Assembly (NCBI GenBank): GCA_032358255.1
Contig: JAULBX010004221.1
Location: forward strand, 62,001-126,000
DNA from: Heterotrichella gracilis
Lineage: Eukaryota; Sar; Xanthophyceae; Tribonematales; Xanthonemataceae
Direction of reading: 5' to 3'
Length of the DNA: 64,000 nt
Every line of letters begins with the position of its first letter. Position 1 is the stretch's first letter. The notes under the pieces are model-generated. The model saw only the letters and a list, made by a program, of their open reading frames with translations, ran no database searches and was not told the origin of the DNA. Position numbers and translations under genes: made by a program. Shown here piece after piece: positions 1 through 64,000 of this stretch.

Positions 1-3000
1 ACATTGCACCCACAGCCTGCGCACAGAAGAGGTATTGAGTAAACCCATAGATGAGTGTTATTTATTATTTCAATGTCCTCTGTATCAGTTTGTGTTGAAA
101 ATGAGAGCAAATGCAGGATAGTGTCATGTACACAATGGGTCACCTTGGGTGCGCAGAAATAAAACTTTAAACCCAAAACCCCCATTAACTAGCCAGTGTC
201 TCTCACCTTGGGTGCACAGACCCTCTGTAGGACCTCGGGCGTCATATCCTTGAGCTCATCATAGGCACTGATGCCAGCAGCGTGCACAAACTCCTGTATG
301 TAGGGCAGGTTCTCACGTGCCCAGTCACACATTGCTTTGCATTGACGGGGATCAGATGCATCCCCACGCAAAACGTGGACTTCTGTCCCGGCTGAGGTCA
401 ATTGGTTCAGTTCCTGCTCTGACAGACTTCCATTTCGGGATGTCAGCACCAATAGCTTGCATCCTAATTCTGCAGCTTGTTGAGCGTATTGCAGGCCAAG
501 ACCCTGCAGAAAATTGCTATGATCAGCCAAGCAGCATACTAGGCTAGTAGCAAATCATAGTGAGCATGTGCAATCCTTGCCCAGATTTTCCACTCCAACA
601 CCTACAAATTTTACAACAAGTACCATAAACGAATTATAATGAAAACTGTATTCCGCATTAAATACCACATAACAAACACCCCATTCCAATATGCTACAAT
701 TATTATATTTCATCATCTTGTTGTACAGTATTTAAACACGTCACAGCTGAGCCTCACCTTGGTCCCGCCTGTTATCATGATGCTCTTTGCAGCGGGTTTG
801 CGCCTGGCCTCCACCTGGCTACCTGCCTGAACCAGGCGCATGGCATATGTCCTGCCATGCTGATATGTCAGTGCATATGCGCTGCTGCTGTACATGCATT
901 GCAACTCTGCAGGGCTCAGTTTAGCACCATTGGGTGGCAAGTAGATGCAAGGCCCATATGACGAGCGCTGCTCCAAAAATAATGTCTTGTGCAGACCTGT
1001 CAGCGCAGCAATTGGGGCATCACTCAATATTTTCCTTACATTTAGGAACAGGCTATTATCTTAGCAAGGCTGTCAAGCAAAAATGCGAAGATATTTACCC
1101 ACAATCGTATTGCCAGAATTCTTGAACAAGACATTTAAAGGTCACAGCGCATCAGTGAAAAACAAAATACTTCACAAGCTTATAAACTTGATGTATAGGT
1201 TAGTTATCAGGTACAGAAAATATGAGACGCACCCGATGCTGCGTTCAGAAAAGCTTGATTTCTTGTGCTACATGTACTACTGCCATCTGACATTGGATTG
1301 CAACGAGATATCAGACCCAATCTCATGGTTGCTGCGGGAGGTTTTGCAAAGCCATGCACGCCAGAAAGCAGGGCTAGTTCCGATAGGTTGCCTGCAAAAG
1401 AAACCAGTAGGCTTCAGCACCAATAAAATGCATCTGCGCCCAAAGTATATTATCAGTTCCCACCCATCCACCTATACTCACCCATGTTGTTTCTCTGCAG
1501 ATTGGATTGCACTGCCAAGCATCCTGTTGCATTTTTGCTCGCCACCAGTTGTAACAGACCCAATCCTGCATCTGCATTCTCATGGGCGTTGTGTCTCAGA
1601 AGTTCACCATTTATGGTCATTGCCTCTGGAGCAGGTTGCAAAGGGGTGCAATGGCTGATATCCACCACATCAGACAGCTGCACGTCAGAGCCATCGCTGC
1701 TGATGAAAAGCCATGATGATGGGCTGTCAGTTGCCGCCTTGAGGCTGACTGGAAGCCACTGGACCATGTAGTCTGAGTCTGCGCACTCAATGCTGTGGTA
1801 ATCATTGGTATGCAGACCTAGCAGCTGCAGGTATGACTGGCCTCCTGTGGAGGCGATGGCAGTCTGTTGCCCACATGCAAACCATGCCAAGGTGTCATGA
1901 GCTGCTATGGGATCTTTGGTTTTCAGGCACCCCAACGCTTGTGGCAGACTGCCAGTTATGAGGGCATGCAGCTGCAATTCAGACTCTGTAAAGCATGCCA
2001 TGAACCCATGGTTTGTTGTGGTGGTGCTGATGCATCCAGTTGCAGATATTGAAGTGCATGCAGTATTGACTGACTTGATCATGCTGCCAGGCAATGGGTT
2101 GTGTATTGGTGCAAGCGCGCCAGATCTTGCTGCGGCATGTGATTGGGTTGTGCCAATGCAGGCATTCAGATGCAAGTGAGTCCCAGTCACAGTGCATGTC
2201 CCCAAGGCAAAGTGCAGCTGACATTGCAGGATTGCGGTCCTGTACATTGCGGAGTTGGCTGCCTTGCCAAATGAAATGCTGCACAAGACAGATGACTGCT
2301 CGGTGGACTCCTTGGACAACAATGCATCTATGGCATTGGATAGCATGATGCCATGCACGTTGTGCAGCCGTGCATCAAGATGGGTGGCGTTGGGCATAAA
2401 AGCAATGGTTGCGCAGCCAGTGCAATTGACCACAGCCTGATACATTGGAGAAGCTTTGGCAAATGGCCAGAAGGCTTGCTGCTGCCAGTGAATGATGGTC
2501 TGTGATGGAGCCCTGGTCCGGATGGGATTGACGATTGCGTGAGCATTCACTCCACTCATCCCCATAGAGCTAGATCCTCCCAAGGCATGCCTATCAAGTG
2601 TTGATGCAGCAGATGCCCGTGGGACCCATGTGGCCACATTGCGCAGGGAGCTAGATTGGGTCAATGCATCCTGCACATAGGGGTTAAGTCCACGCAGCTG
2701 CATCAACCCAGGTGCATGCTTGCCTTGCATACTGAGCATGCACGAGAGCAGCCCTGTGAGGCCAGCAGCGCCCTCTGTGTGGCCATAGCATGACTTGATT
2801 GCTCCGAGGGTGATGTTCTGACTCTCTGGGCTGCCGCCAACTGCTTTGCCCAATGCGCTGGTCTCTATTGGATCACCAAGGCTTGTACCTGTGCCATGAA
2901 AAAAGGTAGTGATGTGATTATGCGCAAGCATACAAAACAACAAAAGGGAGCAAAACAAACAATGGAAAATAGTGTGAGAAAACCTTTCAATACGCTTAAT

Positions 3001-6000
3001 GCAACCCGCATGTTCATGTAAAGTTTAACTTGCAACGCATTACCTGTGCCATGTAGCATGACATACTGCAGGTCTTGAGAGGATAAGGCACCAGCAGACA
3101 GCGCCTTTGCAATAAGCTTGGTCTGGGCTGGACCGCTGGGGGCTGTCAGGCTGCTGGATCTGCCATCTTGGTTGATAGCTGACCCAACAACAGCTGCAAG
3201 TGACTCATTTGGACGCTGGTCACTGCTCAACCCCACAACCATCACCACAAAACCCTCACAGCGGCCATATCCATCAGCAGACACATCAAAGGTTTTGCAG
3301 CGACCGTCAGGCGCCAAGGCATTCAGCTGACAGATGGCCACTGTGGTGAGCGCAGTGAGGAGGCAGTTGACGCCAGCAGCCATGCCCATTTGAGTTGCTG
3401 CGCTACCAATATCTGAGCATGCAACATGGCATGCAACCAGTGAGGATGAGCAAGCTGTGTCTGTGCTCATGCAGGGGCCAGTGAACCCAAAGCTATATGC
3501 TGTCCTGCCAACCATGAATGAAAGGCTGTTGCCTGTTGCAGTTGCGCCAGTCAAGGTGGATTGCGCTTCTGACAGGACATTGGCATATTCTTGGTACATG
3601 CATCCAACATACACGCCTGTTTCCATCCGTCCCAAGGCTGCCGGTGAACCAATTGTAGCGCTCCAAACCTCGTGCAGCAGAATCCTGGATTGAGGATCCA
3701 TTCCCAGTGCTTCAGCTGGGGACAACTTGAACAGGTCGTTATCAAATGACTCCACATCCTCGAGAAAGCCTGCAAACCTGGCGTATGAGCGACCTGGTGC
3801 TGCTGATGCTGAAAAGAGGGCATCTGCATCCCATCTGCTGACAGGGATGACCGAGGAGATGTTGTGTGCATTGCAAAATCTCTGCAAGACTGCCTCACAG
3901 CCACCTGAAGGTGGAGAAAAACAAAATACATGTAAGCAATGGCCCTGTAAGTGTGGAGAAGATGGAGATGTCCATGCAGTAATAACCACCCGTGACTTTC
4001 CAACTAAAACAACGATGGCTATGCAGTAGGAAAAATGACAATAAAGTATATAGAACATAACATAAATGCTTACATGTTATAATTGTTTTTAATTTTATAA
4101 CATATAAGCATGTATGAAACGTTGTATATACTTTATTATCATTTTGCCTATTTAAAACACAAAAATGTGTAATGAGAAGTTTAATTAGCATTTGTAAAAT
4201 AGGAGGTTGTATTATACTGGTGGCCATGCATTAAATAGATTAAAAGTACATAACACATTCTATAACAACTGTTATACTAGTACAAATTATAAGAATAATG
4301 TTATCCATAAATATGCACCCAAAAAAAACCAAACAAAAATAAAAGGAAACATTATAACATTAACATTATAACATTAAAAAATTGTAACAGATAAGCACCA
4401 CTGTGCATAACTGGTCGCAGTGGAGCACATATACCTGCAGAAGGAAGCCTGCAGGAAGCTGACGTGATGACAGGGACACGGCCTTCAGGTGCTTGCTGCT
4501 GGATCATTGGCAATGCCACACCACCATATGGAAGCTCTTGCTTGACAACCTCCAAAGCTGCTGCTGCTTTGGGTACCCTTTTGTACACCTCCGCGGTCAG
4601 AGCTCTGATGGTTGGGAAGTCAAAGATGTCAGTAGCAGAGACTGGCACACCAAACGCTATCTCCATGATGTTGCGCAGCTCCACTGCTGACATGGAATCA
4701 AGGCCAGCTTCCATGAGAGCATCATCAACGTCAATAGTCCTGCCCAAAATGCGAAGAACTAAATCCAGCATCTGGGTTTGCACTTGGGCTAGCTGCAAGT
4801 CTGAAGCAGCTGCTACTGAAGGTACAGGTATGGTGGGAGTGGGCTTGGCAGCTGTTGATGTTGGCATGAACAGCTCAAACACATCTTGTTGATGCTTCAC
4901 AGTGGCGGCAAAAGTTTTCCAGATAAAACTGTTGACAAGCACCTGCATGAAAAAAGCAGTCAGCAAGGTCAACCTCGTATTACATACATCATCACGGCTT
5001 GCGCAACAGCAAGTTCCGCATATTGTGCTCGCAAAGTTAGGAGCTCACCACTGGGGCATGATGGATAGCGCAGCTTTGGAGGGCCTCCAGCCCTTGAATA
5101 GGCTGTATCATGCCCAACCCACTGCGTTGCAGCACCACAGCAAGCGCCTTGTTGCTCTGAGCCATCCCTTGCAATGCCCAAACGCCCCACTGCACGCTTA
5201 TGCCTACAAAAAGGAGTGTACACTGTTATTAGCATTGTGCATGGCAGTGTTGCATTATTTTGTGGCCAGCTACCATGCAATTGGAAACAGTTTATTTCTA
5301 CGTACCTGCAAGTCCCTGGCTGCTCATTGTGGTACAAGATCCATCCATAGACGTATTTGCAGCAGCGTAGTTGGCTTGTCCAGGGGAGCCAAGGAAAGCA
5401 GCAATGGAAGAGAAATACATGCTGAAGACGTTAGCCGATCTGCCCATTGCAGTGCACAGCAAGGAGACTGCAGATGCCTTGGGGGCAAAAACTTGGCGGA
5501 ACGTTTTTGCAGACTGTTTATCCAACATGGCATCATTGAGCACACCAGCTGCATGGAACATCTGGTGTTGTGCAGGCGCTTTGTCAGACTTGAAAGCCGC
5601 AAAGACATCAGTGCGAGAGGAAACATTGCACTGCAAGACAGTGGTGCATGCCAAGCCAAGTGTTGTTGTGGAGGATACGTGTCCTGTGCGTGACAAGCTT
5701 GTGCTAGAAATTTGCCAGATATGTATCCAACCCGCAATCAAGCTGCCCAGACCTGCATTAAAGATGGATAGTATTTACTTCAGAGCAATGAGTAATGAAG
5801 AACAGTTTGCTTATAAGGAGGCGAATAATTACTGCTTTTTAAACAACATTGTTTTATTATATATTTTTAATGAATCAATATCTGATGCTTTGATCTGCTA
5901 AAAACAGCCTTCAGCAAGGGTGTTAAACAAACTTACCCCCAATGCCACCTGTCACAATGGCAGGACTAGGAGTGCCGTTTTCCACAAAGGTTGCAGCATC

Positions 6001-9000
6001 TGACCGATCTTGCAAGCCAAGCAATTGAGGCGAATATTGCACAGCAGCTGCAATGGCAGATTCTGCGCCATTTGCCAGTTGGACAGTGGCATATGGTGCA
6101 CTGCTGATTGTATCCATTTTGATGCAAGTTATCTTGCATTTAGGCAGCTCCTGGATAGCCACCCTTATCAGACCCCACAAAGAGTCCTTCAGTCCATCAA
6201 AACCCTGCCCAGAGGGTGTTTGATGTATGCAGGCTGACAGTTGGTGATGGACCATGAACATCAGTGGCTCATTATGTGGTCGCTGGATCAGTTGCAGAGT
6301 TCGGATGCATGCTGCAGCTGAGTGACTGTTTTGCGGGCCTGCATCTGCAGCGATGCTGCAGTGGTGGCCTCCAAGTGAAACGTCAATGTGCCGTATGGAC
6401 ACATGCTTGTTGGAACGTTGCTGCATGCAATGCTTTGCTTGCCACTGCAGTGCATACTCCATTGCAATTGCTGCCTTTGCTTCTTGCCCAACAGGCGCAG
6501 CCAATCGAATGGGCTTTGATTGCAAGGCTAAGATGGTCATTGCCTTGGCAGACTCCTGCAGCAATGCAAAGTTGGAAAGTGGTCCCTCGCTGCCTGGCTG
6601 GCCCACGTTGACAGCTGTCCAGCTGTGTAGTGGTGAACTGCAGGACCTCTGCAGCGTGATCATGTCACAACCCACAGGAACATGGGCCTGCTGAACCCTG
6701 TTGGTAGCCATTGCGTGGCCCAACACTGCTCCTGCCTGCAGGCAGCTGTCAGCTGTAGCTGGGTGCAGCAAGAAGCCATTGTCAGCACCTTGGGGGCACT
6801 TTACCATTGAAATAGCCAGGGCCTGCTGCTTTGCTGGCAATGCAAAAACGTTGACAGGGACATGATACTGCTCATTAGTTCCCAAGACTGCTGCATGCAA
6901 TGATGTCTGCGCAATTACAGCTTTCAAGTGTGAAACGCCAGACATGGACAAAACTGACGTGGTTGCGTTTGTGACATGAGCTTGCAGCATCTGCGTGGTA
7001 GGGCCCAAAATTGCAGGAGCTGAAATCGTGGAAGAGGACAGCCCAGCATTGTACAGCCTTGACTGGTCTTGCACAGTCATTACTGCATTTGTGGCTATGT
7101 CAAAGAAGGCTGTGGCTGGAAGGATTGCACTCCCAGCAATGGTGTGGTCATGCACCCATGCAAGGTGCTTGCCAACCACGACAATGAACGTTGCCCCAAC
7201 CACTGGCTGTGGCGAGACAGGGTGGTGAAGGAAGGCTGAAGCAACAGGCTCTGGCCAGAAGCTGCAGGATCAGAAAACGTATTTTGGCTTTTTATTGAGG
7301 ATTTAACAGTTAATTATATTTATGTCGAGCCGAATGAAGAATTTCTGTCTAAATATGGTACTTTTTTAATATATATTTTTAATTCATGTCTAATTGTTAC
7401 GCCACATAAATCATGAAACAACGTTTAGGTGGAGCAATACCATCCATAGCCATGTACAGTGGCTAAATACTGTGCATGTCTACATTATTTATTTGTCTCT
7501 TGCTCCCACCAGCTGTGCAAACATCCGGCACATTGGGTGATCTCAACACATACCTGTTGTGTTGCCATGTTGTTGCTTTCCACGATGTCTGAGGGACATG
7601 GTTTGCTTGCTGCACCATTGCATGGCCGTTTGTGCCACTCATGCCAAACGAGCTGGTTCCCATGATGCCTTGGCTGTCCTTGATGTTTGCAGCCATTGTG
7701 CGGTGGATGGTTGGTTGCAGCTTCTTCTTCTGCCAGTCAATGAGCGCGGCTGAAACGTAGGGGTTGATGTTGCGCACCAATGGCACTGAAACATTGGAGT
7801 GCTCCACTGTCGTCATGTACGCAAGGAAGAGACCTGTCAGCCCAGCAGCGCCCTCTGTGTGGCCATAGAATGACTTCACAGATCCCAGGGAAAGGTTGTG
7901 CTGCTGGTGACCTGCTTTGCTGCTGGCTAGCTGCCCCAATGCGTTGACCTCAATGGGATCGCCCAAGGCAGTTCCAGTGCCATGCATTGCAACAAAGCTG
8001 ACATCTGAGAAAGCCAAGTTACTGGTGGCAAGGATGCTTTTCACCAATGAAGTTTGCGATGGGCCGTTGGGAGCTGTCAAGCCACTGGATCTGCCATCTT
8101 GGTTGACGCCAGTGCCGGTGACAATCACTGCCTTGGCTGCCGCTGGCATCCTGGAGAGGAGCACCACCGCAAAGCCCTCACCTCTACCATAGCCATCCGC
8201 AATTGCATCAATAGTCTTGCACCTGGCCACAGGAGAGAGCGCACCCAGACCGCAGATAGTGCACGAGGTGATGGGAAGCAGCATGGCATTCACACCACCA
8301 GCCAAGCCAGCTTGGGTTTCCTTGGTTTGGATACCCTTGTGAGCAAGGTGGAGGGTCACGAGGGAGGAGGAGCAGGCTGTATCTGTGCTGATGGAAGGAC
8401 CTTGCAAGCCAAAGGTGTAGGACACCCGACCCACGAGGTAGCTGATGCCGTTGCCTGTTGCAATATTGGGGCTGATCTTGTTGCCCAGGTTGTACAGCCT
8501 CTGTGTGTACTCTGTGTACATACAACCAATGTACACACCCGTGTGGGCCAGCTGCGCTGCTGGGGATGTTGCCAGGGCTTCATGGGAGATCTCCAGCAGG
8601 TGGCGGCACTGTGGATCCATGGACATGGCTTCCAAATAAGTTGACCTGCAGTGATTGGGAAGAAAAAACGTTTTCTATAGATCACTTGATTATGAACAAT
8701 CGTCTGATTTTATTCTAATAACCTGTCCACAAGAATGAAAGCAATTTGTCATTTCCAAATTTGGTAATTGGTTTTGAAGTGCCACAGTCAGCGCCGCAGG
8801 GATTGAAGACATTAAGGTTGGCACAACAGGGTATTAGCAGGAGGACTTTAATATATCACGGTATTAGGGTTTAGGAGGGGTTTTACGCATTTATTGCAGG
8901 CAAAGTCATACCTGAACATCTCAGCATCAAAAGCGCTTATGTCACCGACAAAGCTCGCCAGCCTGGCATACATCTTGAGGTCGTTGGTGGGCTCTGGTGA

Positions 9001-12000
9001 GAAGTATGCCTCTATGTCCCAGCGATCCAGAGGGACCAGGCGGGGCTGGTCTACATTGCGCTGCATGCTCTGCCAAAAGCCTGCCAAGTCATGAGAACCA
9101 GGGTACCTCCCCACAGCACTTGATACAGCAACAGCCTCCTTGGGTTGGGATGAAGGAGCCATATCACCAATGACCTTTGGTACTGAAGAGACCATATCAA
9201 GCTGGGTGTTTTGGAGGTGCATTAGAGATGGCTGGAGGAGCCCTCCCTCCATGATAAAGCTGACAATTGAGCTGATGGATGGCGATGTCTGGTGGACAGA
9301 CTCTGGAATGGTCACGTTGAAAGAGTCCAACAGCCCTTGCGCCATATCCATAAGCTGGATGGGGGTGAGGTGGGATGACAAATCATCATCTTCTCCAACC
9401 TCATACCCAACCATGTCCTCAATTGCAGCATGGAGCGCAGAAATAACTGCAAAGTTGTTTGTACTGAGAGTGTACCTTCGTGGCGATGCCTGCAGCAGAA
9501 GATACACTTGTCAAAAATGTCATGTTGCAAAACGTTTAGACATTATCCTTCGAAGTACTTCTGGCAATACATTTTTGACTGATAAATAGAATATCTTGTG
9601 GTGAATTCCTGTGGAGTAGTGCAGTCAGCAACGTGTCACGCTCATCAGAAATATGTATATGCGTAACTACAATGGCAACAGAACTTGCCTTCATTGTTGA
9701 GGTAGCTTCCTGTTGCGCATCATGAGAAGGCACCAACTCTGCGCAGTGGTCTGCCAGGCCTTGGATGGTAGGGAAGTCAAATACCAGAGTTGCGGGCAGC
9801 TGGATACCAATCTTGGAAATCAGCTGGCAGCGCAGCTCCACAGTAGAGACTGAGTCCAATCCTGCCTCCACAAGAGGCTCGTTGACGCTCACCTGCAGTG
9901 ATGACATCTTTTATTCTTACTTACGAAACAGCAAACTATCAAAAGTCAAGTTTAGATGATTTGTCATAATAGGATCTCCAGGAGTATAGCAGATTTTCGG
10001 GATTATCTGGGAATTGTTGCAGTGAATCAGTTCAAACAAAGTAAAATTCCCTCGAATAAAAGAGCAATTAGGCCCTGGGCATTTTCGTTCAAAAAGCAAG
10101 GGTAATAAGATGCACAAGTGAAGTCATCAATTTTTTGTTGAATTTATTACTTTTGCCATATCCACACAAAATGTCACCACTGCTCACCTGGCGTCCCAGA
10201 AGACCCTCTACCATTGCAGCAATGTCTGACAGGAGGTGCGTAGCCTGAGGTTGTGTTGCAACCAATGGTGTGTTGTTGGTGGTGGGCATGATAGAGACTA
10301 TGAGGCTGGACAGGTTGGCAACAGTGGGGTAGTCAAACATAGCTGTGGAGGGCAAATCAACGTTGAACTTGTGGCACAGCTGCGTCCTGAGCTCCACAAT
10401 GGTCATGGAGTCCAAACCCACTTCCATGAAGGGATCCTGCTCAGAGATGCCACGCCCAATCAGACCTTGCACAATGTCAGCAATCTGGATGCCAATGGCC
10501 TTCACATCAAGGCCAAGGCTTGGTCCAGTATGCACAGGTTTGCGCTGAAGAGTCTGCGGCTGGTGCTGGGATGTTGAGACAGCAGCTGGCAGCCTTTCCA
10601 TGACCCGCTGGTGCTTGTGATGGAAGCTGGAGTATTCTTTAAAAACTGGGAACACGTGGTCAGCACCGGCCATCAGCATTTTCCAATCGAAAGGAGTTGC
10701 GATGGCGGTAGCTGTGAAGCTCAAACTCTGCATGCTGTTGAAGAGCACCTCCAATCCCTGTGCTGCCTGCACCACTCCTAGGCCAGACCTTCTGACTCTG
10801 GGTAACAGGTCATGCACAACTGCCATACCAGTACCGGCCCATGCACCCCACGCTATTGCCTGGCATGGCAGGCCTTGTGCGCTCCGAGCTGCTGCACAGC
10901 TGTTCAGGATTGCGTTGGCAGATGCATAGTTTGGCTGGCCTAGGGGAGCTACTAAGGAAGATATGGAGGAGAAAGAGAGCAAGCTGACGGTTGCAAAGTT
11001 TTGCACAGTGCCATGTAGCTTGATGCCACCCACCACCTTCCCTGCACAAACATCACGGAAAGCTTGCACTGACTGGCTGAAGAAGGTAGCATCCCTCAGG
11101 TTGCCAGCTGCGTGCAGGAACAGCTGCTTGCTGTGGCCCAAGCTGTGTTGCAGGTGGATGTCAACACTGCAGCTGCAATCACACAGACTGGTGTGCACGA
11201 CAGAGGAAGTCGAGGCGGTCTGCAGCATCATACTGTGGCTGTGCTTGACATCAACAAGACCAATATGTGCAATGGTGAGCGACCCAAGGACGGCTGTCAT
11301 CAGGCCAAGGCCCCCAAAGCCTCCTGTTATGTGCATGGAATCTGCCTTGACTTGCGCATGGTGATTGCTGACAGCCACACTGTTGAGCAACTTAGGCACA
11401 AACAGGCAGGCAGCATCTTGGTAGCATCCAAAACCATCCACGTCATCAGGTGCAGTGGGTGAGGCCAAGGTGCTGCTCCCAGAAGCGACTGCCTTCCATT
11501 GGACTTGTGGGAACTCTTGCACAGCGTTGCGCACCAATCCCCACGCGCCATTTGCGAAGTCGGTGACCATTCGTGCCACTGCGCAGGACGTCAATGTATA
11601 AGCCAATGCTAATTTTCAGTGCCAAGTTTCCAGTGCAAAACGCACTTAATTGCTGAACAAACAATCATCAACGACCAATCAAAATATATGCAAACTCCAT
11701 CAATTATTTTATGGCGATGGGAAACAGCACTGTGCACATACCTCTACCAGTCCGCTCCGGTGGTGTGTGGTTTGTGAACAGTGTCATGCAGCTTCCTCGC
11801 TGGCTGTGAGTAACAATACCCTTGACAACTGCAACGTGAATGACCATCTGGCGGGTGATGAACTTGTTGGCCACTGAAAGGGTTCCCTGTGGCACCTGCA
11901 GTTTGAGAGCACATGTCAATTTTAACAAGATGAATTGGAATAAAACTGCACTTCCAGAGGTAAATTTAAAAAGAAAGTCACAAGGCAATAACATAAATGC

Positions 12001-15000
12001 ACTGCATTCTCCCACTTTTTATTACCTTCCAGCATGCCTCTCGAGATTTTGATATAAGTTGAACACTGCTGATTGAAGATGTAATCCAAGCAATCCCATA
12101 CTGCAATGGCATACCGTCAAGCTGTCTGCTGACCACACCTGTTGCAGCTGTTGCAGCCAGCTTTGATGCGCCTGACAGCACCTGCACACACATTGGGTAG
12201 ACCATATATATCATTATATTTTAGGGTACAGCGTTTGTTAGAACAAATTGTGTAAGGGTTGCAGTCTGCCCATACCTTGGTCTTAAATCGGGTCAGATGC
12301 ACTTGGTTTGGCAACTGGTTGAGGTGGAAATCAGCCATAATATCGCCTCCAGCCTTACGTGGGTGAATTGCGGTTGAAGCCCAGACAGTGCTCTCGCTGA
12401 GCTGCATGCAGAACAAAGCTTCCAATCCCACGGGGACACGGGTCACCCCTGAACAGATGAAGACCCAAATACATAACAATGTAAAACAAAACATGAATAA
12501 AGTAATATATTGTAATATGAAGTTATGTATTGTAAATCAGTTATACATAAAAACTACATGGCTCATTTCATGTTCAAGGGCGAGGTTTGAGGATTGGGCA
12601 GGGTGAGGGACAGAGTGAGGCAGGAGTCACTCCTACACACCAAATTCTCCGGGATCCAATCATGAGCACACAAATATACATGATAGTGGCAGTGTACCTG
12701 GCACATCATCGCCATCAGACAGTGCTGCAGCTGTGTGAGTGCTTGCATCAAGAACAGCTGGGTGCATGAAAAAGCCATCAAGTGCATGGGAGCTGCATGG
12801 AATATTTCCCAGGCTGCCCAATCTGTGAGTGCGCACATATGCAATTTCTGGCAGAATGGTGAGCAATCTGCGAGTAAGTGTGGCTTGATTGGCCCGATGC
12901 TTTTGCGCCCCCATAGAACCCTTGGGCCAAAATGCACAGCGGTGATAGGAGCCATGCAGATGCACTGTTGGCTGCACTCCAATTGCAGGTGCGCTTGAGA
13001 AGTTGAATTTGGATTGCGCTTGCTTGACCATCAGTGATATGACAGGCAAGGACGCCATGGTGAGAATGAGCGGTTGTACAACCGAGGCTCCAGCTACAAC
13101 TTGGGGTTGGTCAGGGCTGGTACAGTGGCCTGTAACCAAACAATTAGGTTAGTTTACAGTAAAAAAAATTAATACCAATCCATATTTGTACTCACCCAGG
13201 GGAAGTTACCTGATCAACTACATTCAAGTGGGAACCTTCTGATACATAAGCATCTACATGATTAGGCAAAATAAATATAAAGGAGTAACCACACAATGCA
13301 TTAAATGAGCAAAAGCTTACAACTGACTTTGAGTTAGCTGTGCAGACACACACACATATTATTATCATTATTACCTGCAGAAGCCGTCATCTCAAACATG
13401 GCGGCAGCTGGGAGCAGCACATTGCCCTGCACTTGGTGGTCCATCAGGAAGCGAGTCCAGTTGCTGCGCATGGGCATCAGAAACTGCATGCAGTACCTGT
13501 CCGCCCTCCCATGTCCCAGCATGGCATTCAGGTAGTTGGTGAACCAAATGCGCTGGCTGCTGCCAATAAATTTAACTGCATCATGCGCTGAGGGTCTAGA
13601 TGGAGCTAGCTGGGTTGGAATGCAAGCAATGACGGCATGCGCATTGGTTCCTTGGAACGCGAATGAGCTGATGCCAGCACATGCACTCTCTCCAGCGGTC
13701 TGCATGCCTGGGAGGACGGATGCTTCCCTAGCCGGCACCATCTTCCCCTTGCACTCAATGGAAGCAACGTACTGGTTCACGCTCCTTAGCTGCATGATGC
13801 AAGCTTGCTGTGAGTCATGCAAGATAGCAGAGGCTTGCACGACACCCACAAGCCCCGCTGCAGCCTCGGCATGACCCTGTCTGGATTTGGCTGCTGAAAT
13901 GGCAAGCGGGCGCTGGGCTATTGCCAGCACCGCAGCACCTGCCGCAGCCTCGATGGGGTCGCCCAGCGCAGTCCCAGTGCCGTGCATCTCCAGCAGGGAC
14001 ACATGTGCGGGGGTGAGCCCTGCGTCCTGGAGCGCACCTGCAATGACACACAGATACATATAATCCATCGATACATTGCAACGATAAGAGCTCACAAATT
14101 ATGAAAAAAATCGAATGGATTTTGAAGCCATATTTATATTTAAATAAACGAGTATTTGCATACTAGATTGAAGTCTAATAAGTATGATGACGTTAATTTA
14201 TGAGAGAGGCAGAGTGAGAGATTACTCTAAGGCTAGTCATGGCCTGACATGTCTCCACCCTTACCTGCAATGACAGCCTGTTGTGCGGGGCCATTGGGCG
14301 CCGTCAGCGATGTAGCACGCCCGTCCTGGTTGACAGTAGTTCCCATGAGCGCCATTGTTGTCCCCATTCCTGCACCCTCGCTGGATGTCTGCCTGGTCAG
14401 AAGCAGGGAGATGCATGCCTCCCCGCGCACATACCCATCGGCACCGCTGTCCCACACCTTGCACCTGCCCTCGGGGGAGAGCATGCCCGCAGCCTGGGCA
14501 ATGTCAGTGGACCGATGGCTCAGCATCAGATTGACCCCATATGCAAAGGCGTGTATGCGGGCCCCACTGTGCAGGTATTGTGAGGCGGTGTGTGTGGCCA
14601 CCATGGCTGATGAGCAGGCTGTATCCATGCTCACTGCAGGGCCCTTGAAGCCAAAAGTGAATGAAACCCGCCCAGCTGCAACGCTGAAGGGGGTCCCAGT
14701 GGCAGCAAAGGCGCCTCCCGATTTCAGGAATGGAGCCGCAACGTTGCCATACTCCATGTGCTGGATACCCACGTACACGGCTGTGTGGGGGTCAAGCTGG
14801 GTGTGGAGGTGGCTGTTGTAGAGGTGGATGGTTGCCTGGAGGATGAGTCGCTGCTGGGGGTCCATCAGGACTGCCTCGGGCTGGGAGATGCCATACAGGG
14901 CTGCACCGCACAAAACAGAAATAAACAAATAGAAATTATTCCAAAGAATATTATATATTTAATTAAATAGATATTTTCACATCAAATCTATTTTAATAAT

Positions 15001-18000
15001 TTATAAACATCAACAAAATCAACACATTAAAAAAAATATATATATACAGAAATATATGAACTACGTAGCCTGTTCTTGCCAAATTAGAGGAGTCATCGGA
15101 AAGAAACGCCTTGCCGCCCAGTCCACTTATTTCCTACCTGCATCAAAGGATGCAACGTCCTGCAGGAATCCACCGCAGCGTGGTGGCAAGGTGGTTGGGT
15201 TGCCAGGCATCTCCACATCCCATCGCTGGAATGGGACAATGCCGATAGCGTCAACTTCGCTGCCTTGCGTCTGCGCCTTGATGTTGTTGTGGGCCACTGC
15301 AGCATGGTGTGTAAATACTTGAGCAAAACATCTTTCAAGCATGCAATGCAGGGTGCCACCTTCCAAAATTCAAATACGAGGGCATTGTTTGAGGAACAGA
15401 GAACAAGGCGCTGGTAATTCTTTGCTGTTTCCTAGGCAAAGGTGGCGCATCATAAACCAACAACATTAATAATCACAGACAGACAGGGCAGCAACCAGGT
15501 GGAAAATGGCGTGGGTAACGGGCGCTTATCACTGAGGCATAGCACCCTAGTGTGGCCTACCTGTAGCATGCATTTGGTACAAAACGGTGGCTCTCACGGA
15601 TCCTGTGGCTGCCAAGACCCTTGGTACTGGTGGCACAACTGCCAACAAATCCTGCAACATGGTGTCCGCCACTGGGTACAGCGTTGTGTGGATGTATCCC
15701 GCCAGCTGAGAGATTGAAGGGTAATCAAACATCATGGTGCTTGGAAGCTGCTTGCCAAGCGCTTGGCCAATGGAGGTTGCCAGATCCACCGCAGTGATGG
15801 AGTCGATGGCACTGGTGTCAAGCTGGTCGGAGACCACTGCACTGCTGCCCAGCACCGCCTCGCAGGTCGACTTGACAACGGCTGCAATGCTGGCTGTGCT
15901 CATGCTCGCTGACTGGGTCGTCACTATTGCTGTGGCTTGTGCATTGCGAAGGTGCGTGAAAGCTTCCAAAGCATTGGGGCTGCTAAGTGGCAGAGTTTGC
16001 ATAGGCACCTGGGGAGTGGAAAACGCCTTCAGCAGGGTTCAAGAGTGCAACATTTGAAATCATCCCACCCTAAAATTTGCTTAAATATAACATATAATAC
16101 CTGGTGTTGCGGGTTCAGGATTATCATAGAATGAGACTGCAAAAAGAGGTATAGGGTTTACCATGGAAAGGGACTTCAGCAAGCTCCAGGAGCTCTTGAC
16201 CGTGTTCACTGCAGTGAACTTCCGGAAATCCATCTTTGCAACTACTGAGGTTGGCAGGGACCGTACTCCAACAAAGGCATCTAGGCACGCTGTTGGGGTA
16301 AGGGGCGCCAAGCCAATGTCAAGCATAGCCTCAGTGTGGTCTGCAGCCATGCAACATATAAATTTAATAAACAAACAAATAAACAAAAAAACGTTTAAAA
16401 ATATTACAATACAAATTAATTAATAAATTAAATAATTGTTTATCTTTTGATATCCACACTGGCTTGGACAGGGAAGAGGAGGGCAGCACCCTCCTGTCCA
16501 CAATGTCCCCTACCTGCAGCCATGCCCACATCCTTAAACGGTCCAAAGTTGATTGCGGTCGTTGCCAAACCCATGCTGTGGCCAGAGAGCGCTCCCGCAT
16601 CCAGGCTTTGATTTCCAGCAGCATAGTGCGCTGCTCCGGGTTGGCTCCACACAGCAGATGTCGATGAGAACAGGTGGCATAAATATGGCTGCACGATGCC
16701 GGAATGCAAGGCTTGCACCCCTAGTGCCTTGGCCTTGACCACCTCCCAGAAAGCAGCCTTATCCATGGCTGCGATGGTATCCAAGCCGATGGCACCCGCG
16801 GCATGCGCCACATGATCCACATGGGGCAGGTTCTCGTGCAGCCACTCCTGCATTCCGTGCATCTCCTTCCTGTCGCCTGCATCCAGCTGAGTAACATGTA
16901 CACGTGTGCCGTGCTCAGCAAGTGCATCCTGCTGCTCAATGCTCAGCGTGCCAGCCCGGGAGGTAATGACCATGCAACCCTGTGTGTAGCGGGAGAGCGA
17001 CTTGGCATACTCGTACCCCAAGCCCTTGGTGCCGCCTGTTACCAGCGCGTTTCTGATACTGAAATTGGAGGTCTCAACAGGTGCTGGGCTGGGAACCAGG
17101 CGCGCGCTGTACCACCGGTTTGCCGCAAACGCCAACATCTGCTCCCCTTGCTGGATGATGGCATGCATAAGGGAGCCAAGCGCTGGTGTGCTTCCCAGCG
17201 CAATGTCCACAATTGGTCCGCATGCAGGTCGATCCTCCATCCACAGCGTCTTGTGAACCGCTACACATAAACCAGCTGTGAATGAGTGAGGTGCAAACTC
17301 CCTGCAAGTGGGTGTTTGGAGCCCCCGAGTGATTAGGGATATCTTGCTGCTGTGGTGGATCTGCCTGTGAGCCTTGTAGAACCACATCATTGACTGCGCC
17401 CACGCTGCATCGGCAGTCGAAGCATGCTGCCAATCCACGTCACTTGGCAAGTCAGCAATAACAATGCTGTGGGTGGCGTCTGAGCTGGAAAGGAGCTGTA
17501 GGAGCTCCTGGTGGGTGCTGATTACGACTGTGTTGGTTGGGAGTGAAGTGTGGTTGCCGGGTGACAGGCAGATGTTGACCATGTCTATACGACCAGCCAG
17601 GCTGTCGTCCACAAGGCAGAGGTCAGTCAGCTGCAGCGGCTCATTTGAAACCACCAACACTTGCATCCTGCACAGCATTCGTCCAGAGTTCAGATGTGAG
17701 CGGGGTGGGCCCATTATAGGATATTTTGCTGGCAAAATATCCTACACGCCTGACAACCCATCAACTATCTCCACCCTCTCCAATCAATGCGTCGTATAAT
17801 GTAAATATAATGCATTTACCTTTAAAAATTGCATTGAATGTTCTTTTATAAAAGGAATTTAAAATTTCCAATAAAACCATTTTTGACAGTGGACCCATTG
17901 AAATGCCAAAAAATGGTTCGTCAGCAAAACTTACCGTGAGAGCGAGTTGTTAGTGTGGCTCAGCAGGATTGGCTGCCAGGCAAGTTGCATCTGTGCCTTG

Positions 18001-21000
18001 CTGACAGGATGCTGGAAGCTGCCACGTATGCCCAACAACCTAGAACAAGCCTGCCCATCCATCATTGTCACATCAGCTTTGGCAATCATCTGCATCGGTG
18101 ACACTGGGTGGACGGAGACCATCACTGGCTTTGTTTCTGGGAAGCGCAGGGACACCGTTTGGGCAATTGCTTGTGGTAAGCAGGGCCAGGCTGTAGGCAG
18201 TGCGAGGGTCAACACTGATTGCTGGACAGGTGGACAGGCAAAGAAGTCTTGCTGGTTCGATGGAGCAACCACCGCGGTGTGCGTTGGTGGCACAGTAGGT
18301 ATGTGTAGTATGTGGGGTGATGCTCCAAGCACAGCAGTAGCCTGGCGGATCAGCGAGCTGTTGAGTCCGGACTTTGCTTTCTCGGCAATCTGGAACAATG
18401 GAAAGGAGGTTTGACACTTACGCAGTGAGGAAAACGTAGATAAATTGCATTGTGCAACAAAGTAATGTCTAAAAACTGTGTGACATTCGGTATGTGCATG
18501 AAACAAAAGCACGGGATGCCGCCTATTCATGACCTTGCACAATGCGCTGCCAGTTTATATTGCAAACCATTTTGACATGCGCAAATTTCCTGCCGTGGCT
18601 GCACACACCTTAGGCTCTAGCGTTTAGGGTTCTGAGAGGGTTCACACCTGTACAATGCTGCTCAATTGCACATAGCAGCTGGAGCAATCCACACCACCAT
18701 CATCAGATCCCAAGCACCTGCTGAATCCAGACACAAAATTGACAGAAAGCTGCCATCCATTCCTTGGATCACCCAGCGCTTCCGCCCCACCAAACTGCAG
18801 GTTGTTGATGGAAAGCTGAGATGCCTGGCTGTCCTCAGTCAGCTGGTGCGCAGTTGCAAGGAACAGCTCCACAAGCGTTGCAGGTGCTACAATCAGCTTG
18901 TCTTTGAATAGGAACTGTGCAGCAGCTGCCGATAAAGCGCCAATTGCCGCTGATACAGTGATTTCTTGGCTCGACTTGGTGCAGAGTTTGCTTGCAAGTG
19001 AGAAATGCTGGGGGCAGAAGTGGAAGCGCTGCAGCTCCCATGCAGGTGTTGCAGCACGAGGGATGGCGCTACCAGTCCTGGTCATGTCTTGGCCAACAAT
19101 TACATGCGAATTGGTGCCCTGTGGCCCATAAACTAAATGGTCAGCAGTGTATTGAACAAGGCAAGCATTTGTTAACGCGCATTTCATGCTGACAGATACA
19201 TATAACTGGATTAATGTGCCAAGATTTTACTTACTTTTGACCAGCATTCTATACAGCTGTTACAGTAGGTACCAATGTCTGTATGGACAACTTGATGGTG
19301 TCCCGTACCTGGAAAGCAAACGCGCTCGTCCCCACACGGGCCGCACCACCACCAACCGCTTTGGCCAATGGCTGTCTCGGCACCGCAGCGTGCACAGCAT
19401 GCACATCCAACACACTGCTGACGTGGGGGTTCTGGTGGCGCAGGTGCATGATGACGTCATTGCTGTTGTTGGTGATGGCTGCCAGTGCTGCATTCAACCC
19501 CAGCACACCCGCTCCAGCTTCAGCGTGACCAAATGCGGATTTGGCGGCGGCCAGCTGTATGGGTTGCGCCACATCCTGCATTGATTAAATGGCTTTGAGT
19601 TTGGCGTGAATAAAAACCTTGAAGATTATTTTCAATGTAAAGACTTATGTCCTCGTAGCAAAAGCCAAACTGTGTGCATTACTGAAACCAATAGGGCTCC
19701 TCGCCACCAGCCACATGTCATTCAATACCACGCTGTTAAGTCACTGACCTTGAACACAGTGAACGCTGCACCGATTTCAATTGGATCACCAAGGCTGGTT
19801 CCAGTGCCGTGCAGCTCCATGCCCGTCACATCTTTGGGCTGGAGACGGGCAGCACTGATTGCGCCCCTCAGCACCTTCTGCTGAGAGGGACCGCTGGGGG
19901 CAGTCAGGGAGCTTGACCGGCCATCCTGCATGCAAAACCTTGTAAGGCGTAGGTATGTGCATGCAAGCAATTGAGCCTGGGTACCCTGAACACAAACCCT
20001 GTGCATGAAAACAAACGGAGCAGATATTGAAGGGTGCTGTGGGTCCCTTTGCTGACTCCTGATTAACACGGGCGCGCCTGCTCAAAGACAGGCTGGACTC
20101 CATTTACGGTGGCATTTTTTCATCAAATCAGATTAACAGGGCGCACCTGGTTTACGCATGTGCCCAGAACCAGCAAATCAGGCGCTGAAGCACCTGGTAC
20201 AACAGCATCCAGCACCATCACTAGGCATGCCTCTGCGCGCACGTAGCCATTGGCTGCCTCGTCAAGCGTCTTGCACCTGCCATTTAAAGCCAACATGCCT
20301 GCAAAGGGGGTGGTAGTGACTAGCCAATGTCTAGTGCAGTAGCAGAAACTACTGCAATGTTTTGCCATGCAAATGCATGCCCTTGCAGTATAAGACATAC
20401 ACGGGTGCCCAGGGTTTAATATTTGGACTTCAGGAAGTACTCCCCACCTGTGATGGTGAAGGCAGCTGTTTTATCCGCACTGAGCGTGAGGTTGACCCCC
20501 GCCACCACCCCCCTGCTCTCATCCCGGTAGCACACCCCCAGCATGCTGTGGTGGAGCGCCACCAGGGACGACGAGCAAGCAGTATCCACGCTGGATGCCG
20601 GCCCCTCAAACCCAAACACGTAGGACACCCTCCCAGCGGCAACGCTCCCTGCCACCCCCGTTGCAGTGAAGGGGCTCAGGGGGAGCACATGAGAGGCTAA
20701 GGAATGGTAGTCGACTGTGCCAATTCCAACATGGACTGAGATAAGATGGTTGGTGGGAGGGGGGGCAGCATGCAGGGCTTCGAAGGCAGATTGCAGCAGC
20801 AAGCGCTGCTGGGGGTCCATGAAGATTACCTCGTTCCTGCAATAATGTATTTAAGCAAGATTTACTGTTAATTTTGGGCTATTGTCACATAATAGCAGTG
20901 CGGGTGTGCACACAGGTTTCATTCCCAACACAAAAGCATTAACCTGTGGACCAGTGATAATGTTGACATTAGCCTGCAGTATTTACCAGAGCAACATCAT

Positions 21001-24000
21001 AAGTAGCAAATTATCATTGCTGTACCTTGCCAAGGAAAACATGCTCGAGTCAAATAAGCAGCTACCCTTCACAAATGCACCAAAACGTGTGGGCAGGGTG
21101 ATGGCGCCCGGATGGAAGCTGTCAACATCCCAGTGGTCAATGGGGACAACTCGGGGGGCATCCACCGCAGTCCCACTGTGCTGCTTACTCCATGGCTTCA
21201 CTCCTCCCAGGCCTGAGATGCCCACTGTGTGCTGGCCACCAGACACCTGCGCCGCACAAAGCATACATTTCTCAAGTTGTTATTCCTATTTTACTTGTTA
21301 TTATTTTTCAGGATTAGGGCTTTTGAAGTGGCCACTAGACACCTGAGCCACACAACGCATACATTTCGTGACTCTTTATTTTTTGTTTTCTTCCATTATT
21401 TATATATTTCAGAGATTAGGGTTTGTAAGGTGGCCGCCAAACATCTGGACCACACACGCACAGGTTAATTGTTTTTTAAAGGAAAAAAACACCAAAGGCG
21501 AGGAATGCTGCAAAGCAACTACCATAAAGGACCCTTGGGAAGGCAATATGGGAACCCATCCTTTCTAAGGAAGTGGCGATAGCAGAGGGGGGTGTCAGCT
21601 GAGTGAAGAATGACCCAATGCAAGTGAAAGCGGCAATCCATGATAAATGTATGATCCACCGCCACACAACATCTCATTCCAATCATACCTCATACACAGG
21701 CGGGGCAACTATGGCTACAACATCCTCTGTGCTGGATCTGCACCCCACTAGCGTCACAGACCCCAAGTACTCAGCTATTGCGGAAACAGTGGGGTAGTCA
21801 AATGTCAGCGTTGCCGGGAGCTGGACATTGAATTGGCTGGAAATGCTGTTTCTAAGCTCCACAGCAGTCAGCGAGTCCAGCCCAGCCTCCATGAGAGGCT
21901 GGGAGTCTTGCACAGGCTTGCCCAGCACGTTGTGCACAATTTGCTGGAGGGTCACAAGCATGGATCCCTGAAAGAAAGCACACATTTAAAGCACTCCGAA
22001 CCAATCCTGAGCACAAATCCCCTGAAGGATTCTCAGGTTTGAATTGGAAGGCAGGTGCTACATCATAACCAATTGTAGCACAAATGCTCACCATGTTCAA
22101 GGCTGCGGCAGCCTGTGTGCCCTGCTTGTTATCAACAACCTGCTTGGGAGCTTCCAGCCTTGGTCCAAACTCCTGGAAGATAGGAGGAGCAAGACCCTGC
22201 GCAGGGAGAGTAAATACTCTCATTGTGTATGCAGTTAGGGATTGGTACATATATGTGTTTCAGTCAGTGCCAAGTTACATCACGTTGCCTCCACAGTTTA
22301 GGGTTACAAAGCATGCTTTGATTTTAGAGACCAGACATTGTTGAAGCAAGAGTAAATGGCAGGGCAAAACCTTTAACATAAGCAAAACTGAAAGTCGACG
22401 TTGAAGGAAACAAAATAAGGTGAAAGGCACAAAGGCAAAAGGTAAAGTGGAGAAGGTAAAAGTGTAGAAAGTAAAGGAAAAAGAAATGAGAAAAAAGCCT
22501 AAAAGGTAAAAGGTAAAGTAAAAGTGAGGGTTACGGTAAAAGTGTACAAAAAAAGAAGGTAAATCTGAGGTAAAGGTAAACCCAAACCATTGACCCACCT
22601 TTGACAAAAGTGTCTTCCAGTCCACCAGCATGGCTGTAACCACATGCTGCGGGTACACTTGAGTAATGAAAGCTGCCATGGACCCAATGCCTTGCTCAGG
22701 GCTCAGCAGTAGCATACCAGTCTTTGCGATTTGTGCCCTGACAACCGCATTGCTTGTCATACCTGCAACCCAAACACCAGTTCAAGGAGATATGTAAGAA
22801 TGACATTTTTTAAAACAATATTTGGATTTTAGGTGAAATTTTATGTATCAAAAGCGTGACACAAAATATGGTACAGAGCTCCAGATTACACAATCATACC
22901 CAACGCTGATGCCTGCCCGTGAATTAGCTACACCGTGGTTTTTCGTGCCAATCATCATGGGCAAATATCAGAGAATTTGGACTTCATTTCGTATCAACAT
23001 CCACGCACCTACATCCCAGCCACCCCATTGAACGGCTGTACAAGGAATGCCCCCCAGCGACGCGCCAGCAGCATGTGACTCCACCGCAGCGTTTGCTGCT
23101 GCATAGTTTGCCTGGCCAGGTGACCCAAACAGAGAGGCAACTGAGCTGAATTGTATGTTGTGCTGCAGCTGGAGGCCATGGGTTGCCTTGCGCAGGTTCT
23201 CAGCTGCTGTGGCTTTGGGTGAGAAAGCGCTGCGCACAGAGTTGGCACTTTGTTTGAGGAGGGTGGCGTCTGCCAGCACGCCCCCCAAATTAATGACCGA
23301 CAATGCGTCAGGTGTGGCACCTGTGTACACGCAAAATGAAAATAAATCCGTCATAAATGTAATACCGTTTGAGAATGATGCTCCTGCCAGCACACTCAGA
23401 TTGGACTGACAGTGCATCAGATATGATACCCGGAAAAAACAAACAGATATATAAGCAACCAACTGATTAAAATTATACAGGAATTATAACAATTATCATA
23501 AATTTAATAATAAAATCAAATATGTTAAAAAGGCTGTTAACAGGGGACATTTATTCCAGCTGAGCTTTCTCAGTTGAATGACGAGCACTCTCTCCCGTCC
23601 ACACCATCCCCTACCTGTAGGCACGCCTTGGTATTCCGTCCATGTGTCTGCTGACAGCGATGCATCATTCTTGCTGATGGTCACGCAGTTGGAAGCTGCG
23701 CACAAGGCTGATGCCACATCGCTGCTGAGCCTTGCTGTCCTGCCGGTCAGCATTACGTGCTGTGCATGCATCCCAGACAGCCACTGGCACATCAGTGCTC
23801 CCAAGCCTCCTGTGCCGCCTGCATGCCATTAATTGTTTGAATGTGATTATGATAAGGATGGTGTTATGTGATTGATGTGATCCAAGGTACATAACTGAAA
23901 AACTGTTGGACTTTACCGTGAAGCACATGCCCTACACTGTCTTGGGAGAAGCCCAAAATGGTCTGCAAAACTTGCAGTGTACTGATACTTTTGACTATAG

Positions 24001-27000
24001 AACGGTCACAAAACTGTCACAAAGCGCCCCATTACTTTAGCTGAAGTTTCACACCTGGGATGCGCCACATCCCCAGAGTCTGGTGGTGCCAATCTTGGTG
24101 ATGCATGTTCAACACTGTTTTGCCTGTGCCTTGGCCAGTAGAGAGCTTACGCATCGCAGCAACCACATCTTCCAAGCTGCAGACAGTGCTTTCAATTGGT
24201 CGAAGGCTGCCATTACCCATCATCGTTGCAAGCCGCACAAGGCTGCTGTGCAAAACCTACAGAAAATTGGAAAGTAAATCAATACTCTCAAGCTACATAC
24301 ACAATTTTGCGTACAAAAGCAACACCAGTCTGGAACACAATATAAACCGCAACACATGCTTCAGCCCTGACCCTGTACAGTATTGGGTTGGATGCTAAAT
24401 ATGCTAAACCAGTACTCTGCATACTAATGCAGACACAATTATCCAAAGATAATTCCGTCAAGTGTTGCTGCAATGCTGGAAATAGTACATGTGCATTGCA
24501 TACCTGCGTTGGATGGAAGTCAATGGCAACCAACTGGTACTCCACATCTGGCCTCAAGGCCGAGACAGCTTGCACCGACCAGATGTCCCTCTTCCCAACC
24601 TCAACAAGGCTGCTGCCAATGCCCAAAATGGACAATGTGGCAGCAAGCATCCCAGGAGATGTCAGCGAGTTCAACGCCACGTCCACAGTGCCGTGATTGG
24701 CAGCCAGCACATCAGATGCAAAGCATCGGTCGCGCGAGGAGGCGACGCACTGAATACCCATGGCATGAAGCATGCTGCGCTTTTCCACACTACCAGCCGT
24801 AGCTATCACATGGGCACCATGTGCGGCTGCTACTTGTGCAGTGGCCAGGCCTAGTCCACCCGTGGCAGCGTGTACCAGCACCTACGCCAAAGAATGACTG
24901 GTGTTTGTGCGCCGTCTGATATTTAAAATTACACGAACCAATTGAAAATGGGTGGATGCAGTAAGTCATGCCGATGCAGACTTCTCAAAGACGTCCTCAG
25001 TGACACCACACAAAGACAGCAAAATTGATAGAGTGTTATTTCATGCCTAATCTGGTAGACAAAGGATACAAACATAATCAATGCTCGTCAAAGAAGTGGA
25101 TTGATGATTTGGAGAATTGTGTGGATGTCGCACCTTGAGAGGGCCTTTGCTGCTGGGATGGTCCAAAATGCCATTAAAGACAGTGAAGGCTGTGATGAAC
25201 ACAGTGGGCAGAGTGGCTGACTCAGCAAAAGTCAGGTTTGGTGGCTGATGTGCAACCAGATCCCAGGACGTGGTTGCAATGTCTCCCAGGCATCCTGGGG
25301 CAATACCAAACACCGCATCTCCCACTGCAATTCCCGAAACACCTGCACCGAAATGCACCAAGTTCACCATTTGTCAGAGTAAGAAAGTATGTCCGAGCTG
25401 CCATATTCTGCTTTTACTTACATCTATCATAGACTACAATTGAAGTAGATGATAATCACACCGCAAGCAATTCTTCCAACCAATATTGCCATCCAAATAT
25501 GAATTGCAGCCCTGTTAAAGCCAGGTAAGCGCTGCATGTGTACTCAAGGAAATTGCCATTACCTGCTCCAGTGGCTGTGACTATTCCAGAACAGTCTGCC
25601 CCAGGCATGCCGGGCTCCCCAGGATACATACCAAGGACGTTCAAAACGTCCCTGAAGTTGAGCCCTACTGCATGGATGCTCATCTGCAGTAAACAGACAG
25701 CGATTACTGCAAATTGCAACGCAGCATCTTACACAGAGGGACAGACAGGAAGGAAGCGCTTATAGGTAGAAGTCCAAATAGAACACACTAGGTGTGTTAC
25801 AGTTGCCTAGGTAAGTCACCTAGCCAGCTGTAATACACCCGTGAGTTCCATTTGACTGCCACCTACAGGCGCTTCCTTGCTGTGCCACGTGATTCATGTT
25901 TGACATAACATCCCTGGATCACATGACACAGCAGAGATCATATATAGCCTCAGTAGCATTGTTACCAATTGGTTAAGCAACGTCGGTATAATAATACCGA
26001 TTATACCTGAATTAATAATACCTGAATTTGTTGAGGAGGGAACCAAACAAATATGGTAGAGGACATAGTGGGCAGGAGGGCATTGCCCTTCTCTCTGCTA
26101 AATCCTCTTCGTTAACCAACATGCTTGTTCAAGGACAGGCTGCGCAGCTATTTATTATTTTATTTAATTACCTGAATTTGTCCATGGACCAGTCTACTGT
26201 ATTTCATTGCAACTAGCTTCAAGCTGTGTAGTGAACCCCTTGGGCACGGTTGCAGCTGAAAGCTTTGCGGCTGTGCTTGCACTTTTCCATACAGCAGTCT
26301 TGGGAGCAGCTGTGTCTGTGCCTTGACGGCTGTCCCATATGCATCACCCCCATGAGGTACACCACAAGACGGCCATGTTGCAGTTGGGTCAACGAGGTGG
26401 ACGGAGGCAACCATTGAAGGGCTTTCCCTGCTTGCAACCTTGAGCAAGGCTGCCTGTGCGGCTGATTGGACTTCTGTACCACGATCCATGCACAGTGTAG
26501 GTACAAGGCTGTGCATGGTGACCCCGTTCACAGACAAGACCACGCTGTTTGCGCTGCTGTGAGACAAAGCATGCTGCAATGCTGCCAAAAACATGATCAC
26601 ACCCCGAGTTGCAGTGCTGCTATGGTTGCTGCAGATTGTGAGGCTATTGCCATACACAATGAGCTTTGACTTGCCGTATGGTACTGAATGAGCCGCATGA
26701 TTGATGCCAGAATTTGCAGCAATTGCGGAGGACACCTGCCACTCCTGATGATATATGAGCTTCTCTTCCACAAAAACCTGTGGCTGTTGTACTTTGGTCT
26801 CAACATGACTCTTGCCTGCTGCAGCATGCTCCCTTCCAGTCACACTCGTGGTCAACAGCTGATCCACACGATATGCAGACGCTGCATCAGATGCCGTTAG
26901 CCTCACGCTGAGCACATTGCTGGGAGAGCAAATGGCCAATGGGTGGATGGATGTGCTGTGCCTGAGGTGGCGTTGCAGGGAAAGGGCAGATGCTCCGACA

Positions 27001-30000
27001 GGCACTCGAGTTGAATCGCTGCTGTCACTGAAAAGCGTGAGGAGGTGCATGCTACTGTCCAGGATTGCAGGATGCAAGCCAAAGCCTGAGCTGTGCTGTA
27101 ACCTGTCGAAGGAAAGACTCCCAGCTGCAAAGTTGCAGGGCTTTGATTGTATGGGGAATATAGTGCGTGCCAGTCGATCCACAAATGTGGAAGTGCCAGG
27201 TGGGAGACGAGTGAAGGCTGATGGACACACATGCTGTTCAGCATCTGCCTCACAGTGGGCTTGCCTGGTGTGGCCATTTCTCATCAAAGAAGTCATGCTA
27301 ACCTTGCCAGAGACAACATCTGCTGAAATACTAACATACATGCCAGGAGCCTGATCAGAGAGCAACAATGGATTGGAGATGGCTACGGATGTGAGAGTGA
27401 TGTCGCTCTCATGTGCTGTCATCAAGTGCTGCAATGTGTTGAACATTGCATCAAACATGGCTGCCGCTGGCGCAAGCTGCTTGGATTGCACCTGTAAAAT
27501 TTCACACTCGAATCAGCAGGGCAATCACAGGAGCAATTATGAATGTATGCCTGCACAACGGTTTCCGTTTGATTTCTTTCTGGATCAGGCCAGTATATTA
27601 CCACATTTGTTTTCTTGTGAATACAAGGTTTGTTGCAAGATTTATTACATTATTTACAGTAAATAAATAGTAAATATAATGATTAAAAAAAAATGAATTC
27701 ACCTGGTGGTCAGCGAGGAATGACACTGCAGCTCTGGAGAGGTCTACCACAAAGGACACCGCATGGCGCTTGCTGCAAGTCGACTTGCCAACCAATAGCT
27801 TGGCCAGTGGCACAGGCCAGTAAACTTGCTGATCAAGACAAATATGGAGGGATCTGGGCACAATCATAGTGGCTTTTTGTGGCGCAGGCAGGAAGAGGGC
27901 ATGGGCATTCACACCGCTCATACCAAACGAGCTTGTGCCTGCAAGAACACCGCCACATTGAGGGAGGTATAAAACAGCAATACTCAATTATTGTGCCAGC
28001 AACTAGCAGAGTAAACACAAAGAAACAACCTGCCCCACCTGCGGCGCTGTTGGTGAAATGGTGGCCTTTTGCACCTCGAGAAATGGTTGGATGACACCTA
28101 TGCTTGTCCACACAGTCCTTCAAGGCCACCTCCACGTATGGATTGATCAGCCTGCATTGGAGCACCGGTGCAGTCATAGACACATAAACTAAAATTCATA
28201 ACAATACTCCCGCACAGGTTGTTTATTTGAAATCATAATTATGTATTGATGTATATCTGCGCAGCCTGTCTGTGAACAGGCGCTGTTGCTTGCGGAGGAA
28301 GAATAGCAAAGCCGGAGCCCCACCTGTCCACTATGCCCCTTCCTTTACCCTACCATCATTCATTCGTTCAGAACCCTCCTGTCCACTAATATTATGTCTC
28401 CTACCTGCAGTGAAGCACAGGCGCAGCCATACCCTCCTTCAACGATTGCAGCGCCAGAAGAGCCCCAGTCAGCCCTGCAGCGCCCTCGGTGTGGCCATAC
28501 GCTGACTTCACAGCGCTGACGGTAAAGGGATGGCTGGCACTGCTTTGGTTGGGTGCAGAGGACTGCAGCGCTTGTCCCAGAGCGTTGAGCTCAATTGGAT
28601 CACCCAAGGGCGTCCCAGTGCCATGCACACACACCAAGCCAACTTCCTCTGCAATCAGGCCTGCATAGTACACGACAAATTCTTGTCAGGGCACGGCAGA
28701 CAGCTGTAATAATTGAGAACTACCATAATAATGGACATCGACAGCAACACAGGTTGAGAACATAGAAAACACGCACCAGCAGAATTCAAAGCCCTTGAGA
28801 TGAGTGCTAATTGGGCAGGGCCGTTGGGGGCAGTCAAACTGCTTGATTTGCCATCTTGGTTGACTGCACTGCCAGCCAGCACAGCATGGAAATGCGGGTG
28901 TTGAGACCCTCCTGGTGCCAGGATGACCACTGCACAACCCTCCCCACGACCATACCCATTAGCAGTGCTGTCAAATGTTTTGCAGCGGCCCTCTGGCGAC
29001 AAAGCCTGAAACATTGAGAGCACAAGTCATAAAGGCAACCATTAGAAAATAAATTGACAAGCCAAGTATTAAAACAGCAATCAGTGTTCAAGCCCTCATG
29101 TTAGCATATTTATTGCATGGTGACATCATGGCCGCAGTTGTATACCTGCAGCTGAGAAATCGCTGCCATGGTGTCCGGAAGGAGGATCATGAACACTCCA
29201 GCTGACAGCGCTGCATTGCTCTCTAGTTTTTTCAGAGAGTTGCTGGCAAGATGGGTTGACACCAGCGATGAGGAGCAGGCTGTGTGGGTGCTGATGCAAG
29301 GCCCGTTGAGGCCAAATGTGTAGGAGACGCGGCCAATGAGGAAGTCCATGCCGTTGCCAGTTGACACATTGGGAGTGACTGGGAGGCCACAGCCTGAAAG
29401 AATAAAACAGGACGCTTGAGCACGTCTCTCCCAAAAGCATTGTGCAGCCTTGCAATGTACCAGGCATCAGATTTACTCCAAAGATGTAGATGACTTTGTG
29501 CAAAGTCATGGTGAACATACTCAATTCAATCCACGTCTTGTTTTTTTGTGCAAAGTTATGGTGAACATCTTCAATTTAATTCATGTCCTGTATTTTCCTT
29601 ACCTGTAATGTATTGTATAAACTCCATGTGCATCACACCCACAAAGACGCCAGTGCTAGTTACAATCCCACCAGAGCTTTGCAAAGCAAGCAATGACTGT
29701 TTCAGCAGTATCCTGCCTTGAGGGTCCATGAATGTGCTCTCGGTAGATGATAGCCTGCATACAACATTTTCATTGAATGTTGATTTTCCATATATTTCCA
29801 AGTTTTTTGACAATAGCTGTTCCCAAATGACATCGTGTACTCAGCAAATCAAAACACTTATTCTTTTGGCAAAAGTCGTGTGGAACTTGTTCAAAAGCTA
29901 TCTTGCATCCAAACATATCATTGTGGATGCACTTGCCAGGCTATGAATATCTTATGCTGAGCATCTCGTAAGTGTACGTACCGGAACAGTGAGGCATCAA

Positions 30001-33000
30001 ACCTCTGTGCTCCAGCCAAGAAGCCTGCAAATCGCACATTCATCTGTCCAGCAGACGGCTGTGGGTTGAAAAAATCGTCTATGGGCCACCTCTCATGAGG
30101 GATCTGGGAGGTGATATCTGCCTGCTGGACTGAACCACTCCAAAATGCGGCAAGGTCAGCCTGTGGTGACCTCCCAGGGTAGGTGCAAGAGATACCAACT
30201 ACCTTGTTGGGCAGTGGTGTGCCCTGTGGTGTTGCGCCCACCAGTGGGTAAGAGGGTATGGCAGGTGGTGCTGCGACCTGACCAATGGCTGATGATTGCG
30301 CGGTAATGAGGTCCGCCAGGCTGGCGATGGTTGGGTGATCCATCACCAAGGTGGATGGCAGAGAGATGCTGAACTCGTCGCTGAGAGCATTGCGGAGCTC
30401 CACAGCGCCTGCACAGAAGTACCACGGATAAAGGTAATGGATGACACAGGGGAGTAAGAACTTATCTGGAAGGGAAATGTATTATTACGTTGCAGACAGA
30501 CATTTTCTCGTGCAAGGTCCAAGATTGATATATAGACTTGAATGCAATGTAAGTTCCCTACTAAAATGCTTGCCTAATTAGCATGGAAATGTAACGCACC
30601 CAGAGAATCAATTCCTGCTTCCATCAGGGGATCATCCAGGCCAACATCTGCGCTGGCGATGCGCTGCACTGCAGCCTTGATGGAATCAAGCACCTGTTGC
30701 CTTGGCAACGCAACTACCCTATCCATTCCCTGATGGCTATGCTGGGCCTGCTGCTGCACTGGCGTGCTGCCAGCCAGTGAGCTGATGCATGCAATGATGT
30801 CCTTGATGGTGGGGAAATCAAAGATGAGTGAGGCTGGTAGGGGGAGATTCAGTTGGCTCCCTAGAGTGTTGCGCAACTCAACCGCCCCTGTGTGCCCCAA
30901 TGAAGGATTAATTTAGAACAAAGATAATTTAATTTACCATGACCAATACATCTGATACAACATCATCAAGCACAGAAGCACAGATCCAAATCACAATTGT
31001 TCCACTCAAAATAAACTACAAGGATGAACCAGAGGTTTGCTCACGCTGACCTCGACGCTTCTTACGTACCTAACGAGTCAAGCCCAGCCTCCATCAGGGG
31101 CTGACCTACGGCAATGTCCTTGCCAAGTATCTGTGACACACAAGACTGTACAAGGGAGTCCCAAGCGCGGCTTGGTGCAGGTTGGTGTTGAGTGGCTGGT
31201 GGGTAGGGAAGTGCAGCTGTTTGTCCCGGATGTGGTGGGTTGTGGGCTGAGATAGGTTTGAACTCTTGGAAGATTGCAGGTGTCTTGCTGCCTCGAAGCA
31301 ACGATTCCCACAAGAATACATTCCCTGCAAGGAAAGGCAAGCCTCAAAAGAAAACAAAATTATAAAATAATAATTATTAAAACTTCAGCTTCAAGACAGT
31401 TAAGCAGGATATTTCTCATATAATACATTTCTTAAAAACAACAACAAATGTTGCAGACAGGAACTAGTTGGTGCCATCACTGATGCTCTCTCATTGCCTT
31501 ATTAATTTAAATTGTAGGACAACTATTACATTAATAAAATAATAAAACCTTATTGCAACCATCCATGGCCCCACGCACCTATAAATGCTGGGGCAACAGG
31601 AATTGATCCCGGCTGCAAGACCTGCACCCCACTTGTAACAGATTGGATGATACTGAGGCCAACGTCGGGCTGCAGTATTCCCAGCCCCATCCGCTGCATG
31701 CGCTGCACAAAGCCCTCAGTGCGCACCGCCATGCCGCTGCCGCCCCACGCGCCCCACTGCACGCTGACTCCAGGCCTACCGGACGCCTGCAAATGGAAAA
31801 TGACTACAATAAAATTTCTCATGATATTAGTGAAACAAAAAAACAATGAATATATTGGTATATCAAATAAAAAAACGAAATGAATAATAAATCTAATCAA
31901 TTACTTATGTACCTGTAGTGATTGCGAGCACTGATCCAACGCAGAGTTGGCAGCTGCATAGCTCCCCTGGCCCATGGTGCCACTGAACGCTGCCAGGGAG
32001 GAGAATATCTTGAAGAAATCCAGTGCATGATTCCCAGTGGCCTGTACAAGCTGCTTGCATCCCACCAGTTTACCCGCAAACTCCTGGCTCACATTCCCCA
32101 TGGTCAGCTTCCCAAGCACAGCTGAATCAAGCAGCCCTCCAGCATGCATTACCGCCCTTGGCATGTCGGCTTTTTGAACATGATCACTGACGAGTGCCAT
32201 TGCAGTGCCAGATTGTTGAACATGATCACTGGCGCGTAGGAGGCTGTGCGAGCCTGTTTTCTCAGCCACATCGCACTTGAGAAGTACAAATAGCGCCTTC
32301 AAAGAGGGGCTGACCACAAACTCTGGCGTTTCTGAGAACCTGCCGGTCCTTCCAAGCAGCACGATGCCCCATCTCCTGAAAGTTGACTGCCAAGCTCCTG
32401 TCAATGAGCCCAGGGCACCCGTTCCACCGGTGATGATGGAAAATCCTGAATAATATACCCCGTTCCGATGTATGATTTGTGCATCACTTTTGCTCCCTAG
32501 AAGCCTGGGTACCACCCAGTAGCTGCTGGAGCACTGCATCCCAAACGCATCAGCCTCAATACCCTTGTCGGGGTTCCAGCCAGTGCCATGGGAGGCCTGA
32601 GCATCCACTGCAACATTGGAGATATGCAGGGTAGGGAGCTCAATAGCAGCGACCCTAAGGAGGGCAGCATTGAGGCCACCCAATTGGCTGCAAGCGGTGA
32701 TCCCACCCCATACCGCTCCACAATGAACGTGCTCCAAAGCGATCTGACGCAATCCAATGCGATGCGATGAGGTCAACGTAGAGGCGCTGACAACTGCTGC
32801 AACAGCCGATGACACCATGCGTTGCTCGGTGCGCATTTGCAGGTGCAGACTGCACAGGGTGTGGCTGACTGACCCAGAGGGTACCGACAGGTGCAGCATT
32901 GGCTGTGTGGAAAGCAACAAAACGCTGGCCTCTGAGGTGTGGCTGTGCACCTCTGGGAGACTGCTCTGCCACTGGACCATGTACAGCGATTGGTGGTGGC

Positions 33001-36000
33001 TCTTGGCCTTGGTTGGCTTTAGGGCGGGTTGATGGTGCGCCTGGTTGGTAGCCTTCAGTGCACGGGACTGCAAAAAGAGAACCAGCGGTGAGGTCAGGCG
33101 GTGTAGGTTGATGCTGGCGCATTTAACACTGTGCTACAAAACACCCATCCCAAGTTCAGTGTCAGTGCAGTTGAAATGGTGGTAATAAAGAATAACGCTT
33201 GAAATGAAGTGCCCTCACATTACCATTTCGACAGTGCACCACAACACGCCCTAAACCCCAAGTTCTAAACCCTTGACAGTAATCCATGAACCCTACCTGT
33301 AGCCCCGAGAGGCTCATTAGCGCCCCCTTGCTGCCTGCAAACAGCCAGTGATCACTCCGGGTGCTGCCTAGAAGCTCGAAAATCATCTCTGCTGAAGCGT
33401 GCACCTGTAGCTTGTCAGGTGAGGCGCCGCAAGCAAAGGCATTGACGGCGGTGACAACCCTAAAGGGTTGCTGGCCGGACAACCCCTGCGCATATATGAT
33501 AAGTGATATGATCAGTAATACGATGAGTAATAATTATTACATATTTGCAAATAGCGCAAAAGGAAAATGGCAAACACATGGATGGAGCGTGGGTTGGCTC
33601 CAACTGATCTCATGATTCCAGTAAACTGCTGATTATATAGTAAGATAATCGGGAGTTTCTACCAGAAAACACCAACAATACAAGTTGTCGACTTTACATT
33701 TACAATCAGTGCCCCTGGCTTGCTGGTTGGGAAAGGAGTTCACAATGAGATGGGCCTTACCCTCTGCGCCTCTGACACCCCCATGTATGGCCCCAGCTGC
33801 ATGCTGTTGTCCATCACTGCTGGGTGGATGTGGAAGCCCATGCCAGCAAGTGATCGATCCTGGTTCACCACAGCAAATGCCCGCTGCCTGCGATCCACTG
33901 CACAGACCAATGTACAATTGAATAGTATTTGAAAGAAAAGAGTATTGAAAGTTAGGAAGATTACACAGATAATTTAAAGATAAGGAACAAAAGAAGAAAC
34001 CAATAATCCGCATACACATCTAAACATGCACCTTGCGTGAACAGGTGCATTGGACAGGAATTTCAATGTTCAAAGAGAGCGCACAACACTCTTCTCCCTG
34101 TTTGTGCCCCACCATTACCTGCACAGGACCAAGCTGCCAGGAAAACAGCACCAGCCCTCCAAGAGGTCAAGGGTTCCATTCGCCCTCCACTAGGCACCAG
34201 CATGGAAGCAGTTGCCTGAAGGCAGGCCTGCCCCGGCCTGGCTCCAGTGCTCTCGCTACGCGCCACCACCCCACCCCTCCTCAACTCCACTGCCACATGC
34301 ACCACTTGCGGCTCCCTGCCCAACAACAAAGAAATAAATGAATCAATATCCAATGAGCCCGGGTTGGCTCCCTCTTGCCTGTCTGTAATGTGCAAATGAT
34401 ATAAAGAAAATAAATGTGCACATAAAACAACAAAATTGCGGAAAGAAAGAAATAGATAAAAAATATGAAAGCTACAAGGAAGACTTTGGAGTGAAGAGAA
34501 AGGCAGCCTGAAATCATGGAAGCCAGTAAGTTAAGTTCTACAAATTTAATATTAACATTTAAGGGTTTCCAGTCATACCAGTCATACCTGCGCACTCCCA
34601 TCCTGACGGGTGCGGGGATGGAGACTGCGGTCAAGACACTGGCTGAAACTGAGGCAGTGGTGGTTGTAAGCTGGCGCACGCAGGCGGATGCGGCTTCAAA
34701 CATAGCTGCCCCCGGTACGAGGGGCTGGCCCGCAACTATGTGATGCAGAAGAGCGTTGAGCTTGGGGGTGGAGAGATGCAGCTGGAGTCTGCAGGAGTAG
34801 GGGAGGACAAATTGAGAAAGGGGATTTTTTCTCTCCTTTTATTTGTGTGTGTACAGACTGGCTGCAGGTTCTTAAAACATGGTTGCTGCTTGGCTGCTCT
34901 TGGTAGAAGGATTGGTTTTGCTTCAACATGGTGCAGGGGGGCATTGAGGGTGAAGAGGTGAGTGTGGAAACTGCACGGGTATCAACGTACCGGCTCTCTG
35001 AAGCGGCTGGCGCTGGTGCCACTCCCACCAGCATCTGGTGCGGCAGCGGGCATGGCCATAGCTGGGTGGTCTGCGGCTGAAGGAGGTCCATGCCATTGCC
35101 TGTGTATATAATATGTCAAAAAAGTGAAGTAGGATTATTTCATACATAAACATTAGTAGTCTATGCGGGAAAACATAAGCGCATGAGGCATTTCCCTCTA
35201 TTGTCTGCAGGGATACAAACAAAACAATGCAAACAAACAGTATGGAAATAGAATATGGCACAAGAACAAAACATAAATTGGAAAACCTTACCTGTGGTGC
35301 ACACGGTGGTGCGGAGGGTTGTGAATATTGCGTGGGCATTGACGCCGCTCATGCCAAATGCACTTGCGCCTGCCGCAGTCAGGGCACCCCTGGCCTGTAA
35401 GGAACCGGCCACCTGCAACAAACAAAACGAAAACTTGACTGATTAATGGCTATAGTAAAATATCAATGTGGGCCCGGGTTGGCTTCCTGAATGTGATTTT
35501 CAAGAACGTCTTGTAACAGATCTTGCCATTTACACGATTCTACAAGAATTACTTAGCAATAATAAGTAATTAATTGTTAAGTTTAGCATTTGTAATTGAT
35601 TGCTTATAATATTACGGGAAATTAGACTACCAAATTGGTGTCAATCATTTAGGGGCAGTGGGGCATGACAAAGGGAGACAGCCGTACTCCTTTATATTCC
35701 CAATAATGCAGGCCTATCTTTTCAAACCATTCTTAGGTTACCATTTAAATTCTGGGGTTGAGGATATTAGGTGGCAACGTACCCTTGGCATAGCAGCGGG
35801 CAGGCGGTGTGCTGTGGCCCAGTCATCCGCCGCAGCCCGCACGTAGGGGTTGAGTGAGGACAGGTGCATGACAGGGGGGGACAGCCGCGCCTGCAGTGCG
35901 CATGTGGCAGACAGTGCCACGTGTATGCCTGCCGCCCCCTCAGTGTGCCCAAAGCACGATTTGACGGAGCCTGTGCATGCCAAAAATGACTTGTGAGTTT

Positions 36001-39000
36001 TGCTGTTTGCACATAGTCTACGGTCCATTGAATTATGCAGTAGTATACTAAAACAAAATTGCTTGCATTGCCACAAATGAGTACAATAAAATTGGTTTTT
36101 GCTGCAATTGCTTTGTTTACTCTTTGTCGCTTGCGACCAGTCCTGGCAACTCACCAGAAGCAAATAAATTTAGAAGGAAAATTCAAAAGGAAAATAATAA
36201 CAACAACTCACCAACTGTCAGCTCGGCTGCATGGCCCCCGCTCCTGCTAGCAAAAGCCGGTCCCAGCGCCGAAACCTCAATAGGGTCGCCCAGGGGGGTA
36301 CCAGTGCCGTGCACGCTCACAAGCGCGACAGCAGAGGGGTCTATGGCTGCGGATCGCAGGGCTGCCTTGATGACGGCGGTTTGTGCTGGGCCTGATGGAG
36401 CGGTGAGTGCGCTGCTGCGGCCAGCCTGGTTGCAGGCGGCACCTGCAGGTACCATCATGTAAGCTTAGGGTGTAAAATGCCCAGATGGTATCCTCAGCCT
36501 ATGAAGCATAGTTGAAAGTTCAAAGGCTAAAGGTTGGTGTTTGGGATCCCAGGGCTGCCTTGATAATGGCAGTTTGTGCGGGTGAGTGCGCTGCTGCGGC
36601 CAGCCTGGTTGCAGGCGGCACCTGCAGGGTAATATGTATAAAAATGTATGAGATTTGGTGTTTTGGAATAAGGGTAACCTGTGCAGCATTGATATAAGTC
36701 CAGGAGCCAGTCTTTTTATTAGCACACCAAATCAAAAGGAGGAAGTTAGGATTTAAAAATGAAAGTAAAATATATTAGGGGCATGCTGCAGCACTCAGGC
36801 GACAGCAACCTTGGCTACAGGGTTTAAGTTCAGGATTTCGGGTTGTAGGGTACTAGGGTTGAGGGTCCAGCACACCAAGCAGCAGCGCCCCCGTCTCCCT
36901 CCCCCCCCCCTGCAACGCCAGCAGCACGCACACCACCCCCTCGCCGCGCCCATACCCATCCGCCGCCGCATCGAAGGTCTTGGACCGACCCACCGGCGAC
37001 AGCGCCGACAGCTGCGCCATACGCACCGCGGTGTCGGGGACCAGCATGAGGTTGGTGCCCGCTGAAACTGCTGCGGGGGTCTCCCGGTGCTGCAGCCCGG
37101 TGTGCGCCAGCATGGTTGAGACCAGGGAGGAGGAGCAGGCGGTGTCGGTGCTGATGCAGGGACCTGTGCCACATTCAAGACACCATTTTATTGATTACAA
37201 AAAGAACCAATTTTAATACATTATACACAATCTTTGGTGCTAATCTATATTTGGAGGACGAGCAGGTGGTGTCTGTGCTACAGGGAGCTGTCAGGAGTAT
37301 TGAGGATTTAGAGTTTAGGGAGTGGGGTTTTACGGGTAGTACATCGCTGAGATTGTCACTCGACAACGCACCCTGGTAAAAGAAGGTTATGGAAGCCAGC
37401 AAGGGGAAGGTCTGTCCAACTTCGCGCAGTGCAAAATCCTAAACCCAATAACCACCAGACCCAGCACAAAGCAAAGCGCATTGTGGGGCGCACCTTGGAA
37501 GTTGAAGCAGTAGGACACCCTGCCCACCATGAAGTTGAGGCCGCTGCTAGTGGAGTAGGCAGAAACCCTAAACCCTAACATCTTCAAGCGCACCTTGGAA
37601 GTTAAAGCAGTACGACACCCTGCCCACCATGAAGTTGAGCCCGCTGCCAGTCAGGTAGTGCACCGAGGCACGCACCCGCAGGTGGTCAAGCAGTACCGGG
37701 TACTCCTGCCACACAGACCCTATGTACACCCCCATGCCAGACACCACGACTGGGTTGTGGAGCTTGTCTGGTGCCGCCTGGAAGTGTAAGCACATTGCTT
37801 CATATTTTGGGTTAATATTGTAGAAGAATTGGCCACAAGAGCCCTAGTAACAAATGAGGTAACAAATCGCGACCAAGTGACCTGGGCTTATAAATCTCAA
37901 ACTGATTGCTGCGAGGCAGAATGCCACTCATAACCAGTCATTAGTCATGGAAGAATAGTATCAAAGATGCCTCAGATGCCTTCTCAGATGCCTTTCGGGG
38001 CACCCAGATCTGAAATTTCAAAGGCTACTGATGAGGTCCCGTGGCGGGGGCCGAAACCGGTATAGCCAGCCATTTTACCTCACACGTCTGATGTACCAAA
38101 TTTGGTACCTGGCTTTGTGCCCTGACGCAAAAACACACACACACACAAAAAAAAAAAGGTTCAAAGGATTCTGGTTAAATCACAACGCGTTTTCAGGGAC
38201 AGATGGCTAGCAGTTTCTCAATGTAATTCGTTTTGAGTGTCTGATATAAGGTAATTGGTGTCCATGGGGTTGTCATACTTACATGGAGCATGCAGGCCAC
38301 ATGTGTGAGCAGGATTCTGCACTGCGGGTCCAGTGCAGTTGCTTCACTTGTGCTGATCCGGAGGGCATCGTTGTCAAAGCCGCTGACATCGTCCAGCAGG
38401 GCAGCAAAGCACAGTGAGCTAGCTTCCTGAACGTCCTGCACTGCCTGGAAGCAAACAAAAAGAGAAATAATTGAATTGGATAGCAATTGGAAAATGTTTA
38501 AGTGCATCGTATAGCAAATAGGAAAATTGAAAGCGGACAGCAAATAAGAAAAATGAATAGGATAGCAATTAAAAAAGATTTATTGAAGAAACACATGTTG
38601 TGGTTGTAAATAACTAAAAATAAAACCAAAATACAGTAATAATACAACTAAAAGTACAAGTAAAAGTAAAACATGTGCAGCCTTACCGTGTAGTGCTCCA
38701 CCTCCCACCTAGCCAGTGGGATGGTTCTTGACAGGTCGTTACATGCCATGGTGGTGGACACGTACCCTATTGGACAGGCACGCTCGTCAATTACAAATGT
38801 GCACATCATTGAACAACTGGACAGTTGGCTGCTATGTACAGGCTTTTGCAAAGGTATAACCAGCGGCATAGCTCTATCCTGGTCTGATTATACAACTTCA
38901 ACAAGACATTGCCCAAATCAACTCAAGTAATGCATGTCAAGCAAGTTGGGTACATGCGCATTAATAGCATGCCACATACCTGTCTGATTGCTGGTTTTTA

Positions 39001-42000
39001 CTGATGGAAGGGAGTATGATTGGCATTGAATGAGCGTTTGCGCTGCGTCAACATGCTGACCATAGCTGGCACTGCCTACAGCCATTGGTTGAGGAAGAAG
39101 GTGCATGGTTTGGGGCTGAGCGGCAGCTAGGTAGGAGGCAATTGCTTGCACAGTCGGCAAGTCAAACATCAACGTTGCGGGAAGATCCATTCCGTATCTT
39201 GCAGAGATTGTGTTTTTTAGCTCCACAGCCCCTGTAACAGATCACCGTGAATTATAGCAGATCAAGGACAGACAACGAGCTAAAGTTCAAATGTCGGATC
39301 GCTGTTAGGGTAAATCGCTCGAGGTCAAAGGTAACCATTTGACCCCAAAGTAAGTGAGTTAAGATAAATCCAAGCTTCTTAAACAGGCGCCTTGGAATAG
39401 GGTTTAGCAAAGGTCACACAAGGGATTATCCCTCCTGTTGCATACTATGCATCCTACCATTACATCAGATCAGATCCACGAAGCAAGTGCCAAGGCAACC
39501 ATTGACCCATTGATGCAGACGCTGTCCAAGCAACTTACCAATTGAATCCACTCCAGCTTCCATCAGAGGCTGATCCACAGAAACCTGCAGATTTAGCGTC
39601 TGCTGAATCATCTCAACCACACTCCTGGCAATACCACCCACAGACTCCCCTGGTGCTGCCACCATCCGTGATTGTGCATATGTAGTGGGAGCATCTGCCA
39701 CTGTAGTCACCAAGCTGGCTATGTGCTGTGCTAGCTGGTTGATTGACGGGTAGTCAAACATGACTGTGGCAGACAGCTCAATGCTGAACTTTGTGTTTAA
39801 ATTGTTTCTTAGCTCCACGGCTGCAATGGAGTCCAGTCCTGCCTCCATCAGTGGCTGATCCCTGGAGACTAAACCTCCCAAGAGGGCGCTCACAGTGGAC
39901 TGCACATCCTGCATAACGAACAAACCACATCTGAGCCATTGGAACACGTACAATGTGTACAGGATGTGGGATTTGGCATCATCTGGATCAGACATCTTTG
40001 CGCAGGTGGATCTGCCTGTACGGGGTGAAATCTTGAATATGGAACACCAGTTTTACAGTAACTGTGTGGCTGCTGCCACCATGGTGCATGTGCACAAAGG
40101 AATACATTGCATGACCAAGCAGCTGGACATAGTTAAGCTAAAGAAATCGTTAAAGCAATTTCAGAATGGATCGTTGGTGCCACCTACCTGCAACACATTG
40201 TCTCTGTGAACCATTGTGACAGAAACAGCAGGCTGATAGTCCAACTGCTGCACGGTCTGTGACCTGCTGGAGATGAACGCTGCCAGGTGGCTGATGGTTG
40301 GGTAGTCAAACATGGCAGTGGCTGGCAGCTCCACAGAGAACATGGTGGTCAGCTGGTTGCGCAGCTCAACTGCAGCGATGGAGTCCAACCCTGCCTCCAT
40401 CAGAGGCTGGTCTGCAGGTATGCTGGAGCTGACCAGGCGGTTGACCACGCCCTGTAGCTCCTGCAGAAAGCACGCACACATATAATTTATAAAAAACAAG
40501 GCAAAACAAAGTTGAGATCTTGAGCAGCCAGGTGACTACGCCCATGCAGAGGGGAGACCATATGAACAAACAAATACACAGATAATAGATAGAAAATAAC
40601 AGGGAATAATATTCAAAAAATTGTATGTATTTTTGGCTGACTACACCCTGTAGCTCCTGCAGGAGGCACATACGGAAAAATAATCGCCAGGCTGAAATGC
40701 AACAAAAATGCAAGATTGCTACCTGGATCATATTGGGATGAGATGTTTTTTGTGGCGCCATGGGTGCCTTAGGATGGGCTGTAGCCAGCGGTTTGGTGGG
40801 TGGTGAAGGTCTCTGCATGTACTCTGGAGGAATGTGGCCATCACTGAAGGCAGCGATGACTGCCTGGCGTGAAAGCAGGTCAGGCAGCTGGTGTGCTGCA
40901 CCTGCCATGGTGATGTCTTGGAAGCCAACCTCTGTGAGGATGGCTCTCCAGCCTTCCCTGCTCAGTAGGGGTGTCCCTGAAGGAGCAACCCCATATCTGT
41001 TACTCAGTTTCCTACCTACTGAACTACCTGAACATCCGGATCCTAATGTATCTTTATAAACCAGTCGTGGTGAATTGCAAAAAGAAATACAGCATTTGCA
41101 GAACTCTTGACAAGATAGGATATTCACAAGTGCTTCCATGCATGTAGAAAATGTCACATCCATCAAGATCAAGCAACAGTGTGCACCAGAAGGCCACACC
41201 CTTCACAGGATGTGTGCAGCGGGCAAGGCAACAGCACACACATGCATGGAGCGCATAGATGCACCAAACTTGATGCATTTCCGCCCAAAAATGCATTAAT
41301 GCCAAATTTTTATCATTCATACCTTTCATCCGCCGGTGCTCATCATCAAACAGCCACCAGCCCTCAGTCAAGCCAAACGTCAGCGTCAGAAAGTCCGTCT
41401 TCCAGATCAGCTCATTGACCAACAAGACACCGTTGGTCCTCAACAGAGTTTTGCAGTGGCTCAAGGTGTTACCAATGTTGGAAGTTGCATGCAGCACATT
41501 TGTTGCAAACACGATGTCAAACTGGCCCCTGTTGAGCCCTTGTTGGACAATGTTCTTCTCCACATCAAGGTGCTTGAAGGTTGCAAACGGGTAACGTGGA
41601 CCATAGGTTTTGCGTCCATAGTTTATGAGCTGGTGGGAGATGTCTGTGTAGAAAAACTCAACGTTGTCAGCAAAAGGAAGGAGCTCCTCCATAACCACAG
41701 CAGAGGTGCCACCTGACCCAGACCCAATTTCTAGAAGTTTTATGCGCGCTGAGCTGCCAACTAGGCTTATCTTCAGCTTCACGTAGGCTACCACAGCCGC
41801 TGCCAGCTGCTCGTTGAAGGGCGCTGATATTTTTGAGTTTTTGTAAATTGGCTCCACAAGCGCTGGGGAGCCGTTGGGGAACATGACGTCAGTGACCTGG
41901 GTCTGATTGGTGAGTATTTGAGGCAGGCTGTGAAGGCACACACCCAGCAGCTTGACACTGGATGCGATGTCAACTGCTTCTGTCATCAACGCCTGCTCAG

Positions 42001-45000
42001 TGCTATCCAGGGACGCTGCCTCTGGAGAGTGTACCGCTGCTTGAGCTTCCCAGCAATCCTCACTGGTGGGTTTCACATACCCATCAGCTTCCAGAATGCC
42101 TAAAATTTCAGGCAAGAGCCGGTGATACTTTGCGGTGATGGCTTCCTGCAGCTGTTGAATGGTATGTGCATCCCCAGCATGGACAAAGCATCCCAGCTGC
42201 TGCATGGCTGCCAGCAGGGAAAGCCTTGTCCAGGAGGAGAAGGTTGCCACTGTGCCATGGATGCTTGGAGGCAGGTCGTTGCGGATCTGTAGCTGGAACA
42301 GGCTGTCCAGCAAACTCTGCGGAGTTGCCTGCATCTCCACTGGCATGCGCAACACACCTGCAGGCACACAGAGCATGGTTGAACACCATGACCAGGTGAT
42401 GAACCAACCAATGCAACGTGCATACCAGGGATCATGTAATGCAAATGAGCAAGCAACATATATCATTTCTGATGGCCGTGATCAAGGAGGACAAAGACTA
42501 ACCATTGCTGACTCCCAGTACCACCCCTTGGCGGTCTAGCAGAGCCGGTGCTAGATTCTGTTCACCAACAACCACAGGACGCAAGAAACCGCAATCCTTC
42601 ATTAGCCGTTTCCAGGTATCCTTACTCAGCAGTGGGGATCCTACACAGGACAGAGGACTGGTAAACAAATGACCTTTTGCAATCACAGCTATACGCAAAA
42701 TTAAAATGTTCATGCATACACAGTTATGCATGAACATTTTAATAACAAATAACAAATAACTGATTTTCTTTTACAAGCACTGATCAGACAGACTCATGAT
42801 GCATGCAAGCGCACCTGGGATCCTGTACTGTTCATCGCTGTATAGCCACCACCCATCGGTGAGCCCAAAGGTGAGCGTCAGATAGGCGGTTTTGGCCATG
42901 AGCTCATTCACAGCCAGGATGCCGTTTTGCTTCAGCAGCACCTTGCAGTTTGTGGGGGGCATATCATGAATTTGCATTTTTTGACACATAAAATCAAAAG
43001 AAGAAAATGATAGAAAATGAGACAATTAATGACTAAATTGGTTTATGTGCTTGTGATTCCTGCCACGAATAGGCGCACTTGTCAAGATGACAAGCAAATA
43101 AAACTTATTGCCCTACCTTGCAGTTGTACAGGGTGTCCTGCATGTTGGCAGTGGCATGCAGCACATTGGTTGCAAAGATGACGTCATAGCTGTGTCGCTG
43201 GTAGCCCTGCATCTCAACATCCTTCTCCACGTCCAGGTGCCTGAACTCTGCAAAGGGGTACTGCAGGCCATATGTCTTCCTGCCATAGCTGACAAGCTGC
43301 CCAGAGAGGTCAGTGTACACAAACTCGACCCTGCTCAGCGCTGCAAATTGCTGGAGCATTTGCAGAATGACCACTGAAGTGCCACCAGACCCTGATCCAA
43401 TCTCCAGGATCCTGATTGTATCACTAGAATGCTGCTGCAATCGAAGGGACACATAGCTCTGGAGCGCTGCAGCCAGCTGCTCGTTGAAAGGCGCTGATAG
43501 CTTCGGATTTTTGTAAATAGGTTCCACCAGCTCTGGGGATCCATTGGGGAACATGACGTTTGTGATGGGGACTTTTCCTACTAGGATGTCTGGTAGGGCG
43601 TCTAGGCAGGCTGACAGGAGAACCACGTTGGTTGCAATGTCCGGCACAACCTGGCTGATGAGGGAGCCCTTTGTTTGGGCAAGGGCTGCAATACTAGCAA
43701 CAAAGGAATCCTCTGCGATGCGGGCTGTGGCTGAAAGGGAATCCACGTCATCCTGCTGCACTACACCTGCAGAAGGATAAAGTACACCAGTACTGTTATT
43801 TGCCGCCATTCTGCACAGTTTATTAGCCACTGGTCCGCATTTGTTTCTGCTCAATTAGCATTCTGCGACAGTTTCAAAACGACATAAAAAGAAACAAAGA
43901 GAAATAGGGCATCCTGTCACCTACCTGCGGAAGAAAGAAGCAAAACTATTTCTGCAAGCAGCCTATGGTACTTGGGAAGGACCACGCTGCGAAGCTGCGA
44001 CGTTGACATTGGCTCGTGGGGTTTGGTGAAAAAGCCAAGCTGCTGGAGGGCGTGCAGCAGGCAGACTATGATCCACTGCTCAAACTGGGAAACACCCTCC
44101 GCAAACCCCTCCTGCACCAACAGTTCATGTGGTCATTGTCAGCAATGGAATGGCATTTAATTTAAGTTCACACAAAACAGAAAAAGAACAAAATGAATAA
44201 TAAGCACCAATATTATAATGATCATATCGATAGTGTTACATTGACACAAAAGTGGGAATGTAGGCAGGCATAGCAGGAATCTACAGCAAAGCTGCCCATT
44301 CACTATAAACTGTTCATCAGCTGCAAGCCGAACGCACCTGCAAATCATTCCTGATGGGCAACAATGTAATGAAATCAAAGAAATCGGAACTGGGCTCTGG
44401 GCAGGGCACCACGGGCACCTCAACTTGAGGCACCTCCACACAGGTGCTGGCCACTGTCACTGCCTGTGCACCTGCTCCCATAGCCTGTAGCACTGGCCTG
44501 ATCTGCACATCCTTGAGCAACAAGTGTGTGGAGGAGGTGGAAGCCAGCAGCCTGTTATGGGTGATCAGCGCCCCCGGTCTATCTGGAGAGGGATGCACCT
44601 CAACAGAAGTGAACTTTGGCCCTTCACAAGGGGATGGCTTATACAGACCAAAGGCAGCTGACACCACCGGACCACGCTCTGATTGGTCCCTCAGGACCCC
44701 ACCAATGTGAATGCAGTTGTCTGTCTCTGCGGGGTGGCTGTGGAAACCTGTGCTGTGCACATGAAGGGAGGTAATGGTGCCGATTGCACGCTTCACAATC
44801 TTGGCATCTTTATCTTTGGATCCGCTGGCGATGTCCAAAATGGCATGAGCTGGCAATCTCCCAGGTGTCAATAGCAGCTGTGCCATATTACGTTCCCCTT
44901 GGATCTGACTCACAGATGCTGACAGGTGCGCTGCTGACCTGGCACTGGCAAGGTTGCTGACCTGGATAGATCCAGTGCTGTAGTTGGCTGTGCATCCCAG

Positions 45001-48000
45001 TAGGAGCCTCTGGCCGGGGCTGGGGATGATCACGGGGATTGGCAAAGAGGCCCCGCTGATGCATGGGGATGCTGCGCTGTTGCTGCTGGTCCCAGAGGTT
45101 GCTGGTCCCATCCCAGCGGCCAGGAGGACTGCCGAGGCATAGGCTAGCTCCAGCAGCATCGCGCCTGGGCAATTGAAAACATGTAGATGAAAGATGGAAA
45201 ATTTAAAAACACTAAAAAGATGTGTACTACGCAGCTTGTCCATAAACAGCTGTTTAGCCTAGGCACCATTTATAAGTGTTAGCAATGAGAGAGACTGTGC
45301 CCTCCTGTCCACCACCTAGGTCAATGCTTCATGCTTTAGGGTTTCTCCTACCTGGGCAGATCAGCTTCCCCTGCACTGCGTGGTGCACCAAAAAGCTGAA
45401 CGCAGCCCTGTTGAATGCCAGCTGGAAGGTCGTTGAAGCCCTGCTGACAGGCGCAGCTGTGCACAGCAGCTGGTGGGAGGTGACTTGGTACCAGTACCGC
45501 TGGTGGTGGAACCGGATGGGTGCCAGGGGGAGGACTTTGGCCATGGAGCGCGGTGTCTGTAGGAGAGCGTGTGCGTTTGTGCCCTGGTATGCAAATGCGC
45601 TGATGGCTGCCGCGTATTGCAGGGAGGCTGTCCACTCGTTCTCCATCTGAGAGGGTGCCGCTTGCCTGCGAGCATAAGTAAATGATCATACAAGTATGTG
45701 CAGACCATTGATTTTCCATGGGTGTAATTACCATAAATTGATGAACGAGGTTGAAATTCAAGGAAGAATGACTACGCGCCTGCCTCATGGGCAAGGGCAT
45801 TGGTTGTTAACTGCACACAATGAGTTAGTGCCAGGCTTGGAGGCGGCCATCCCCTCACCTGTCCCTAAGAGATCAGGGTTTGGGTTGCCAACTGTAACCC
45901 TACCTGCGCACGTAGAAGCCCCGCAGGTATCCCACTTTGTCGTACTGTTCGCTGGCGCTTGAGATGAAGCGGTTGAATGTGCGCAGGTGCGGGAACTCAA
46001 GGGAGCTACCCTGCTGCAGCAGGCGCGCGGCGGCACCTGCCAGGTAATAAAACAAAAAATATGAATATGAGACAACAAAAACAGCCACTGTGCAGAAAAT
46101 GCTGGGAGGTTTGATACAATGCAAATCAACATTGTAGCATTACCCTCCTGCCACTAATGCCACTCGTCATTACCCGTCCAGTCCCAACATGTCCGCTATG
46201 GCCCCTACTCTACCTGCCATGCCCACCACTCCTGCGGCCGGCTCTGTGTGGCCATGGCGGCCTGGAGTTCTGGGGCCATGCTCGCGTGCTTTGAGGTGCG
46301 GTACACTACAAGCGCTCACTTTCTTCCCTCTCTACCCATCCATAACCCTCCTACCAGCTATTCAACCCTCATCACAATGCCCTGCGCACTGGGCCCTCCT
46401 ACCATACCTGCCATGCCCACCACTCCCGCAGCTGGCTCCGTGTGCCCATGTCGAGCCTTGGCAGCCTGCAGCTCCAGGGTCATGCTGACGTGCTTGGAGG
46501 TGCGGTAGACAGCAAATGCTGCGCTGAGCTCGATGGGATCACCGACTGCCGTGCCTGTGCCGTGCATTTCGAGGGTGGCCACGCAGCTGGCGGCGATCTT
46601 CCCGTTTTGGAGGGCGTCGCCAATCACCTGAAAACAAAGTAGACTATTTAAGTGGTGCGCGCGCCAAAACCCTGAAGCCCTAAAGGGCTGGCACTGATCC
46701 CACCATTGTGGCAGGCATCCCACTTCCTTTGATGTGCAAACAAGAAGTTGGAGATTGGACGAGTATGCCTAAAAAGTAGGCATGCTTGTAGTGATGATTT
46801 ATTTGAGAAGAAAAGAGAACAAATGTAGTGCAACACAAACTGGAGAGCCTCAAACCCTCAGGGTGTTTGCCAGCCTGCTGTGTCTATCACCTGCTGCTGT
46901 GCGGGGCCAGAGGGCGCTGTGAGGGAGCTGGACCGCCCATCCTGATTGACAGCCGTGGACAGCAGCGCAATGGCCGACTCGGTGTAAGGCGCGTCCCTTG
47001 GGAGGGTCACCGATTGCAGAAAATGAACCACGCAAGCCTCTCCCCTGCCATAGCCATCCCCATACTGGTCCAGCGTCTTGCACCGCCCGTCGGGCGCCAG
47101 CATGCCTGCTTTGCCCAGCACCGCCATGGTCTGTGGGCGCAGGATGAGGTTGACGCCGGACACCAGCGCGGCCTGGCAGTCGTTCCTGGCCAGGAAGGAG
47201 GTTGCTGCCACGTGGGCGCCTACAAGGGAGGCGGAGCAGGCGGTGTCCACGCTGATGGAGGGACCTGCGAGGAGGGGTTAGGGTTAGGTTAGGGTTTGAG
47301 GTTTAGGGGGCAGGCTGCGCCTACTAGGGAGGCGGAGCAGGCGGTGTCCACACTGATGGAGGGACATGCGAGAAGGGTGTAGGGGTTAGGGTTTGGAGTT
47401 AGGATTTGAGGTTAGGTTTAGGCGGAGCAGGCGGTGTCCACGCTGATGGAGGGATCTGCAAGAATAGTGTAGGGTTTAGGGTTTACATGTAGCAAGACGT
47501 GCCATGCCATGTCCATGGTGTACCCAGCCTGCTCAGCTGAACCCTAATCTCAAACCCCAAAGCTTGAACCCTAACCATAACCCCTCCTCGGAGGTCCCTC
47601 GCAATACCAAGTCAAACCTTTTAAGGGAACGCACTCGCACGCCCCTCCTACCCCACCTCAAAGCTTAGTGAGTATGACATGCAGCCACAGGCCACGCTGA
47701 ATTAACGCTGAATGCTGTCAGCTCAACCCTAAACCTTAAAGTCTCAACCCTACCTGTGAGGGCCAGGGAGTAGGACATACGGCCACAGGCCACGCTGAGC
47801 GTCCCAGAAGTCGCCGAGAAGGCGTTGATACCCTGAGTGCCCAGCGTGTTGAGAAAATACTCAATAAACTGCAGCCCCACTGTGACGGCCACCTTGCGCC
47901 CCGCCCGCTTAGGGTTTAGGGTTTCCAGGCTGGAGCTGTGCAGGGCTGTGTAGCCGCACTGGAGCAGCAGGCGCTGCTGCGCGTCCATGAACATGGCTTC

Positions 48001-48629
48001 CTGGGGCGGGGTGCTGAACAGCTGCTGGTCAAAGAGATCCGCACCCGCGATGAAAGCTGCAAAGCGCCTGGGCTCCTGGGTGGCTGGCGGCCACTCGCTT
48101 TCCACATCCCAGCGGTCCCGGGGGAGCAACCTGGGGATGGTGGAGGAAAACTCAAGGTGGAGGAAATTTCGGTGGGGACATCCAGGGGGTTTTAGCCCGT
48201 AATGTGACTATGAGGAGCGCATGCTGCCCTGTGTTTGTATGAGATGGCACTGCCGTCGTGGCAGTGTATTGTTTAGGGTGTAGGGTGTAGACATGGGGTG
48301 TGGTAGCCAGGCGCCTGCAACATACACCTGAAAAGCTAAGGGGGTGCAATGGCAAGAAGCTGCTATCATACCAAACAGCAGACTACAAGAAGGGTCGGGT
48401 ACAGAGTCAAGTAGCAAAAAATGGAAGTCTGGATGAGAAAGCACCTGCTGGCATCTGGTGTGGCATCTGGTGTGGCAGCCAAGCGGGAGGCGGTGGACGT
48501 GATGAACAGCCTCTGGACCTTTTTCTCTGCCTCTTCTTTGATTTGGAGCTGCTTCTGAAAGGGCGTGAGGTCTAACAGCTCCAGCAGCTCCTCATCGTCG
48601 AAATCTATCCCCACAGTCACCCCCGGCAT
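1..48629 (-). CDS. Giant multimodular type I polyketide synthase without in-module acyltransferases (5' part, runs off left edge)
   Basis: This intron-split gene encodes an assembly-line PKS that would build a polyketide in the cytosol by decarboxylative condensation on carrier-protein-bound thioesters. Seven KS domains are visible, each with an active-site TACS-type Cys and the HGTGT and GH(T/A)E histidines. Between them lie DH, MT, ER, KR and ACP domains in PKS order, with no AT (no GHSxGE-type domain) after any KS. The chosen start is the ATG at 48,629, in an AACAAGATGCC context with an in-frame TAG two codons upstream. Its first exon (to about 48,446) joins in frame to the KS1 exon. Domain order is continuous and I see no internal stop-promoter break, so one gene is the simplest reading, but two or more adjacent genes cannot be excluded. 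The last exon visible (16-1) continues a KR beyond the window. Known relatives are the giant PKSs of chlorophytes, including Chlamydomonas PKS1, implicated in zygospore wall maturation. PKS identity is near certain; the single-gene model is about 0.7. Confidence 0.9.
2886..3053 (-). repeat. Intron flanked by 13-bp direct repeats at both splice sites
   Basis: The 13-mer TACCTGTGCCATG occurs at 2,886-2,898 and again at 3,041-3,053. On the gene strand both copies read CATGGCACAGGTA, with the cut at CAG|GTA, so the 155-bp intron (3,043-2,889) equals the repeat period. It interrupts the KS7 HGTGT motif. Confidence 0.9.
3910..4432 (-). other. Long AT-rich intron in KS7
   Basis: This stretch of about 0.5 kb separates the conserved KS start (RLPSAG) from the RWDAD exon. 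It is AT-rich, with short ATTATAACATTA direct repeats near 4,350-4,375, and I see no coding or RNA signal in it. Confidence 0.6.
4565..9140 (-). other. PKS module 6: KS6-DH6-KR6-ACP10
   Basis: Most of KS6 lies in one long exon (about 8,640-7,560), unlike the other KSs, which are cut into pieces. It has [11 protein letters not shown] (about 8.37 kb), [11 protein letters not shown] (about 7.98 kb) and GHTEGAAG (about 7.85 kb), and an unusual end GTNGHAM in place of GTNAHAx. DH6 has [13 protein letters not shown] (about 7.13 kb) and [10 protein letters not shown] (about 6.76 kb), both complete. KR6 is split in its cofactor loop (VTGGIGG, then GLGSL-like after the intron at about 5.75 kb) and has FSS...NYAAAN (about 5.38 kb). 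ACP10 has MEAGLDSM (about 4.7 kb). Expected unit: alkene. Confidence 0.85.
9240..9490 (-). other. Degenerate acyl carrier protein (no phosphopantetheine serine)
   Basis: The exon directly after ACP9 keeps carrier-like spacing ([17 protein letters not shown], then a helix and FNVTIP), but the position of GxDSx is occupied by LTPIQ. There is no Ser to carry the prosthetic arm. It lies between ACP9 and the N-terminus of KS6. It may be a decayed third carrier or serve as a structural linker. Confidence 0.65.
14036..14275 (-). repeat. Intron flanked by 13-bp direct repeats at both splice sites
   Basis: ACCTGCAATGACA is present at 14,036-14,048 and 14,263-14,275, 227 bp apart. On the gene strand both ends read TGTCATTGCAG|GT, and splicing joins VIAG to ALQDAG in KS5. 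The intron is AT-rich between the repeats. Confidence 0.9.
16450..16513 (-). repeat. Introner-like repeat copy starting at a 5' splice site (copy a)
   Basis: On the gene strand the intron begins GTAGGGGACATTGTGGACAG and continues GAGGGTGCTGCCCTC. The same opening is found at several other introns in the window. It follows the KR4 exon ending GMAAG. Confidence 0.7.
17717..17744. other. Perfect 13-bp inverted repeat upstream of the KR4 exon
   Basis: TAGGATATTTTGC and its reverse complement are separated by two bases, in the intron just 5' of the acceptor at about 17,669. Confidence 0.8.
21233..21462 (-). repeat. Threefold duplication of the KS4 exon acceptor region
   Basis: The acceptor and exon start (gene strand GCGCAG|GTGTCTGGTGGCC) are repeated upstream in the intron at about 21,330-21,368 and 21,432-21,462. 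ATTAGGG-type motifs lie between copies. The rest of the 0.4 kb intron up to the ACP6 exon shows nothing recognisable. Confidence 0.8.
22370..22585. repeat. Low-complexity GGTAAAAG-type tract in an intron
   Basis: The plus strand is a purine-rich array of variants of AAAGGTAAAAG over about 200 bp. On the gene strand it is a long pyrimidine tract between the KR3 tail and the linker exon. Confidence 0.75.
22585..23835 (-). other. Ketoreductase KR3
   Basis: The cofactor loop [10 protein letters not shown] lies at about 23,820. LGGVLADA and the catalytic FSS...NYAAAN follow at 23.3-23.1 kb. The conserved tail VQWGGWDVG lies at about 23.02 kb and a C-terminal helix segment at 22.76-22.59 kb. All catalytic residues (Ser, Tyr, Asn) are present, and the Asp in LAD matches the B-type hallmark position. 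Its first intron starts with the shared repeat sequence reported separately (about 23,614). Confidence 0.85.
23532..23614 (-). repeat. Introner-like repeat copy starting at a 5' splice site (copy b)
   Basis: The intron after the first KR3 exon begins GTAGGGGATGGTGTGGACGG and continues GAGAGAGTGC, matching copy a with a few substitutions. Confidence 0.65.
24030..25690 (-). other. Enoylreductase ER3
   Basis: This is a medium-chain dehydrogenase-type ER that reduces the enoyl thioester with NADPH. It shows [17 protein letters not shown] (about 25.65 kb), GxGDxVFGI (about 25.3 kb), the cofactor loop [13 protein letters not shown] (about 24.85 kb), [10 protein letters not shown] and [10 protein letters not shown] (about 24.6 kb), in the order known from bacterial and fungal ERs. 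It is split over four exons. It is the only ER found in the seven modules. Confidence 0.9.
25750..25878. mobile_element. MITE-like fold-back element in a PKS intron
   Basis: Two arms of about 60 bp (25,750-25,811 and 25,819-25,878) are imperfect inverted repeats of each other. The outer ends match as AAGGAAGCGCYTRTAGGT and the inner ends as GTRTTACAGYTGSCTAGG, with about a 7-bp centre. The element encodes nothing. The size and near-complete palindrome are typical of a non-autonomous fold-back transposon. I could not establish a target-site duplication with certainty. Confidence 0.75.
26055..26140 (+). repeat. Introner-like repeat copy in reverse orientation (copy e)
   Basis: The plus strand reads GGTAGAGGACATAGTGGGCA, then GGAGGGCATTGCCCTTCTCTC, and ends GGACAGGCTGCGCAGC, matching the gene-strand copies a and c. 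Here the element is antisense to the gene and does not coincide with a splice site. Confidence 0.65.
28262..28404 (-). repeat. Introner-like repeat copy starting at a 5' splice site (copy c)
   Basis: The intron in KS3 begins GTAGGAGACATAATATTAG, followed by TGGACAGGAGGG. A second internal GGGGCATAGTGGACAGG lies about 65 bp on. It ends with GCGCCTGTTCACAGACAGGC. Confidence 0.65.
29496..29590. repeat. 50-bp tandem duplication in a KS3 intron
   Basis: TTGTGCAAAGTYATGGTGAA and the following 25 bp occur at 29,496-29,540 and again at 29,546-29,590 with a few substitutions. Confidence 0.85.
31560..33070 (-). other. Ketoreductase KR2
   Basis: One long exon (about 33,070-31,914) holds the structural half and the catalytic half of a short-chain dehydrogenase-type KR, and the end follows at about 31,790. 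The NADPH loop is ITGGTGALG, the catalytic Ser is in IFSSLAAF, and Tyr and Asn are in SYAAAN. The loop [10 protein letters not shown] lacks the Asp at the third LDD position often used to call B-type stereochemistry, so the hydroxyl configuration may differ from KR3, KR5 and KR6. Confidence 0.85.
36359..36629 (-). repeat. Exon-edge duplication in KS2 (acceptor side)
   Basis: The exon start at 36,359-36,450 has an upstream intronic copy at 36,551-36,629. The copy is nearly identical apart from a short internal deletion and includes the CCTGCAG acceptor. Confidence 0.9.
37488..37651 (-). repeat. Exon-edge duplication in KS2 separated by CCCTAAA motifs
   Basis: The exon end at 37,588-37,651 (encoding [16 protein letters not shown] with its donor) is copied almost unchanged at 37,488-37,551, a 100-bp offset with about five differences in 64. 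The spacer contains AAACCCTAAACCCTAACA. The intronic copy keeps the donor. Confidence 0.9.
37795..38283 (-). other. Long intron in KS2 with microsatellite
   Basis: About 0.5 kb without coding signal. It contains a short CA-rich tract followed by a run of A (38,125-38,158). Nothing else is recognised. Confidence 0.5.
38980..40465 (-). other. Three tandem acyl carrier proteins (ACP1-ACP3)
   Basis: Three phosphopantetheine sites lie in a row: GLDSIAA (about 40.38 kb), GLDSIAA (about 39.83 kb) and GVDSIG (about 39.54 kb). Each is preceded by DQPLMEAG and followed by an (A)VEL(R/K)N helix and a (Y/L)P(T/S)I/V-type segment. ACP3 is cut by an intron just after DSIG (phase 1) and resumes at about 39,225. 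Tandem carriers in PKSs usually raise throughput. Confidence 0.9.
40730..42365 (-). other. C-methyltransferase domain MT2 (tandem copy)
   Basis: This second SAM methyltransferase follows MT1 directly. It has the motifs [12 protein letters not shown] (about 41.73 kb), [14 protein letters not shown] and FGLTEGWWL (about 41.36 kb) in the same order as MT1. The segment [16 protein letters not shown] is nearly identical in both, so the pair arose by internal duplication. Both SAM loops are intact, so both could be active. The tandem arrangement would fit two successive methylations (gem-dimethyl), or redundancy. A Pro/Lys-rich linker follows and leads to ACP1. Confidence 0.85.
42701..42742. other. 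Perfect 18-bp inverted repeat in an MT1 intron
   Basis: TTAAAATGTTCATGCATA (42,701-42,718) is followed after six bases by its exact reverse complement (42,725-42,742). It could fold as a strong hairpin in the pre-mRNA. No coding sequence is involved. Confidence 0.85.
42940..43125 (-). repeat. Intron flanked by 11-bp direct repeats at both splice sites
   Basis: ACCTTGCAGTT is found at 42,940-42,950 and 43,115-43,125. On the gene strand both junctions read AACTGCAAG|GT, inside MT1 (YNCK joined to VLLKQNG). Confidence 0.85.
45230..45351 (-). repeat. Introner-like repeat copy starting at a 5' splice site (copy d)
   Basis: The intron inside DH1 begins GTAGGAGAAACCCTAAAGC and contains GGTGGTGGACAGGAGGGC about 40 bp later. 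It splits DH1 between LICPG and AMLLE. Confidence 0.6.
46211..46509 (-). repeat. Exon-edge duplication in KS1 (exon 3' end copied into the intron)
   Basis: The exon end at 46,405-46,509 (encoding [14 protein letters not shown] and its donor) has a decayed copy at 46,211-46,305 inside the following intron. The copy preserves the TACCTGCCATGCCCACCACT donor-side sequence but carries an internal rearrangement. An introner-like stretch adjoins it. Confidence 0.85.
47218..47461 (-). repeat. Threefold exon-edge duplication at the KS1 active-site exon
   Basis: The acceptor-side exon start (GGAGGCGGAGCAGGCGGTGT and onward, encoding the DTACSAS region) is present in the exon at 47,218-47,270. It is repeated in the intron at about 47,319-47,375 and 47,420-47,461. 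TTAGGGTT-like telomeric motifs lie between copies. The intron copies are shortened. Confidence 0.85.
47266..47755 (-). other. Repeat-rich intron in KS1
   Basis: This intron of about 0.5 kb holds the two intronic copies of the active-site exon start and several TTAGGG/CCCTAA-type motifs. At about 47,677-47,705 it also holds a decayed copy of the preceding exon's end (GTATGACATGCAGCCACAGG against GTAGGACATACGGCCACAGG at 47,770). Confidence 0.75.
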
Positions 48630-51600
48630 CTTGTTCTATTGAAGTGGGGGTGGAAGCGGTTGGGGGTGGAATTGGAGTGCCTGGAACAGAGATGGTGCAC
48701 TGTTTATGAGACGTTTGACAGAGATAAATGCAAGGTGTGGTGGAAGCACTGTCCGGCTGCGTGGTTAGCGGCGCAGCAATGGCGTTCATTGTGCAGCTAT
48801 GGGAACTGCCGAAGGTGATGCTCAAACGACTCTGGTGTCACGAGCACACTACCTTTCAATATATAAGCGTGGTAAATATGTATGCGTATGCCCAACATGC
48901 CTCCCTTTCGCGCAACAAGCGGAACCTATGTTCAAGTGAGTCCGGTGGCTTGGCCACCATCCACTATGCATGCAATGCATGCCCGAAGGCAAAACGCAAT
49001 GCGACAAACTTGCCGCCTAGCATATGCACTCACACCAGCAACTGAAAACCAGCTCAGCGTGCGGAGGTGTTTGCCGCCGTTGCCAAGAATGAACTCGCCT
49101 GAACTCCTCGACTGGTCTGTTCAGTTCCGGAGAGTGCATGCCACCGGAACGAAAACCCGCAGTGCAAACCTCGAGGTGGCTGGGACCAACAACGCGTGTA
49201 TGACGATGCATTCACTGCCTAGCTCATGGCAGAGCGTCTACTTCAGCCCTGGGCAAACTGGTGCCAGCAACTGCGCTGGATGCCAAGGGGAACATACCAT
49301 ATATGGGCCACCACCCAAGCGGCAGTTCACTTTCCTCCGGCTTTTGAGAGTGCCATAAAAGTACCAGCTTGCGTTGCAGGAGCAGCACACCTCGTTCGCA
49401 AAAAATATACCATGCCCTGTCTGGCCTTGTCACACTTGAAACCTGTATACCTGTGGCTCAGCCCCCAGTGGGTGGCATGCCACCAACGTTGGGGCAAGCT
49501 TACCAAGGTACATGAAGCAACTGGCACTGCTTGAAAGCAATTAGCCTTCTTAACGTACAGATTGCTAACTGGCTCGGCACCTAGTGCGTATAGTGCGCTG
49601 TAGTCGGTCACCGCGTTCAGGACTTGGTCTCCACAGGCAGCTGTGCCATGAAGGTGCAGAACGGCAAAGGGCAGGGCCTTTGGAGGAGACACTGTGACTG
49701 TGATGTCAAGGCTCACTTGAGATTATGAAACAGCCAGCACTAACGTGGTGAGTGGCATTGTGGGCTTGCTACCTGGTCACAACCAACCAATGGGGTTCTC
49801 AACCAGTGGGTTTTTATAACCAACCAGTGTGGGGTGCTCATGCTGGTGAGGAGGAGTATGCAGGCAGTGGCGCATATATACAGTAAACTCACTGCTGTAT
49901 AGATACAGTAGGCACACTTGATGACGTGCTGCATGAGCTTATAAGCACTGGCGGAAACCCTAGAACCCTAACCACTCAACGGTGTGGCGCAACTGGTGCA
50001 ACTGGTAACCCCTTGTAACTGCCGCAGGTTGATGGGCCTATCTGTACTTGGGTCTTGAGCTTTCACTTGCCTGGAAGGACAGGTTGCTCTGAGGAACTGC
50101 TTGTTGTCTGTCACCAAGCCAGTGTTCTGCAACCAAGTTGGTATCCCCGCTTGATATGATATGCTTTGTAGGCACAAGGTGACCACTGTGGTCCACTGAG
50201 CACCACTTTAAACTCTATGCAGTCCTAGCCCTATTCACAGCTCTTGCATCCATGCTCCCACTCCCCACTGTCCAAGGGAAGGGAGACGGGGGCAGCGGGC
50301 AAGGCAGCAGACCCTTTCACAAGCATGGGTCCAGCCCCACGTCTACCTTTTTGAGACCCGCTTTCACCACCGTTCATGGAGGTTAATGTAAGTAGTCAGC
50401 CATAGTACACTTGAGTCCACTTGCAGCATCCAACAGGGTTGTTGGCCGCCAGCTGCCCACCACCACCACGCTCCACTCCAGCACAAGGGTTTCAGCCCGG
50501 GGCTCCATATGCCCAGGGCAACCCAACGTGGTCCTTGTTCAAACTGCCAAGCAGGTGTTCAGGGCTGGCTGCACCTTAAGTCTATCACCACTGTACACAA
50601 TGAAGGCTTGCATATCTATGCTGCTGGCCACAGGAGCTGCAACTGGGTGTTGGGCCATGTGGTGGGTGATGGTGGCCACAAACCGTTAGATAGGCAGCTG
50701 TCCTTCAAGACGATTATCGGAAGCCCATGCACCGCGATTCAGCCAGAGGAAAGTCTGGCCACATCGACGCCATCTGCTCAAGTGTGCAACTCGTTCCAAA
50801 TGTTGCGCCAGCGCTCCGCTAGGCCGGTCCCTGGCCGGGCGGCCCGCGGGGGGTATGATCTGCTCCGCGGCCCAGCTCGTGACAGTTGAGTAATCATCCT
50901 CCCCCGAACGGTTGGTATCACCGTTGAACCCCTGCGGCTGGCGCCAATCTGGGACAGAAATCACCCGAACCATCCGCAATTTTAGCTACTCGACCGCCTG
51001 CTGCTGGGGGCTGCAGAGGTGATGCAGCGACTCGGGCAAAACCGTTGCGCCTGCCCTTGTACAAGTTGTTCTGGTAGGGCGTTAAACTTCAAGCACGCAC
51101 GCCATGCCGGTGTTAACGAGTCGTCGAGCGTCAAGTCGCTGATACGGATCGTTGGAGACTACGTTGGCTGTTGCTTGGTAAGTCATGACAGGGTGGGGCA
51201 ACATGGGGGGCAAGGGGGGAGCATGGCATGGGGGACGAACCTGGTGGCTGCACACAACCTGCATCGTAGCGAAGCCTTGCGCTTGTTAAGCACGGCACTT
51301 GTTGCCGTGCTTTCTTGGGTATACAACGTCCACCTCTGTTACTTCGGGTTTTCTCGTGTGGCTGGAAGAAACTAGGCGAGGGGTCCGCGAGGGAGGAGGA
51401 GGGGTCGGGGGAATCACCTTTTGAGGATGCGGCAGGGCTTTGGTTGCAGATGTTGCTATACCTCCAGCATGTTGAACTCAGTTGGGTTTTCCTGAAGTGG
51501 GTTTCAGGTGCTACACAGTTAAGCAGCAAGAATCTACCGATCTTGGAGTCTAGTCCCCCCTGTTGCTGGTGCCTCGCCTGTGTATTCCCCCTGCCCAAAC

Positions 51601-52623
51601 CCCTGCAGCAATTGCAAGCTTTCCACAAAGGAACCGTTTACTGCGCGCAAGCGACTCAGATTGAACTCTTTTGTGTTTCTTTTGGTCCTCAATTGAGCCT
51701 GGCTGGAGTTTTACTGGCTAATTCGACGCACTTTGTTGTTGCCTGGAGCAGGGTCACTCGGGCTGCGCCACCCTTGTTTGTGCCCCTACCAAGCGCCTAC
51801 CGTTGCTAATTACTCTAACTTAGAGCGGGTTCTAACCCACCATCCGTTTGTTGTTAGACAGTAGAGCGTTGCATGCTTGGGTCCAGTGAGGTGGGGTTGG
51901 CTCGACGCGTTGCCCCTGCATCGTTCTTGTGCATGCAGTGTAGTCACTGAAGGGGGTTCTGCACTCGCGCACGCCTGGTTGACACCCAGTGCGCGCACTG
52001 CTTGATGGGTAGCTCGTCTGTCGAGTCAGGTTAGGGCAAACAGGTCTAGCCATGCACGCATCCGCCTTTGGTGCCGTCGTAAGCATGCTCACCACACACC
52101 CCTTTGCACCATGCAGGCTCAACCACCAAAAGGACAGCAGGAGCCCTACTGACCTAGCACCCCGCTTTTTGCTGCATCGGTAGCCCCCGTCAGATATCCG
52201 AGCTGCTGTACCTTGGAGCCCCGCAGCAGTTTGTCAGCCTGCAGCCAGTCGAACGATCCCTCCCGCCACACCAGATCGAAGGGGATCGTGAAGGGGCAAA
52301 CCCAACAGCACGCACGGCACAGATAGCAGGTGCGAACCAAGCTCGTACCACTCGCATCTATCTGGCTTGGTTTTGCACGGGTTGATGACGTTGGAGGTCG
52401 ACTAGCTTCTCGAAGGTGGCCGTGGCTCGAGCTCCATTCGAGGCAGCTGCAGATCACCTAGTTGCACTGTGGCTCAAACGCCTGTTTCGTTCCTGTTGCA
52501 GGTACTCCGCGAGGTTTCAAGGGTGCAAGCCCCACCCTCAGGTTTTGCCTGCCCTTGGTTCCAAGAGCCACGTAGGCCGGCACCAGGACTTGCCTGCTGT
52601 GGGTAGTCTTGAGGCACCATACC
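48630..52623. other. Intergenic region between divergent genes
   Basis: Four kilobases lie between the PKS start (minus) and the secreted-protein gene (plus), so both promoters should be here. A TATA-like ATATATAAG lies at about 48,859. The open frames present (for example 49,327-49,716 on the minus strand, about 129 codons) match nothing I recognise and lack supporting structure. Part of the stretch (50.8-51.1 kb) is markedly GC-richer. No rRNA or tRNA was recognised. Confidence 0.5.
51288..51312. other. Perfect 10-bp hairpin in the intergenic region
   Basis: AAGCACGGCA, a five-base loop, then TGCCGTGCTT. Its role is unknown; it has no attached U-tract of bacterial terminator type. Confidence 0.7.
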
Positions 52624-55600
52624 ATGGCGCACTCAAGGCATGCCACACATGGGCGCCTGTGCTGGATAGCCGTGGCGCTGCTCCTCTCCGCCGCCTGTTG
52701 CACAGCTGACATGTACGAGGAGAAGTTCCCCGGCGGGGGTGGCAAGTGCTACAACGGCACTGTGCAGGACCTGCAAATACCAGTGTCGGTGCAGTACACC
52801 AAGACAGTGGCCTCCCACAGCACCACCTTCAACTTTGTGGTACGCACCCTCCCTTGCAGCATACCCTAGCCTGTTGCATCCAGCTGTGCACAAATGCTGG
52901 CACCATTATCAAGCTGTCCTTGCAGAGAGCAACACGTAGATGCTAGCGATGGTAGAGTGAATTTTGCGCTGCTGCTGACTATGTCACTAAGTCCATCCTG
53001 GAGATTTTGCTACCTTTGATGCTGAAAGTTTACGCTTGCCATCCCCCCAGGTGACCACCCTCCCTGTCGAGGAGGGGTCCATCGAGGACCGGCCCCTCAA
53101 CTTCATCGCCATCAGGCTGGCAGACAGCCTGGCCAAGGCCGCCCAATACATCCAGCGCAGCTCACCAGGAGAGCTCATCGTGGGAGAGAACGCCTTTGGT
53201 AAGCAGCCACTTCCTCTCTGTTGCCTTTCTACCCAAATCGCTTACACACGCACAACCACAGCCTCTTGCTCTATGCTTGCCCCTCACATGCCTGTAGCAC
53301 ATGACCCTGCACCCACTTATATGTGCTGGGTGCACCTCCATCACCTCCGCCTTAATCCTTAATCCTTGCTGTGCTACAAAAACATGTTCACTAAACACAT
53401 TGACCTGACTCCTGCACAGTGTCCCTCCAATACCCTGACCACCTGTGCCCACCGCAGGCGGCTCTGTATTCCTCATTGCTGGTGACGACCTCGAGGACCT
53501 GTACGACTACCTTCCCTCAGAGGGCCCCCGCACCGCCACCTACAGCCTCACCATCTGGCAGTCCCCCGACTGGCACGACCACCTGTGGCTGACAGACGTG
53601 TGCGAGCAGGATGTGGTGGTGTATGCTGAAGACAGGCCCTACATGGCGCAGCCCAAGGAGGGAGAGGATGGCATGCCCGGCAGCTGCTTGTGAGTAGACC
53701 CACTTGGAAACCTGCCAAACTGAACCTGCACGCTGGACCATAAAATGGTCGCCAGCAGTCTCTTGTGTGGTGCTTGTGGGTAGGCTTGAACCCTTGTGTA
53801 GGGTTGTTGGTACCAAGTTGTTGGTTGCTTGTGTGTCAGAAAGCCCTCGTGAAGGGATTATTACCTCCATTAACCTCTTTCAAAAACCCTCCCTAAAACC
53901 CTACTGAAACCCTCTCCCTGCCTCCCGCAGTGTGTTTGTTGGCACCGAGGAGGAGTGCGGCTTCACCCTGCTTGCTGACAAGGACTACCTGCCCACCACC
54001 GCCAAGCCAAGCACCGTGGCAGACCAGGCAGTGGCTGCGCTGAGTGTGGTCAACGCACTGGCAGCATACAACGAGTCGCCAGAGCCAGGTGCGCAAGGGT
54101 TTGGCGTGAACCCTAAACAGCTGTGAGGGTACTGCCAGCTGTGCAAGGGGGAGGAATCCTGCAGGTGCCAGGGGAGGTATTGCAGGCTACCTCCTCCTTG
54201 CGAATGGAACTAATTTCAGTGGGTTTTTTTGAGGGGAGGGGAGGTATCAGGGGAGGGCCAAATCAGCTTCTTAAACCTCTTCCTTGGCTAAATCAATCTT
54301 GCGCTACTCCTTTGCAGGCTCCATGTCAGCAGCCAGCATCGACGGCCCCGCCAACGTGTTTTCCAAGGCCCTGGATGAGCCTATGCCTATTGACGCCTCA
54401 GCGCCAGCTGAGGCAATGCCTCTGATGGACACCATCATGATGCCCCTTGGTAGCACCACTACCATGCCCATGCATGGTAGTGGAGATCCCATGGTGATTG
54501 CCATGCCCCCCAACCTGACCGAGCTGGCGTACCAGAATACCATGCCGGTGAGTAGGGTTTAACGAGTTAGGGTACTTGTGTATAGGTGTGTGTCTAATGT
54601 TGGTAGTTTGTATGGGAGTTAGGGTACTTGTGTATAGGTGTGTGCCTAATATTGGGAGGTTGTATGGCACCCATGCTGACCTTGCATGATAGCGTTCACA
54701 CACGCCACAATATCATGGATTACTCATGGAATCAGCAGGAATCTGAAATAACTCATTGTTTTTTTCTTGCAGACAACGGAAGTTTTGGAGCCCATCTACC
54801 TGGCTAACGACGGGGCAGCTGCTAGCTACCCACCAGAGCCAGACACGCCCTCCATCAACTTCGCCCCCCTGCCAATGGCCTACCCATACTACTCCCCACC
54901 ACCAGGCCCAGCCCCATACTACTACAGTAAGTTTGGCTGTTACATATGCTTTGGCACACCAGTACTGCCATTTGGGAGCCCCTTCTTGTACTGCTATAGT
55001 GTGATTGTCACTTGTGAGTGAGGCCTGTTCAAGCCTTCCTAGCGCACTCCTCACCCATTGAAGAAATGGAACAGCACCCTGTCCCTTGTGCAGCATGCAG
55101 AAACCCTAAACCATGTCCATCCACTCCTGCAGGCCCATCTCCCAAGCCCTACAGCTACGGGTACTACTCCCACGGCTACCCATACTACAACTACTACTCA
55201 GCCGAGGACGACAGCGAGAGCCCAGAGATTGGCGACTCATGGTCCATGGCGCCTGGCTGTTCAAATGCAACCGATGCTGGTGAAGCCACCTGCCTGATCG
55301 AGGGCTCCTGCACAGAGGCCTTCAGCAAGGACGTAAGTCATGCTCCTCATGCATTACGAGCTACTGCCGCTTTGCGCAACCTGGGTGCATTTCTTTTGTA
55401 GTATCTCTTTTCATTGATTTGGAGGGTGGTCTGTAGCATTAATGCTACCATGAGAACTTTAATATCACTGTAGCAATTGTGATATATCAAAGTCCTCCTG
55501 GCATTACAGACATCACTGTAGCAATTGCTAGTATTTTTATCAAAATCACAGTAATTGGGAAATTGGTCAATGGAATACCATCATTGTCTGCATGCCATCA

Positions 55601-56615
55601 TTTTGACACTGGTTTCTGTACTACACAGGTTTCAGACATGTTGGCCATCAACAGCTACTATGACGAGACCACAGACGTGACATACTTCAGGGTAAAGGTC
55701 TCCGGCGCTGGAGACATTGATGAGATCCAAATACGGTAAGGCTCTGCATGCTGTGGCACATGAATTTTGCTAGTTACACATGCTGAATATTGCTGCAGTA
55801 CCTGTGGAATTGAAATTTTGACACTTGTGCGCGGCGAATTCATAAGCGAATCCATGCTGAAGCATTTTTTCCGTGCCTCCTTACATGGTTTCAGTAGCAC
55901 CAGCTCACCAAAAGGTTGATAAGATTTTGAGTCACTTTTTTAATCCATGGACTAAACCCTGATACTTTAGGCCCTAACAGGCAGTGGCTGACACACCTCA
56001 CTTTGCCCCCTGCAGCTCCTCCGATGGCATGGCCCTGGCAGGGCTGCAACCACAGATCGTGGTGCCTGAGCCAGTGGTGCAGGAGGGCAGCGTGTACTAC
56101 ACAGAGTGCAACACCCAAGGGCTGATGAATACCATCACTGTCAAGAACCTGGTGGGGCCATCGCCCACAGTACAAGTAAGACCTCGAAATCTGTATGCAT
56201 TGCTGCAAGTTGTGCCTGAAGAGTTTGTCTGAAAGTGAACACAATGATGGGCTTGGTCCTTATTCACCGGTGCAGATGACTCTGCACCACCCAAAAAAAT
56301 AGAGGCCTGATGTGGCCATGCAGTTGAGTTGAGGTCAAGACTTCGAATATAGTTCCAAATTTTTACTCACTGATATCAAAATATATTCATTTTGACTCTT
56401 CAAGTTAATGACATTAATTCGGTTTTTTATTTTTCGTGCAGTTGGTGTACAAGGGCCGGCTGAGCACCTTCTGCGAGGACAAGGTGTACATCATCAACGG
56501 GGCGGGCAAGATGGAGACATGGACCCCAGTGGACACCTGCCTGGTGGCAATCAGGCAGGGCACCAAGTACAGCTACGGTGTATCATCCGTGGTCGCTGGC
56601 CTGGTGCCCTTGTAG
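52624..56615 (+). CDS. Secreted Tyr/Pro-rich protein of unknown family (ten exons, 592 residues)
   Basis: The start is the ATG in ACCATGG at 52,624. Residues 1 to about 27 form a signal peptide (basic start, then LCWIAVALLLSAACC), so the product should be secreted or placed in the wall. The exons join in frame: 52,624-52,839, 53,051-53,198, 53,458-53,689, 53,931-54,088, 54,318-54,547, 54,773-54,926, 55,133-55,332, 55,629-55,735, 56,016-56,175 and 56,442-56,615 (TAG). The first third has scattered Cys and an acidic stretch. Next comes a Met/Pro/Ala-rich segment, then an extensin-like patch of PYYSPPPGPAPYYYS and repeated YGYY/YPYY, and a C-terminal Cys-containing beta-rich part. I do not recognise the family. 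Tyr-rich and SPPP sequences suggest a cross-linked wall glycoprotein, which is inference. It is transcribed divergently from the PKS. Confidence 0.8.
54555..54660. repeat. Tandem duplication inside an intron of the secreted-protein gene
   Basis: GTTAGGGTACTTGTGTATAG and about 30 following bases occur twice in a row (from about 54,567 and 54,614), each opened by a TTAGGG motif, directly after the donor at 54,548. Confidence 0.8.
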
Positions 56616-59600
56616 GGCTCAAGGGGATTGTTGAAGGTACGGCGCCAAGTCCTGCCTGGTAACAAGCTAGCTGTATGCTGCTGTGCTTATATGAGCCCAC
56701 CCCCTGGAAATCCTCCAAAATGTAGACTATATATCTTGCACATTGCACGTGACGTGCGCAACCCTATATTGGTGGCAGCAAATGTCCATGTCTGCTTGCC
56801 ACGTGCCTGTTTTAACACTGTGGGTGATGATGATAGTATCTTGGTCCGTGTTCTTGAGGAGCTTAAGACCCTCCGCTGATACTTTCAAGCACTGAGCCCA
56901 CTCATCCGACCTCATTCCACGTCATCTTGATACGTGAAACCAAACTCACTTTCAATACAAGTTTTTGCTTACTTTTGTAGTAACAGACATTTATCATGTC
57001 GGAACCAAAATGCACTTCCATAGGCCATGGCACCATTATTAGTTATTGCAGTCCCATCTGAACCCCATGCCCAACCCATGCAGGATCCATAATGGGGGTG
57101 ATTGCCCAATTTACATGAGGCAGTCCAAGACAAAAGCGCACAGGAGCGCACACAGGGTGTAGGGTTGAGGGTGAACCCTAAACAGCAGCGCACAAGAGAG
57201 CGCATAATGGGGCTTGAAATAGAGTGGATCCGCACCCCGCATGGCAGCACTTGCTGGCAGATTGACAGCCGCTGCCAGAACAGCAATTGTACAGAATGAA
57301 CCTAGAACAGAACTTCCGCAGGATGCACTTTGCATGCAACAGCACTGACAACTGCTCCAAAGCTGGCTTTTTCCACCTTGCCCGTTTCCCCATGACCACC
57401 TTTCCCCATCCCTTTTGCACCACGACCTTGCAGCACGTTAGGGATGCAACACTAGCAGCAATGTGCAGGATGATTGACGGAATTTATGACAATGCAGCTG
57501 GCTGAAGTGCCAGCTGCTATGAAGTGTGATTTGCATAGAACCCTGCATGGCTCGGCCATTGTTCATTTGTTGGGCCAGTAATATTTGTGCTTCTGCATTT
57601 TTAGCATTGTGACCTTTGACCAGTAAGCATGTTTTGACTGGGTGCAGCCCTGCCCCTACTACCCTGCATCGGTATAATAATTTCTCATTTAACAAATCAT
57701 GGTGGAGGGCCCATTTCCCTTCTGAATCATGGCCAGTCATGCCAGTTTTGACTTGACGATGCACTGCATTAGGCTAGGGCAGGATGCCTGCCAGGGGTTT
57801 GTGCAGGCGCAAAGGTGTATGCAGCAATTTGCGCGGGGTAGTATACCTATTTGCAGTGTGCAGATTCTGAATGATTGTCGTATGCATATGGATTCTACCA
57901 TTGACAAGAAGGGCTGTGGGTTGGATAAGGCAAACATGTATATATGATCCAGCAGCCCAATTGCTGTACAGATAGTATCAAGTAACCAGATACTGACAGT
58001 ATCAAGTAATCAGCGTCCAAACAGACCATTTTTGTGCCAGGATGTGTGGCATCCTGCACCCACCCGCATAGCCTGACAGTGATCATGGACCTGGCAACCC
58101 AAGAGAGGTTGCGTGACATTGACACGGTCCTGTGCATCAGGTTCCCCGACCTCGCATGCCTGACAGAGCTGGTCATTGGCTGCGACAAGGGAAATGCCTT
58201 TGCGCATGGGAAGTGAGGTCACCACTCTTTCGGCACTGGAGAAAGGCTTGTGGTGAATTTCAAACACATGGACATTGGGGACGGGGATGGGGATCATGGC
58301 CCTGAAGGAAATGAGCAGCCTATGGTCCAGGACCGTTGTATGGAGCTGTCAGTTAGCAGAGTTGCAGCCCACGGTGGTGCACCTGTCACAAGGGGCTTCA
58401 AGGTACATCTACCCATCTGGTCACCACGTTGAAACAGAACCGACCATTGCACCATCATGCCATGCTGGGAAGATCAGGCGGGTATCATACCATAATGGCG
58501 AGGAAAATTTCACCTGAAGCTGTGCCAGTGATGTTGTGGCTTTTGGATCGCCTGGAGGATTGCCCGCCCCATGTCTACGTGTACCTGGGGAAAGGGGATG
58601 GCCACCGGTGGTGCGAGCACATGGTTGTTGGTACACTTCTTGCGCTCTGCCCCAAGCTGAATCATGCAGCTTTGTCAAGTTGGCGGTCGGTGCCACCTGC
58701 ACTGCCCCCCTGCTCAGCTGGCAGACAAGCTGCAACACATGGCAGACTTGAAGTATTGCCAATCATTGTAGTACTTATTACAGTAAACCAATTGCATGGG
58801 CCATTGGCAAGGCATCAGAGCGCCACTGTGGCATGTGACACGATATGACACTGTTTAGTGTACAGACTCTGCCAAATTTTTGACTCCAGTGGTCCACCTC
58901 ATCCAGGATTTTTGTTGTGACTGGCGTGATGCCATGCAGAAAGGCTCCAACTTCGAGTGGTTGCGATTCCTGGGTGACACCGTGATATAGGTCACACTGT
59001 GATCTATGGATACATGATGTAGACAGTTGTTGCAACCGTCACCGTGACAGCCTGTCACACGGGGTGGTTGGTCCATTATCAGTTGTTATGAAATCACACT
59101 AGTCAGACGCGGCGCAAGCATGATATCACTGATGTATAGCGCACCCATTTCAAGTAGTAGAAGGCCACTGGCCATTATGATATCGGATGGGCCATATGCA
59201 TGCATTACCTCCAGGGTCCCATCCATGCAGAAAACCCGGCAAGGAAACACCTCCTGCAGCTGCTTGCAGCCACCCAGCCATCCACCTCTTGTGGCGTTAC
59301 AGTGACCTCAAGCTGCACGTTCCAGACTGGCTGAGCCCTCAATGCACAAGGCAACACTGCATAATTTCAATGCTCGCCCCTTAAAGAGACCCCAGAGGGC
59401 CTCGAGGCACCAGTGCCTGCTTTCACAAGGGTCACAGTGCCTAACCACATGCTGTTGCCAGATAGAGCAGTTCTGTGTAACAGTCCTTTACCGCTCACTA
59501 TTGCCTGATACTTATCGCAGACATTTTGTGCCAGGACCACCTAGTAGAACGATAACCTTGCTCCGCTGCTTGGACCAGTTTGGCAAGCTCATGTACACAT

Positions 59601-60168
59601 CCAAACAGAAAACCAAAGCAGCCGGGCACACCCGCCCCCCCTTACTGCACGAATGCCCCCCAGCAATGCATCCATGTTGTCCTCCCCCTTCCCCAGTGGT
59701 CAATCTGGGAGTGGTAGGGCACCTCCCTGCGCCCTGCACCGTACCCGCCAGGCGTTATCCCTCCAATCCCCCGATTGGGATAGCCCCAGTCCCCAGGGCC
59801 ACACCAGCTGCGCATGTGGCCTGGTGCCTTGGCCGCCCACTGACCCCCCCTGTATGCCAAACACCTGGACGCAATGGAGGCGCTCCATGTCCCTCTCAAG
59901 ACACCATTTTCGCTCCAGGTGCCCATCTGATGCCAGTGCCTGTGTGAGCCAGGTGCTCACGCGATGTGGGTCACAAAGTGCTGCTGAGGTACTCTCAGTC
60001 CCACCAGCTGCGCACAACCCCCTTCTCCTCCATACCCCCTGGGAGGGGGGTAAACCCCACTCCTGCCCACGTTAGGGACTTTCCAATCCCAGCTCCAGCC
60101 CCTGCCCCAGCCCCTGCCCCCCAAGCCAGGTACCTGGACACGTTAGGGAGGTTCCAGCCCCAGCCCCC
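56616..60168. other. Intergenic region between convergent genes
   Basis: This stretch of 3.5 kb contains no gene that I can support. Fragments of coding-like sequence occur around 58.0-59.0 kb (see the separate entry). Short direct repeats (AGTATCAAGTAA) occur near 57,970-58,010. Confidence 0.5.
58030..58990 (+). pseudogene. Unidentified decayed coding remnant
   Basis: Peptide-like stretches on the plus strand shift between frames and are broken by stops: LATQERLRDIDTVLCIRFPD (about 58.09 kb), NFKHMDIGDGDGDHGPEG (about 58.26 kb), LLDRLEDCPPHVYVYLGKGD (about 58.55 kb) and QDFCCDWRDAMQKGSNFEWL (about 58.9 kb). Their composition is protein-like, but I cannot name a family. A transposon-derived gene is one possibility. 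They could also be chance. Confidence 0.3.
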
Positions 60169-60195
60169 CTACGCCAGGTACCTGAACATGTTTGG
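60125..60195 (-). repeat. Duplicated cullin 3' terminus
   Basis: The last codons (CAGGTACCTGGCGTAGGGGG on the minus strand) recur just downstream at about 60,140-60,120 as CAGGTACCTGGCTTGGGGGG, without the stop. Confidence 0.8.
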
Positions 60196-63100
60196 GTTCT
60201 CCTTGTCCCTCTCCAGGTACTCGCGCGAGATGAGGTCCTCGATGCGCTTCTTGATGAGGCGGAAGTCGGGCTGGAACATGCGGTTCAGCTGCTGGACAAC
60301 CTCAAGCACGAGCTGCAGGGGAGGGCGAGGGGGGATTAGTTGACGGTATTTGCAACACAAATGGAGGGTCCAGAAGGAGCATGCATTTAGCCAGCTGCTA
60401 AAATGACCTCGAGCACATGCTGCAGGGAGGGAGGGAACTGTGCTCATGCTGCCTAGAGCTTAGGCGAAGCAGAAGTCAGTGGCGATGGCATGCCCGAGTT
60501 CAGCATCTGGACAACCTCAAGGTCCTTCGCATCCCGACCAAATGCGCTTCTGCCCCATCACCCACCAGCTGCTGCGGCAGCTCCTGGCATGGCTTCAGAA
60601 TGCAATACCCCAGAGTTCCTTTACCCTAAACCGTACCACAAGATAAACCCTAAACACCCCCCACCTGCTGGTGCGCCAGCCCATTGCACGAAACCACAGT
60701 GAATTGGGCCAGAACCCTACACTACCAAAACCCTAAACAGCCCCCACCTGCTGGTGCGGCAGCGCCTTGCGCGACTTCATGGTGCGCACGATTGCCGCGT
60801 CGATCGCGTAGCGCCTGTCCTTGTCCACATCCTCAATCACCTTCTTCTTCTCATCCACAGGGGGCATGTTCACCTGCGCAGGGGGAGAAGGAGGGGTCAG
60901 CACCACACGCGGTCTGAACCCTAAGCCCTACACACCCAGGTGACAAAGGTTTAGCCAGCATGGTGTGAGTGGGGATGTCTTCTCGCCACAGCGCACAGGC
61001 TGGCCAGCAGGGCACGCTTAGTCAGTGACTTTGGGGTTGTAGGGGAGCACGTTGTCCTGCCACCGTCCTGCCCTCGGGGCAACATTGACCAGAGTCTGGT
61101 ACACTACTACCTACACCCATTCCTATGCACCTCTGACTCGCTGCCCACCCACCCCAGAACCCCATTACAGAACCCAGACCTCGTACCTTGATCCTGCGCG
61201 CCCTGTCCGTGAACTTGGCGTTGTATGTGAACACGTCGTCCTTGCCCACCGTCCTGCCCTCCGGCTTCTTGAGCAGGATCTTGTACTTGGCCAGCGCCAG
61301 CGAGTGCAGGCAGCGCATGAGGTCCTCATCGGGAATGTTGAGCCGCTCCTTGATTTCGATGTAGCTCAGGCTGTCGCTGTCGTTGAACAGGAGCACCACG
61401 CCGGCCTGGAGAGGAGGGGGTTCAAATTTAGGGTTTGTGGTCAGGATGTGCAGGCAGCGCATGAGGGTCTCCACAAGAGGTTGATCTCGGTGCAGCTCAG
61501 GCTGTCGCTGTCGTTGAACAGGAGCACCACGCCGGCCTGGTGGGAAGGGGTGGGCAAGTGGGGTGGGTGTTTAAGCGAATCAACCTTTTGGTGTTATAGA
61601 TATCCTTGGCAGACATGCTTATGTGTTGTGGTCCCCCATAAACACGCGGGCATAAATACCGCACGCAGTGGCGGCCCTACCCTCCAAATACCCGCCTCTT
61701 GCCCGACCTGCATTTTGTGTACATTCAAATAGCTCCTAAAAGTCTATTGCTTGCCCATCACCCCGTCTCACACGCCCTACTACGCCCACCTCCACCACCA
61801 GCCTTGCCGGACCTGCATGGTGTTGACCTGGAGGTCGATTGGCCGCGCGTCAAAGTTGGCCTTCACGGTTGTGTTGCCCAGGCTGTATATCCAGCTCAGC
61901 TTGCGGTGCTTGGTGGTGTCCTCGTAGAAGGCCTGGGGGTGGTGGTGGGGTGGTGGGTGGAGGCGGTGGGTGGGTGGGGCAGGTGGTGGAGACGGTGGAT
62001 CAGAGGAGGGGGTTCAGGGCAGATCAGTGCAGATTTGAGATTGGGGTTAGGACACATGCAGCTGTTCTGGTGTCTACAATATGCATGGTGTGGCGGATGT
62101 AGCACACCAGCAATGCTTGTAAAACAGGCCTTTTCCCATGCCATACTGGGTTCCAACAAACAGTGGGTGGCGCCATTACAGGGTCGCAACCACGCGGCAG
62201 ACGGCACCAATACAGAGGGCCACAGAAGCGCCATTCCATTGCGCCATGCACCCTCTCCCCCCCACCTCCCATCCCGTGTAAAACCCTGCCAGCCTCACCT
62301 TGAACAGCTCCACCCCGTCAACCATCTCCTGAGGAAGCGCAAGGTCCATGGCCTGCGGCAGGCAAAACCATGCGACTCAGCATGCACGCACAGCACAATC
62401 AGCATCCATGCAGAAACATAGAACCAGCCTGCAAGATCGGCCCAGCATCCAGGCAAACCCACACTACAAAGCACAAACCACCATGCAGCATGCACCAGCA
62501 CCCGCATCACACACCACACCGCACATGCTTGCAAACTGCCCTGTCAATAAATCAAACACCATTTATTAACGGCCTTATTCGCCCACCTCAAACAGGTCAA
62601 GCGCCCGCAGTCAGCACCGACACGCTCACGTCCAGGCTAGGCTCCCTGTCCCTAAGCCGTAAACTGGAAATCCCTAACCCCAAATCTACCACCTACCCAC
62701 CTTGTACATGGAAAGAAACCCAACCCACAAACCTCACACCCCTAAACCCCACACACCCTTGAGGCACCAGAGCCCTACACCCTACACCCCAACCCACCTT
62801 GTACGTTGGCCAGAAGCCCGTTGTGAGCACCGTCACGCTCACGTCCAGGTTCAGCTCCCTGTCCCGCGCCTCCTTCCACTCGCGGAACTGCTGCTCCTTC
62901 TCGCGCGCAAGCGACAGGTCGGTCACCATGCCCTCCATCTGCAAGCAACAGATTGTGAGGTTAGGGTTTTGAGTATTAGTGAGGTTTTGTACGCAGCCCT
63001 CCATCTGCACCATGCCTTCCATCTGCACAAAACGAATAATCAATGGAGGTTATGGGCTGCATGCCTATTGGGTTACGGGCAAATCAGTCAGCGTGCCTCC

Positions 63101-64000
63101 ATATGTAGCCAGCAAGCTAAAAGGCTACATGGAGCCTTCCACCCTCACTGTGCTTGCAAAGATACGAGGTGTGCAACCAAAACCTGACTTTTGATTTTTG
63201 TTGTGAGAGAATGTGCACAAATGGACCTTGGTGATTGCGTTTCCGTTAGACCCTCAACCCTTAAACATTGTCGCCAGGGCTACTTACATACTGCTCCAGA
63301 AGCTGGCCAGTGCACTGGGATGTGCGGAATGCTCCCTGTCTTGTCTGCCATGAGCGAGGTATTGATGTAGTCGATAACCAGAAATTACCCGAGTGCCTGA
63401 GTCCTATTGTCCATGATTTCTGTTGTACTGGGTTCTGGATTCTTGGTCTCGCACATCCATTGGGCCAATCAGGGGTCTAATATGGTCCAATGATGTGCAA
63501 GACCAAGCCAAGAAACCTTATACGACACATATCATGAGCAATACGGCGCAGGCACTGAACCAGTTTGTAGTCGTGAGCTACATTGTGTCCTCACTCATGG
63601 CAGGCGCGGCAGGGAGCATTCCAAACATCCCTGTGCTAGCGACCCTGAAGCAAGGCGATGGGGACCAACACAATGCTTTGCACACCCTTCTACACCAAAA
63701 CTCCAGCTGATTCAATGCCACTAGATGTGTTGAAGTTGAAGAGCGCGCCAAAATGCTGTTTCATCATAGCCAGAATGGGTGGCGCTCGCTGCGCTCTTTT
63801 ACACATCTTTAATGCGCCCCGCACTGCTGCTTGAGCATGGTCAGGATGGAGCGCTCAGGACCCACCTTGGCGCTGTGTTAAACAGCACCCTCCTTCCTGT
63901 CCCCAACCCTACACCCTAACACCCCGGTACACCCCACCAGCAGCACCAGTATCAGCAATAAAACCACTATCACCAACCCACCTTTAACATGAACTGCGCT
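60169..64000 (-). CDS. CUL1: Cullin 1, C-terminal part (5' end beyond the window)
   Basis: Cullin 1 is the scaffold of SCF ubiquitin ligases, binding the RING protein through its C-terminal half and activated by NEDD8. Exons on the minus strand join in frame: 64,000-63,982 (…GAQFMLK, continuing off the window), 62,938-62,798 (MEGMVTDL to GFWPTYK), 62,352-62,299, 61,932-61,813 ([11 protein letters not shown]), 61,405-61,187 ([12 protein letters not shown] to FTDRARRIK), 60,873-60,748 ([31 protein letters not shown]) and 60,312-60,169, ending [13 protein letters not shown]-stop. The C-terminal YLA and the winged-helix neddylation segment are canonical. The end matches plant CUL1 better than CUL3 or CUL4. 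The neddylation motif reads VRTMK, Thr replacing the usual Ile, with the acceptor Lys kept. Introns hold many decayed copies of the exon edges. Confidence 0.92.
60655..60785 (-). repeat. Duplicated cullin exon 3' end with telomere-like motif
   Basis: ACCCTAAACAGCCCCCACCT and the exon end encoding the residues after MKSRK (60,731-60,780) recur as ACCCTAAACACCCCCCACCT, continuing at about 60,648-60,695, inside the following intron. Confidence 0.85.
61021..61080 (-). repeat. Decayed copy of cullin exon sequence downstream of its donor
   Basis: This segment (TGACTTTGGGGTTGTA through CACCGTCCTGCCCTCGG) is a diverged copy of 61,206-61,265, part of the exon ending at 61,187. It now lies in the next intron. 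Confidence 0.75.
61310..61540 (-). repeat. Duplicated cullin exon start in the preceding intron
   Basis: The exon start from 61,405 downwards (acceptor plus FNDSDSLSY codons) is copied at 61,540-61,440, including the acceptor CCAG|GCCGGCGTGG. The copy lacks the middle and is out of use. AACCCTAAA lies between them. Confidence 0.9.
62939..63981 (-). other. Long cullin intron with decayed exon copies
   Basis: About 1 kb. At 63,870-63,820 the minus strand encodes [14 protein letters not shown] followed by a stop, a copy of the cullin segment that should precede GAQF. A second, more decayed copy lies at about 63,785-63,730. Two extra copies of the CCCTCCATCTGCA exon edge lie at about 62,995-63,025. 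Confidence 0.7.

Follow-up and report, generated by a model that had tools for sequence, protein, structure and literature searches.

The window analysed here is a stretch of 64,000 bases (C44:62001-126000), most of whose minus strand is taken up, in the gene model, by one intron-rich gene for a giant type I PKS. The predicted start codon, whose first base is window position 48629, is immediately preceded by an in-frame stop, and the stop codon lies at C44:32320-32322 (window about -29680), giving a gene span of about 78,000 bases. The preliminary description had placed the PKS at 1 to 48629, which is right as to the start codon, but the gene runs about 29.7 kb past base 1. The model contains 128 exons, 83 of them whole inside the window, and predicts a protein of 16,899 residues (1,778 kDa) with 12 KSs and no internal stops. 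GT-AG borders are present at 125 of its 127 junctions, and the splice consensus learned by the gene finder is CAG/GTAAG for donors and TGCAG/G for acceptors.

The sequence analysed comprised 124,000 of the 138,080 bases of contig C44 (the window, 50 kb to its left and 10 kb to its right), and genome searches covered the 68.5 Mb assembly of 903 contigs. Exons were called by an in-house, splice-aware gene finder trained on long minus-strand frames of the PKS gene itself, and the first in-frame stop downstream of the thioesterase was taken as the end of the model (untrimmed model, 17,054 residues). The finder missed at least one exon, the last of the first methyltransferase (42501-42641), which was recognised by eye, so that the real protein is slightly longer than 16,899 residues. 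The Pfam match of KS1, like those of KS2 and KS4, begins at profile position 31, and an exon upstream of the KS1 match could therefore be missing. No loading module was seen in the PKS model, and window 48400-55999, which covers the region upstream of the start, gave no Pfam match at E ≤ 0.01 and no adenylation domain in its three minus-strand frames. Neither flank of the gene showed a recognisable PKS-related neighbour; at window 55197-64000 and about 52-58 kb the finder predicts, on the minus strand, a gene that looks cullin-like by eye and, on the plus strand, a protein of secreted appearance.

Module and domain organization

The Pfam scan was run on 34 pieces covering about 14,800 of the 16,899 residues (residues 1-6269 in five pieces, then sets of 10, 8 and 10 exons, and the C-terminus), with KR7 and KR9 among the roughly 2,100 residues outside it. 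The domain kinds recognised are KS, DH, methyltransferase (MT), ER, ketoreductase (KR), carrier (ACP) and thioesterase (TE). The whole gene contains HGTGT and the KS end motif twelve times each, indicating twelve KSs, seven of which lie in the window, as the preliminary estimate of at least seven modules had it. The DS motif is kept in 18 carriers. All PKS domains described below lie on the minus strand.

Module 1 has the order KS-DH-MT-MT-ACP3. It begins with KS1 (45556-48455; PF00109, 2.9e-41; PF02801, 1.9e-22) and DH1 (44580-45475; PF21089, 4.9e-7, and both motifs), followed by MT1 (42501-44400) and its tandem copy MT2 (40893-42316). PF08242 matches in two stretches across both MTs (7.4e-30), MT2 being identified by PF08242/PF08241 and by alignment, in which both near copies keep an 11-residue motif and NVLHAT; tandem MTs had been proposed beforehand. 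A reading of MT1 as truncated was dropped once its last exon had been found. Three carriers, ACP1a, ACP1b and ACP1c (39166-40767; PF00550 in three stretches, 1.2e-41), close the module. Module 2 (KS-DH-KR-ACP2) consists of KS2 (35319-38737; PF00109, 6.7e-42), DH2 (33320-34887; PF21089, 2.1e-6, and motifs), KR2 (31741-32446; PF08659, 1.1e-27) and the carriers ACP2a and ACP2b (30343-31196; PF00550 in two stretches). The KS2 coding region contains an exact 42-bp direct repeat (36402-36443 and 36581-36622, about 180 bp apart), both copies of which are read in the model, and a similar repeat is visible at the protein level in KS1 near 46212-46262. The KS2 repeat reflects a local duplication with a pseudo-exon, or else an error of the model.

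Module 3 is made up of KS3 (27888-30202; PF00109, 8.3e-52), in which HTAC replaces DTAC at the nucleophile motif with the Cys kept, DH3 (26732-27753; PF21089, 9e-9), ER3 (24115-26192; PF13602, 1.6e-13; PF08240, 3.3e-8), KR3 (22754-24055; PF08659, 1.4e-30) and ACP3 (21799-22133; PF00550, 6.6e-14). The ER, previously described as an early lone domain, is thus part of a KS-DH-ER-KR-ACP module. Module 4 (KS-KR-ACP) contains KS4 (19091-21192; PF00109, 5.4e-42), a region at the DH position with neither DH match nor DH motif (17660-19085), KR4 (16520-17060; PF08659, 2.2e-31) and ACP4 (15729-15924; PF00550, 1.8e-8).

In module 5 (KS-DH-KR-ACP2 plus a dead carrier), KS5 (13624-15270; PF00109, 6.5e-40; PF02801, 5.7e-20) is followed by DH5 (12148-13531), which has both motifs and matches PF21089 (1.3e-5) and PF14765 (0.083) below cut-off, by KR5 (10835-11345; PF08659, 9.7e-23), and by ACP5a and ACP5b (9775-10520; PF00550, 3e-13 for ACP5a; DS motif in both). 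The third carrier (9231-9456) is degenerate, with no Ser by eye and a PF00550 match below cut-off (0.042), a correction to the triple and double carriers first described. Module 6 (KS-DH-KR-ACP) comprises KS6 (7609-9156; PF00109, 1.9e-42; PF02801, 3e-28), DH6 (6513-7188; PF21089, 1.4e-8; PF14765, 2.3e-7), KR6 (5162-5973; PF08659, 2.1e-23 across most of the domain) and ACP6 (4606-4801; PF00550, 2.4e-13). Module 7 (KS-KR-ACP) has KS7 (2523-4486; PF00109, 2.8e-51), a region at the DH position with neither DH match nor DH motif pair (1596-2520), and KR7 (1-775, running off the window), which is assigned by alignment and by a tree with Pfam-confirmed KRs.

Modules 8 and 10 share the order KS-DH-KR-ACP2, module 9 is KS-KR-ACP, module 11 is KS-DH-KR-ACP with DH11 assigned from motifs only, and module 12 is KS-KR-ACP-TE. 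PF08659 recognises KR11 (2.4e-28) and KR12 (1e-26). The thioesterase that ends the line (PF00975, 1.8e-19) can be aligned with 3qmw and enzymes of the RifR type; the position of the 3qmw Ser is occupied by the Cys of GTCLG.

Modules 1, 2, 3, 5, 6, 8, 10 and 11 have both DH motifs (H and D), and the direct succession of KS and DH noted earlier for every module applies to these eight. The motif pair is absent from modules 4, 7, 9 and 12, whose scanned pieces (for module 12, one piece of 183 residues) gave no Pfam DH match. The DH exceeds the Pfam cut-off in modules 1, 2, 3, 6, 8 and 10 and falls below it in module 5, and DH11 has both motifs yet no Pfam DH match in the larger part that was scanned.

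Search for acyltransferases within and outside the PKS gene

The initial claim that the PKS lacks an acyltransferase (AT) domain is borne out by several searches. PF00698 has no match at E ≤ 0.5 in the 34 pieces. A local AT profile, built from three FabD-type ATs that include both algal ATs described below and finding those two at about 1e-158, has none at E ≤ 50 in the whole 17,054-residue model. In the six frames of the 124 kb of C44 the best score of this profile is E 6.7, and no unassigned exon there, the place for an AT that had been considered at the outset, does better; single-sequence searches with each AT reached at best E 0.17 among the matches listed. Genome-wide, TIGR00128 and PF00698 have no match on C44 at E ≤ 10 (13 and 4 candidates scored), and no AT genetically linked to the PKS was recognised. 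The KS-AT linker model PF16197 gives a short, weak match in nine of the twelve modules (24-35 of 111 positions, all below cut-off). A DNA pattern for the AT nucleophile elbow has no match in the window, and two matches to such a pattern were rejected, neither being an AT. As to the GHSxG context first described as missing between each KS and the next domain, a single GHSMG string is present in the gene, within KR4 rather than in an AT.

Two readings of the locus would contradict that of a single AT-less gene. Several independent genes, already named as a possibility in the preliminary description, could have been merged by the gene finder. The boundaries between modules 5 and 6, 10 and 11, and 11 and 12 each fall within single exons, none of the 123 introns counted in the model exceeds 530 bp, which leaves no space for separate genes, and the domains all lie on the same strand and in order. 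Gene finders can fuse neighbours, as the first runs did in merging the PKS gene with everything around it, but a cluster of separate genes is highly improbable here. Alternatively, AT domains could be present, too diverged or too split among exons to be detected. An exon-by-exon PF00698 search at E ≤ 0.001 misses both of the alga's own ATs and is hence weak alone, and in the four DH-less modules the KS and KR are separated by 404-501 residues, which could house an unrecognised domain. However, the spliced protein matches neither Pfam (over the residues scanned) nor the local profile, and in the eight DH modules only 45-104 residues lie between the KS end motif and the DH histidine motif, too few for an AT when set against the 319 positions of PF00698. 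Hidden AT domains are therefore hardly credible.

Discrete ATs, predicted to lie elsewhere in the genome, were found. TIGR00128 at E ≤ 10 has 14 matches in the whole genome (eight on C290, five on C104, one on C1 and none on C44), and these include two intron-containing, free-standing FabD-type ATs, on C104 and C290, contigs other than that of the PKS. The spliced C290 gene codes for an intact FabD-type AT with a plant-like stretch of 30 residues, and the sequence upstream of it resembles, by eye, a plastid transit peptide; this gene looks like a plastid MCAT. On C104 (L027:3638-6806), ankyrin repeats are followed by a FabD-type AT in one frame (PF00698, 1.1e-24; ankyrin, 2.6e-11), and the join between the two parts lies within a single exon of 164 bp (L027:5396-5559). 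The ATG of this gene follows an in-frame stop, and no leader peptide is seen by eye.

Fatty acid synthesis requires a plant-like plastid MCAT, which means that any alga should have one discrete AT; only the second is informative. Since C104 has no leader and C290 has a transit-like one, the ankyrin-AT is taken as the likelier partner and hence as a candidate trans-AT for the PKS, although it might instead serve another acyl carrier, for example a mitochondrial one. A fusion of ankyrin repeats and malonyl-CoA transacylase was not found in a literature search that included the available text of PMC8448359.

The FabD on C1, the only strong match in the exon-by-exon PF00698 search, was not counted because its surroundings look bacterial by eye. 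Open-frame KS genes of 420 residues are found on C442 and C111; these contigs and C1 measure 0.6-0.9 Mb, and one or more bacteria may be included in the assembly.

Relationships among KR and KS domains

KR4, KR7 and KR9, all from DH-less modules, form a KR group of their own (support 100/100). A W fingerprint, presumably typical of A-type ketoreductases, occurs in three of the four KRs of DH-less modules (KR4, KR7 and KR9, not KR12) and in none of the seven KRs of DH modules. The Asp of the L-D-D motif, which presumably marks B-type KRs, is found in six of those seven (KR10 has V for L, and KR2 reads L-D-S) and is missing from KR4, KR7, KR9 and KR12.

The KS tree, midpoint-rooted and built with no outgroup, contains two groups that are supported at 100/100 in the unrooted sense: group A (KS2, 3, 6, 7, 9, 11 and 12) and group B (KS1, 4, 5, 8 and 10). 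The six KSs downstream of a DH-KR module all belong to group A, and the three downstream of a DH-less module (KS5, KS8 and KS10) all belong to group B. With KS1 (first), KS2 (after the MT module) and KS4 (after DH-ER-KR) left out of the count, KS group is associated with the upstream module (6/0 vs 0/3; Fisher, p 0.012) and not with the KS's own module (p 1.0); the former value becomes 0.033 with KS4 as an exception and 0.018 when KS12 is omitted, DH11 being weak. KS1 and KS4 fall in group B and KS2 in group A, so membership of group B does not require a DH-less module upstream.

KS5, KS8 and KS10 form one group of the tree (support 92/90; a count equally low in 8 of 500 shuffles), and the six KSs after DH-KR modules need two changes on it (17 of 500 shuffles). 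In Mantel comparisons of KS3-12, KS distances correlate with those of the upstream KR (r 0.587, p 0.0054) and the upstream carrier (r 0.305, p 0.023), as opposed to the module's own KR (r 0.027, p 0.35) and own carrier (r 0.035, p 0.38). The correlation with the upstream KR disappears when KS5, KS8 and KS10 are removed (r 0.033, p 0.44), and the upstream evidence thus amounts to one group of three. On the strength of these three, KS relatedness appears to track the upstream module rather than the KS's own. The group could stem from one old two-module duplication, which the mutual identities of 49-52% show not to be recent.

Contigs C355, C348 and C561 carry at least six further KSs with KR, ER, DH and carriers, and no AT was found on them; they are read as one or more further trans-AT PKS genes, maybe the Chlamydomonas-type enzyme in pieces. 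Six of their KSs divide between the two sides of the KS tree (100/100), on long branches and with unsettled bootstrap. Three fit the upstream rule: one on C561 (6-9 kb), in group A downstream of DH-KR; one on C355 (40-43 kb), in group B downstream of ER-KR as with KS4; and one on C348 (49-52 kb), in group B downstream of a KR for which no DH was seen. A second KS of C355 (19-28 kb), a member of group A, comes after a KR with no more than a doubtful DH match (E 0.03) and may contradict it; DH detection is weak on these contigs, and two of the six KSs have no readable upstream module. Such a rule for algal KSs was not found in the titles or abstract openings of the papers searched.

Proposed assembly line and related systems

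The gene very probably encodes a single, non-iterative, 12-module trans-AT type I PKS that would depend on a discrete malonyl-CoA:ACP transacylase and make a hydroxylated polyene-like product. As read from the domain order, the AT would act in trans, with the transacylase, likelier the ankyrin-AT and alternatively the plastid-type MCAT, loading malonate onto every carrier. A starter activated externally would enter at KS1, and module 1 would add a C2 unit and one or two alpha-methyl groups. Modules 2, 5, 6, 8, 10 and 11 would leave double bonds, module 3 a saturated unit, and modules 4, 7, 9 and 12 hydroxyls, those of modules 4, 7 and 9 being of one stereochemical type. The Cys-type thioesterase would then release a hydroxylated polyene-like chain of about 24 carbons plus the starter. 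Together with the named ankyrin-AT candidate and the rule linking KS groups to upstream modules, the 12-module reading yields testable predictions of the partner, the methylation pattern and the hydroxyl positions.

Enzymes of this kind, multimodular trans-AT PKSs, are already known from chlorophytes, and the gene described here is a variant. The splice style, the plant-like MCAT and the kind of PKS point to a green alga as the host. Chlorophyte trans-AT PKSs in the MDa range, with up to 14 KSs per protein, are described in the accessible part of PMC4661987, according to which integrated ATs are missing from almost all noniterative algal PKSs. Like CrePKS1, VcaPKS1, CvaPKS1, CsuPKS1 and others in that text, the present PKS is an AT-less protein of MDa size with many modules, predicted from one intron-rich nuclear gene, and it shares tandem ACPs with VcaPKS1. 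It has 12 KSs, as against 11 in CrePKS1 and VcaPKS1, and a mass of 1.78 MDa, where each C. variabilis PKS has 1.2 MDa; the Lig domain assumed for CvaPKS1 has no counterpart here (all PMC4661987). MTs are absent from most algal trans-AT PKSs in the same account, and CsuPKS1 of Coccomyxa, compared by description only, carries one (PMC4661987), whereas tandem C-MTs are found here.

A conserved chlorophyte megasynthase, the Chlamydomonas type, is also AT-less and highly reducing and ends in a TE; in the portion of PMC7073580 available it begins with an adenylation domain and has no reducing domains in its last two modules. The first module here contains two C-methyltransferases and three carriers, and the TE has Cys for Ser. 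The earlier suggestion that the product pathway is probably undescribed is reasonable, since the architecture differs from this enzyme, CsuPKS1 being judged by description only (PMC7073580; PMC4661987). Chlamydomonas PKS1 is linked to the zygospore or zygote wall in the accessible text of PMC6912462, PMC9832785 and PMC12636532, and by analogy the product of the present PKS may contribute to a resistant cell wall.

Two further alternatives concern the partner and the lineage of the PKS. The plastid MCAT of C290 might alone serve as a shared transacylase, the ankyrin-AT doing other work; C290 does encode an intact enzyme. That account is somewhat unlikely, since the C290 AT is preceded by a transit-peptide-like sequence that the C104 protein lacks and the megasynthase is expected outside the plastid. 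Instead of a separate lineage, the PKS could also be the ortholog of Chlamydomonas PKS1 in which the first and last modules have changed. Both are long chlorophyte-type trans-AT lines with a terminal TE, and the Chlamydomonas gene has 11 KSs (PMC4661987, as far as its text was available). However, no adenylation domain was found on C44, where none of 21 genome matches to PF00501 lies (13 of 42 candidates scored), KR11 and KR12 stand in the final two modules, where the Chlamydomonas type, as far as described in PMC7073580, has no reducing domains, and the AT-less PKS contigs C348, C355 and C561 could be that ortholog instead. Orthology is thus unlikely.

Bacterial trans-AT PKSs place a DH after the KS with no AT between them and contain MTs in line, and their KS relatedness follows the upstream module. 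The algal PKS shares these features, but differs in having introns and no recognised neighbouring AT gene. It is conceivable, though doubtful, that the exchange unit is the same as in bacteria (tailoring domains, carrier and the next KS) and that a dedicated ankyrin-AT docks on the megasynthase through its ankyrin part. The product would then be readable from KS clades, as for bacterial trans-AT PKSs, and a dedicated ankyrin-fused AT would be a type of trans-AT not found described in the literature search.

An argument for bacterial trans-AT ancestry from the closest structure was rejected. The structure 7zma tops all four KS structure queries, but its chain holds two KSs, which raises its score, and the better-matching of the two swaps regardless of KS group. 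The KSs of the algal PKS are tied to solved trans-AT KSs no more closely than to CurL; for KS6, 7zm9 and 7zmc, presumably the single KSs of 7zma, score below CurL.
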